Shown here piece by piece: positions 1-64,000 of a DNA stretch of 64,000 nt. The stretch is from Henricia sp. BOLD:AAB3569. Its lineage: Eukaryota > Echinodermata > Asteroidea > Spinulosida > Echinasteridae. The position numbers and the translations under genes are program-made. The notes under the pieces were generated by a model that worked only from the letters and a program-made list of their open reading frames with translations, ran no database searches and had not been told where the DNA came from. Within the stretch, counting starts at the first letter, position 1; each line of letters opens with the position of its first letter. Location of the stretch: the NCBI GenBank assembly GCA_037783545.1, contig JBBELK010000001.1, positions 2,809,728 through 2,873,727 of the forward strand. Reading direction: 5' to 3'.

Positions 1-1460
1 ACCTGCTAAAGTTGTGTCTGGGAGTATTTCAGGGAAAATCCCGGCAGAACACAATGTGTTCCATTCTTCTTTTATTCGAGTGCAAGAGTGAGTCAATACA
101 TCATGCACGAACGGTTTTGATAAGATTAAACTGTGCAAACATTGCACTTTCGCATCAAAAACTCAAATATGAAATATCCTGGTACATCAACAATGATGTT
201 GAATGTAGTGGGTGTTGGGTGTTGTCGATTTACGAGTATCCTGTTTGTTAAAGCGACACACTGGCTTTGTTGGGCTATTTTGGGCTCGAAATAGACCCAT
301 ACATTATTCTGAAGCGCTTTCCAGAGTAAATTAGATATCCTGAAAAGACGGCGTCAAATTTGGCCGTTTTTAAGCATTTATCAAAAATTCAAAGTCACCT
401 GACTTTTCGGAACTAGATTCTGGTTCAGAAAAGTCACAAGGTCTTGTGAGTTAGTTGTATTTCCAGCCGTAGAAACCAGCGCGAAGTGCGAGTTGCTTTT
501 GTCATTCGCGGTTGGTTTCTCTTCTAAAAAAAGTCTTCTTGTTGGAAAATAATGTCCTACGAACACTACATACCGTATTTTCCAATTTGTACACATATTT
601 CATAAGAAGAGTTTCTGGGTGTTGATATGGACGAGAGAATCTCTAGAGTTCCCTTCTAGTCCATACTAGATGCGGTGTTCAAATTAGGATTGGGCGATTT
701 CACGCCAGAATCAAGTAGAATCGATTCCACTTTGGGAATTGGAGTCGCGATTCCAGATTTTTGAGGAATTTATTTCCTTTCATCTAGATTGGATTCCCAA
801 TGATAGCTCGTCGATTCCAGAAATCACCTAGCAATTCCAAATCCAAAACACTACTGCAAGAGTATTCGGCCTATGATAATTTCCACATATTAGGAACGTG
901 TGTGTGGCACAGGCCCACATCATTTCATGGACGTTTAGTGCCGCTTAGTGCCAATAATTGGATCGTCGTCTGCACAATATGTACCAGTAGTATCCTCAAT
1001 GTACGCGCACTAAAACTTGCTAAATGTAGTTAATGTTTCCCCTTGAAAAATAGCCTTTTGGCAATGGAATCGAAACGTGATTTTTTTGTTGAAATTGGAG
1101 TTGAAGTTGACTTCAAAAATGGTGGAGTCGTCTGAGCCAAGTTCAAACGATTTTAACGTTTTAACTGTCAATCATCTTTCCTAGCCAACCTCCGACCCAG
1201 TAAAACTGACCAGATTGATTTTACTGACATGAAAAACTCCAATGTGAACAGTCCGTCCCTGTAAAATTTCCCCGGTGTGTACGGCTGTATTCACTGAATT
1301 GTGTCATATCAAGTCAGTATCGTTTGATTTTCTTGGTAAAGACTTCCCAAATTCAAAGTGCAAAGTGTCAAAAAAGCAGTGTAAATTAGTTTAAGTTACT
1401 ACAAAAACATTTTTACAAGCATCTCGGTAAAATAAAATTTCCAGTAAAGAAACAAAGACC
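1..1460. other. Left flank, no gene seen
   Basis: I find no exon with convincing splice sites or protein similarity here. The expected last coding exon of BOLA3 is not visible, so it probably lies left of the window. Positions about 684-1140 hold a diverged dispersed repeat rich in gaatcgattc. A second copy starts with a very similar stretch near 60039. Confidence 0.5.
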
Positions 1461-1465
1461 GATCA

Positions 1466-2080
1466 GAACATGGATTAAATTGTAAATGAATGGATGAGAC
1501 TAAAAGTCCAATGCGAACACAGATTACATGCAAGTTGTAAATATTAAGCTGATGAATGAGACTGAAAGTCCAGTCTGAACACAGTTCTAAATGAAGCTGA
1601 TAGATCAGACTGATAAGTCCAATCCGAACATGGATTAAATTGTAAATGAAGCTGACGGATCAGACTGAAAGTCCAGTCTGAACACAGATTAAGTTGTAAA
1701 TGAAGCTGATGAATAAGACTGAAAGTCCAAGCGAACACAGATTAAGTTGTAAATAATGCCGATGGATCAGACTGAAAGTCCAGTCTGAACACAGATTAAG
1801 TTGTAAATGAAGCTGATGGATCAGACAGAAAGCCAGTCTGAACACAGATTAAGTTGTAAATGAAGCTGATGGATCAGACTAAAAGTCCAGTCTGAACACA
1901 GATTAAGTTGTAAATGAAGCTGATGGATCAGACTGAAAGTCCAGTGTGAACACAGATTAAGTTGTAAATGAAGCTGATAGATCAGACTGATAGGTCCAAT
2001 CCGAACATGGATTAAATTGTAAATGAAGCTGATGGATGAGACTGAAAGTCTAATGCGAACACAGATTAAGTTGTAAATGA
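1466..2080. repeat. Minisatellite, unit about 54 bp, about 11 copies
   Basis: Direct tandem copies of a 53-54 bp unit containing gaaagtccagtctgaacaca and ttaagttgtaaatgaagctg. Spacings read off between units are 53, 54, 53 and 54 bp, with moderate divergence. The array lies in the BOLA3 intron and stops about 6 bp from the splice donor of the exon at 2087-2175. Open frames across it are only a by-product of the repeat. Confidence 0.9.
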
Positions 2081-2086
2081 ACCAAC

Positions 2087-2175
2087 CTGAGTGACCATGC
2101 GATGTTGCTGTAGAGTCCTCTTGCCCTCAAAATCTACAGACTCAATGTTAACCTGGTACATTGCCCCGCAACCTC
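2087..2175 (-). CDS. BOLA3: BOLA3 exon (GGCGAMY segment)
   Basis: This exon is 89 nt. The acceptor is tttgacag and the donor GTTGGT is at 2086-2081. Its 30 codons, including the split glycine, read GGCGAMYQVN, then IESVDFEGKR, then TLQQHRMVTQ. The cysteine in GGCGAMY is the probable cluster-binding residue of the BOLA3 group. The exon ends in phase 0. Confidence 0.9.
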
Positions 2176-3324
2176 CTGTCAAACAAAAAACAACCTAAGA
2201 TAAATAAAGTTCACCAGAGTTCTTGGGCCTTACACTATGCCAGAAAATGAGTGATTGAGCAATAAAACCATCCCAAAGCTTATAAATGCAACATATGATG
2301 AAATACATGTAGTAGGAATTGAGGAAATAGCAAGACTGTCTCAAGATCACCTTGGGACAATAGTTTACACCATCACTCTCATGAACAGTCAATAATGTTC
2401 CGACTTTGCGTCAAAACGTGCTATAGCATGTCTTTATCAGGCCATGTATCATTTGCAAGATAAAACGTTTTACAGATTCATGGAATAAGAGTGTAACATA
2501 TCTAAGGAAGAATGTTGGTAAACTAGCCTGAAGAAATTTTAGCTACATAGATGCATCAATGCTTCAGAAAACCTTGAAAATCTATGTATGGATTTTGTGT
2601 ACAAGTGAATGGTAAAAAAGTCTTGTGCACGGGACTTTTTTAGAAAACCACCTTCGGTTGTCAATTTCCAGCATGAAATACCATTTTGGATGGAAATAAA
2701 TTCGTGTGGTGTTTGTTACCATTGCTATCAACACTTCGAGTAACGTTTTTCTTGTCAACTCATGAAAAACAAAATAGGGTCATTGCAAATGATACGTAAA
2801 TGGGCCTTTAAAGGAGCTTGTTCAGATTTTACCAGAAAATGGATTTTACTCTAATCTAACAATCATATAAAATACCTCCCCAAAATACTAAATCTACAAG
2901 GGATGAAAACAGGAAATTTGCAATGTGAAAGCAAAAAGCCTGTTGGTGTAATCACAGTATCACTGCACTGTTTTATGTAACCAGATAAATCTGTTTACAA
3001 AACATTTGTGTTTTTTTTTTACCATATCCCTGAAAATATAGGATTGCGAGTGCAAAATTTCAGAATGGTATGAGAAAAATATGACACATGATATGGTTTC
3101 AAAAGCTCAACACCCACGGGAAAAATGGGGAGCTCAAAAATGTGATCTGGACACGCTCTTTTAATTGTATTTTCAAAATATTTTTAAAACTCCCTACCTG
3201 ACACATCTTGAACTTGAATCACAGTCGCCTTGGGAAAACTGGCCTCCAGAATCCCTTTAAGCTTCAGCTCACCTTCTGTTGATGCCAGATTATCTGACAT
3301 GCCTCGCCATCTCGGCAACAGACG
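2087..3324 (-). CDS. BOLA3: BolA-like protein 3, two internal exons (partial gene)
   Basis: BOLA3 is a small mitochondrial protein that works with glutaredoxin 5 and NFU1 to deliver 4Fe-4S clusters to lipoate synthase and respiratory enzymes. The visible exons are 3324-3198 and 2175-2087. They join in phase (G|GA) to give 72 codons. The first runs from a leader-like RLLPRWRGMSDN through TEGELKLKGILEASFPKA and QVQDVS. The second begins GGCGAMYQVNIES, which holds the conserved cysteine of the family, and ends RTLQQHRMVTQ. The C-terminal exon, expected to carry the conserved histidine and the HGLRIF-type end, is not found and probably lies left of position 1. The exon carrying the start and the rest of the mitochondrial leader is also unidentified. 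It should lie upstream because a pyrimidine-rich acceptor (ccccttgctag) precedes 3324. A shorter form could start at the ATG at 3300. Family identity is firm, the gene ends are not. Confidence 0.9.
2439..2807. mobile_element. Miniature inverted-repeat element, family TTAA-3 (diverged)
   Basis: One end reads aggccatgtatcatttgcaa and the other ttgcaaatgatacgtaaatg followed by ggcct, then TTAA at 2808-2811. It is related to the copy at 21828-21995 and to a partial copy near 59510-59757 that shares gtttgttaccattgctatca. The left flank is ttatc rather than TTAA, so that end is diverged or truncated. Confidence 0.6.
2812..3160. mobile_element. Miniature inverted-repeat element, family TTAA-2, copy 1
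   Basis: It starts aggagcttgttcagatttta and ends tgatctggacacgctctt, with TTAA on both sides (2808-2811 and 3161-3164). Related copies sit at 36008-36377, 38974-40034 and 61204-61562, with a partial one at about 17500-17602. It has no coding capacity. The left TTAA is shared with the neighbouring TTAA-3 element. Confidence 0.75.
3198..3324 (-). CDS. BOLA3: BOLA3 exon (leader end and first half of BolA fold)
   Basis: This exon is 127 nt. The acceptor AG is the complement of 3325-3326 and the donor GTAGGG starts at 3197. It encodes 42 residues plus one base. An in-frame TAG lies within the acceptor itself, so translation either enters by splicing or starts at the ATG at 3300-3298. The alignment to BOLA3 around TEGEL extends past that ATG, which favours entry by splicing. 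Confidence 0.85.
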
Positions 3325-3634
3325 CTAGCAAGGGGAGAAGGAATGAGATACGGAATGGTGCAAGAAATGTACAAAATGTAGGTGGCGAGTCGGCCAAGAC
3401 TGCCTCCCTTGTTTGTAGGAGCTCACAACATAATTTGCATAGGGTGACCTGCACGTGACTGGCTGATTTCTGCTACCGAATTCGGTAGCAATTATAAAGA
3501 AAAACATAAGAATTGCATGTCAGTTCGAAAAAGGCCAAGTGAATGAGACACGCGGCGTGTATAGACTCTACTCAAGTCACAAAAATTCACGAGGCCTTGA
3601 CAAAAGGCTACTTGAAAAATGGAACCAAAGACGA
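3325..3634. other. Unassigned stretch upstream of the BOLA3 exon
   Basis: I see no coding exon. The missing first exon of BOLA3 should lie here or further right, but no ATG followed by a good donor and a leader-like peptide could be recognised. Confidence 0.3.
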
Positions 3635-4217
3635 CAGTGCCCCTTTAACGCACTCCCTCATTCCTGCGTACAGTGGCCCTGTTGAAAAAGGCCCCATTTC
3701 GCGGTGGGACTAGCGACAGAAATCCAGCCGAGGCGGCTGGACCAATCAGGACGCTTGGCAGTGCATTGCAGCATGATTGCAGGCATTCAAATGTAACACG
3801 CGCAGATTGTAAACACCGGGCATGCATGTGATTCATGTACTCGGTAATGCTGGCTGTTGTCCGCGTCGACGATTGGCTGCTATTTAAAGCATATGGGGAA
3901 TACGTTCCATTACATTCGTCAGCATGCATCCGCATCCCTGTTATTAATTTGAAAAACTGCGCAGTAAATTAAGATCGTCGTTTGAAAGTTTGGTAGGAAT
4001 GGGACAGTCATAAGGAACGGAACCCAATACAATTTCTGGAAAGTATAAAAATCGTTTCTTTTCGGCATAACATGACCGAATAGATTAAATTACATCAAAA
4101 TGACTCGGGCGTGAGTTGGCTCAAGACAACAGCCGGCTCACTCCACAGATTTGCGTGTGTTTCCTCAGCCTTGTTACGTCGTTTTGCAGAGTGGAAATTC
4201 CCTGATATCTCAGGATG
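3635..4217 (-). repeat. Dispersed repeat family J, copy 1
   Basis: About 580 bp that recur in opposite orientation at 53456-54034, and as a split copy at about 33550-34600. Shared landmarks include gcgtcctgattggtcc, aatggggcctttttcaacag and tgggttccgttccttatgac (given as in the 53.5-kb copy). One end is cagtgcccctttaacgcact and the other ctgagatctcaggatg-like. No protein similarity is seen. It could be a non-autonomous transposon or a solo LTR. Confidence 0.8.
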
Positions 4218-5040
4218 CCTTTTACCTGTCCTCATATTCACCTAGGCCTATGTAGAATATGTGGACGGGAACCAGTCTACGGAGATGGTGAAATACGGGG
4301 CGAGTTGGCCAGCAAGGGGTGGGGGCCGGGGGGCGAGTTGAATAGCACTTACTGCCGGCCAGTAATTGTTGAAAATTCTACGTATCATCCCTTTTTATTC
4401 ACGCGTACTGTATTTTGGACTACCCTCCTAAATATGGCGAGGAAAACACGCCTTGTATTGCGGGATTACGGTAGTCTTCCATGCAAAAAACAAAGGTTCA
4501 ACTCAGACGTTCGAGTCATGGCTAGTGTTTTATGTTGTTAAACTGCCGGTCGCCATCTTTATTTTGTGCCGGATTGACGATATAGTCCTATTCGTGAACG
4601 GGGGATTACCTAAAACCGGTAATGCCTGAGCGCTAGTCTCTTTCCAAGTGATTAGTATTTTTGCATACTACACTACATTTCTAAAAACACACAATTTGGT
4701 TTAGTGTTTTATCATGTTTATAGTCTATTACATGGCAAAAAAGTGGAACATTTGAAGTTCATAAGTCGAACTTTACATCAATGAATCACCAAAAAAAAAA
4801 AAATCGTAACCTTTTGTTCCTGTGATATAAGTTGGCCCAACGAGCTAGGGGCGGGGGCCCGGAGACAGGAGTGGATGTTCACCTCTTTCAAAATTGGATG
4901 CAGTATGACTTTTATTTAGCTGGTTGCGGGAATTAGTGTGCTCAGGGGAAACTAGCGAGGCTCAGTGATATATGTCACTCGGCGTCTAGGCCTAGCGCGC
5001 ACTGATAACTCGCTGAACAACAGAACAAGACTGTTTGGCG
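4218..5040. other. GC-rich stretch without a recognised gene
   Basis: It includes a 108-codon open frame (4215-4541, plus) with no similarity that I recognise, so I do not call it a gene. Two ATGGCG-type motifs face away from each other: aaatatggcgagg at about 4430 on plus, and aaagatggcgacc at about 4557 on minus. The second resembles a YY1-type promoter motif. A bidirectional promoter is possible but unproven. Confidence 0.25.
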
Positions 5041-5044
5041 CTCT

Positions 5045-5247
5045 CGGCATTTGGACGAAAGTCACGCCGCAGTCTTTACCGCTCGCTGGTCAGTACGCGT
5101 CTTGCTATACGCGGCGTCACGCGTGGACCTTGACCGCAGTGGGCTAAGGCAACGACTGGACGCATTCCTGACTACTTCCCTTCGCCGCATCTTCGGGTAC
5201 CACTGGATATGTCAGGCGCGGATCCAGAGGGGGGGTTTTGGGGGTCA

Positions 5248-5288
<41 letters not shown>

Positions 5289-5590
5289 TGCTCCGACACC
5301 AAAAAAATAATGTAATGCATTTTTTGCGTGTCCGCCTGTCCGAAACAAGCAGACATAAAAATCTGATGGGCAAAACCCCTCCCTGGTGGCAAAACCCCCT
5401 CCTGGAAAAATTCCTGGATCCGCCCCTGCATTATGTCCAGCCAGGAGGTGCTCGATCGACAGGGCGCGGGAGGGGAGGGTCACTGCTTGATCCGAGAGCG
5501 CCAACTGCGCATCTACGGACACGTGGTTCGCTTCTCCCCTTCGGATCCTGCGAATCGGATCATCAGTGCCTAGGGCCGGGGTGGAGGCCA
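5045..5590 (+). pseudogene. Non-LTR retrotransposon reverse-transcriptase C-terminal fragment, broken
   Basis: Translation in shifting frames gives a pattern typical of the end of LINE reverse transcriptases. The pieces are a VRVLLY/WTLTAVGLRQRLDAF segment, TTSLRRIFGYHW, then after an insertion CLIRERQLRIYGH-like and SPSDPANRII-like pieces. The pieces lie in different frames and are interrupted at about 5214-5431 by another element, so this is a dead copy. The clade is uncertain (RTE- or jockey-like). Confidence 0.6.
5214..5431. mobile_element. Small inverted-repeat element with poly-C tract inside the LINE fragment
   Basis: The ends are aggcgcggatccag and ctggatccgcccctgc, flanked by tatgtc at 5208-5213 and again at 5432-5437. 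This supports insertion into the reverse-transcriptase fragment. Inside is a run of about 40 C. The poly-glycine and poly-proline frames across it are artefacts of that run. A related end, gtgcggatccaggatttttt, occurs at about 25421. Confidence 0.65.
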
Positions 5591-5708
5591 TGGACCTTGA
5601 GCTTTAAATTTTGCTTCCACATCCAAATTGGAGATTGCTCATGTTTTCTTCCCATGGACAGTATACAAATATTGACTGCTCATGAGGGTGATGGTGCAAC
5701 TATCGTCT

Positions 5709-5805
5709 CGAGGTGATCTTGAAAAGGCAGTCCTGCTATTTTCCCGAGGCCGCACTGCAGGCCGAGGGAAAATATAGCAGGACTTCCGTCTCAAGATCAC
5801 CGAGG
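5709..5805. repeat. 97-bp hairpin element
   Basis: The arm cgaggtgatcttgaaaaggc, continuing through tcctgctattttcccgaggc, is mirrored after a 10-base loop by gccgagggaaaatatagcag and ctcaagatcaccgag. A fragment of the same sequence is seen at about 2334-2366. It can fold into a near-complete stem. Confidence 0.8.
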
Positions 5806-6502
5806 GGCGCGGGTATGCACAAGTCTATGGGCGTGTTTGTTTCGGACGGATCCAGATTCGGTTCCGCGCATTACCAAGGTGAACTCGTTCACTTCGCGCA
5901 CATCCTGATCGAGATCTGTGATCCGTGGAATCCTTCTCGAGAGATGGTTCAGCGCTAGATCCAAAATGGCGACGTAAACATCGTGGAGATTTTGTGTGAG
6001 TAAAACATATAGCTCCATGGAGTAAAACCGTGTCGTTTCAGTTTTCAGAGGCAACACACGATACAAACAAATTTAGAATGCTTGTTTATTTACGACGAAT
6101 GTCGTGGGAGAAATTTGGAACAGAACTTTGACAAATTTTGTAAATAAATTGCAATTCACGTGAATTAAGATCCGAGTTGAGAGCGGTTTCGTTTGTTTCT
6201 GCGCGGTAAAACAGATCGGAATCTGGATTCGGATCTGTCATGAAACAAACACGCCCTATGAAGAAGTTAGAGGATTTGATCCTTGTGGGGTTTGGTCCTT
6301 GAGTGGTTTGGGTCCTTGGGGGGTTCTCGACAGTCCTTAGTTTTCGCACAAAAAACACTAAATTATTTAAGGAAAATTCAAGATTTTTTGTTCACAAATC
6401 AAAATTGGGGGTCTTATAGTAACCGCTAAACGTGAGGGTTTAAACAAAATAGGTAAATAAAGTCGAAAACCATCGTTTTTAGTGTCCAAAAGTGGTCAAT
6501 TC

Positions 6503-6664
6503 CAAAACCCCCTCAGGCTCATGGGGCTGTACGGGGTTTAAATATGGCGTCAAGAGATAATTCTCCAGTCTGTAACCACTGTCGCCCAGCAAGTACCCTC
6601 TACCGCCCACTTCACCTCGTCCGTCCAAACGCTCGGCATATCTCTGACTCCCTTCTGGAGTCGT
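6503..6664 (-). pseudogene. PIF/Harbinger transposase (HARBI1-like) fragment
   Basis: On the minus strand an open frame reads RYAERLDGRGEVGGRGYLLG and then DSGYRLENYLLTPYLNPVQ. The GYLLGDSGYxxxxYLLTPY core is the signature around the second catalytic aspartate of HARBI1-type DDE nucleases. Only about 54 residues resemble the family. The upstream part of the frame does not, and the first Asp and the Glu regions are missing, so this is a remnant. Confidence 0.75.
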
Positions 6665-6779
6665 GAGCCGACCCCGGCCAGCGAACAACAGCATTAATTT
6701 TGCACACGCATTTTTTTTATCCTGTGATCTATCAAGAGAGCATGTTTGATTTTCCTTATTAAATGAAATAAAAGTACAT

Positions 6780-6970
6780 GTGACGGCCCGACCTGCCCAA
6801 AGTTTTCCAAAGATGTTAGGCCTACATGTACCATGCGCACATGACGCCTGGAGCAAAGACTATACCAGTGGCGTCTGTGCTCACACCCAACTGCGAATAT
6901 TGGCCCATTTAGGTCTGTCAGCTGTGTCTGTGGATCGACTGGGCCTGATCAGAACAGGCTACGTGGACAG
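6780..6970 (+). other. Candidate 5' UTR exon of the JmjC gene (tentative)
   Basis: A stretch free of recognised repeats ends in a strong donor, gtggacag|gtaggtaaac, at 6970/6971. The next good plus-strand acceptor that leads into a gene is at 11104 (gtgtctttgcag). Joining the two would give a 5' leader and a 4.1-kb intron holding the MULE, the LINE and a minisatellite. The start of the exon cannot be placed. Confidence 0.25.
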
Positions 6971-7179
6971 GTAGGTAAACATCGGCAAAGCAGAAAGTGC
7001 AAAACAACCATGTAGGAAGTAATCAGTGGTAAAGATAATGTTGTCAACACGCATGAGGAAATAATTATGTTCATTGGTTGCTACATAATCTCCTTACTAC
7101 CTTAGACTCAACAATTTAATGAAAGTATTGTCTATATTTAATATTGAACTGTTGATCATGCTAAGCTTGTCTGTTGTCA

Positions 7180-8058
7180 TAGCCCCGCGAGCAGTGCTTC
7201 GGTTTTCAAAACCTTAGCCCTGTCTTCTGCTATACACCAAATCTGTGGCAAACTCACGCAAATGAAATTTGGCCCACGGCTCTGATATTTGCTCAATAGG
7301 TGCACTCACCCCAGTTTATCAATATTCCGAAGAGTACGCATCGATCCGATGTCTAGTTTCGGTGAAATCGTGGGGACAGTTTGAGACATTACTTACAATG
7401 AAATTCACACTCTTTGACCAAAAATCAAATATGCGCATGCGCGAGGGCGGAGAGGTCGACATAATAGCGCCATCTCGCGACGGCGTCGTCACGTACCAGC
7501 TGCACAACGGCTGTTTCATGAGAGAGCACATCGACTCTATCGCGCGGTACGTTCTATAGATCTACACGTACAGCGCGCGCTGCACGCGATGCCATGCCGC
7601 CAAGCCAGACGTTTGATCATTTTCAGGTAGATATCGAAGTTGTTCGACATCATATTGCAAAGATAACTTTGATTTGCGACGTCTCTTGTACGCCACCATA
7701 GAGTCGATGTGCTCTCTCATGAAACAGCCGCTGTGCAGCTGGTACGTGACGACGCCGTCGCGAGATGGCGCTATTATGTTGACCTCTCCGCCCTCGCGCA
7801 TGCGCATATTTGATTTTTGGTCAAAGAGTGTGAATTTCATTGTGAGTAATGTCTCAAACTGTCCCCACGATTTCACCGAAACTAGACATCGGATCGATGC
7901 GTACTCTTCGGAATATTGATAAACTGGGGTGAGTGCACCTATTGAGCAAATATCAGAGCCGTGGGCCAAATTTCATTTGCGTGAGTTTGCCACAGATTTG
8001 GTGTATAGCAGAAGACAGGGCTAAGGTTTTGAAAACCGAAGCACTGCTCGCGGGGCTA
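7180..8058. mobile_element. Mutator-like foldback element with 9-bp target duplication
   Basis: Two arms of 361 bp (7180-7540 and 7698-8058) are nearly perfect inverted copies around a 157-bp spacer. The termini are TAGCCCCGCGAGCAGTGC and its mirror. The 9-mer CTGTTGTCA directly flanks both ends (7171-7179 and 8059-8067). A 9-bp duplication with very long terminal inverted repeats is the hallmark of Mutator-like elements. There is no transposase, so it is non-autonomous. Open frames of 81-135 codons occur in both arms on opposite strands and mirror the symmetry rather than a gene. Confidence 0.85.
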
Positions 8059-10797
8059 CTGTTGTCATTGCTTTGGGTGCAGATCTAAGCGATCATTTGC
8101 CAGTATCGACATCAATACCTATTAAAAACAAAATTTCGAGAAAAATTGTACAATCTGTGCGTAATTACTCTAATGAAGGGATTGATAGATTGAATGCCGA
8201 CTTACATCATGCAGACTGGTCTTCAGTCCATGAATCGGACAATGTAAATGACGCATATAGCAATTTTTATAGTATATTAATAGGATACTACGACAAGAAT
8301 ATCCCACAGAAAAAAACTCGGGCCAAGAAAATCAAATCAAACGCTCCATGGATAACCGAGTCTCTTCTTAAATCAATAAATGTTAAAAATAAATTGTACT
8401 GTAAATTTATTCGTAAACCAAATGAAGAAAATCACTCTAACTATACTAGATATAAAAATATTTTAACTAATGTTTTAAGAAATGCTAAGAAGAAATATTA
8501 CTCTTCTGAATTCAACAGAGAAAGGAATAATATCAGCAATACTTGGAAAATCATTAATGCCTTATTAAACAAAACAAACCCATCTCAAAAGCTAACAGCA
8601 ATTAACGAGAATGGCAAGTTAATTAATGACGCTACAGCAATGGCCGAACATTTTAATAGTTACTTTGCAAATATTGGACCAAACCTTGCCCAGAAGATTC
8701 CCCAGTCTAGCACTTCTTTTTTTGACTACCTCTCTGAACCCAGCCAAAACTGTGTTTTTTTTACTCCTGCCACTAAATATGAGGTTAAAGATATCATTGA
8801 CGATCTTCCTAATAAAAAAAGCACAGGTTTAGATGATATCAGTGTGTCTGTTATAAAAAAAGTAATTGATAGCATTATAGACCCTCTTACACATATTATC
8901 AATATGTCATTATTATCGGGAATTTTTCCATCTGACTTGAAAGTTGCAAAGGTTATTCCTATTTATAAAAGTGGTGAATCTGATCTTGTTAATAACTATA
9001 GACCAATATCAATTTTGTCTCAATTCTCAAAAATCCTTGAGAAAATTGTTTATAAACGTACATTTGCTTTTTTACAGCAAAATAACACTTTATCTAACTC
9101 GCAATTTGGATTTAGGGCTAAGCATTCAACAACTCATGCAATATTACATCTTTGTAATACCATAATAGAAGGTTTTGAAAATTCCCAGCACACACTTGGT
9201 ATTTTCCTTGATTTTTCAAAGGCATTCGATACTTTGGACCATGACATACTTCTTAATAAATTAAACCATTATGGCATCAGGGGTACTCCATTAGCCTGGT
9301 TTCGAAGTTATCTTAACCAGAGAAAACAACATGTATTTATTAATGGATGTGCATCCACTTCCAGAACCCTGACTTGCGGAGTCCCCCAAGGTTCAATCCT
9401 TGGTCCCCTTCTCTTTCTCCTTTATATAAATGACATTACTAAATCATCGGATATCTTATCATTCATTCTCTTCGCTGATGATTCCAATATATTTTATAGC
9501 CATAAAAATATTCTCACCCTTGTTGATACTGCTAATTCAGAGTTGAACAGCATAACTGACTGGATAAGGGCAAATAAACTCTCCTTAAATCTAAGTAAAA
9601 CTTCGTGCATGTTATTTAGCAATTCCCTTAATAAACTGCCAAAAGATATTTGCATTAATAATTTTAAGATTAATGAAACAAATTCCACGAAGTTTCTAGG
9701 TATCTTTATAGATAATAAACTCTCGTGGAAAACACATATAGATTACACATGTAAAGTAGTTTCCAAAAATATTGGTGTGATTAATCGCCTAAAGCATTTA
9801 CTTCCGAATGATATTTGCAATATGTTGTACAACAGTTTGATATTATCTTACATTAACTATGGTATATTAGCATGGGGAAATGCTTGTAATCAATATGTCT
9901 CTCGAATACTACTACTTCAAAAAAGAGTTATACGCATTATTTCTCATTCTGACTATCGAGCTCACACTGACCCTCTTTTTAAACATTACGAATTACTAAA
10001 AGTGAATGATATTTATCTTTACCAACTAGGCATATTCATGTTTCAATTATCAAAAAATAATGTTCCAAAGTATTTACAATTGCCCTTTATAAAAAACGAA
10101 CACCTCCATAGTCATTACACCAGGCAGGTCCATCACTACCATCTTCAAGCAATTCGTACAAATCTTGGGAAGAAATGTGTCACATTCGAAGGTCCAAAGC
10201 TATGGAATTCTCTTGATCCTAATTTGAAAAGTCAAGAAAAGTTACCAGCATTTAAAACAGAATTTAAAACTTTCCTCCTTACTAAATATGCCGATTAAAA
10301 TGTTTTGTTATTTTTATTATATATAAACAATCAACAAAATTATGATTCCTTAACTATGTATGAATGGCAGTTTTTTGTTTTTTCCTGCCCAGCTCTGCAT
10401 TGTGTTAACTAAACCTACTTGCCATATTTGCTTAATCTACTTACCTTAACTCGTTTTGCTGCTTTGTTTGTTGAACTCACACACAGCTCAACTTGGTTGC
10501 TTTATTTCATTTTAATGCTGACCATTACTGCGCTTCTGATTTATTTATATTGATTTGCTGGCTTGGTTTTATTTTCTTATAATAATAGTCTGGCTCATAT
10601 TACATTTATTTGCACTATTAATTAATTTTGTTAACTTTATAACTTAATATTTATTTCTGAGGAAGCTCACACTCGATAAGCTTTGCTTTTTGTGAGCTCC
10701 CCCCATACTACCTCATTATACTACAGTGTATTAGTAAAATTGTAATTCATTTTGAGTATGGAAATAAAGTGAACTGAACTGAACTGAACTGAACTGA
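8059..10797 (+). mobile_element. 5'-truncated LINE (non-LTR retrotransposon)
   Basis: The copy begins inside the last residues of the apurinic endonuclease domain, directly at the foldback element, and contains an open reverse-transcriptase frame. A roughly 500-bp AT-rich 3' UTR follows with an aataaa at about 10762. It ends in short tandem tgaac repeats (about 10768-10797), like the microsatellite tails of CR1/L2/Rex-type elements. ORF1 and most of the endonuclease are absent. Confidence 0.85.
8073..10298 (+). CDS. LINE ORF2 protein, reverse transcriptase (N-terminally truncated, 741 codons open)
   Basis: It copies element RNA into DNA at a nicked chromosomal target. Visible parts are the tail of the endonuclease (SDHLPV, residues 6-11), reverse-transcriptase motif A (FLDFSKAFDTLDHD, catalytic Asp near residue 380), the GVPQGSILGPLLF motif, and motif C FADD at about residues 467-470. 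A C-terminal region rich in Lys and His follows. Full-length ORF2 of this type is usually about 900-1000 residues because of the endonuclease. The frame has no internal stop, so this copy is young or was only recently truncated. It has no credible start codon of its own. The frame simply enters from the lost 5' part. Confidence 0.9.
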   Translation: MGADLSDHLPVSTSIPIKNKISRKIVQSVRNYSNEGIDRLNADLHHADWSSVHESDNVNDAYSNFYSILIGYYDKNIPQKKTRAKKIKSNAPWITESLLKSINVKNKLYCKFIRKPNEENHSNYTRYKNILTNVLRNAKKKYYSSEFNRERNNISNTWKIINALLNKTNPSQKLTAINENGKLINDATAMAEHFNSYFANIGPNLAQKIPQSSTSFFDYLSEPSQNCVFFTPATKYEVKDIIDDLPNKKSTGLDDISVSVIKKVIDSIIDPLTHIINMSLLSGIFPSDLKVAKVIPIYKSGESDLVNNYRPISILSQFSKILEKIVYKRTFAFLQQNNTLSNSQFGFRAKHSTTHAILHLCNTIIEGFENSQHTLGIFLDFSKAFDTLDHDILLNKLNHYGIRGTPLAWFRSYLNQRKQHVFINGCASTSRTLTCGVPQGSILGPLLFLLYINDITKSSDILSFILFADDSNIFYSHKNILTLVDTANSELNSITDWIRANKLSLNLSKTSCMLFSNSLNKLPKDICINNFKINETNSTKFLGIFIDNKLSWKTHIDYTCKVVSKNIGVINRLKHLLPNDICNMLYNSLILSYINYGILAWGNACNQYVSRILLLQKRVIRIISHSDYRAHTDPLFKHYELLKVNDIYLYQLGIFMFQLSKNNVPKYLQLPFIKNEHLHSHYTRQVHHYHLQAIRTNLGKKCVTFEGPKLWNSLDPNLKSQEKLPAFKTEFKTFLLTKYAD

Positions 10798-10965
10798 ATG
10801 TCAACTCGACCGTTTGCCAACTCGACTCCTTCCAACTCGACCGTCGTACCAACTCGACCGTCGTACCAACTCGACCGTCGTACCAACTCGACCGTCGTAC
10901 CAACTCGACCGTCGTACCAACTCGACCGTCATACCAACTCGACCGTCATACCAACTTGACCGTCG
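10798..10965. repeat. 17-bp minisatellite, about 10 copies
   Basis: Direct repeats of ccaactcgaccgtcgta, with slightly altered units at both ends. It directly follows the LINE tail and lies upstream of the JmjC gene. The repetitive open frames on both strands come from the 17-bp unit. Confidence 0.95.
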
Positions 10966-11104
10966 GCGATATTTTTTTCCGTACCACATATTCGCTATGG
11001 GGCTTCTGATTGGTGCATTGTAAATGAATATTCATATTTTCTATATAGCGCCTTCAAGAGTTATTATGAATATGTAATAATCTTTCTGTTTTGTGTCTTT
11101 GCAG

Positions 11105-14100
11105 AAAGTAAATAACTGATGAGATACAGGAAATGGCGTCAGATACTAAGATGGATACTCAGGAAAAATTCACCCTGATCCATCAACGGTTAACAAAACT
11201 AGGGGTAACAAAAGATCAATTGCTGCAGCTGTCTTCCTTTAAGAAACTACAGAAACTCACCCACACCTCCCCCAAGGAAGAAGAAACTCTCGGCCGTTCT
11301 AAATTACTGTCTAAAATCGTTATTAACGTTGGTTACTTTTTGGCAGTTGCTTTGTCGGTACTTTTTCTGTTTATGCTGCTGTACACTGGTGATTTGCTTC
11401 CAGACAACCCCCGGATTGAGCACGTCCACAAAACCATCAGCCAGATATGGATGGATAAATTCTTCGATGCTGACATTGACAACGAGCGTTGTCTCGTCGA
11501 CGTGCCAGAAACACTCGCGGATATGTTCAGGCCTCCCGTGGATTGTGAAATATGCCAGAACGTCACCGAAGTACGGAAAGTATCAAGTTTGAGTCCGGAA
11601 GAATTTGAGAAGGTCTACGCCTACTCCGCACGGCCAGTTGTCGTTACGGACGGTATGGCAAATTGGACGGCCCAACAAGCGCTGAGTTTTGATTTCTTCA
11701 AGGACATCTACGGTGAAAATAGCCCGGTGATTGAAGGCCGATTATCCAATTGCCAGTTCTTTCCTTACAGGACCAAGTTTCAGAATGTCCGGGAGGTTTT
11801 TGAGATGGCCCCGGAGAGAGCCAACTTGTCTGATGGATCAGCTCCTTGGTATATAGGATGGTAGGTTCAGCTTGCATTTACATGTAGCATGTGTTCCTCA
11901 AACATTTTGGAATGAATTGAGTAATTGGGTCTTTCCACGCTAATGGGCCTATTTGAAAAAAAGTCAATAATTCCTTTCAGATGTTTTTAGTTTATCTGAA
12001 ACTTCAAGAAATTCCTTGTACTATTCTCAGGAGATAACGTTTGCCCAAAAATACATTTCTGAAAAGCTTAAGTGTACAAATTTCCTCTTATACGTGGACA
12101 GATAAAATTGTGACATTTTTGTCTGTCCACGTTACATACGTATAAGGGAAAAGTTTGAGATAAACTGAAGACATCTGAAAGGAATTATTGACTTATTTTT
12201 CAAATGGAAAGACCCAATAGAGTACAGAAGCGATGACGTCACAAAAAACTTTTTTTACATTTCAGTGTTTTGGATACCATGTATCGGTGGAGCATGATGA
12301 AAAACATCCACAGCCCAAATTTGGTGGGAATCGGTTCAGTGGGGCCCGAGATATGGCCGCATGAATACATAATTAGCCCCATTGAAATCAGTGTAAATTG
12401 GCCTGGTTCCAAAAGTTACGATCCAGGCCAATTTACACTGATTTCAATGGGGATAATTAGGTATTCATGCGGCCATATCTCGGGCCACCATGAACCAATT
12501 CATGTCAAATTTGATGTGTGAGGGTTTTTCATCATGTTCTACCGAAATATGGTCATGAAAATGCTGAAATGCAAAAAATAAAATTTGATGACGTCACACT
12601 TCGGCTGTCTATTATGGCTTTAGACATTATGGGACTGGCTGTAAATTCTCTGTTTTCAAAAATTTCTTAAATTATTCCCACTCCTAAATTTAGGTTTTTC
12701 TATCAAATTTGCACTCGCTGATGCTTGTTAAGTAATTTTGAGGGAATAAGACTTAATTTATCAATTCTTATATATTTTTTTCGTCTTAACCCATTTACCC
12801 TCATCTAAAGCCATGTAAAGTTAAGGCAGTTGGGAAAAAATACTTTGTGTGCAAAATATGAGACTAGTTGAAAGATTTGTTCAAAATGCAATATTGGTAA
12901 GGTGCTTAATCACCTTTGAAATGAAACGGCCAAACATGGAATGAAAAAACAAATCATGTGGGGTTCATTGGGATTCGAACCTAATTCCTCTGACACACCG
13001 GGCAGATGCTCTACCAACTGATCTATAGGGCAGTGGTATACTACCTCGGGTTTCCCCCCAAGAACCTGGTGTGTCAGAAGTCTTGGGTTCGAATCCCGGT
13101 GAGAACCATATGATTTTTTGCTCATGTTTAGTTATAAATTGCGGCAGTACGTGTATTTGATAAGATATTTGCTTGTACCTTTTTGTTATTTTTAGGAGTA
13201 ACTGTGATTCGTCGGCTGCCAACGTCCTGCGACAACATTACCACAGGCCATACTTCCTGCCATCAGAATCCGAGTCCAGTAACACAGATTGGATCTTCAT
13301 GGGGAGTCCTGGATATGGGGCTCACATGCATGTAAGAAAATCATGGCCAATTACACCTTGAAAAATTAATTTAAATAAGGCCAAGAAAAACAGTGTTGTA
13401 GTACTCGAGTCCAGGACTCGGACTCGAGTCACATTGGAAGATGACTCGGACTCAGACTCGACCATGATGACTCGGACTCGAACATGGTGTCTCGTAACTC
13501 AAGAGTCACATATTTAAAAAAAGAAAAAATATATATATTTGCCCGCTAATGCAGGATTCTTGGAAAAAAACAGTCCGATGCGTGAATATGTACACTGCCC
13601 CACCAGGCTGGCAAGGAGCGCATGATTACGTCATCATTTCACATATTGTGTAAACGAAATATTAGCAGATTCAGTTTCATTAATTTGGCGAACAAGTGAC
13701 TCGTGACTCGGACTCGAGGAAAGTGACTCGTGACTCGGACTCGAGGATAATGACTCGAGACTCGAACTCGAGGCTGATGACTCAAGACATGGACTCGAGG
13801 CTAATGACTCGAGACTCGGACTCGGACTTGATATTGGTGACTCGACTACAACACTGGCAATTAACCACTCTCACAGATGGTCATCTTCGTAGGAAAAGTA
13901 CAACCGTGTATGAAATGCTACTAGGTACGCACATCAAATGTTCCAAAAATGAGTGTGTTGCTCTCCAATATTTGTTCAAAATACGGTGCAGCAGATGCAC
14001 GTCACCAAAAATTATGCTTAAAATCCTGATGCCAAGGCAGCCTGTAGAAAGTGACGTTATTTGAGAGAGGTCTATACACGAAAAAGTTCTACACAAAAAT

Positions 14101-17100
14101 TTCAATCTTTGCACAGTTTTCAGACAAAATGGCCCTTTGTGAAGTTTGTATCCACTTTTCAGTGAGTCTTTAGTTCTTTGTAATAATATTTTTTTGTTTT
14201 TTGTACATTTAATTTTGTTATTTGTTTAAAAATCCTGTCAGCTTGTGTACATGTACCGGAGGTCTTGGCTTCACATTCTAGGACCTTATGATTTCTCTCT
14301 CAACCCATTGCAGATAGACGATGTGGATTTACCATCTTGGCAAGCTCAGGTCAGAGGTCACAAGAAGTGGACCCTAGAGCCACCCCCAGAGTGCTACCTA
14401 CAATGCAAAGGGTTGGAAGTCGAAGTTCACCCTGGAGAAATCAGTAAGAAACTTTTTAAAAAGGAAAATAATTTCTATCGGATCAATTCACCCCTGGGTC
14501 ATCATCCCTATACTAAATGGGGCAATTTGGTCAGGGGGTTTGGGCCGTATTTTAAAGGAAGAGAAAAAGCTTGCAGAGACAGTTGCTTAATTGTCCAAAA
14601 TGTCGCCAACATAGCAAAGTTGGTTATAAAAGAAGCACATAGAAGCTTATTTTTTTCAAACTGTATCCCTTCTGACCATTACAAAAATCACTTTTAAGTG
14701 CCCCAAATTCCTACTTTTGGTAGCTTTTGTTAATAAATATGGCAATAATTCCAAGCAAGTGATTTCTCTCCCTTTAAAGTGATCTCTGGGAGGGGGTGGT
14801 TACCTCATTGAAGAGTTTATCCCTCTAGGGCCTGTTAAGCTCACATGATAGTCAATAGACCTTTATCACGGTGCGGCCATCTTCCTTTTTTCCGTATTAA
14901 AATGAACGTAACCAAAGCGAGGCTTGCCGAAATAAAATAGTTTGGCCCCGTGTTGAAAATGTTCTTTGTGTGCATCACAATGACATGAGAGCGGTGCGAT
15001 AAAAAAAAACGCGCAGCGTGGACAGTGATTCTCTCAAAAAAACAACGGAAGACTGCACGCACTATGGCGCAGACACGCACACGCACTGATCATGCGTACA
15101 CGTACTATGTAGTGGGGAACAAGACAAAGATGGACGAACCGTGATAAAGGTCTATCCCAATCGGTGAGGAACAACAGCAGCATACAGTCATGCATACGTA
15201 CATGTAAGCATGAAATAAACAGCTTTATGTTCAAATCAACATACATTTAACAAACGTAGAATATTTGAGATTAATTATTTCCCTGTTTCCTCATTTTTAG
15301 TTTGAAGAAACATTTGTAAGGGAGATTCTGTTTTCTCTGAAGATATGCGATGATGACCATGAAAAATTCAATTTACCACAGGAAGTTCCCTTTATAACAT
15401 GACAATCTGAATTCCGTGGCTATACATGTAGTTGGGTCTTTCCCACAGATATCTATTAACAACAAGATAGGAAACGACTGTGTTATTGAATGGCACATCA
15501 CCGTAACCGGCTTGGGGCGGTTCCGAAAGTGTGCGCGTGCGTAATATTAAATATTTATTTAATTCATGTTTGATCTCATGACGTCAAAATTAACATTCCC
15601 GGAGAAAAAAATTTAAAAACGGCCATTTTGTTTTTGACCAGTGTGGCGCAAATTCCAGGCTTATTATGCTGAAAATATACTTTAAACTTGTAACCATGGA
15701 GCTATAAAGGTGATGTAGTTTGAATATTGTATCTAATTGAAGCAATCTCTTGACAGAATATAATCTGCCGCGATAATGCAAGGTTTATTTAAGACAATTT
15801 CGACCGTCGTCGCAACGGTATGGACTCCTTACCGCATACTACATAGGACGGAGTCCGGGATATGAAGTTCCAAAAACATGGCACAAACTTTATAAGAAAG
15901 GTTTTCAAATTGTCTACCTTGTGCTGGAAGCCGATGTGCAAACAAGGTTCCGTGTGTCCTAATCTCTGGCATTGACGGGTTTAGAAATACCCTACACATC
16001 ACCAAACTGCTTAATCCGGAGGAAAATGGCCAAAAGTCACGCTAAATTGTGCACAGAAATACCAATATACGTATACAGCTTAGCAACCAAGTTCGTTTAT
16101 CCTTCTGGTGTATGCGTACGCGTGCCAATACAGCGCGCACGTCGCGAATGGGGCTTTGCGTACACTACCCCTAATCACGTGTGCGCATCGCGCGTATCCA
16201 AACTTAAGGACGCGGCGCGAGTCACGCGACAGAAGTGCCCAAAATCATGCAAATGAGGTGGCTTAAACCACGCAAATATGCAAATGATGCCCAAAACTAT
16301 GCAAATACTGATGCAAATATTGCCCAAAAGTATGTAAAAGAGGGTGCCCAAAACTATGCTAATAAGAAGGCGCGGTTATGCGCGTACGGCCTCCGTTTCC
16401 TATCTTGTTGTTAATAGATATCAGTAATGGGGTACATTTCTGTGACATACAAGATCTTAGGTCCCTGTTCACTTCAAATGTCTAAGTTTTATCTTTAAAT
16501 TATCCAGCTAAACCGAGGAAATAACTTTTACCCCAAGGAGTAAGAAAAATAGTCCTACAACATACATTTGTGAAAACTCTGTGAACAAATTTTCCTATTA
16601 TGTAACAGAAAAATGTGTCACATTTGGTCTGTCCACGTTACATACGTAAAGGGGAAATTTGTACACAAGGTTTTCCAAAATGGTAGCAATTTCTTACCTT
16701 TTGGGCAAAAGTTATATCTGGTTTTTACGCGTATGTAAAATATCCATATTCATGAGCAAAGCTGTGATGACAAATGAGGCATCCACAATAATAAAACTTA
16801 TGCTTGAAATATGGAATCCAGCAAGTACAAGGAAATTTAATTAATTTTAAGATAAACTAAAGACATCTGAAAGGAATTATTGACTTATTTTTCAAATGTA
16901 CTGTGGAAAGACCCATTTATGAACCCACAGCAGATTGTGGCCAAAACTAACCGTAATACTGATTGTGCAAATGCACAGCAATAATAATTTCATTATTATT
17001 AAAATTATTATTATTATCATCATCTTTATTCGCACAAATTCATGGCACAGTACAAAAAAACCCAGAAATTTAAGGAGAAAAAATGTACATCAATATGTAT

Positions 17101-18313
17101 GTTTAAAAAAAAAGAACAGAAAATTACAGGATGTGTCAGTTAACACAGATGTCCCTGATTGTTTCAAGGTTCATTAATTTTTTCCCCACAGTATCAAATC
17201 TTTCAAAATACACAGAGAATCAATAATATTATAGTTTAGCCTGGTGGATACAACGGTATAGAAGAATTAGACACTTTGGGGATACTGCAGGGGAGCTTAC
17301 TAGGAAGCAATGCTTATTAGCGTGAGCCCCAAACAGGTACGCTCATTGAGCCAAGACCCATGTACCGTTGGGTACAAAGATTGAACGATTAGTTAAAATA
17401 GCACATGGTAGGGCCCAATGAGTGTACTGTATATATTACCACAATTAAACTACAAGACAGACATATGACATCAGTGTCATTAAAAATTTCACATTGAATT
17501 GAGAACACGAAATTTCAGAATGGTAATGACAAAAAATATATCACATGATATGGTATCAAAATCTCAAAAATGTGATCTGGACACACTCTTTTAAAGTGAT
17601 TTTAGGAGCCCCATACAAACCATGTACAGTCGAACTTGAACATATTATTTGAAAGAGAGAACTTTAGGAAAAGGATTACTTTGTTATAAACAAATTTTGA
17701 TCTAATATTTCCCTTGTTATAAACAATGTTGTATTGACAGTGCAGGGGTCGAAATTAACACTGGTCCTGTGGTCCGAGACCAGTAAAAAAATCAGAAGGA
17801 TCACTAGACCTGTCAAAAATGCTGGTCCGACGGACCAGTGAAAACATTTACTGACTCATGGAAATATTCTCTGATGCCTAATCCACAGTAAAAATTTCAA
17901 TTACTCAATGCGAAGAATTCCTGGTTACCACAAACAATTCCTGATCGCTTTAGACATTTTCAGATAACTACATTTCTTTCTCCGATCTCTCCAGAGATGC
18001 CCCATTGTTGGATCAAAAAGAAATCCCATCCATCCTGCACTTAATGACCTTAAACCAGAAAGTGTCTCGGTGCCATTTTAAAAAGCACCAGTGGACCACC
18101 AAACTTTCAGCAGGACCAGTAGAGTTCTCTAAATCTACTGGTTCTTCTGACCAGCATTAAATTTAGGTTAATTTCGACCCCTGCCAGTGCCCTTGGTTCA
18201 GCTGTATTTGTCCTATTCATTTTACAGTTGTACTTGACACCAACAAGTGGTTTCACCAGACGCTAATCATTGGAGATGAGATGAGCATCACCATTGGTTC
18301 CGAGTATGACTGA
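11105..18313 (+). CDS. Type II membrane JmjC/cupin-fold 2-oxoglutarate Fe(II) oxygenase, complete coding region in four exons
   Basis: Coding exons are 11133-11860, 13196-13331, 14314-14443 and 18228-18313. They join in phase to 359 codons and a stop. An acceptor (tctttgcag) before 11105 shows an upstream 5' UTR exon. An in-frame TAA at 11109-11111 supports the ATG at 11133. Residues 1-60 are polar, about 61-86 form one hydrophobic helix, and the rest should be luminal or extracellular. Sequons at N143, N177 and N231 fit that. The C-terminal half is a JmjC/cupin_8 domain with iron ligands H288-x-D290 and H341 (in NKWFHQT), and a likely 2-oxoglutarate lysine in GHKKW (about K306). All three ligands are present, so the enzyme should be active. 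Such enzymes hydroxylate or demethylate protein side chains. The substrate is unknown. Similar membrane-anchored JmjC proteins occur in invertebrates, but I cannot name an ortholog. Confidence 0.9.
11133..11860 (+). CDS. JmjC gene coding exon 1 (start, membrane anchor, N half of cupin domain)
   Basis: It holds the ATG, the single membrane helix (residues about 61-86) and the first part of the oxygenase domain, which contains VTDGMANW and ends in APWYIG. The donor is ATG|GTAGGT after 11860. Two bases of the tryptophan codon are left over and completed by the next exon. Reading on without splicing stops at once, which supports the donor. Confidence 0.9.
11929..12223. mobile_element. Inverted-repeat miniature element in JmjC intron 1
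   Basis: The ends are attgggtctttcca and tggaaagacccaat. Internal inverted segments are agtcaataattcctttcaga and its mirror. A second, disrupted copy spans about 15433-16914, with the same ends and the same ctgaaaggaattattgactt segment. Confidence 0.8.
12227..12604. repeat. Foldback element in JmjC intron 1
   Basis: The arms meet around 12415. The segments ggccgcatgaatacataatt and tttcaatggggataattag (with gtattcatgcggccatatct) are mirror copies, extending outward to gatgacgtcac on both ends. It is a near-complete hairpin of about 375 bp and non-coding. Confidence 0.8.
12960..13110. repeat. Head-to-head pair of tRNA-derived SINE heads
   Basis: On minus, 13033-12967 shows tRNA-like promoter boxes: A-type gatcagttggtagagcatct and B-type ggttcgaatccc. 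On plus, cctggtgtgtcagaagtctt and gggttcgaatcccggtgaga form an inverted partner. The acceptor ends do not pair, so it is not a functional tRNA gene. A related minus-strand head is at 60957-61030. Confidence 0.65.
13196..13331 (+). CDS. JmjC gene coding exon 2 (first iron ligand)
   Basis: This exon is 136 nt. The acceptor is gttatttttag and the donor CAT|GTAAGA. It encodes SNCDSSAANVLRQHYHRPYF and, further on, DWIFMGSPGYGAHMH. The last codon is H288, the first iron ligand. The HxD motif is therefore split by the intron. Confidence 0.92.
13391..13856. mobile_element. Inverted-repeat element filled with GACTCG repeats (hAT-like ends)
   Basis: The termini are cagtgttgtagtactcgagt and gactcgactacaacactg. 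The interior is packed with imperfect gactcggactcga units. It lies in JmjC intron 2. A similar tract with related ends is at 60262-60677. No clear 8-bp target duplication was found. Confidence 0.65.
14314..14443 (+). CDS. JmjC gene coding exon 3 (Asp ligand and 2OG lysine)
   Basis: This exon is 130 nt. The acceptor is acccattgcag and the donor ATCA|GTAAGA. It encodes IDDVDLPSWQAQVRGHKKW and on to EVHPGEI. It supplies D290 and the probable 2-oxoglutarate-binding lysine. Confidence 0.92.
14855..15155. mobile_element. 301-bp inverted-repeat element in JmjC intron 3
   Basis: The termini are atagacctttatcacggtgc and ccgtgataaaggtctat. A truncated, inverted relative sits at about 21640-21823 and ends caccgtgataaaggtctgtt, sharing the gttacgtt and agcgaggct segments. 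Non-coding. Confidence 0.8.
15448..16422. mobile_element. 975-bp terminal-inverted-repeat element nested in another element
   Basis: The 29-bp ends starting gatatctattaacaacaaga (left), and the mirror ending ttgttgttaatagatatc (right), match exactly. It sits inside a copy of the element type seen at 11929-12223. The interior has no recognisable transposase. Its right part contains repeated cccaaaactatgcaaat phrases. Confidence 0.8.
16930..17742. other. Unassigned part of JmjC intron 3
   Basis: An AT-rich (ATT)n tract at about 16978-17020 is followed by sequence that could be a LINE 3' end on the minus strand. A partial TTAA-2 element lies at about 17500-17602. No exon is recognised. Confidence 0.4.
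17743..18183. mobile_element. hAT-like miniature element next to JmjC exon 4
   Basis: The ends are caggggtcgaaattaacact and gttaatttcgacccctg, a terminus style common to hAT miniature elements. Flanking cagtg appears on both sides but not as a clean 8-bp duplication. The interior repeats actggtcc-type words. A relative is at 47442-47670. Confidence 0.75.
18228..18313 (+). CDS. JmjC gene coding exon 4 (distal histidine and stop)
   Basis: This exon is 86 nt after the acceptor cattttacag. It encodes VLDTNKWFHQTLIIGDEM and ends in SEYD followed by TGA. It supplies the third iron ligand, H341. An hAT-like insertion ends only 44 bp before this exon. Confidence 0.9.
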
Positions 18314-18377
18314 GTTAGTATGCAGTCTGACAAGGGGCCTGTTTTCATGGCCACAATCGGAAACATGTTTCAGACGT

Positions 18378-18981
18378 AATAAACCTTATCAACGTTCTCA
18401 ATGCATCATGGGATTTGATAACAAACATTGCCAGCGAAGTGTTCGTAAACCTATGTGACGGAGGCCAACTGAGTTTTTTTTCACTCATTTTCACGAAAAC
18501 CAAACAGAGTTCAAGAATAAAACTTTTAGAATATATTTATTGAAACATATCAAACATGACCAGCATGTCACGTTCCAAACATGAGAAATCAACTTGGATT
18601 CCCCTCGTGGTGGGAGAGTCTATGTACACGGACTTGCATTGCAGCACACCCAATCTAACTAGTGCCGTGCCTTTATGACGCGAGTTGCATTGCGCATACC
18701 GATCTGCGAGCACGGTACTCTGACTCTCCCCTACAAGGGGAATCCCCGATGATTTTTCACATTTGCAACATTTCTGTTTCGGGACATGCTGGTCAATATG
18801 TTTGATATGTTTCATAAAAAAAAAATGCTGAAAGATTTATTCTTGAACTCTTTTGGGGTTTTTGTGAAAATGAGTGAAAACAAATGTCAGTTGGCCTCCA
18901 CCTCATAGGTTTACGCACACCTCTCTGGCATTGTTTGTCATCCAATCCGTTGATGCATTAAGAACGTCGATGAGGTTTATT
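18378..18981. mobile_element. 600-bp foldback element, copy 1
   Basis: The outer ends are aataaaccttatcaacgttc and its mirror ending gaggtttatt. Arms of about 300 bp run through tcattttcacgaaaacc and acatatcaaacatgac. Two closely related copies are at 50977-51819 and 51859-52471. The frames over it are symmetric artefacts. Confidence 0.85.
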
Positions 18982-20020
18982 GCATCAGAAGCTGTACATG
19001 GGTTGAATCAGTAATTATGTCAGAAGCGTGTTTCTGGTCGCAGTCGCAGAAACAGGCCCAAATATTACCAGCATCATATTTTTTGTCTTTCAAGTGCCTT
19101 TATTGGTCTTCCATACTATTTTGGGTAACAATTTGTTTTAAAATGGTGGTGGCAATTTTGAAAAGTTTTTGAAATAATTAAGCGACGTTTCACTTTTAAT
19201 TGTGACAAAAAGTCACATTTTAGCAGTTTTGTTTTAAAAATAATGTATACATACATTTAATTTGTTTTTATTCTACATTCTTTGGCCACTTTTGTTTACA
19301 AAATTGAATGGAGAAAAACATAACTTCCATCAACTTATAATTATTTAAATTTCTACTTACCGTACACAAATTTCATTGGTGTATACATACATGTAGTTTT
19401 TACCCAAGGGACCGATTGAAGATGCCCAATATAAACATGTACAAAGTACATCACAGATACTCTAATACATACTGCAGTACACGGCTACAAATGGAGAAGT
19501 GAATCAGAGTACATATTGAAAATGTTAAAATTTGTTTAGTCAGTGGGGGGTTATATTTTTAAATCAAAACTCATTACAAATTATTTGATAATTAATATTG
19601 GCTTAACTGCTTCAAATGTGCAATAGTACTTTAAAAGATTAATAGCTGCCTATATTTTGAATAATCTATATGTAATATGACTAGGATACTATCATTATTA
19701 TCATACTATACTATCTACAAATGTTTAAGTAGTTTAGTATGCAGCACAGCATTTAATTAATAGTGTTTTGTTCCAATTTTGTTCCATTTTAAGCAAACAA
19801 ATATTTTGATAGTTTAAAGTTTTTCAGGCGGATTCACAGTGAAAACCACAGAATCAACTTAGAAAGAAAGTGCTTTTGTTTCACTCCAAACCTCGCTACA
19901 CTGCTTGGCGACGTGCGTGAAAAGGCTTGATGTGAATCCAGCATTAGGCTGGATTCGAATTCTGTGGCTAAGGACTGCCATAGCAACAGCATGGTCACAG
20001 CCACTAATTAAGATGCAGCC
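18982..20020. other. AT-rich stretch downstream of the JmjC gene
   Basis: I see no gene or clear repeat boundaries. It presumably includes the 3' UTR end and the intergenic space between the JmjC gene (plus) and the MARVEL gene (minus). Confidence 0.4.
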
Positions 20021-20024
20021 TTAA

Positions 20025-20468
20025 GCTTAGCGTACATCAACTGAAAGCAACCAACTGGGAGCAACTGATCAGTTGCTCAAAAAGGTCGATGTGCGCGTAC
20101 TTGCAACTAGAAAAATACCCGTTGCCGCGATTTGCTCATGTTTTACTTTCTGGCAACTAGTTGCTGTCAGGTGCACGCGTGTGTCTGAATGTGCGCGCTA
20201 TGCACTGATCTGGGGCCAATTTCATAAAGTTGTTTAGCAGAAAAATTTGCTTAATCCAATATTTGTTTGCTTTATAAAAATGGGTCAATAGTCAAAATTG
20301 CATGTCAATTTGTGTTTTTCAAAAGAATATATGCTATTCTTGCTAAGAATTAACACAGTTGAGATATAATTTTGATTTTTATCCCATTTTTATAAAGCAA
20401 ACAAATTTTTGATTAACCACATTTTTATGAAATTGGCCCCAGTTGCAATTTCGATGTATGCTAGGCTT
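20025..20468. mobile_element. Inverted-repeat element, family TTAA-9, with a nested element
   Basis: The ends are gcttagcgtacatcaactga and cgatgtatgctaggctt, with TTAA to the left. Words such as gcaactgatcagttgct recur. Inside, 20212-20440 is another element with ends ggggccaatttcataaag and its mirror. A second family copy is at 31131-31609. Confidence 0.7.
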
Positions 20469-20470
20469 TA

Positions 20471-20589
20471 GGGGCCATCCATAAAGTATGTACGCACGGA
20501 GGGAGCCAATGTTAAAACATATGGGGGACCTCAAAAAATATGCCTACAGGGGGGCGTCTAAAACGTCGGCATTTTGTGCGTACGGCCCC
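20471..20589. mobile_element. Miniature element with ggggccatccataaagta ends
   Basis: It starts ggggccatccataaagtatg and ends gtgcgtacggcccc. Relatives are at 58092-58228 (with poly-C) and, more diverged, at 27578-27790. It directly abuts the TTAA-9 element. Confidence 0.65.
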
Positions 20590-21181
20590 TTAGAGAGAGT
20601 TATTTGGATGCTTGATACATTAGTGTATAGTTTTGATCTTACTTTTAAACTTTTTTGTAGATTATTTTGTGAAGTTCACTAGGGGATCATTAATCTAATG
20701 CACTATATAAACTTTGATTTATTATATAACATGTACTACAATGACTCACATAATACATGAAGATGCATACAAATAATACAGCTTTTAAAATCCAAACATA
20801 TCTCAATGCTCCAATTTTTCGTATGTCCTAGCGGTTAGCATCGTGCTATTTTATGCATGCTTGCAAATTTTTTTTTTAATATTTAATTTTAAAGGGATTA
20901 AAGTTTTAACTAATATTTTTCAAAAGCACACATTTTTGTCTGTAATTTTCTTGTTGGTCTTTTAAGGTTGCCCACACCATTCTGGCCTGTCAATCAAACA
21001 GCGCGCATTAACCAATTGGAGTGCGCCTTACCGGTCATGTGATCACAGGCCGTTGTCAGCTATTAGCTCTGTCAAACTTGGGCATGTGCACCTAGCAAAT
21101 GTACACAAACCAATGGCATATGTGGGAATTTACTCCAGACATGACTGGTTGCCATGATATGTGTAAATCAGACACTAGTGC

Positions 21182-21364
21182 ACAGCTTCCAACCCTCCCG
21201 GATTTTGCAAAAGATTCTTCAGAAAATGACTAATTTTGTGAGTGCCGTCATGGATAAAAACCCTCCTGGATTGTCAATTAACAACTTTGGAGATTTTTAG
21301 ATGTGTTTGGAGTCACAGAATGAACCTGTTTTCCTCCCCAAACTCTGGGAGGGTTGGCAGCTCT
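21182..21364. mobile_element. Miniature inverted-repeat element
   Basis: The ends are cagcttccaaccctcccgga and tgggagggttggcagctctg. It is about 183 bp and non-coding. Confidence 0.6.
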
Positions 21365-21827
21365 GTAGGTATTCTAATCCACTAAATAAAGTAGTATTTT
21401 TCCCGTTTCCAAAATCAAACGTTGAGAAATGGTAATGAATAGTAGAGACACCCTTTTACAAATTTTTCAAAGGCAGTTTCAACTCATGAAAATATTTGTA
21501 CCGTTGAACTCATAAATATTCATGTATTGTATACTAAAAACTACGTATAGTTACACAATCATTATATACTTGCACGTGATTCATTTAAAAAACACCCAAA
21601 AAGAAGAGTAGCAAATACATTTGGAAATGCACGGGAAAGCTGCGAGCTAAACATTTTTGTTGTTTTGAGAGAATCACTGTTCGCGCTGCGCGTTTTATTG
21701 ATCGCGCTACCCATGATGCACACAATAAACAATTTCAACACGGTGCAAAAAGCCTCGCTTTGGTTACGTTCTTTTTAATAGGGGACAAGGGAAGATGGCC
21801 ACACCGTGATAAAGGTCTGTTGTTTAA

Positions 21828-21995
21828 AGGCACAATGTATCATTTACAAGATGGAATTTTTTAAGGATTCCTGGAATAAGGGCAGAACATACACCATTCA
21901 TGTATCTAAAGAAATTGCTATAAACACTTGACTATTTTGTTTTTTGTCAACTCAAAAAGTAAAAATTTGAGTCATTGCAAATGATACAATGGCCT
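21828..21995. mobile_element. Miniature element, family TTAA-3, just 3' of the cassette B stop codon
   Basis: It is 168 bp with ends aggcacaatgtatcatttac and gcaaatgatacaatggcct, flanked by TTAA at 21824-21827 and 21996-21999. Only 13 bp separate the right TTAA from the stop codon at 22013-22015. The 3' UTR of the minus-strand transcript would therefore run straight into it. Confidence 0.85.
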
Positions 21996-22012
21996 TTAAT
22001 AGTCGTCAAGTT

Positions 22013-22201
22013 CTACTTCGGTGGAACAGGACCTGCATCGTAAGCAGGGGGCGGATCATATTGCTGTGCCGGCGGAGTCACGGTCGTTACGGTCGCCGCC
22101 GGTCCGCGTCTGAACTGACCAATCCCACCCTGCGCTTGAAAGGCACGGAAACTAAAGAAAGTGCTCACGCCATACAGAATCATCAGAACAAATCCCACGA
22201 C
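22013..22201 (-). CDS. MARVEL gene cassette B exon 4 (TM4, tail with PPAY)
   Basis: 62 codons and TAG. The acceptor is ggatcattacag. VVGFVLMILYGVSTFFSF is TM4. The tail is unrelated to that of cassette A except for the PPxY motif in YDPPPAYDAG, and it ends PVPPK. Confidence 0.9.
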   Translation of the reverse strand, partial: VVGFVLMILYGVSTFFSFRAFQAQGGIGQFRRGPAATVTTVTPPAQQYDPPPAYDAGPVPPK

Positions 22202-25200
22202 CTGTAATGATCCAAAGAGTTCATGTAAGTACGTAGTAGTAATAGATACATTTGTAGTCAGAAGTTTACATTCAACTGTGTTTAAACTTGCGTTGTCACC
22301 ATTTTTGTAACAGTCTTTACTAAAGTCGTGATTTTGTGGAATTCCTCATGTGCTTGCAGTACTTAACTCTTTCACTGCCCATTGTTGTTAACATTTAACC
22401 CTAAAGTGCTGAACTTTTTGTATTTTTTGAAATTGAAGTCATACATGCATGATGGTTGGCGTGTTGAAAGAAACAATTATACAAGCAAGGTTGTATTTTG
22501 TACAATATAACACTTTCAGAATGCATACAATAGATCGTACATACATGTACGACTTGGGCAGTGAAACAGTTAAAACATAGCTTGCACACCTTGCAATGGT
22601 TCGGGTAGTCCTGTTTACCATTTTGGGTGATGGTGTACATTTATGACTTCAACTGTGTATACATGTAGCTCACATTTCATATGGATGTGTTCACATGTGC
22701 TGCACATTAAAATAGGTTTTATGAAGTTATACTGCTCACGATACATGAAAGTTAGGGATATTTTATTGAGGGTATGCATTCTGCTTGAATGATTTTGTAC
22801 ATGATTAGACAATTGTATCTGCATGACAGACACACCTACAGGAATAGGCGAAAACAGTCATTTGAAGAAAAAAAAATTTTTTGAAACATACTAACTCATT
22901 GTGAGTAGTGTGTCTTCCACCTCAACATTGTTGAGATACATTTTTATAAGAGCATTTTGACGGTAATCGACTTTACATGTAACATCATTCACCATGAAAA
23001 TCCCTTATAATGAACCAGAGAGCTACATGTTGTCTGTCATGGGATGCATAGGATGCAAATGTGTTTAATTGCTTTGGTCGAGGGCACAGGTACTATACGG
23101 TATCAAACTCGCAACGACCCTAACCACTCGGACACAGACATCTCGGAACTACATGTACGAATGCTTCAGACAATCTCTGCCACTAGGCCTGTATTAGCCC
23201 GTTTCGAACATGTGTGAATACGCCATTTTGGGAGTCAAATAATGCTGAGTCATTGTGGAAGCGATGTGCGTGCGCATTGTGTGTGCTTCTGGTGGGCGTA
23301 ACACGGTTTAATTCACCAATGGTAGCCTTAGTATATGGACACACACAACGCGCACGCACATTGCTGCCACAATGACACAGCATTATTTGACTCCCATAAT
23401 GACGTCATTGGAAAGGGGTCAATACAGGATTTTAATGTCCCTAGCCTTTAGACAAGGCCTTGTGAATTGTGGTAATTATGTGACTTGAGTAGAGTCTACA
23501 CACTCCAAGTGGCTCATTACAGAAGGTGTAACGCCAAAGCCATAAGGCCTTGCCAATGTCCCAAAATGTGGTCCGCAGCCAATTTCATGAAACTTTACGC
23601 AATTGCGCAAGTCCACTTACGCCATTAAAATGTGGCGTAAGTTGGAAAGTGTCGGAAGACAGTGAAAAAAATGGCGATAATGCAGCTAGCTACACGTGCT
23701 TATTTACCGCATTGTCAACGAACTGAACCCCGGCCTTCCGTTAGTAGAAAACGTCCTTTTAAAATGTTATCATCACTGTGAAATTTGCGATGTAACACAT
23801 GATGAGCGAGCGACATGAGCGACAGCAGCCATGATGACAGTGCAAAATTTTTGAAAAACAACGACGTATGTTTTATGTATGAATATTTTATCAAGTGCAA
23901 ACATCAAATAGTCGTTGATAAAACTAGAAATTATCCTCGTCCTAGAAGTGCTACAAAGTGAAAAAATTAACGTTGCGCAGCAAATAGAAGTAGAGTTTCG
24001 TGAAATCGATCTTGGGTTTATTGCGCAGCTACGTCATAAAGTTATGGCGTAAGTCTTACGCCATGGCACAAGTTGCGCAATGTTTCGTGAAATCAGCTGC
24101 AGGACACACTCCTTTATTAAAGACTTGAGATGTGAATTAGACTTGATAAAAGGAATCTGATGTTACTTACTGCAGCGACAGCAGTCCCAAGATAACTGAT
24201 ACCCTTATACTCGAGCCAAGCAGCGTTGAAATCTGAAATCACTGATGCACGGTTAGCCACGATACATGCAGCAATGAAGTAGTTAACGGTCCATACCAAA
24301 TTGTACACAAGATCCTGTCAAAACGGAAATCAAAAATTTTCCCATTTATTTCATTTAATTTACAGAATCAACAGCATAAAGCACGCGCATCCAAACTGCG
24401 ACCAGTGTACGGTACTGCCGTTTCTTTGGGAGAGAAACACAAGGAATTTATTATGTAGAGCAGCAATTTTTCTGGAAAAAAAAGATACATCATATTATAC
24501 ATGTATAAAATCAACCAAACAATTACGTATGGTACATTTTACATCAATATATAAAAAGAAGCCCTGTAAAAATTAAAGGTTGTTAAACCACTTGGCACCG
24601 GAGGATGTTTAACCACGTTCTGGCAATGTATATTCGCTGGCAGAGTCGTGACGTCACATTGCGGGTGCCGGACTGTAAAAATGGTTACTGGTTCACGCTC
24701 ACGTTTTACATCCATTGTGTTTGCACACAGTGTATTTTACTATTATTCTTTTTGAAGAAAATATAAAAAAATAAGGACCATAATAGTTTGCTCATACCTA
24801 CTCTCATAGCGATACGCTACCATCCTGCCTTATTTTGTGATGTTTATAACAGAAAAACTCAACAGAAAATGTTCCCTTTGTGGCTCCTGTGCAAAAGGAA
24901 TGGAGAAACGCGTTGCCATGCAAGTAGCGTGAGCCGTTGTGAAAGAAGTGAGCGCATCTGCACGGAAATTGACGTCACACTCTGCCAGCGAATAGACAGC
25001 CGAAGTGTGACAGGGGTTGCTATGGCTCTATAAGCACCACGGCCGTCGGAAAAAGTACCATTTAAAAAGCACTGCAGGGACACGGCTCAGTGATTTGAAT
25101 GTATAAAACTACAAACAACATACAAGATGAAGCGAAAAAGTGATTGCAACCACAAGCTAATTTTGGCGAGTTTTACCAATTTACACAAAAAGGTATTTAT

Positions 25201-28200
25201 GAATGGGATTAGAAGTGGGTTTGGCCGGTCTTAATAAACAATCTGTTTAATCCAGCGGTGCGTGGGCAATCCAGCGGTGCGTGTGGGCGATCCAGGTACC
25301 TCGTTACAGGAGTGTACCAGTCGACAGCTGGCAGTGTGTAACCAAATGAACGGGACATATACCCCTGCATTAATGGACTCTTAGCATTTCCATATTCTAG
25401 AGATTGTATATAACCAGGTGCGGATCCAGGATTTTTTTTGGGGGGAGGGGGGGTGGTGTTGGGAGAGGTTGGGGTTGGCTAAATGCGCAGTAAAAAACCT
25501 CCCTTTACTCCGTTTATAGCTAGATACGCTAACAAAAAAAGCTATAAAAAAAGCTCGACTGAGAAGAACGTGCCCAACAGATGACAGACATCACTCCAGT
25601 TCCCAATTGCTCAACATCATCAATTTCATCAACTGCATCAATTACCCCCCTTCTCCCCCCATGCCAAGGCTGTTTGTGCACAATCAATGGGGAATTCCCA
25701 TGTGGGACTGCTGGCCTGGTAGCTTGTAACTGATACAGCGGGTGAATGAACTTACCCAGGCCACACAAATTCTACAATATGTTTCTGAAGTGTTTAATGT
25801 ACATGCATAAAGTCATGGAAAATGAGATTTTAACTAAATTCATACGCAGAGTAATTAACAAAAATGCATAATTAGGGTCCCTTCCCGGAGGGTTAAAACC
25901 GGATAGGGGCCTAGACGCTGATAAGGGAAAACCCACGCGGCCAAGTACGGGCTGCAAACCACATACACGCCCTGGAATCGAACCCTGGACGCAAGAGGTG
26001 AAAGGGGAGTTAAAACCACTAGGCCAACCCGACCGCCCATGGATATTAAATACAGACAGTGGATAAAAAATGTCTTGTAATACTTACAGTTGAAATCCAG
26101 TTAATGTTTGTCAATCGCTTGTCCAGTTGCAGAAGAAACACGAAGAACAACAAGATTGTAAGGACTACGGAAGTCATACCGCTAATTCTACCGTATGTAA
26201 CGAAATTAGAACAAGTCACCAGCAGGATGAAATAGATGAGCGACAACACCTACCAAAAATGACAACGGAGAAATATTACAAGATTAATTCACCTTGTCCC
26301 CATACCGCTCAGGCTAGGTAAAGTTTTCGAGACAATAAGCAGAAATCTGCGGCAGAACCACACTCAATAGAATACAAAAACCACAACGGAAATTCCAGGC
26401 GGAACACGACATTCCACACAGTGTCTGGGCACCGGCAGGAATTTTCATTGTGTTTTGGTATTTTAATGAGCGCGGATCTGCCCCAGATTTCTTCTTATGG
26501 TCGCAAAAACTTGACCTCGTCTGCGCGACTTAAGGGCCATTTTTGTAGAGCATGTCACATATTTTAACCAGTGTTGTAGTTATAGGGAATGGTGTTGATA
26601 CAAGTACATATACAAGTACATATACAACTCTCTGTGCATTCAGAATGAAGGTAACCATTTCAGTTTTAGCTTTTAGAGTTACTCAGGGCCTTTGAAATGC
26701 TGAAAGTACTCAGAAAAAGTACTTGCCGAGTACTTTTCTAGTACTTTTTATCATGTCAAAACATAAAAATGAAGTGATTATCTTCAACCCAAGTTTAATT
26801 GATGTACAGTTGTTAACACCATCTGCGCCATGAGCATCTTTTTTTATGGATACCAGCGCATTATAAATTTTCATTATTATTATTATAAATGTACAGCGAG
26901 TTTGACATTCTCCGTAAATCTAGTTTTTTTAGAACTCGACAGCAACATTGATTTTAACAGAGCTAGGAGAAGGCATCACTGAAGTACATGTAGGGCAAAG
27001 CATAAGGTCCAACTCACATACCTAGAAATCAAATGTTTAGTTTAAACTTGGTTATTAAAACAAGAGTCCATATATATCTTTGTAAATAATAACAATAGTT
27101 AACCATGTTTGACCTGAATTAGCTCAACAGAAAATCAACCTTTTGCATGTTTCTCGTGAACAGTGTCTGATGTATTTGTGTATACTTCCTTGCACATGCA
27201 AGCTTAGTATCCAGATGACCAGATTAACTTGTTGTTGCTATGTGGTGCATGCGGTAGGTGTGAAGTACAGAATCAATACGTGTTCATTATAGGGGAGAAT
27301 AGCATAAAGCAACCAGACTGTTGGTTGCTTGGCAATGGCGTGCACCACGCAGCAACAACAGCATAGTATGTGGACGTCTGAGCCGCACCTTCATTTGAAA
27401 GTGATGGATACGGGGCGCGTGCCATAGTGGACAAGTTACCGGCAAAAGGTTAACTTCAAGCGGTTTTCTTTGAGTTATCACGTTTATACAACATTCATTA
27501 ATCTGACTAAATTCCCACAGTCAATTATAAAATAAACCACTGTGGTCTCAGTATGAGTATAGTACACAATACATCAAGGGGCCGTCCAAAGTTGTCAGCA
27601 TTTTCACGGCTCCACAAAGCGTACGAAGGGGGATGAGGGTCGAGTGCGTATAGGATTTAACATGCACTGAAAATGTTGACATTTCATGGTAGTGACAAAA
27701 AAATGTTGATAAATAGTATTTCGGGGAGGGAGTGGTCTTGAAAAATACTCTCTCTAGAACTGTGAAAATGTCGACAACTTTGGACTGCCCATTTGTATAA
27801 AAACTAAACTTACCGCACAGCAATGAAAATATGAGATTTACAAGCCAAAAAACCCCATACATGATACATGGATTACAAAAAAAAGCTGCATTTTTATTTT
27901 GTATGGCTTTGTAACATTACATAATACAAAATGCTAGTTTATTCTGAACATAGGTGCAATTCATGTATTGTGGTTTTACCTAGATTAATTTTAAAAAGTA
28001 TAATTAAAAAGGCGATCCGGGAACATCAAAAGAAAAGAAGTCCACTCATTTTTGAAATCAACCACACATAAAAGCATAATCAACTGCCATTTTATTTTAT
28101 GGGCCATTTTATTTTTTTTTAGGTTCACCCAGATTTTGCAAACCAAATATTCCTCTTTGATTTTTAATATTCAAATTTACTGGGCTCCAAGGATTTGTAT

Positions 28201-31200
28201 GAGGCATAAAACACCCAAATAAATCCCTGTCATCTGATTAGTGCATTGTCAGTCACATGTCATTGAATTATTCAGTACAACCCATGCTCTGGGCTGCAGG
28301 CACCATGGGTTATCCACGACGCTTCGTGGGTTATCCACTTGAACTACACGTTATGCGCAAAAAGTAGGCCAGCTGTCGGCTGTACTGATGGTTGGCCTCT
28401 CGATTTTCATATTGCATGTTAAAGCGGACACGTTCATTGCGAGCTAGCCAGCTATTCACTAGACATACAAGACACAATGGCAATGGCTAATTTGCAAGTT
28501 CAGATGACGAGAATTTGTTCTGGTGTTTTATAAAACAAATAATGATGTTCAAAATTTGTGCAATAGAAAGAATAATTTCTTTCGGTGACAGATTCAACAT
28601 TCTATTCCACCCGGCTTCGCCTCATGGAATAGAACATTGAATCTGTCATCTCATGAAATTATTCCTACTATTGCACATTTTAAAAATAGACATTCATTAT
28701 TTGTATACTAACACATAATAAACATCCATAATTTGATGCCAAGTTAAATGATTTTATGTACCCTTACATCCTATAAAAATACAACTATCTTGGGACACCC
28801 TGTGTTTAAAAATACAAAGAAATATTTTCCAATTATAGTGCCACAACTTTCAAATCTGCTAAAAAAGAGACAAATACAGCAAAATTCAATCTCTATAATG
28901 CTACCAATTAAAATTTATCCACAAAAAGAAATCAAAATTGTCCTGAAAATGGGTCGGACAAAACTGGCTATGGTACATGTAGCTATACATGTAGGGGGCC
29001 AGGGAGAGGGTTTATGACATCCGATTTGCCGACTGCAATTTTCATGAGACTATGGATTTTACATGCAACTAAAAACTATCAAGTTTCATACTGAGCCCTT
29101 TATTTACCAACTAAAATAAAAATGATTGACGCTTCCAAACTACCAACCCTCCCCCTCTCCCCTCCCTCATTTGCTACAACAAGCCAGGAAAATAATGTAC
29201 AAGCATTCTATTTTAAATATACAAGTAATAGACTACTAAAATGAAAATGTCACCCTTTGTGTGTTGCCATTGATTTTGGGTCTACACTAAAACCAGTGAA
29301 CTGTTTCCCTACGCTATACCAATGGACGTTTCAGATTACCCACGAATGTTTAGACCCAATTACCATGGGAACTGACGTCACACTTTAGTAGTCTATTACC
29401 CCACAAAGGTTCAGTGAAACTATAATGGCCACTATAAACAGGTGGCCCCTTTACAAAAATAATTATACACGTGGCGTTTGGGACCAAAGTTGGGTGGCCA
29501 CTATGAACAGGTTGCCTCTTTATCAAGGTGGCCTTAATAGCAGGTTTCACTGTAATATGTGACCCTCTAGCACAAAAGCAGTCAGAAGTCACATACATTT
29601 CCTATAGCCACTAATGCAGTGCATGAGTCAAAATTCTGAAGAATTTTAGCGTTAAAAGCTAGCTGTATACATGTATGTACAATTCTCACAATAAGTTTGG
29701 GATATTGGTATGTTGTCAATCTTGGAATTACATATTTTGTTTTAAACGACCGGTTTTTACTTATTTCTGTGACAAGGTGTGTCTGTCATATACAAAATCA
29801 TGCAAGCGGAATGCATACCTTCAATAAAATTTTGCATACACCCCACAATATACATGTATCTCTAACTTACTGTGAGTAGTGTATTTCACTCCGAGTTCAG
29901 TGTATCTCAAATCTTGCTTATAATGTGGGTGCAGCATACTCAAAATCTGTCATAAAGACCCAAAAAATGCATAAAAACAATCAAACTTCTTTTGTCCATT
30001 TCTCAGCCCAATTTTGTCATATTGCCAAAATGTATACATCATTGGAAAGCTTATTTAATCATACATGTAGGCATAGGAGACGGGGGGGGGGGGGGCAAGG
30101 GGAGCTGGTGACTTTCAAAAGTGAGGGGGGTGGTGGGCGGGCAAAGATGTCAATTTGCACCCCCACTTTTTTGCCTTCTATATACGTCGTAATTCATATT
30201 TTGTCAGTAAAATCATGGTACTGTTGGCAAAAAATAAAAAAGTTAATGAAACTAATATAACACTGCTGATAAAACGCCACGGCAGTGACAATGCTATTAC
30301 ATTATATTACATACATGTATGTCCATACAAGCTGTTGCGTGAGGGCGCTCACCAAGCCCCGCCCTCTCCCCGCCCCCCCTCTGAGCGACACCAGCTGTGC
30401 CGCAACTCTCCACTTTATAAGAGCTTGCTACACCTATGTTAATGCACTTTCAAAAATTTACCCATGTGGCTAGTTTTCTGCTGGAGGATCACATACATGT
30501 ACAAGCATGACAAACCCCACTCCAAATACAGCAGCACTACTCCTGCCTACAAAATACACTATTCTATCACTTTTTGCCGTTTTATGGTGGCCTTTACAAA
30601 TACATACTTTAATCAAAATATTATGATAGTCAATGATATGTTTTTATAATACAGTCAGTACTGCAAAAGGAATAAAAACTAAATGCACAACACTGCTTAA
30701 AAATACTGAGAACTTACCAATGCTATCAGACATGCTGTATTCTTGTATGTAAAAACGGTTACTTTCCCTATATGCTATTTCTTATCTACATCAGCACCTA
30801 TATGTTACATAACTGGAAAACTACGGTGTTATCTCCATATGTGATTGACGATGTGTTAAAAAAAAAATGTGTGCGCACATTGATATAAATTCATCTTCAA
30901 TTGTTACCTTCTAACAAAAAGATATCCTGGGCAGAATTACTACTATTTATTATTTGAGCAGGATTTTCCAGTGAAATACATGTAGTTGATTAAAGGCACA
31001 GGCTCGTCAGCAATGTGCACGCGCCAAATTCGTGCAACGAAATACGCAGCTCCATAGCAAAGGTATGGAGCTGCGTATTTCGTGGTACGAATTTGGCACG
31101 CGCGCGTTGCTGACGAGCCTGTGCCTTTAAAGCCTAGCGTACATGGACCTTGCACTGGAAGCAATTAGAAGCAACTCGCGGGATCTGGGAGCAACTGATC

Positions 31201-34200
31201 AGTTACTTGAAAAAGTTGATGTACGCGCACTTGCAACTACTGGCAACTGGAAAAATTCCAGTTGCCGCGCGTTGCACATGTTCTACTTTCTGGCAACTAG
31301 TTGTATCCAGTTGCTGTCAGTTTGATCAATGTATGCGTACTTGCAACTGGTTGGTGTCAGTAGAACGAGTGCGTCTGATCACGTGGGCGCACATCGACAG
31401 CAACTGATCAGTTGCTTCCAATTGCAAGGTCGACGTACGCTAGGCTTACCCGAGTTGCTGCGTCGATGTGCGCGCTTTGGAAATGTAGACCTGGCTGGAT
31501 GCTCCCAGTTGCCGCTAGTTGTGCAACTGATCAGTTGCTCTGCGCACATCGATAGCAAATGATCAGTTGAACTGCTTCCAATTGAAAAGCCGATGTACGC
31601 TAGGCTTTACCTATGTACAGTTGTACAAGCTGATGGTACAGCCACCAATCACTGTTATATACAAACACCCGACAGACCTATTACAATGATTACATGTACC
31701 GGTACATGCACCAAGTTAGATATATAAATGCACACCGACTGCTAGCACAACTAGGAGGGGGTGGGGTTAATCTCCATGCCACCCCCTTACAACTTTAAAA
31801 ACTCGTTTTTCCTCTATTTTTGAATACTACAGGTACCAAAAATATTCCACTCAAACTAAAATAAGGTCCTACATCAATTTTAATAGCATTTTCTTGATTA
31901 TTCTCACCAATATAAAACATCCATCAATTTCAAAAGAAAGTTCTTCACCAATCACAAATCCATGATTGCAACTATTTTTATTAAAATCCAAATTGGCAAA
32001 ACAAACTAAAATCTGAAGCATTTATTTCTGCTTCCACATATTCGACTGGAGTTCTTAAAAGGCATGCCTGCTAAGCATACGGGTATGTACATGTATCCTA
32101 AATTGTCAAGGTTAAAAGAAGATGCCAGTTATAAACCGTATCAATGTTGGATGACAAACAAGGCTTGCAATTTTCACACTATGGCACTGCTCTGGGAAAA
32201 TTTCATTCTCATTTTTGAAGACGAGTTGACAAGTCATCTTTCCACATAATTTTTATAATAAAGAGATCAAAATTTTGACATATATCCTTTTCATTCTAAT
32301 TAAATGTATAGGAAAAAAGAAAGAAAAAAAAGAAAATTCAAAATAATGCATAGAACCAGTTTACACTCTACAAAAGAGTGGACCTGATTGGCTCTAACAT
32401 GGTATTTCAACCAATCGTAACAGCCCTTTTATAATTTCCTAGGTATTTAATACCTAGGAAATATAGGATTCATTTGACCCCTTATGGTGGGCACAGGGTG
32501 ACCCCAAAAATCACCCAAAAAAGATTTTCGGCTGAATAGAGTGCCTACCGTTACTTTGGGTGACCATAACTAGAAAAATAAAGGAGTACAGTTAAATTGA
32601 GTGCAGATTCAAGAATTTTGCCAAGAAGTAAGCTAGAATACCAAATTTGAGCTCTCTACCTGGTACAAAGACTGAACTATGAGCTTTCAAAGTCGAAAAA
32701 TATCACAAAAATCACTTTTCGCGACTCGCGCGCGCACAAAATGGCACTTTCTAACAAATTTCAACTGGCCATATCTCAAAAACGACATTGGGTATGATTG
32801 AACTTTTTTGTATGTGTTCATTTGGGCCACACTCAATCATTCTTATGAAATTTCATCAAAATCTGAGAGGGTCACCTGGGGACCACTGGTTGATTTGACA
32901 TGGAATGACCTTTTTCTTAATTTATTTCATCTACGCTCAATCTGTCAAAAACTGCATCTTTCCTTTATGAAAAACATGTTGGAAGATCACATGTCAATTA
33001 GCCTTTTTGTAGTATGGCGGATACAATAGAAGGGCGCACTTTGAAGTGGGTAAAAAAATCAAATAAAATGCAATATAACTGAATTTTTCACTTTGCACTT
33101 ATTTATTTTATTTAAAATTCTGTCTCTGTATTGTAATTGCAACATGTAAATCATGTTTTTGGAAAGAAATACAATTGTTAAAAACATTTATACTCAAATA
33201 CAAATGTGCCCTGTCCTTTTGTTCCGCTATACTTCTATAAGGCTAATTGCTTCACATGATGAGAATGAATATGTCATGTCCCCAGAGTCCCATAGGTTTG
33301 TGTGAAAATTGCCAGCCTTGTTTGTCATCCAATCCCATGATGACTTGAGAATGTCGATAAGGTTTATTGCCGACGATATGCATGCATGTGCATGTATCTA
33401 CATCACCAAATAATAAAGAAATATTTCCCACATGGATTTTGGAAAACGGCAACCACTTTAAACACCAAAGTTTATGATTAAACAAAGGATTATTAGTATT
33501 TTTTTCCTTTTTCAAACTTACATACGTGTACATGCAAAGTTATTTCCGACAGGGTCGCTTTGAACCATCGGTGCCCAGTCATCCATGAATCAATTTTTCC
33601 ATGTATGCTGAAGAGAAACAATCTCTATGCTTTTCAAAAATTGGATTTGGTTTTTGTTCTTCATGAGTGACTATCCCTTCTTCCTACCGAAATTTCTGGC
33701 GACGTTTTTATTTACTCTGCAGTTTTCAAATATACATGTAATAACAGGGTACATGGTGACAAACGTGAATGGAACGGATTCCCTGTGTGCTTTAAAGGGC
33801 CTGTGACATCCAAAATAACTTTGTGCCTAAGCTTTGCTTCATAATGATGGAATACTTGTTCAGCAAGACATACTATTGTTCGTTTGGATGTAAAATCAAT
33901 AAAAGGTGGCCTTTTGCAACTTTGAAGATTTCATTGCAATAAATCACAGACAGAGGGCGCTGTTTTGAGTGCATCACATAAGGAAGACAGAAGGGAAAAG
34001 TTAAGAAAAAACATAAGACTTCAAGTTGGACTTGTAGGAAATTGCTGCAGTTTCTACCCCCAGTTTTATCATGGCTTACAGCAGGCAACATGTAAATCAA
34101 ACTCAAACAGCCATGGATTACAAAAGTTTCAGGAAAATTGAGAAAAAAGTGGAATCGTTTGTGCACAATTGTATGTGATTTTCCCGTCTGTGCCTCTTGT

Positions 34201-37200
34201 GACATAGTGACCTTGGTCATGAATATGCATATTTGCATTAGCATAAAAACTAAAAACCTTCATTTTAACCCCCAAAGCAAGCTCCAAATAGGATTGTTAT
34301 GACTTTAACTGAGTAGAGTGGTTTTAAAGCATAGATTTCATTGATAAAAATCCTAAATAAGGGGCCCTTTAAATAGCAGCAAATCGCCGACGCGGACACA
34401 GCCAGCGCCACACTGCACTGTGTTTACATTCTACGCGCGTGTAGTCGAATGCCCGCAATGTACTGCCAAGCGTCCTGATTGGTCCAGAGCAGTGACAAGA
34501 TTTCTGTCGCTGTTAACACAGCGAAATGGGGCCAGTTTCAACAGGGCCTCGGGATGCACAAGTACATGTAAGGGGGTGCGTTAAAGAGGCACTGTTGCGA
34601 GAGGATGACATTGGACTTAATTTGGTAAAATTTGAAGAGATCTCCGTAAGTTTTACCAATCTTAGTCCAATGCGGACCCAGCTATTGCCGTTTCCCAAAA
34701 TCCCTAATAATTACTAAGTTATTCAGCAAACTAAACTCAGTTTCCTTTTTTAAGACACTGTTATAACCTTTAAGAACAGGCCAATCTATTATTTCTTTTT
34801 TAGTAAGGCGGGGGTGCCTCACCGCCCTTTTCAACTGGGTAATCCGAGGTAGTGACCGACGTGGTTGTAGTAGTAGCTCCCCCAGCCCAGCCGCCTCCAG
34901 TTAGGAAACTCAGTCCACCTCCGGCTTGGAAAATACGGAAATTGAAAAAGGTGCTCACTCCGTACAGGATCATCAGGACAAACCCAAGAATCTACAATAA
35001 AAAAAGGGACAAATTCATGCTTGTTTATAAACTTTACATTGATGCTCATAAACTTTACATTGATGCGCCATAAAACCCTTATGGACGGTCTTTCTCAAAT
35101 GACATCCCTTCCTACAGATTGCCACATACATCAAGATCTTGAGCGTAAATTTTTGTGATGCACATCAACTACGCCGTATTTTCAACAAATATCTGATGGC
35201 ACATATCTGATGGTGTTTAATACGCAGTTCTATTTTTCCTACAAAGATGGCCATCTGTGAGAGTGGTCCTTACACTGGTCCATACAGGGTCCATACAGGG
35301 TCCATACAGGGTCCATACAGGGTCCCCCCCCCCCCCCCCACCCCCCACAAAAAAAAGATTCTAGGGAAGATCTGTGTATTCAACGAGGATTTAAAATAAT
35401 GGGGCCAATTTCATGGCGCTGCTTAAGCGCTACATGTAGCTGAAAACGTGTGCTTACTGGAGCAGAAAAGTTGTTGTAACTTTAAGGCTATTTCATGGCC
35501 GCGGCGTGCTTAAAAGGCACAGGCTCGTCAGCAATGCGTGCGCGCCAAATCCATGCCACGAAATACGCAGCTCCATAGCAAAGGCATGGAGCTGCGTATT
35601 TCGTGGCATGAGTTTTTCGGGCGCGCATTGCTGACGAGCCTGTGCCTTTAAGCATGCGCGTGCTTGGAAACGGGCATTGTTGCATCACTAGTGTTTAAAA
35701 AATTTGCCTCTGAAGCTAGCAAACGTTTGCTCCATGAAATAGCCAGAGCCTCCGTTAGCACAAAATCGGCTGCTAAACAGCTCCATGAAAATGCAGCCCC
35801 AGATGTGAACGCACGCCTCTTCATTTAACGAAGATTAAAATCGCTCTGTTCAGCGAACAGATTGCGCCATTCGACGAAGCAAAATTTGAATGTGTACACT
35901 ACAAAGCGATTTGACACGTACCGAGATGGGGTGCGCACAGCTTTATTCGATCATCGTTAGCGGTTGTCTAATGTGAACGGTACCGCTCTTTGTTCGATCT
36001 TTCTTAAAGGAGCGTGCTTAGATCATATTTTTGATTTTGAACCCCATTTTTCCCATGGGTGTTGAAATTTTGATATCATACCATATCATTTGTCATATTT
36101 TTTTCTATTACCACTCTTAAATTTTGCATTCTCCATCCACATATTTTCAAGGATATTGTCAACAAAACGCTGATGTTTTGTAAACTGATTTATCCAGTCA
36201 CATAAAACACTGCAGTGATCACATCAACAAAACTTTTTTTGCTTCCACATTCCAATTGGAGGTTGCAAATTTCCTGTTTTTTGCCCAAATGGATAGTATT
36301 CTGGGGAGGTACAGTATTTTATATCATTCTTGGCTTATAATGAAATTCATTTACTGGAAAAATCTAAACACGCTCCTTTAAGTGAGATGTGATAGTACGC
36401 TCTATTAATGATGATTAACTAATCTTCGTCGAACGAAGCGATTTCCCTAATGGGTACGGGGCCCATGTCTTACTTACTGCAGCAAATGCTGAGCAGCCAT
36501 GAAGGGAGTACCAGCCCTTTGCAGTGAGACTAGCCACAATACAAGCAGCGATGAAGTGCAGAACAGTCCACACAAGATCGTGCAGCAATTCCTGTGGATA
36601 ACAACAACCAAATCTGAGATGAAAGAAAAATTGAACCTGAGACGTCTGATATACCATCCAGGCGGGGTTGTAGTCGAGTCCTAAACAAGTCTATCACAAG
36701 TCCAGCAGCCGATTTCACGAAACACTGCGCAACTTGCGCCATGTCGTAAGACTTACGCCATAACTTTATGGCGTAGCTGCGCAATAAACCTAAGATCTAT
36801 TTCACGAAACTCTCCTTAGCTGCGCAACATTTATTTTTTACTTTAGCACTTGTAACTTCTAGGACGAGGATAATTTCTATCGTTTATCAACGACTATTTG
36901 ATGTTTGCGCTTAATAAAATAGTCATACATGTACAAAAAACATACGTCGTTGCTTTTCGAAAATTTTGCACTGTCATCATGGCTGCCATCGCTCATGTTG
37001 CTCGGTCATCATGCGTCGCGTCGTAGATTTCACGGATGATAAAAGGCTGTTTTCTACTAACGGAAGATTGGGGTTCAGTTCGTTGATGATGCGGTAAATA
37101 AGCACGTGTACATAGCTGCATTATTGCCATTTTTCACTGTCCTACATGTACGACACATTTTTCCCAACTTACGCCACCAAAAACCATTGCGCAAGTTACG

Positions 37201-40200
37201 CCACATTTTATGGCATAAGTCGACGAGTTGCGCCATATCCAAATGTGGCGCAACTTTCGTGAAACACGCCGCAACTTTCGTGAAACGCGCCGCAACTTAT
37301 TGCGCAAATTGCGCAATAATTTATGGCGTAAGCAGTCCTTCATTTCGACTACATATACCGTACAACCCTGCTGTGCTTTGAGGCAGAGTGGTAACACTCC
37401 ATAAGGTTTTATTTCATAGGCTCAATCACATTTCTGGTCACATTCCTGGTTTTACGCACCGGTGGCGCTGTAATTATGTAGTTAATCCTAGTCATTCCTA
37501 GTTAGATCGTACTCAAACCTAGTGACCCATAATCAATCCTTTCAAACCGTCTAAAATTTGACCAATGAGAACTCAGAACGATTAATGAAGGTTGAGTTGT
37601 TTAAATAAACTGAAATACCGGTACCATGGCTGCCTGATGAATATTTAAGGCATAGCAAATTGTGCTTAGGGCACTGTCACACATTCTCAGTTTTGTGTCC
37701 CAGTTGGCCCTGATGCATCCTGGTGTCCCTCTGCTACAGTCGACCATGGTTTTGGCTCTAAACCGGGATGAATTTATAATATCACGATCCTACTAAGAAA
37801 TGCCCACAACGGAGCCTGGAGTCGAAAGGCAAGTCCAATGCCCCTAGAAGCAACAGCTGTGTCCCGGCTTCAATAGGACTGCGCAAGGCGGCACTAGGAA
37901 CCCCAACAAGCCACGGCTATGCTGGTGGCCCTAGGGGTCCAGTAGGGCTCTAGTAGAGTCCTGCTAGGTTTTGCTACAATTTCAATTTCTTCCTAGTTGA
38001 TCCCGGAAAAGTATTGCACGCAAGACTCAACCGGAACACATTGCCGATTGAAGACGGTTGGCAAGGATTGACTATGGGTCACCAGATTTGAGTACGGTCT
38101 AACTAGGATTTACTAGGATTAATTATAACACACCTCTTTCTGATTCTCAATCCTGACTGGCTGAAACGCACTAATCTAGTGCATGAAATTTGCGCCAGCG
38201 TGAACTAGACGCGCGTATCAAGCTTTGAGCACGCGCGTCAAGACTTCAAGCGCGCGTGTTAAAGGGGTAATCAGTGTACACTAAGGGTATGTTCAGACAG
38301 AGGGCTACTTTTTTTTTTAGCCCCAATCCAATTAACGGACTCAGCAGGGGTTCGCTGGAGCTAAAGTGAGTTAGTCTACAATGCCCTCCCGTTCAAACGG
38401 TGATGATAACTCCGGAGCTACAGTTTCAGAGGAGCTAAAATGTGGTCAAATTTGATAGCATATTAACATTGGCCAGATGCCACAGAGCGAGGTCAGTTGC
38501 ATTCAGTCAGTAAATAACGGTGGAGCTAAGTCATAAAAGAAACCCGCTGTGCTAAAAGTGGAGCTAGCCCCACAAATTTCGGGGGCTAAATTTGGCGAGG
38601 GCTAGACCCGGAGCTACATGTAGCCCAAGACGGGAGTTTGGGGTGGAGCTACATGTAGCTAGCTCCGGAGCTAGCTCCAGAGACAGCCACTCGTCTGAAC
38701 GACCGATACGAAATCCAATAGTAGCGCCTTTGGGACGCAAAATCGGGAATGTATGACTTCAGCCTTATAAACATAAGAAAATGCATGTATGTACTTACAG
38801 TCAAGAGCCAGTTGATTATGGTGACTCGTTTGTTAAGTTGCAACAGGAACACAATAAAGAAGACAATAGTTATAACCCATGATGAGATGGCGACAGTCAG
38901 AGGGAATCCAGCTAAATAGACACAGGCTGCCAGCATGATCCAGTAGATGAAATTCGTGATCTGTAGAAATTAAAGGAGCTTGTTCAGATTTTTCTAGAAA
39001 ATGGATTTCATTCTATATAAACCTACATGTAACAATCATATAAAATAATATCCATAAAAAATAAAAACGGGAAATTTGCAATATATCCAATTTGGAAAAC
39101 ATGTACGTACACGTGGCAAAAAGGGTGGTGTAATTACTGCACTGCTTTATGAAACAGATATATTAGTTTACAAAATATCTGTCGTTTTTTTACAATATCC
39201 TTAAATACGGATTAAGAGCGAGGAATTTCTGAATGGTAATGAGAAAAATGACAATGAGAAAAATGACAATGAGAAAAACGACAAATGATACATGTATATG
39301 GGTCTTTGTTTCCATAAAAACAGGAGCCAAAGTGTGACATTTTGATGCATTTGTAAATTGGCCTTTTCAAGTTAACAAAAATCTTTAGACATTTCTGTGC
39401 AATTTCTGAAAAATGTAATATATTTCAAATAACTTACAAATGGTTGGACATGTCTTGGTATCATAGTCTTTAAAATATTCAAGAATTTTGTTTCAAGATG
39501 TACCGTAGGGGTGGGGGACGGAGGCGGAGGGGGGAGGAGGGGGGAGGAGGGGGGGATGGGGGGGGGGGGGGGGGGACTGCATGGCATTTTTTAACTCATG
39601 CGATTACATTTCAAGTCTTTTTGACCATTTTCTTTCTGTAAAAGGTAGTTGCTGATTTTACCCAGCTGTAGAACATGGACATTAAATACCGATTCAAATT
39701 ACATTATGAGCGAAATATTTTACATTTTGAGCGAAAGTTTCAAAATATCACACTTGGATTTAGAAGATTGCACTACTGTACATGTAGTTTATTGAATTGT
39801 TCTCGTTATGTTTTGGGTAGTATCAACAGATAAAGGTGGTGTTCGATTTATGAGGCCATATATTCTTTATATGCCGAGGGTAATCGTTTTCTGAAGTCTG
39901 GTATTTATAAAAAATAAACTCCAGAAGGGGGACATAGAATGACCCATACATGTACCGGGGGTATATGGTATCAAAATCTCAACACCCATGGGAAAACAAC
40001 TTTAAAAGGGTGTCAAAAATGTGATCACGCTCCTTTAATTAAAATAAAACAAAACAAAATGTCCAATGACTACATCCCGTAGACTGGATTCGTACGCAAC
40101 CGACCAAGAACAAAGAGAAGAATTTAGAATAAGTCATTTTGAAACTCCTTGTTCAAGTGCGGGAAAACGCACATAGATTTTTCATGTTTTTGGAAAACGT

Positions 40201-43200
40201 GGTACTCGTTCACATTCAGAGCTTCCAACAATATTCTTACAGAATATTGCCTTCTGAGCTCTCAGAGATTAAAATTGATACAAAAAATACAATGAAACTG
40301 ATAAATGTAACATGAACGAAGTGAAAACTCTCCAGAAATCCACTCTTTGTATCATGGCAGTACTATCACAGTATTGGATGGCGAAAGTGAACAGACAAAC
40401 GTATGTCATCTCAAATATATTTTACCACTACGCTTTACGATTTTCTGGGGAAACACTGTCAGTGTTTCCCCCAAAGCGTTACAGGGTAGTGGTGCCACTA
40501 CCCTTTCACAAATGGCCACTACTCTTTAGCAATCAGCCACTACCTAGTTCACATTCAGAGCTTCCCACAATATTCTTGCCGAATATTGCATTCTGAGCTC
40601 TCAGAGATTAAAATTGATACAAAAAAAACAATGAAACTGATAAATGTAACCTGAACGAAGTAAAAACTCTCCAGAAATCCACTCTTTCTTTGTACATGTA
40701 TCATGGCAGTATCACAGTATTGGATGGCGAAAGTGAACAGACAAACATATGTCATCTTAAATATATTTTACCACTACTGGTACGCTTTAACAATTTTCTG
40801 GGGGAAACACTGTCAGAATATTGCGAAATGATTAAAAATAAAAATGTTGTGTAGTTGAAACAAATTTTATTTAAATGTCAGTAACGTGTATGACCCCCAC
40901 ATGCATTCACACATTCCATACAAAGAGTAGGTATCTAGATCAGATGAGACTAGAATGAGCTGCCCATTTCCTCAACAAGGGCCGTCCTGAGGTCATCCAA
41001 CTGTCCTTATGGGCTCATTATAAGCTTATTATGGGCTCGTTCACATCTCCCAAGCATATCCCGTCAATGCTCTATGGAATTCAAATCTGGTGACCTAGCT
41101 GGCCAATCCATAACCTTATCCTCCAGAAAGTTCATCGACACCTTGTTTACACTGGTCCCGAGCTCGGGATCAAGATTGACCCCCTGATAAGAATGTGTTG
41201 AGGTTAACCGCAATGGCCTCGAGTGCCGCATTTATATCTGTTTTTGATCCCGAGCGTGGAGCCAGAAGTTGCAGTCAAAGGTCAAGCTAATGCAGCAGAA
41301 TTCCGAGATGTTCCGTCCAGTTTAGCCATTATCTAAGTCGCTGCCGTGACCCACCTCATTCAAGCGTGTTAACGCGCCAAGCATGCGGCATGTATTCTTG
41401 GCGTTCATAGCAGAATTCAGGATGCAGCTGCGTGACCTGAGATAAACAATTTTCGGTCTAACTCGGTCATGTCTGAACGCTCAGTTTTTAGGCCAGGAAA
41501 AGTCCCCCACAGCGGCCGCGGAATGTTAGACCTTTTTCGGTCTCAGTAGTCCATGTCTGAACATACCGGTACATGTGTGTAGCCATTGAGTTTATTACAG
41601 ATTTTTTGGAATGTATCCGACTATAAACGTTTTGTTTCTGATGCATTCCACAATGGTTGTACATGTGCATGCGGTTTAGTGTACAAACACAATATCTGGT
41701 ATGGCGCCTAATCACCATTGAAATGAAACAACCAAATGAAAGACCATGTGGGGGCGGTCGGGTTGGCGTAGTGGTTCTTTCCTCGCCTTTTACCTCTGGC
41801 GTCCCAGGTTCGAATCCGGTGCGTATATGTGGTTTGGGTTTGCAGTCCCTACATGACCGCGTGGGTTTTCCCCTGGGGAATTTCTCTGGGGGTTTTCCTC
41901 CCACTTCTAAAACTGCAACTCCTTCTTCGTCATCTCAAAGTGATAGTATAGTTAAAGCTAAAACCGTATAGTTGATGGCATAAAGGGCCTTAGTTGCCAT
42001 AAAATAAACAACAACAACAACAAAAGACCATGTGAAAAGCTACAGTACATCATGTATCAATGTGAAAATGCTGACGTACAAATGGGTGCGATGATGCCTA
42101 CCGTACAATGTACATGTGTGTACTACGGTACAGAAAATGTACATGTACATGAAATGATATGTACAAATGTTCCTGTGTTTGCTGCTTTGGCAGTGTTTGG
42201 TAGAAAATGGTGATGAATGATGAATGAAAGCGCAATGTGAGGAAGAGCCGAACTGTGCTTACCGCATTCAAGTTGTTCTTTTCCATTCAACATCAAGAGT
42301 GCTGGACTGTTTTCTTCTAACCAGAACGGACCATCCATACATGTACACTACAGTACTATACGTACCGTACCGTATTGTCACATTTGAAATGCATGTTGAG
42401 CATGCGTGCACACTTTGTGCAGTTTTAGCCGGAGGGTTGTCTTCAAAACTTTAAGAATATATATTTTTTTTCACATAATTTGTGTGTCACAAATTTTGTA
42501 GCACATTTGTACATTACACATTTGTACCTGGTGGAGTTCGAGGCCTACATGTACATGTAGTACATGTACATGTATTACATAGTATGCAACTGGAATGTCA
42601 CAAAAATAGCACCTCTGCTGTTTATTCCACCTAGACAAATATTCTTGGCATACCACCTCCAAATCTTCACTTTTAAAAAAAATTGTACAAAAAATATAAT
42701 ATATATACCGTATAGGCCTATACATGTACGCTGAACAAAATTATAAACGCCCCATGTGAAAATGGGCGGGCTTTGGATATGCGGATATGCAGGGTATGAA
42801 TATTAAAAATTTGTCTTGAGCCAATCAGGAGCTTCATGAGTAGCACGTAATTACACGAGCATGCATTATGCATGCATGGTGTCCTCCATGTTATGAGAAC
42901 CGTGGCATGATCGATGGACGAAAACAACAAATATTCTCGGGTTCGTAGAATTTATTGTGCTTGTCTGTTTACGTATTTGATTACACTTCTGGGGGACAAC
43001 GGTCGTAATATGACAGCTTTCCTAAATGATTTGTGTAAGCTCTTAATACTGCCTCGGATGAACAAATTGGGATCGCACATCATAGCGTTTTTTCAAACAT
43101 AGCCTGGCGTGCATCGACCAATGAAATTTCAGCTCACGCTGGGGTGGTTTCCCTATTAAGTTTCGCTGGCTGAATGCAGAACCATCAAGGCGTTGGGTTT

Positions 43201-46200
43201 AGGACCGAACCGATACATGTACGTGCGTGTGTGCATAGTCATAGCGCGGCGCGTTGTGAGCATACGTGCAACAGATTCCGTAGCTTGTAAGCGCTTTGTT
43301 CAGTTTTATCTTCAGTGGGCCGTCTATAACTTAAGAGCCAGATTCTGTAACTATGGACCAATTTATACAAGGGGGTGATATATCACCGTTCAGTATTCCA
43401 TCCAATTTTTTTTTGTGGGTAGATATATCATCCAAACTGACAAAAATCACTTTTTTTTTCGGAGAAACTGCTTCGGTTGAAAAATACGGCCGTGTTTAGG
43501 GTAGGGGTCCGAAGGGCCTGATAGGTGCCAAAGTCAAAATCTGGACTTTGTCCTCTGAATATCTTGGTGCGCCCTTAAAAAGCCTCCTTGATCTTATGGT
43601 ATATAAATATATGGGTGGAGTTGTTTCGAAAAACGGTATTTTTTTCGAGGCTAATTGAGGGCGCCACCCATAGGTGGCGCTTCAAATCGCACCTTTTTGC
43701 ATTTTAGACCATGTTTGAGGCCCTCCCAGTTCCTGCGCCCTCATAAAGCCTTGCTTGTTCATGTTTATTTGGACACATGGGGACCTTTTCTTCCCAAAAA
43801 AACATAAATGGCAGAGGCTTAGTGAGGGCGCTTGTTAATAGAGGGCGCTTTTTGCCGTAAGAACGTGATTTTTGGCAATTTTCGTCAGGCTATATCTCGG
43901 TGCGCCCTCTATGGAATTCAGTGAAACTTGTTTTATTGTGTTCCTCTATATCCCCACTATTCATAATAAAAATAACTAGGAGGCTTTTTGTCTCATTGAC
44001 CCTTTATGTGCAAATTCATGCACACCAGATCACCACTTTTTGAAAAACAACACTTGGTTCTCGTGCACACCTATAGGTGGCAACAATCATTTGGGAAATT
44101 TATTTGAGCATTTTCAGAGCATAAAAAGCATAACAATTTATTAAAATCAGCAACAATTTATTGAAATATACCCAAACTTTAAAGAAAATAATGAACAAGG
44201 CACCTTTGGTGCTGAAAAAAGGCCTGAATGGCCAGCAAATAAGTGAATTAATGACATGCTTGGTCAAAAGGTTCTCATGATGGCCCCTAAATTAGAGTTA
44301 GCACAGTATACATGTAGTTCATAACCAACTGAGAATGTGGACCGACTTTCAAAACTATAACTGAAGGTTATACTTGTCCAAAAGTTCTTGCCAAGGCATT
44401 CTCACAACAAAAGGTGACAGTCAACGTGCTTATGCCTACAGAAGCTCCATGAAAAGTTCATGAATGGAGGTATTTTTAAATTTCTGACAGGCTCTTCTTA
44501 GAAAAGAAGTAATGTCCACATCTGCTTCCTGAAAGAAAGGTGCATCACTGAAAATGTTATCCTATTTTACTCCAATAAAGATGTATGATTGGGCTGATGT
44601 ATGATTGTGGCTGCAAAGATTACATTAAATGGGGATACATTGTATGCATTACAGGCTTAGGCTTGGGTTGGAATGCCACAGAATTCCCAATCATACATCT
44701 TTATTGGAGTAAAATAGGATAACATTTTCAGTGATGCACTTTTCTTTCAGGAAGCAGATATGGACATTACTTCTTTTCTAAGAAGAGCCTGTCAGAAATT
44801 TAAAAATACCTCCATTCATGAACTTTTCATGGAGAGCTTCTGTAGGCATAAACACATTGACTGTCACCTTTTGTTGTGAGAATGCCTTGGCAAGGTCTTT
44901 TGGACAAGTATAACCTTCAGTTATAGTGTCTAAAGTCGGTCAACATTTTCAGTTGGTTATGAACTACATGTACATGGATGTGCTAACTCTAATTTAGGGG
45001 CTGTCGTGAGAACCTTTTGACCAAGCATATCATTCACTTATTTGCTGGCCATTCAGGCCTTTTTTCAGCACCAAAGGTGCCTTGTTCATTATTTTCTTTA
45101 AAGTTTGGGTATATATTTCAATAAATTGTTGCTGATTTTAATAAATTGTTATGCTTTTTATGCTCTGAAAATGCTCAAATAAATTTCCCAAATGATTGTT
45201 GCCACCTATAGGTGTGCACGAGAACCAAGTGTTGTTTTTCAAAAAGTGGTGATCTGGTGTGCATGAATTTGCACATAAAGGGTCAATGAGACAAAAAGCC
45301 TTCTAGTTATTTTTATTATGAATAGTGGGGATATAGAGGAACACAATAAAACAAGTTTCACTGAATTCCATAGAGGGCGCACCGAGATATAGCCTGACGA
45401 AAATTGCCAAAAATCGCGTTCTTACGGCAAAAAGCGCCCTCTATTAACAAGCGCCCTCACTAAGCCTCTGCCATTTATGTTTTTTTGGGAAGAAAAGGTC
45501 CCCATGTGTCCAAATAAACATGAACAAGCAAGGCTTTATGAGGGCGCAGGAACTGGGAGGGCCTCAAACATGGTCTAAAATGCAAAAAGTTGCGATTTGA
45601 AGCGCCACCTATGGGTGGCGCCCTCAATTAGCCTCGAAAAAAATACCGTTTTTCAGAACAACTCCACCCATATATTTATATACCATAAGATCAAGGAGGC
45701 TTTTTGAGGGCGCACCAAGATATTCAGAGGACAAAGTCCAGATTTTGACTTTGGCACCTATCAGGCCCTTCGGACCCCTACCCTAAACACGGCCGTATTT
45801 TTCAACCGAAGCAGTTTCTCCGAAAACAAAAGTGATTTTTGTCAGTTTGGATGATATATCTACCCACAAAAAAAAATTGGATGGAATACTGAACGGTGAT
45901 ATATCACCCCCTGGTTGAATCTTACAGAATCTGGCTCTTAAAGACAAGCCCAACGCCTTGATCAAGACTATATCGGTACTTCTATTAAAATATATATGTA
46001 TATTATTTACATGTATCCCAAAGCACAGAGATTTGCACGTACAGCTGAAGGATGCGTACACATAGAATAAAAGTTGTCCTTTCACAGGGCCCAAACTTGC
46101 AAATGTACACGATTTGCAAATGAAAGTGGACTTTTGAGAATAGAGGCCACGAGTTACCAGTTACATTACAAAATGTCAGCTTTTTTTTTATAGAGTAAAG

Positions 46201-49200
46201 CAAACTTTTGGTTCTTTCACTTTGTTCAAATTACATGTGTACATGTAGGTAGCCCTAAATACCCTACCGGTATAAGTGAACCCTGCCAGCTTGCTAGCAT
46301 GCATTCTCCCAAGTTGGCCATAGAGGAATGCAGATGGTATTTCAATATGATGCTAAACCACACCACTTCCAGGTACCTGTATCATGCCTTGTGCTGTATG
46401 AATTGTAACATTATATTACTCCTTACAGGGACCCAATTAACTACTGGGTAATGTGAATATTACGTACATATTATATCAGTTACGTTATTCTGTGACAACA
46501 ATGCACAAAACACATTTTGCTACAGTACCGTTAGGTATTGGTTTTTCAAACAAACAATGTACAGTACATGTATGTACAGTTGTAGTCAGAAGTTTACATA
46601 CCGGGTACAAGGGTCTTTCTATAAATTAGGGGTCCAATGTTGGTGTCCCCCGTTTTTGTAAATTCAGGACACATCCTTTAAATACTTTCCATATCAAAGA
46701 GTGAGTACATAAAGTACAATTCATACCAAATGGTTTAAAAGCCATTTTAATGATTTTTGTATGAAAAATAACACATACTGTACATGTATCGGGTGTAACG
46801 GGGGACACTAAATGTCACACTTTTGGACCCCTAATTTATAGAAAGACCTACAACTGTGTTAAAACTGGTGTGCTTAAACAGTGTTAAACTTGCGTTGTCA
46901 CCATTTTTGTAACAGTCTTTACTAAAGTCGTGATTTTGTGGAATTCCTCACGTGCTTGCAGTACTTAAAATATAGCTTGCACACCTTGCATTGGTTCGGG
47001 TCCTGTTTACCATTTTGGTTGATGATGGCAGTGGTGTACAAGTATGTAAACTTCTGACTTCAACTGTAATGTGTATGTCATACCTGTATTGTCATACAGT
47101 ATACATGCAATACAAAAGAACCATAATATCATTTTATGCAGCGTATATGGGGGCCCCCCAGGATCAACACATTCCAAACACATGCCCTTTTGACCAATAA
47201 ATCACTCATTTGGTATCTTTTTACATACATTAATTAATTGTTATTCATTAAATTTCTTGCATACATGTATACACTGTACATGTACGTTGTATGCCACTGC
47301 AAGACTGTGGCATGTACGTGTACTACTTGTAGAACAGTACATTTTCACATACATTTATATACATGTATTGTACGCTAAGAGGAACTGAAATTTCTAATTT
47401 TCTATTTAATTCAATGCACAATAACAAATATCAGAGTGAGCCAGGGATCGAATTTCATGACAAAATCTGCTAGACCACAGGGTTAGTAGCTTAAATCATT
47501 TACTGGACCGACGCTATTTTTACTAGACCAAAGCTACAAGGAACGTGGATTTACTGTTCGTTAGTTTAAAAATGCACTGGACCACTGGTCTAGTATGGTA
47601 GAGAAAGCACTAGACCGAGGCTTAAATTACTGGCCTCGGTCCACCGGTCCAGTGGGTATTTCGAGCCCTGTGAGCTTTTTAATGTTTAGATGAAATCAAT
47701 TATCAAATATACAGTATTTATGTACATTATATTTACACAATGTTGTGTACAGTATACCTTACAGTATGCTACATGTACATGTATGTTATTGAAAATTCCC
47801 TTTGTTTATGTATTAGATGGATGAGGGTGTGGTACTAACAGAATGTTTGACCTCTGTCAATGCTATTTGTTGCCACGGTGATTATGCTTCATCATGGAAC
47901 CGAGTTATTGACTTGGTTAATGATTACTTTTAGAAGGCTAAAAGTGATTTTCTGACGTTTACATTGGGACGTTATCATTTTCTATTTCGTTAAGGCTAGA
48001 TTGGCCCCCTGTCCATGTGCGCTACGCTGCTCTCGCTCATACCGGTATACGACGAAGGGGAAGTAAATATGTGGACAGGGGGCCAGTCTAGCCTTAACAG
48101 AGTGTAAACAAAATCCATCTGCGTTGGAGGGACTAATTTCTTTCAGACTCGGTCTAGACGAAGTCCGTGGTACCAAACTGTTTGAAAATTGTTGAATTTT
48201 AACCAAATTTTGCACCATTTTATCGTTTTCAGATGTTTGAGTCATCATGGGAAAAGAACGACAAGGGTGCAAAAGTCTTGAGATTACAAGGACCTTCATG
48301 GTGTGCTTTTAAATGTCTGATTTGGAATGTACGGTAAGATTTTTGACACAGGTTTTTGGACCAGTAAGGGCGTGCAGGAACGTTCCACATGGCGAATGGG
48401 GTTAAATTTCCAAAGGGCTAAAAGTGACATAGAAAATGATAACGTCCCAATGTAAACGTCAGAAACTCACTTTTAGCCTTCTAAAAGTAGTTAATGATAA
48501 TTCAGCTCAACCAACCCCAACAAAAATAAATGTCTTTTTAATGCATTATACAAATTTACATACATGTACGTCCGGTAACATACTTCTCATATTTGTACAA
48601 ACTTTTGTAAGAAATATTCAAACACATGTACCGGTACCATACCAGCACTATTTTGCTGTGAATATTTTACAATAAAGGCTTTTGAACTGAAGATTAACCC
48701 TTGAGCTGTCGCAATGGAGTTAAGTTTCAATTTGAATTTTTGTTTGGAAACCCCTTTCAAAGATATCACTCACAAAAATTGGCAACAGTGACAAAAACAA
48801 ATGGAGAAAAAAAATACATAAATGTACAAGACCTCAGACCTTTTAAAATGTAAATACCGATATGCAGTGATGATATTTAAAAGGCCTGGAATCAAAATTA
48901 TAGCCAAAATTTGACTTCTAGGCACCTGAACTGCAACGTGTGGCATTCATGTATACATCAAGTGCAACATGTACATTGAAAACATTGGAGGGGAAAAATC
49001 ATTACTCATTCCCTTTAATATCCAACCCATTCACATGCCTGTTATTCCCCTTCGTCGTCAGGTGTTCTCTTGTTGACTGATGTCTTTTGAATTGCGGATA
49101 CCTCTGTCGATGATCGAACCAGGGACCTTGGCATTGAAGCGTGGTGATGTTCTATATTCATTTTACCGGTATGCTACAAACAAATTTTACTTGTACTACA

Positions 49201-52200
49201 TACATGTATACTACAAGCACGTCTTTTGAATTTTCTTTGAATTTTCAACAGGTGAATTGTAGAGTCAGCTGGGTCAATATGTGCCAAACAATGTCATTTG
49301 GTCAAGCCTTGGGTTATCAAAGGTTCGTAAAAATGGGGTTTGTGAGGCTTGTAGCCCTTGTGAGATCAATTTTGCAATAAAATCATTTTCGAGGGATTCC
49401 TTCTTCATATCAGTAATGAAAATATAACAGACGACTAACGATTCTAATAACACGATTAAAGAGCGATATTATCACACATTTTGAAAATAAATTACGCATT
49501 TAACAGGGCAGGAAATTCGTTACTGATAAATAAAAAAGTTTATGAGAGGATTGCAAAAGGGCACCAAGGCCAAGACCAGGGGCTATAGAGGCCATGGCCT
49601 CCGTGGCCTCTGTGGCCTCTGTGAATTTCCAGCCCTGATTTAATGAATTTAATTGTGTTTACTTTAGTCAAGCAACAAGATTATGCTATCTAACCCTACA
49701 GTTAAACCGTCAAACGTTTAAATTTAGTCCAAAAGGAACATTACACTGCGATGGTCCTTGAAAACGAGTTTGCGACCTAAGTTGTTGAGCGTGAATTGCA
49801 ATATTCACAGGTAACTAATCTGTGACATTATCAGTCACGCAGTCGTGACACTATTATTGGTCAAATCCGTAACCGAAGTTTGCAAGCTTGATGGACCGCT
49901 GCGTGAAATTGCATTGTAAATCATGCCGCCTTTAGTTTCTGTCATTTAATCTGCCAGGCTGATTTCTTTTTGGTGCAGGTCTATTGGGGCTGGTTTTTTT
50001 TTTTTTTGTGCCAAATATCACGCAAATCCACCTGTGCAGTCGTGAGATTTTCCGCCCCAAAATATCACAAAAATCGGCAGTTGGCAGGTGCCGTCAACTA
50101 CCTAGTCTTGATTCAAGACACCAATACGGGCTGCTAGGCTTGACTATACCGGTAGGCATAACAAAGCCCGTGCCTACATGTATAGCGCCCTCGTGCTCTA
50201 CTTGACACTGCTGTTTAATGTCAGTTGATGGCGCCCTGTTTACAGTCTGCTTTTGAAGGACAAGATAAATAATAAATATATAACGCTTGAATTTTTAAGA
50301 CTAACCAAGAAAAAAATAACGTGCTTCGTGCCAAGGAGGGCGCTTTGCATCACATTACATTTTCATTGACGATACACATTTTAACAAGCATAAAACAGGA
50401 ACCGCTTGACAATGCTTGATGAATTTTTGCAACAAAAGTATTTTTGATATCTGTTGCAACTTGTCCGTTGTGTGAAAATGGGTTTAACTCAAAATAGAAA
50501 TTTTGAAGTCGCTACCTAGCTAATGTTACCTTAGCCCTTTAAACTTTATCATGTGGTTATTTCGCATAGGGCTAATGGCAACAGTCGACATGAACACGAT
50601 ATCTCAAAACATTGAAATCAAAATGTGTCATTTTCTCCCGTGACACACTAATTCCCACTGGCGAAGGGCTAAAAAGAGGGGTCAATCAGGTAATTAAGCA
50701 ATAAAAACACAATTTTTAATAAACAAGTATTTCCTTATTAAACTTGTTTTATTGTTAAGATTAATAACAAAAATACATGTACAAAAATATCAAACAAAAT
50801 ATATTTTTAAAAACCCCAAAAAACCAAAAAAATAAAAATCTGTCAATCATAAATAACAAATCAAAAACAAATTTCGCCAAAAGTGATGCGCGCGGGGATG
50901 ATAATCTAACAATCTTGTTTATGGGGCCTAGGCATGCTAGGGCATAGGCCCTAGGCCTAAGTTGTTTAAATTAACTAATAAACCTTATCGACGTTCTCAA
51001 TGCATTATGGGATTGGATGACAAAATTGCCCGGCCAAATGTGCATAAACCTATGAGGACACCAACTAGGCAACGTTTTTACTCATTTTCACGAAAACCAA
51101 AAAGAGTTCAAGAATCAACCTCCCACCACTTTATCTTTGACACATATCAAACATACTGACAAACATGTCCCGAAACAGAAATGTTGCAAATGCGAGAAAT
51201 CATCGGGGATTCCCTTCGTATCGGTAGTCCGAGTACCACACTCGCAGCTCGGTATGCGCTATGCAACACACGCCGTATCGGCAATTGTGCTGCGAGTCCG
51301 TCCTCATCACGGACTCGCAGTGCCGATACGGCGTGTGTTGCATAGCGCATACCGAGCTGCGAGCGTGGTACTCGCACTACCGATACGAAGGGAATCCCCG
51401 ATGATTTCTCGCATTTGCAACATTTCTGTTTCGGGACATGTTTGTCAGTATGTTTGATATGTGTCAAAGATAAAGTGGTGGGAGGTTGATTCTTGAACTC
51501 TTTTTGGTTTTCGTGAAAATGAGTAAAAACGTTGCCTAGTTGGTGTCCGCCTCATAGGTTTATGCACATTTGGCCGGGCAATTTTGTAATCCAATCCCAT
51601 AATGCATTCTGTTTCGGGACATGTTTGTCAGTATGTTTGATACATGTATGTGTCAAAGATAAAGTATTGGGAGGTTGATTCTTGAACTCTTTTTGGTTTT
51701 CGTGAAAATGAGTAAAAACGTTGCCTAGTTGGTGTCCGCCTCATAGGTTTATGCACATTTGGCCGGGCAATTTTGTCATCCAATCCCATAATGCATTGAG
51801 AACGTCGATAAGGTTTATTGTTATTGATCGCCAGATCGGTCCACAACGTCACCTACAAAATAAACCTTATCGACGTTCGCAATGCATCATGGTATTGGAT
51901 GACAAAATTGCCCGGCTAATTGTGCATAAACCTATGGGGCAGACGCGAACTCGGCAACCTTTTTGCTCATTTTCACGAAAACCAAAAAGAGTTCAAGAAC
52001 CAACCTCCCACCACTTTATCTCCAATACATATCAAACATACTGACAAACATGTCCCGAAACAGAAATGTTGCAAATGCGAGAAATCATCGGGGATTCCCT
52101 CCGTAGTGGGGGAGTCCGTGTACCGCGCTCGCAGCTCGGTATGCGCAATGCAACACGCGCCGTATAGCCACGGCGTGGTTGGATTGAGTGATCTGCACTG

Positions 52201-52710
52201 CGAGTCCGTGTTACACGGACTCGCCAGCCACGGAGGGAATCCCCGATGATTTCTCGCATTTGAAACATTTTTGTTTCGGGACATGTTTGTCAGTATGTTT
52301 GATATGTATTGAAGATAAAGTGGTGGGAGGTTGGTTCTTGAACTCTTTTTGGTTTTCGTGAAAATTAGCAAAAACGTTGCCGAGTTCGCGTCCGGTAGGT
52401 TTATGCACAATTAGCCGGGCAATTTTGTCATCCAATACCATGATGCATTGCGAACGTCGATAAGGTTTATTGTCCTTGAGTACTGCATTCCTAAACATTA
52501 ATATTGTTTTTAAAAAAATTAAAAACTATTGACAACTGAAGCAAAGTTTTTCCAACTTACGATTTCCACAATCCGCAGGATGCCGGGAACCGATTTGAGG
52601 TAGGCCATGTCAACACTCACTGGCGGCGCCTGCACGGTTGTGGTGTTCGTCGTGGCCGTGGTAGTTTGCGTGGCCGTGTAATGGCTGTCCGGGAACGCTG
52701 GGTCATCCAT
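22013..52710 (-). CDS. MARVEL-domain four-pass membrane protein, one first exon and two alternative three-exon cassettes
   Basis: It resembles CMTM/plasmolipin-type proteins of membrane trafficking and cholesterol-rich domains. Exon 1 is 52710-52561 (50 codons). Cassette A is 38960-38799, 36591-36478 and 34991-34800. Cassette B is 26249-26088, 24314-24171 and 22201-22013. All internal boundaries are phase 0 with GT-AG signals, so exon 1 can join either cassette to give 205 (A) or 214 (B) residues. TM1 spans the exon 1/2 joint, TM2 ends exon 2, TM3 is in exon 3 and TM4 starts exon 4 (GFVLMILYGVSTFF in both). The N-terminus is Thr-rich and carries YLKSVPGILRIVEI. Both tails end near a PPxY motif. 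No separate first exon for cassette B was found between 26.3 and 34.8 kb. The family call is firm. Splicing from the shared exon to B is inference, and an unseen first exon would make B a tandem paralog. Confidence 0.85.
22249..22655. mobile_element. Tc1-like miniature element, copy 1
   Basis: The ends are tttgtagtcagaagtttaca and atgacttcaactg, the terminus style of Tc1/Sleeping Beauty-like transposons, with TA at the left flank. The copy at 46577-47066 shares the inner sequence gttgtcaccatttttgtaac. No transposase is present. It is interrupted at 22367-22569 by another element. Confidence 0.85.
22367..22569. mobile_element. 203-bp element, family TTAA-4, nested in the Tc1-like copy
   Basis: The terminal repeats are CTCTTTCACTGCCC and its mirror GGGCAGTGAAACAG, flanked by TTAA at 22363-22366 and 22570-22573. 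The other Tc1-like copy reads cagtacttaaaatatagctt across the same place. That is the empty site with a single TTAA. Confidence 0.92.
23228..23396. repeat. 169-bp foldback
   Basis: gggagtcaaataatgctgag at the left and gcattatttgactccc at the right are mirror copies. The arms continue through cattgtggaagcgatgtgcg and its counterpart. It lies downstream of cassette B exon 3. Confidence 0.75.
23576..24099. mobile_element. Inverted-repeat element family K, copy 1
   Basis: The ends are cagccaatttcatgaaactt and tttcgtgaaatcagctg. It is rich in cttacgccat/atggcgtaag words. A related copy, partly inverted, is at 36703-37332 and shares tagaaattatcctcgtccta. Both copies lie near exon 3 of their respective MARVEL cassettes. 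Confidence 0.7.
24171..24314 (-). CDS. MARVEL gene cassette B exon 3 (TM3)
   Basis: 48 codons, DLVYNLVWTVNYFIAACIVA to YLGTAVAA. The acceptor is cgttttgacag and the donor GCA|GTAAGT. DLVxxxVWTVxxFIAACIVA is nearly shared with cassette A. Confidence 0.9.
24631..24994. mobile_element. Inverted-repeat element in cassette B intron 2
   Basis: The ends are tattcgctggcagagtcgtg and cactctgccagcgaata, each followed inward by gacgtcac. About 364 bp and non-coding. Confidence 0.65.
25873..26040 (-). mobile_element. tRNA-derived SINE, minus copy
   Basis: Read on minus it starts gggcggtcgggttggcctag, has a B box in gggttcgattccagggcg, then gtttgcagcccgtacttggc and gcgtgggttttccctt. It is the same family as the plus copy at 41752-42022. 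Its tail is cut off at about 25873. Confidence 0.8.
26088..26249 (-). CDS. MARVEL gene cassette B exon 2 (TM1-TM2)
   Basis: 54 codons, VLSLIYFILLVTCSNFV to QLDKRLTNINWIST. The acceptor is catttttggtag and the donor ACT|GTAAGT. The open frame and splice sites are intact, so it is not a decayed copy. Confidence 0.9.
26341..26492. mobile_element. 152-bp inverted-repeat element
   Basis: The ends are agaaatctgcggcagaacca and ggatctgccccagatttct. It lies upstream of cassette B exon 2. No coding content. Confidence 0.6.
26493..30993. other. Between the two MARVEL cassettes: repeats, no exon found
   Basis: I looked on minus for a second first exon (a YLKSxPG-type sequence ending in a donor) and saw none. 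Recognised pieces are a ggggccgtcc element (27578-27790), a hairpin around ttctattccacccggcttcg (28558-28677), an element with gtaatagactactaaaatg ends (29225-29399), one with cagtgaaac...gtttcactg ends (29412-29552), and a G-rich tract near 30080-30130. Confidence 0.5.
30994..31126. mobile_element. 133-bp palindromic element, family TTAA-1, copy 1
   Basis: AGGCACAGGCTCGTCAGCAA and its mirror bound an almost complete palindrome (ttcgtgcaacgaaatacgca / tgcgtatttcgtggtacgaa), with TTAA on both sides (30990-30993 and 31127-31130). Further copies are at 35514-35647 and 54886-55017, with a truncated one at 55967-56064. The right TTAA is also the start of the adjoining TTAA-9 element. Confidence 0.9.
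31131..31609. mobile_element. Family TTAA-9 element, copy 2
   Basis: The ends are agcctagcgtacatggacct and ccgatgtacgctaggctt. The interior has repeated gcaactgatcagttgct and cgatgtacgc words. Open frames on plus across it are not supported as genes. Confidence 0.75.
31613..33284. other. Unassigned stretch between MARVEL cassettes
   Basis: No coding sequence is recognised. A short perfect palindrome, cctaggtatttaatacctagg, lies at about 32440-32460. Confidence 0.4.
33285..33382. mobile_element. Solo end of the 600-bp foldback family
   Basis: gtttgtcatccaatcccatg and tgtcgataaggtttattgc match the right terminus of the foldbacks at 18378-18981 and 51859-52471. The rest of the element is missing. 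Confidence 0.75.
33550..34600. repeat. Dispersed repeat family J, copy split by an insertion
   Basis: 33550-33795 matches the left part and 34369-34600 the right part of the 53456-54034 copy (aacggattcc, ttaaatagcagc, gcgtcctgattggtcc, aatggggcc). The break falls exactly at a TTAA that is single in the unbroken copies. Confidence 0.85.
33796..34368. mobile_element. 573-bp element, family TTAA-5, inserted in family J
   Basis: The termini are AGGGCC and its mirror GGCCCT, with TTAA at 33792-33795 and 34369-34372. The uninterrupted family J copies read gctttaaatagcag (53.8 kb) and its complement (3.9 kb) at this point, which proves a TTAA target-site duplication. A 123-codon minus-strand frame inside has no recognised similarity. 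Confidence 0.92.
34800..34991 (-). CDS. MARVEL gene cassette A exon 4 (TM4, tail ending PPPY)
   Basis: 63 codons and TAA. The acceptor is tttttattgtag. ILGFVLMILYGVSTFFNF is TM4. A Gly- and Thr-rich tail follows and ends in EAPPPY, a PPxY motif of the kind bound by WW domains of NEDD4-type ubiquitin ligases. Confidence 0.9.
   Translation of the reverse strand: MLGFVLMILYGVSTFFNFRIFQAGGGLSFLTGGGWAGGATTTTTSVTTSDYPVEKGGEAPPPY
35277..35342. repeat. 11-bp tandem repeat and poly-C
   Basis: About four copies of tccatacaggg are followed by a C-rich run of about 20 bp. The run length may be unreliable in the assembly. Confidence 0.85.
35401..35800. mobile_element. ggggccaatttcat-type element with nested TTAA-1 palindrome
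   Basis: The ends are ggggccaatttcatggcgct and ccatgaaaatgcagcccc, the same end type as 20212-20440. The 134-bp TTAA-1 palindrome at 35514-35647 is inserted in it, with ttaa on both sides. Confidence 0.75.
36008..36377. mobile_element. TTAA-2 element, copy 2
   Basis: It starts aggagcgtgcttagatcata and ends aacacgctcct, with TTAA at 36004-36007 and 36378-36381. It lies 100 bp downstream of cassette A exon 3 on the minus strand. Confidence 0.85.
36478..36591 (-). CDS. MARVEL gene cassette A exon 3 (TM3)
   Basis: 38 codons, ELLHDLVWTVLHFIAACIVA to HGCSAFAA. The acceptor is gttatccacag and the donor GCA|GTAAGT. It is 10 codons shorter than the cassette B counterpart, in the loop between TM3 and TM4. 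Confidence 0.9.
36703..37332. mobile_element. Inverted-repeat element family K, copy 2
   Basis: It starts cagcagccgatttcacgaaa and ends in gcgcaataatttatggcgta. It shares tttatggcgtagctgcgcaa and the atcgtttatcaacgactatt region with the copy at 23576-24099, in opposite orientation. It also contains tandem cgtgaaacgcgccgcaactt-like units. Confidence 0.65.
37482..38122. mobile_element. 641-bp element with about 60-bp terminal inverted repeats
   Basis: The ends are ttaatcctagtcattcctag and ctaggatttactaggattaa. The match runs inward through gtgacccataatcaatcc and its mirror ggattgactatgggtcac. No open frame of note. Confidence 0.75.
38291..38700. mobile_element. 410-bp element built of ggagctaaa/tagctcc words
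   Basis: The ends are gttcagacagagggcta and cactcgtctgaac. The interior contains many repeats of ggagcta. It ends 99 bp from the donor side of cassette A exon 2. Confidence 0.6.
38799..38960 (-). CDS. MARVEL gene cassette A exon 2 (TM1-TM2)
   Basis: 54 codons, ITNFIYWIMLAACVYLAGF to QLNKRVTIINWLLT. The acceptor is taatttctacag and the donor ACT|GTAAGT. It has the same length and phase as 26249-26088, with shared residues FVFLLQLxKR-like and INW. A TTAA-2 transposon end lies 10 bp upstream of the acceptor AG. Confidence 0.9.
38974..40034. mobile_element. TTAA-2 element, copy 3, with internal insertion
   Basis: It starts aggagcttgttcagattttt and ends gtgatcacgctcct, with TTAA at 38970-38973 and 40035-40038. 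It is about 1.06 kb against about 360 bp for other copies, because a G-rich and AT-rich insert occupies roughly 39300-39950. The left TTAA is 8 bp upstream (in transcript direction) of the acceptor AG of cassette A exon 2. Confidence 0.85.
40211..40816. repeat. 339-bp tandem duplication
   Basis: The segment beginning cacattcagagcttcc (40211) is repeated from 40550 with few changes, including gaaactgataaatgtaac and cagtattggatggcgaaagt. There are two units. No gene is recognised. Confidence 0.85.
40878..41125 (-). pseudogene. Tc1/mariner-type transposase, C-terminal remnant
   Basis: In one minus frame the sequence reads MDWPARSPDLNSIEH, then after an in-frame stop RDMLGRCERAHNK. Further stops follow, with QLDDLRTALVEEM and finally NACGGHTRY before a TGA. 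DWPARSPDLNPIEH is the conserved block around the third catalytic residue of Tc1 transposases, and GGHTRY is a usual end. Several stops show it is dead. A terminus-like ctgaacaaaattataaacgc at about 42732 may belong to the same family. Confidence 0.85.
41752..42022 (+). mobile_element. tRNA-derived SINE, plus copy
   Basis: The A box lies in gggttggcgtagtggttctt and the B box is ggttcgaatccg. A body with gcgtgggttttcccctgggg follows, and a tail of (aac)n after aaaataaacaacaac. It is the same family as 25873-26040. Pol III transcription would start at about 41752. The frames across it are not genes. Confidence 0.85.
42023..43330. other. MARVEL intron 1 stretch without recognised exons
   Basis: Many tacatgtacatg words occur, but there is no coding similarity. 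The 14-mer atcaaggcgttggg at 43184-43197 matches in inverted orientation just outside the right arm of the large palindrome (45949-45962). Confidence 0.4.
43331..45941. repeat. 2.6-kb near-perfect palindrome (giant foldback)
   Basis: The arms 43331-44593 and 44686-45941 (about 1.26 kb each) are inverted copies with few differences and a 92-bp spacer. The outer ends are TTAAGAGCCAGATTCTGTAA and its mirror, so TTAA lies at both borders. Within each arm gagggcgc and cacccataggtggcgc words form smaller hairpins. I find no open frame of significance in the arms. It could be a foldback transposon of the TTAA group or a recent inverted duplication. Confidence 0.9.
46577..47066. mobile_element. Tc1-like miniature element, copy 2
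   Basis: The ends are cagttgtagtcagaagttta and cttctgacttcaactg, flanked by TA. The inner part matches the copy at 22249-22655. It is interrupted by the element at 46611-46848 and carries the empty TTAA site corresponding to 22363. Confidence 0.88.
46611..46848. mobile_element. 238-bp element nested in the Tc1-like copy
   Basis: The ends are gggtctttctataaattagg and taatttatagaaagacc, flanked by tacaa at 46606-46610 and 46849-46853. The other Tc1-like copy lacks it. Confidence 0.8.
47442..47670. mobile_element. hAT-like miniature element
   Basis: The ends are cagggatcgaatttcatgac and gtatttcgagccctg, with tgagc directly on both sides. It is related in end sequence and ctggtcc-type words to 17743-18183. 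Confidence 0.75.
47925..48489. mobile_element. 565-bp Mutator-like element with 9-bp target duplication and nested TTAA element
   Basis: Terminal repeats of about 60 bp start TACTTTTAGAAGGCTAAAAG and are mirrored at the right. GTTAATGAT flanks both ends exactly (47916-47924 and 48490-48498). Inside, 47994-48093 is a 100-bp element with ends ggctagattggccccctgtc and its mirror, itself flanked by TTAA (47990-47993 and 48094-48097). Confidence 0.88.
48500..49503. other. MARVEL intron 1 stretch, nothing recognised
   Basis: AT-rich sequence with no exon, transposase or clear repeat border visible. Confidence 0.4.
49504..49637. mobile_element. 134-bp hAT-like miniature element
   Basis: The ends are cagggcaggaaattcg and gaatttccagccctg, with atttaa on both sides (49498-49503 and 49638-49643). 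The interior has tandem ggcctctgtggcctctgt. Confidence 0.75.
49644..50976. other. MARVEL intron 1 stretch, nothing recognised
   Basis: I see no exon or element boundary. A T-run lies at about 49995. Confidence 0.4.
50977..51819. mobile_element. 600-bp foldback, copy 2, with a duplicated right arm
   Basis: It starts aataaaccttatcgacgttc. Its centre is a long perfect hairpin around gtcctcatcacggac (about 51300), and the right arm runs to aatgcatt at 51608. From 51609 a second copy of the right arm follows (tgtttcgggacatgtttgtc) and ends in gataaggtttatt. The mirrored frames beginning MTHIKHTDKH on both strands come from the symmetry. Confidence 0.85.
51859..52471. mobile_element. 600-bp foldback, copy 3, next to MARVEL exon 1
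   Basis: The outer ends are aataaaccttatcgacgttc and its mirror gaacgtcgataaggtttatt. It lies 90 bp from the exon 1 donor, in intron 1. The hairpin centre differs from copy 2 (gatctgcactgcgagtccgt). Confidence 0.88.
52561..52710 (-). CDS. MARVEL gene exon 1 (start codon, cytosolic N-terminus)
   Basis: The ATG is at 52710-52708 with an in-frame TAG at 52719-52717 upstream, which supports this start. It encodes a Thr-rich stretch (TATQTTTATTNTTT) and MAYLKSVPGILRIVEI. The donor is ATC|GTAAGT at 52560. The sequence upstream (52711-53060) is CpG-containing and free of the common repeats, and is the likely promoter. Confidence 0.88.
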
Positions 52711-53060
52711 TTTCGGCTAGAAATATCCTCAAATCGTCTTCAACAAAACTACCAGTGTTAAGTTGATCTTAATAATGTTTCAGGTTTGTTAAAATTGGAT
52801 TCAATTTCCGAGCTCTAAAATGCAGGTCCACACAAACAAGCATACACACACTCGATCTTTCATTGTTGAGCGCCCAAATCCGTCCAAGGTCGCGCGATAT
52901 GTGCACGGACGTAATGTGGACGTTCATTGTATAGCGCCCAATTGGGCTATAAAACACGCATCACACCGACGCGCCTTTACAAACGTCAAGGAACCCTGCA
53001 AATTACGCGTACACGCCCGTGAGAAAGATCACGAGTGTCTGACTATTTTGTGTTGGGATA
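52711..53060 (-). promoter_or_regulatory. Probable promoter region of the MARVEL gene
   Basis: This is the sequence directly upstream of the start codon, free of recognised transposons and relatively rich in CG. A CCAAT-containing cccaattgggc is near 52940. The TATAAAA at 52949 reads on the opposite strand, so it is not a TATA box for this gene. The promoter call rests mainly on position. Confidence 0.35.
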
Positions 53061-53455
53061 AGAATCACGTGGAACTTACGAATCCCAAGTAAAATGACGT
53101 CATTACACTAATGAGGAATGAGTAAATCCAATTCATTCATTGTAAAAGTCCTACTCATAAGGCCAATCATGACCACACTTGAATTATTGTGCCAACTTAT
53201 TTTTATTTTTTTAATAAAAAATTCACCCGAAAGTTGACATCCGTCATGCTCAGTTGCGGCCTATATTTGCGCGCTGCCAACTTTGTCCCATGCACGACTT
53301 GTTTAGGTATCACGATACAAAACTCAACAGCTTTGACACGAGGCCAAATTAAGGTCTTCCTCCATGGTCTAGTAAAGTTGGGCGACAGCTACGCATACCA
53401 GGGAAATGTTCTAGTGTTCCAACATGGTCCAACTTTTTGGACCACACCATTAACC

Positions 53456-54034
53456 CATCCTGAGATCTCAGGGAATTTCTTCTCTGCAAAGCGACGTGAC
53501 AATACCCTGAGGAAATACACGCAAATCTGTGGAGCGAGCCGGCTGTTGTCTTGAGCCAACTCACGCCCGAGTCATTTTGATGTAATTTAATCAATTCGGT
53601 CATGTTATGCCTAAAAGAAACAATTTCTATACTTTCCAGAAATTGTATTGGGTTCCGTTCCTTATGACTGTCCCATTCCTACCAAACTTTCAAACGACGA
53701 ACCTTATTTACTGCGCAGTTTTTCAAATTAATAACAGGGATGCATGCTGACGAATGTAATAGAACGGATTCCCCAATATGCTTTAAATAGCAGCCAATCG
53801 CCGACGCGGGCAACGGCCAGCATTACCGAGTACATGTATCACATGCATGCACGGTGTTTACAATCTGCGCGCGTTACATTTGAATGCCTGCAATCGTGCT
53901 GCACTGCACTGCAAGCGTCCTGATTGGTCCAGCAGAGGCGACAAGATTTCTGTCGCTTGTCCCACCGCCAAATGGGGCCTTTTTCAACAGGGCCACTGTA
54001 CGCAGGAGTTAGGGAGTGCGTTAAAGGGGCACTG
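53456..54034 (+). repeat. Dispersed repeat family J, copy 3 (uninterrupted)
   Basis: It matches 3635-4217 in inverted orientation and the two halves of the split copy at 33.6-34.6 kb. It contains the empty TTAA site (gctttaaatagcag, about 53781). The open frames here are not conserved between copies. Confidence 0.85.
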
Positions 54035-54249
54035 TTGCAAGAGGATGCATCCAACCTTGGCAGTCGGCCAACGTCACTCGTCAGACAAAAGGTCAACAAA
54101 ATGTGCGGGATATTCCCAGCTACTGCATATCCTCAGTCATAATCATGGTCGATCAGTGTAACTCTCTGCATCGTATTTCTTTGCACGACATGTATAGTTC
54201 CCATGGTTCATCAATCGCCGATGGCAAACGATGGCGTCGTCAACTTGAA

Positions 54250-54885
54250 AGATGATCGCAGAAAACCTAGTTGACTTAAAGATATACATTATTGGTAAAC
54301 TGTTACAAATAGTTTTATCCCCCTGTGTGATTGAAGATATGCGCGATTAAAACCAACCTGAGCAAAAACCAGCTCCGTACTTCGTCTAACTCTTGAGAAA
54401 ACAGCCTCAAAAAAGGGTTTGCAGTCATTTCGCCCCAAAACCATTTCGCCCTGAACCACGGCCTGTGCACGAAGTGGTTTTGGGACGAAGTAGCATTTGG
54501 GCGATGTGTAGTGTTTGGCGAAATGGCACTCGGGCGAAGTGGTTTGGGCGCGAAATGGCACTTGGGCGAAATGGTTTTGAGGCGAATTGAATTTTCATCT
54601 CATGAGACGAAAACTATTTCTTTTGCTCATTTCTCAAAGACTATAGCACTTCAGACAAAACCATTTCAAGGAAAGTTTTCTACGGTCATAATGTTTATAT
54701 TGTGCAAGTTATGCGTAAATCTGTGAACAGATATCTTGGAAAAATGGTACCCAATCATCACAAGAAATATCATGATGCATGAATAAAATTCAGAATTGTA
54801 ACGCGCCTTTTTCCAGGTCAAGCTCATATTGGCATCATTATCTTCGTCATATGAATTAGCCACAACATCAACATTTTTACATTAA
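54250..54885. repeat. Intergenic stretch with tandem cgaaatgg units
   Basis: About 54420-54590 holds imperfect repeats of gggcgaaatggtttt and its complement, giving low-complexity frames. The remainder shows nothing recognisable. Confidence 0.5.
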
Positions 54886-55017
54886 AGGCGAGGCTCGTCA
54901 GCAATGCGCGCGCGCCAAATTTGTGCCACGATATACGCAGCTCCATCCCTTTGCTACATGGGGCTGCGTATTTCGTGGCACGAATTTGGCGCGCGCATTG
55001 CTGACAAGCCTGTCCCT
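54886..55017. mobile_element. TTAA-1 palindromic element, copy 3
   Basis: It runs from aggcgaggctcgtcagcaat to its mirror ending in ccct, with TTAA at 54882-54885 and 55018-55021. The centre is slightly rearranged relative to copy 1. Confidence 0.85.
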
Positions 55018-55800
55018 TTAATCTTCGACGGCAAAATCTTTTGCAGAGGATAGGAAGATTGCGGGATCTATCTACCCTGTGGATAAACTAGTTCACCTTT
55101 CTGTGAATTCGCGGTGTGGCACTTATGTATAGGTCATCACACAGAGCACGATCCTAACAAGAATTAATGCGATCTATGGCGATCTGACAAGATTTGAAAA
55201 ATTTCGAATATCGCGGTAGATCGCCTTGGATATGCTAATTTTAGTACACAAATATGGCAACGGCACGAATATAGTACGACCAATCGTGTGAATTCGGCAT
55301 GCTCCACGAAAGCAACAAGACTTTAACAGTGTCCTCAACGAGATCCAAGTACGAATCGACACGATGTCAACAAGAATCGACACGCTCTCAGTATATACGA
55401 ATTAACACGACTTTAACAGTGTCCTCAATTTCGCGTTCGCGTGAAGTATGAACGGGGGTTTACTGTCTGGTGCTCAGTTCCTTTTTATTTCCTTTCTAGG
55501 CAGAAAACAAAGAATACAAAACGTAGAACTTCCTTCTTGTGTCAAGGAGCAACATATTGCACAAAACAACTTTTGAAGGGTCTTTCCAATTTATAGTTTG
55601 CGCTTTTGCAAAGCTGTGTTCGTTTAAATGCCTCAGGGTTCGTTTAAATGCCTCAAAAAATGCGTAAATCATCTTTAATAAACAGAAGTATACTCTTGTC
55701 ACATATCGAGCACAAAATTCAAAATCGTAATAGACCATTTCCAGCTTCTTCAGAGCGAAAGGGCTTCTATTTACCAAGCCAAAAAGTAACAGACCTAAAT
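55018..55800. other. Intergenic stretch, nothing recognised
   Basis: It contains a 147-codon minus frame (55496-55939) without recognisable domains. The frame's start lies in a dispersed repeat shared with 35811-36003 (gaacggtaccgctctt), so it is unlikely to be a gene. Confidence 0.4.
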
Positions 55801-55966
55801 TAGTTCCGTTCTCACTAGAGAAATCACTTTGTTCGACGAAGATTTGATGAGTATTCCTGGTGTGAGCACTAGGCCTATTGAACGAAAACCAGGCACAGTA
55901 GCATCCCACAGCTCCATTCGATCTTCGTTGAGCGGTCACCTATTGTGAACGGTACCGCTCTTCATT

Positions 55967-56064
55967 CCACGAAATACGCAGCTCCAAAGCAAAGGCGCAG
56001 GCATGGAGCTGCGTTTCTCGTTGCACGAATTTGGCCTCACGCGCGCATTGACGAGCCTGTGCCT
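55967..56064. mobile_element. TTAA-1 palindromic element, truncated copy 4
   Basis: It starts inside the left arm (ccacgaaatacgcagctcc) and keeps the right arm to gcct, followed by TTAA (56065-56068). The outer left arm is missing. Confidence 0.8.
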
Positions 56065-56458
56065 TTAAGTGAAATGTGAACGCACGCTTCATTAACTAAT
56101 GATGATATCTTCGCCGAACGAAGTCTTGCTTAGTTTCAAACATGTTTGTGCCATTTCAACACGACAGAAGCACAACACCTAAAAGGGTCTTTACACATAA
56201 ACACACACAAATACAGTCGACAAAAATGGCTACTGAAAGCAATGTATTTCCCTCGTGAATTGTAAACAGGGTCTAAGACCTGCAGGGCCCTGTGAAAAAC
56301 TTGTGAAGACATTTGACATCAACAATTATAAATTTACTTAATACGACCATGAAGAAAGAAAAGCAACCCTTCCTTCATATGACTGATAGCTTAGACAATT
56401 CTAAAACACTGTTACTGCATACACTTGTAACATTGTTTTCTGGCATCTTGGATTTAAA

Positions 56459-56923
56459 CTCCTCAACAAAGGTTCGGAAAGTCAAGTTTGATTGACAATT
56501 TCTCTCGTTACCAAATCATTTCCCTTGAATTTGGTATCATTGGAAAGCCCTGTTATTCCTCTTTACAGTGATGTGTCATTTGTTATGATTAATCAATTGG
56601 GGGATGTGCAGTATAGCGGAATACAGGGGTGGGTGGAAATTCACTGCTATTGTCATGCAGTGCATTCCCCTTTTGCTTGGAGGATGGGAATGTGTCAATG
56701 CACTTTTTGACAATAGCAATGCATTTTGTGACATTTCACTTTACACCCGCACCCGTATTCAGCTGTGCTGCAAATCCCCCCAATTGCTTAATCATAACAA
56801 ATGACACATCATCGTAAAGAGGAATAACAGGGCTTTCCAATGATATAAAATTCAAGGGAAATTATTTTGCAACAAGAGAGAAATCGTCAGTCAAACTTGA
56901 CTTTCCGAATTTTTTTTGAGGAG
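56459..56923. repeat. 465-bp foldback
   Basis: ctcctcaa at the left and ttgaggag at the right bound mirrored arms through cggaaagtcaagtttgattg and its counterpart gtcaaacttgactttccg. The ggtatcattggaaagccctg segment is also mirrored. Non-coding. Confidence 0.85.
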
Positions 56924-57188
56924 ACCCGTCAGTGCTACAAAAAGACAGCCGAGTCAATTGTCTCTTGTGGAGTGGGCAGCTCAACTGAATGTTAACATTA
57001 GCTCACTTACACATGGGCTATAAACGCAACAAGTTTTGTCCAAATGAACAAGTATACAGGTACTTATGGGGTACAAAAGACAAAGGGAACAATTGTCTCT
57101 TTTGTCCACTTAGTTCCCTACAAGGTAAGACGTAGAAAGGAAGTGAGGCATGAAGGAGGAAACAAAAGAGGTACCACATAAGTACCCA

Positions 57189-58040
57189 TCTATAAGTATG
57201 AGCAAGTTCGATTCACGACTAGAGACAACCACTGGTCGAACGTCATCATAACAACACACATGCGCATTAACGTGCAAGTCCAAAGGTCTTTGGTTAGTCA
57301 GTTGGTTCTGCGCAAAACGTTGCATCAACTCAATGCGTGACGGGTACCAGCGACCAGTGCAACTGTGCCCTGTGGGCTGGTTCCAAATGGTCGACCAGAG
57401 ACGACTAACTATCATTGTTGTTGTTGTAAGTTAATGGCGCATGCTCAGCTCAGCTCGTCAGAATCGATACTATCTTATCGATTGTCATAGAACTTATTGG
57501 ACCCCGAATTTCAAAGAGTGAATATGGTTGCAAAGGAGAGCGATGAGAGACTGAGAGTGCTGAAAATAAGATTTAACAAGAAAATGCATGGTGGAGGAGC
57601 GCCAGTAATTGTTCAGACAACAGTGCCACAAGGGGTCCCGCAAGGCCGGCCGTTTCCCAAGTGAGAGCACAAGGCTCCCACCCGGTACTAGACTGCGTTT
57701 GTTTATAAATTGTCAAACTATAGTTAACTATGGTCGTGAATCGAACTTGCTCATCGTGTAAACAAGAGTGGGCAAGTTTGATTCACGACTAGAGTTAACC
57801 GTCATCCTGACAACACACATGCACACGAAGAGCAAATGCCTTCGGTTAGTCAATTGGTTTTGTGCAAAATGCTGCATCAACTCAATACCTGGTGGGTACC
57901 AGTGACCAGTGCAACCGTGCCCTGTGGGCTTGTTTCAAATGGTCGACCAGACGCGACTAACCATCGTTGACTAGGCTGCGTTCGGGTGAAAATAGTCACA
58001 CTATACTTAAATGTAGTTGTCAATCGAACTTGCCCTGTGT
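57189..58040. repeat. Pair of direct repeats about 250 bp each
   Basis: 57189-57425 and 57770-57975 share gattcacgactagag, ggttagtcagttggttctg and gtgccctgtgggct with moderate divergence. Sequences ending in gaacttgc form mirrored ends. It is probably a duplicated transposon end or two copies of one element. Confidence 0.65.
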
Positions 58041-58091
58041 TAGTTAAGGTATGCATGCTGGTATATGTTTTACGTGTCACGAGAGTATTTA

Positions 58092-58228
58092 GGGGCCGTC
58101 CATAAAGTACATACGCACGAAATGGGTGTACGCATTGGCTCCAACCCCCCCCCCCCCCCCCCCCCCCCCTCCCCCCCCCCCCTCCCCCCCCCCCCCCCCC
58201 CCTCGTACGTACTTTATGGATGGCCCCT
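58092..58228. mobile_element. Miniature element with ggggccgtccataaagtac ends and poly-C core
   Basis: The left end is ggggccgtccataaagtaca and the right end tacgtactttatggatggcc. The core is a C-run of about 55 bp with a few T, whose length may be unreliable. Same family as 20471-20589. Confidence 0.8.
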
Positions 58229-58397
58229 TATCGGGGTATTCTCAATGGCATCTGACCAACCAATATAAGCAAATCTGTCACATGACCAACATACAAGCAA
58301 ACTAAAAAAGCAAAACTAACCAAAATGTAAAATATATTTTCAAATGAGCTATACAAAAGGGGTAGATAGACAGCTTAGTTGGTCAAATACACATGTA

Positions 58398-58768
58398 GGC
58401 TTTTTCCACTAGAACAAACATCCCTGGGGTGAACTTGCCACAGGGCCAGAGTTTAACCCTGCGTCGATTTAAACTTGTTCTCAAAACGCGCCCCGGGACA
58501 AACTTACCCCAAAGAACAGCACCTTGTCCCTCACTTGAACAAGTGAGAACCCACCCTTGTCCCTTTTCACGCTACCATTCTCGCCCGGAGATCCGGGGCC
58601 AAGATTTTCAACCCTGGTCCTGAGCATGGTTGAACTCACCCCGGGAAAAGAGCAATCTCGGGGGTGGTCTGAGGGTGGCTTAAGGGTGAGAATTTAAAAT
58701 GGGAATCGTGGCTTATTTTTACCCCCCAGCATTGCCCCAGGGCCACCCCTGGTCTAGTGGGAAAAGGT
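58398..58768. mobile_element. 371-bp inverted-repeat element near the PSMD7 3' end
   Basis: The ends are ggctttttccactagaacaa and ggtctagtgggaaaaggtc. The inner palindrome is cacttgaacaagtg. An inverted relative lies at 63085-63342 in the PSMD7 intron. Confidence 0.75.
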
Positions 58769-58927
58769 CTCAAGATTTAGTTTCATTGCATTTATGAACA
58801 GACAGAATCAGCTGTAGCTGAATTCAACATAGACTTCCATTTTTCAGTCAGCACAGTGTTTACAGTAAGTGCAGTTAATTATGCTTTTCCAAGTTCTGTC
58901 AACAAATGAAAAAAACCGAATGAGTCA

Positions 58928-63440
<4,513 letters not shown>

Positions 63441-63867
63441 CTAGAAAAACCAAACATTTATGGAATTACAAACAGTTTAATGCAAGATAAAGTCATGTGG
63501 TTCCACAGGTGGAGGGTGGCTTTTGCCTAACCAGATAGAGGCAGTCACTTTTCGAACAGGATGCTAAATTATTATATAAAATGAAGCTTTTGCAGACACC
63601 GTGCGTTTCTGTTACTGTGCAGCACAGTGCCCAGATTCGATGTGCGTGCACGCTGGCGCACCACGAACACACGCGTACGCACGCGTCATGGATCGGAGGA
63701 ATGGATTGCGTGCATGTGCAACGCGCGCCAGAGTACAGTAACAAAAAATACTGTACAACAGTAACAGAAGCGCATGCATTTGTAAACCGTGAAAAGAACT
63801 GAAGTTACAAAACAAAGAAGATAGAAGCTTCATTTTATATAACAATAATAATATTGGATGTCTTTTC

Positions 63868-63988
63868 GGGTGATATGAGAATATACCGCACGAGTCATGA
63901 AAATACCGAACGAGCCAAAAGCGCATGCATTTGTAAACCGGCTCGTTCGGTATTTTCATGACTCATGCGGTATATTCTCATATCACCC
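63868..63988. repeat. 121-bp hairpin at the right edge
   Basis: gggtgatatgagaatatacc and ctcgttcggtattttcatga (with ggtatattctcatatcaccc) form a near-perfect stem with a 25-base loop containing gcgcatgcatttgtaaacc. It lies in the PSMD7 intron. Confidence 0.85.
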
Positions 63989-64000
63989 TCAAAGCCATCC

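What the first reader, a model, noticed from the sequence alone, without database searches (positions are those of the whole stretch)
22013..52710. One first exon followed by two complete MARVEL exon cassettes
Seen: a single start exon (52710-52561, phase 0 end) is followed on minus by exons 2A-3A-4A with a stop, then by 2B-3B-4B with its own stop. Exon 2 lengths are identical (162 nt), all phases match, and all splice sites are intact in both sets. I found no separate start exon for cassette B in the 8.5 kb between the cassettes. Inference: alternative splicing of one transcript chooses between two different four-pass proteins. This would be a tandem exon-cassette gene rather than two genes.
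Basis: partly seen in the sequence, partly recalled or inferred. Interest (0 to 1): 0.75.

Follow-up and report, generated by a model that had tools for sequence, protein, structure and literature searches.

The report
Shared first exon, two plasmolipin cassettes
In an echinoderm (probably starfish) genome, one start exon is followed by two complete, intact sets of the remaining exons of a four-pass membrane protein gene, and no second start exon of the same family was recognised, so either one gene makes two proteins by splicing or the second gene has an unrecognised start of its own.

Summary
Observation confirmed. On the minus strand a 150-nt start exon (52710-52561) is followed by exons 2-4 of cassette A and then of cassette B. 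All introns are GT-AG and phase 0, and each set has its own stop. Joined to the start exon, both give a full Pfam MARVEL domain of plasmolipin/MAL type. A and B are old paralogues (about 47% identical, dN 0.32, dS saturated), so both look maintained. Equal phases and exon-2 lengths say nothing about sharing: human PLLP has the same four-exon plan, so they follow from descent. The only argument for sharing is the missing first exon of B. In the 8.55-kb gap no donor site has a tail like the start exon's; a homologous exon at A-B divergence should have been seen 84-93% of the time. But the human MAL and PLLP tails (recalled) score only -1 against each other, so a strongly diverged exon could be missed, and a non-homologous one is not excluded. 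No transcript data were available. Shared start exon about 0.47, hidden own start 0.45. Genes sharing a first coding exon are a known, rare kind; interest is moderate.

The parts
52561..52710 (-). start exon e1: 50 aa, N-tail plus the first MARVEL residues (..YLKSVPGILRIVEI), phase-0 donor GTAAGT
   Evidence: only site with this tail motif before a GT on the minus strand
38799..38960 (-). exon 2A, 162 nt, TM1-TM2 (TM assignment by analogy with PLLP)
36478..36591 (-). exon 3A, 114 nt, TM3 (by analogy)
34800..34991 (-). exon 4A, 192 nt with TAA stop, TM4 (by analogy) and C-tail ending PPPY
26250..34799 (-). 8,550-nt stretch between the A stop and B2; holds several repeats; no first exon resembling e1 found
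26088..26249 (-). exon 2B, 162 nt, TM1-TM2 (by analogy)
24171..24314 (-). exon 3B, 144 nt, TM3 (by analogy), 10 codons longer than 3A
22013..22201 (-). exon 4B, 189 nt with TAG stop, TM4 (by analogy) and C-tail with PPAY
52480..53479 (-). e1 and its 5' flank, no other copy among the matches scored, CpG o/e 1.07 (1.24 in the 500 bp holding e1): likely promoter region
   Evidence: (40 of 2793 candidates scored); promoter role inferred

Best explanation
An ancestral four-exon plasmolipin/MAL-type gene underwent a tandem duplication that kept or copied only exons 2-4. The single promoter and start exon now serve both sets. Splicing e1 to A2, with cleavage after A4, gives protein A (205 aa). Skipping A and splicing e1 to B2, 26.3 kb downstream, gives protein B (214 aa). 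Both are MARVEL proteins, four-pass by family, with the same N-tail, different membrane cores, and a PPxY-like motif in each C-tail. Shown: the exons, frames, splice sites, domain, paralogy and constraint. Inferred: the e1-B2 junction, the promoter and the regulated choice.
For: e1 scores 71 against its own tail. In the 8.55-kb gap the best of 228 open GT sites is 11 and of 20 strong donors 6; with GC donors and the recalled MAL and PLLP tails added, the best single score among the gap sites listed is 12 (8 best shown). Expected sensitivity: 54 of 64 overlapping A/B 15-mers exceed 11, and 93% do in simulation at 45% identity. Recalled human MAL and PLLP tails score 18 and 19 against e1. B alone falls below the MARVEL cut-off (31.3 of 32.8 bits) and e1 lifts it to 47.3. 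Of 12 GTRAG donors in the gap 3 have an in-frame ATG, and one of these lies in a high-copy repeat. CpG o/e is high at e1; in the gap the one clearly CpG-rich stretch overlaps repeats. Partial duplicates are common (PMC3449122), and genes sharing a first coding exon exist (PMC4528330).
Against: No transcript shows e1-B2. A non-homologous or two-part first exon for B would pass unseen. The tail test has limits: recalled MAL and PLLP tails score -1 against each other, and in leave-one-out they beat the best site in the gap only narrowly (8.5 against 6.5, 9.0 against 7.5). Elsewhere on the strand, chance reaches 17 (21848) and 21 (22190, a stretch straddling the 4B acceptor). Tandem paralogues usually have their own promoters (general knowledge), and a shared coding first exon is rare: FlyBase counted 10 pairs and one triplet. 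CpG downstream of B (0.76) does not differ from intron 1 of A (0.74), so a single transcription unit is not marked out. Matching phases are expected by descent.
Confidence: 0.47

Rival explanations
1. Two ordinary tandem genes: B has its own promoter and a first exon in the 8.55 kb that is non-homologous to e1, too diverged, or split into a non-coding leader plus a tiny coding exon.
For: TM1 is almost entirely in exon 2, so a short exon with ATG and a phase-0 donor would do. Candidates with ATG exist at 33522 (MYTY|GTAAGT) and 31908. Recalled MAL and PLLP tails score -1 against each other, so first-exon tails can diverge beyond this test. Separate promoters are the usual state of tandem paralogues (general knowledge). 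Partial duplicates that recruit new exons are documented (PMC3449122, passages).
Against: No tail like e1 in the gap at 84-93% expected sensitivity for A-B divergence. The candidate at 34080 lies in a high-copy repeat. The one CpG-rich stretch in the gap overlaps repeats. The two remaining candidates have no family resemblance.
Confidence: 0.45
2. B is a silent or decaying partial copy without a first exon.
For: No first exon recognised.
Against: All three B exons are open and all their splice sites intact at dS 1.84 (saturated) with dN 0.32 over 108 codons. The core of exon 4 is nearly unchanged. A silent copy of that age would have decayed (inference).
Confidence: 0.05
3. Assembly fault: the B first exon was lost by a collapse or misjoin in the contig.
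For: The window lies at the end of contig C1, and the gap holds high-copy repeats.
Against: No N in the window. No second copy of e1 or of the B exons was listed elsewhere in the 740.7-Mb assembly.
Confidence: 0.03

Closest known systems
Plasmolipin (PLLP) / MAL branch of the MARVEL family
   Same: Four exons, large first intron, exon I plus part of II coding TM1, exons II-IV carrying TM2-TM4 (human PLLP, passages of PMC8682038); MARVEL domain; C-terminal YGVSxFF stretch like PLLP (recalled).
   Different: Two sets of exons 2-4 behind one visible first exon; PPxY-like C-tails.
Drosophila adjacent genes sharing a first coding exon (FlyBase 'Genes with CDS overlap', e.g. Su(var)3-9 / eIF-2gamma)
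   Same: One promoter, start exon and translation start for two products (PMC4528330, section 8 read).
   Different: Here both products are paralogues of one family; sharing is not yet shown by RNA.
Human CKLF-CMTM1 read-through locus and CYP3A43-CYP3A4/5 chimeric RNAs
   Same: Joint transcripts of neighbouring family members, named in PMC5793191 (passages); that CYP3A43 gives its first exon is recalled.
   Different: There each gene also has a first exon of its own (recalled).

Membership tests
MARVEL domain family (PF01284) | Pfam score above the curated cut-off 32.8 | tested here: met
   e1+A 49.4 bits, e1+B 47.3 bits; B without e1 31.3, just below
Plasmolipin/MAL branch | four-exon gene with large first intron, first intron near the start of TM1 | tested here: met
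   first intron 13.6 kb to A2 or 26.3 kb to B2
Plasmolipin/MAL branch | placement with PLLP/CMTM8/MAL in a tree | not tested
   no set of animal homologues was available; resemblance to PLLP is from recalled sequence
Gene with shared start exon and alternative 3' cassettes | only one start exon for two coding sets | tested here: inconclusive
   no second start exon resembling e1; a diverged or non-homologous one is not excluded
Gene with shared start exon and alternative 3' cassettes | transcripts joining the same exon to both cassettes | not testable with these tools
   no RNA data; the genome searches listed no retrocopy of either spliced form

The most novel reading that the evidence does not exclude
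A single plasmolipin-type gene whose one start exon is spliced to either of two ancient, complete membrane cassettes. Because every intron is phase 0, it might also make mixed forms (A2-A3-B4 or A2-B3-B4 stay in frame), so that one promoter controls the ratio of two raft-type four-pass proteins.
Probability: 0.43. Interest if true: 0.5.

Novelty: new member of a known kind. Interest (0 to 1): 0.38.

Why it matters
If e1 serves both cassettes, it is a clean case of a partial tandem duplication kept for a long time by sharing the parent's promoter and start exon. It would show how paralogues can stay transcriptionally coupled, and gene finders would easily miss or misread it. If not, it is an ordinary pair of tandem genes with a hard-to-see first exon.

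Tried and rejected
Donor scoring with a typed general metazoan matrix was useless here, because the five known donors scored 1.1-2.4, under its threshold; it was replaced by intron-side patterns and tail scoring. The Pfam family search of the genome gave 4 weak matches, none above cut-off, and did not list the window's own MARVEL exons, so it cannot show that no other family members exist. Its C808 pair looks synaptophysin-like by eye (recalled); the other marginal loci were only read in three frames and showed nothing I could name. A search with human MAL gave 2 matches, E 0.5 and 5.9; the first read as an aminotransferase fragment by eye, the second as nothing recognisable. Gap stretches 33588-33796 and 34367-34607 match 53589-54047 upstream of e1 at 73%, which could look like a copied promoter, but the same sequence also occurs at 3634-4074, so I take it as a dispersed repeat; blastn listed no match of the gap to e1 itself. 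CpG depletion as a mark of one transcription unit did not separate the gap from the flanks. The PDB search gave only two chitinase sequences at E 0.81. In prokaryote contigs 84 stretches matched a pattern and none was a relative (the viral collection was not scanned). Structure prediction was not tried, because the proteins are spliced, not read straight from the DNA. The tail hits at 21848 (17) and 22190 (21) lie downstream of B2, so they cannot be its first exon. The candidate exon at 34080 was rejected because it lies in a high-copy repeat.

Full report
What is there. On the minus strand, e1 (52710-52561) reads ATG to a phase-0 donor. Cassette A (38960-38799, 36591-36478, 34991-34800) and cassette B (26249-26088, 24314-24171, 22201-22013) each carry three exons with intact GT-AG borders and their own stop. 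e1+A gives 205 aa and e1+B 214 aa. Both match positions 2-135 of 135 of Pfam MARVEL (49.4 and 47.3 bits, cut-off 32.8), and B without e1 scores 31.3. A and B are 23/54, 20/38 and 30/63 identical in exons 2, 3 and 4 (over the length of the A exon, the last two in gapped alignments), 47% over the aligned part. Over 108 ungapped codons dN is 0.32 and dS 1.84, i.e. saturated (loops and C-tails left out). The duplication is old and both copies look constrained.

Which animal. The genome held for the window has 740.7 Mb in 2104 contigs, and the window ends contig C1. Mitochondrial COX1 (4 matches) reads best with AAA=Asn, as in STNHKDIG (the conserved form is recalled), which is echinoderm code 9. 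Of the 6 tRNAs found beside it, 5 run against COX1, which fits the starfish-versus-urchin inversion described in PMC3308324 (passages). So: an echinoderm, probably a starfish.

Family and architecture. Human PLLP has four exons with a large first intron, exon I plus part of II coding TM1 (PMC8682038, passages). The same plan appears here twice. PMC10792014 (passages) groups PLLP with CMTM8 and MAL. So the phases and exon order are most simply ancestral, and any tandem duplicate would match in phase. What remains is the missing first exon for B.

Testing the missing exon. A strict tail motif before any GT finds e1 alone on the minus strand of the window. I then scored stop-free 15-residue stretches before a GT, outside the exons, against the e1 tail. 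e1 itself scores 71. The best in the 8,550-nt gap is 11 (228 sites), or 6 among 20 strong donors. The best elsewhere in those minus-strand segments is 17, at 21848, downstream of the B stop; on the plus strand the best of 1793 sites is 14. A scan of the whole minus strand with GC donors and recalled human MAL and PLLP tails (3188 sites) adds a 21 at 22190, straddling the 4B acceptor, and a best single score of 12 among the 8 gap sites shown. As for sensitivity, 54 of 64 overlapping A/B 15-mers exceed 11. In simulation 93% do at 45% identity, 88% at 40% and 70% at 30%. MAL and PLLP tails score 18 and 19 against e1, but -1 against each other, and in leave-one-out they beat the best gap site only narrowly (8.5 against 6.5, 9.0 against 7.5). 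So the test is good for a copy as diverged as A and B are elsewhere, and weak for a faster-changing one. Of 12 GTRAG donors in the gap, 3 have an in-frame ATG upstream. One, at 34080, is inside a roughly 580-bp repeat with many 98-99% identical copies. The other two (33522, 31908) have no family resemblance but cannot be excluded. B2 has an in-frame TAG directly before it, so its frame cannot simply extend upstream.

Promoter hints. CpG o/e is 1.24 in the 500 bp holding e1, reached or passed by 17 of 287 windows sampled. The e1 flank up to 53500 has no other copy among the matches scored, while the intron just after e1 holds a high-copy element (40 of 2793 candidates were scored). In the gap the one clearly CpG-rich stretch, 30.8-31.4 kb, overlaps repeats at 30987-31130 and 31185-31303. 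This is weak support. The region after B (0.76) does not differ from intron 1 of A (0.74).

Copies elsewhere. Searches with A and B listed only exons of this locus plus one marginal match each, E about 2, and no retrocopy that would reveal a spliced form. These searches see close paralogues only: A found exon 3B at E 0.6.

Known parallels. FlyBase lists 10 pairs and one triplet of genes sharing a short coding stretch, most with the promoter and first exon (PMC4528330, section 8). The human CKLF-CMTM1 read-through is listed in PMC5793191 (passages). Partial duplicates make up 21% of young C. elegans pairs, perhaps 38%, and 27% of new genes in D. melanogaster (PMC3449122, passages). So a shared start exon after partial duplication is plausible and of a known kind. 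I saw no report of this locus in the listings, which does not show that none exists.

Verdict. Observation confirmed; the sharing inference is about even with a hidden start exon of B. RNA junctions would settle it at once.

Noticed in passing
window 33790-34373: About 580-bp repeat with dozens of 98-99% identical copies listed across the genome (40 candidates scored), some 430 nt after the A stop.
   Followed up: partly
window 52400-52475: High-copy element (2793 candidates at first look) in intron 1 shortly after the e1 donor; further copies lie near 51.5-51.9 kb.
   Followed up: no
window 8025-10298 (+): 757-aa open frame with reverse transcriptase domain (RVT_1, 124.8 bits): a LINE-type element.
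   Followed up: no
window 58928-63440 (-): PSMD7/Rpn8 exons (MitMem_reg; tblastn with recalled human PSMD7, residues 120-321) upstream of e1 on the same strand; residues 1-119 were not found in the window.
   Followed up: partly
window 11112-11864 and 14230-14697 (+): Long open frames that looked like exons of a JmjC-type gene by eye, but neither matched a Pfam family at E 0.01.
   Followed up: partly
window 34800-34830 and 22013-22080 (-): Both C-tails carry a PPxY-like motif (A ends PPPY, B has PPAY), a possible WW-domain/Nedd4-type ligand (motif recalled).
   Followed up: no
window 21848 (-): ALIPGILKKFHL followed by GTAAAT resembles the e1 tail (score 17) just after the B stop; no third cassette was listed.
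   Followed up: partly
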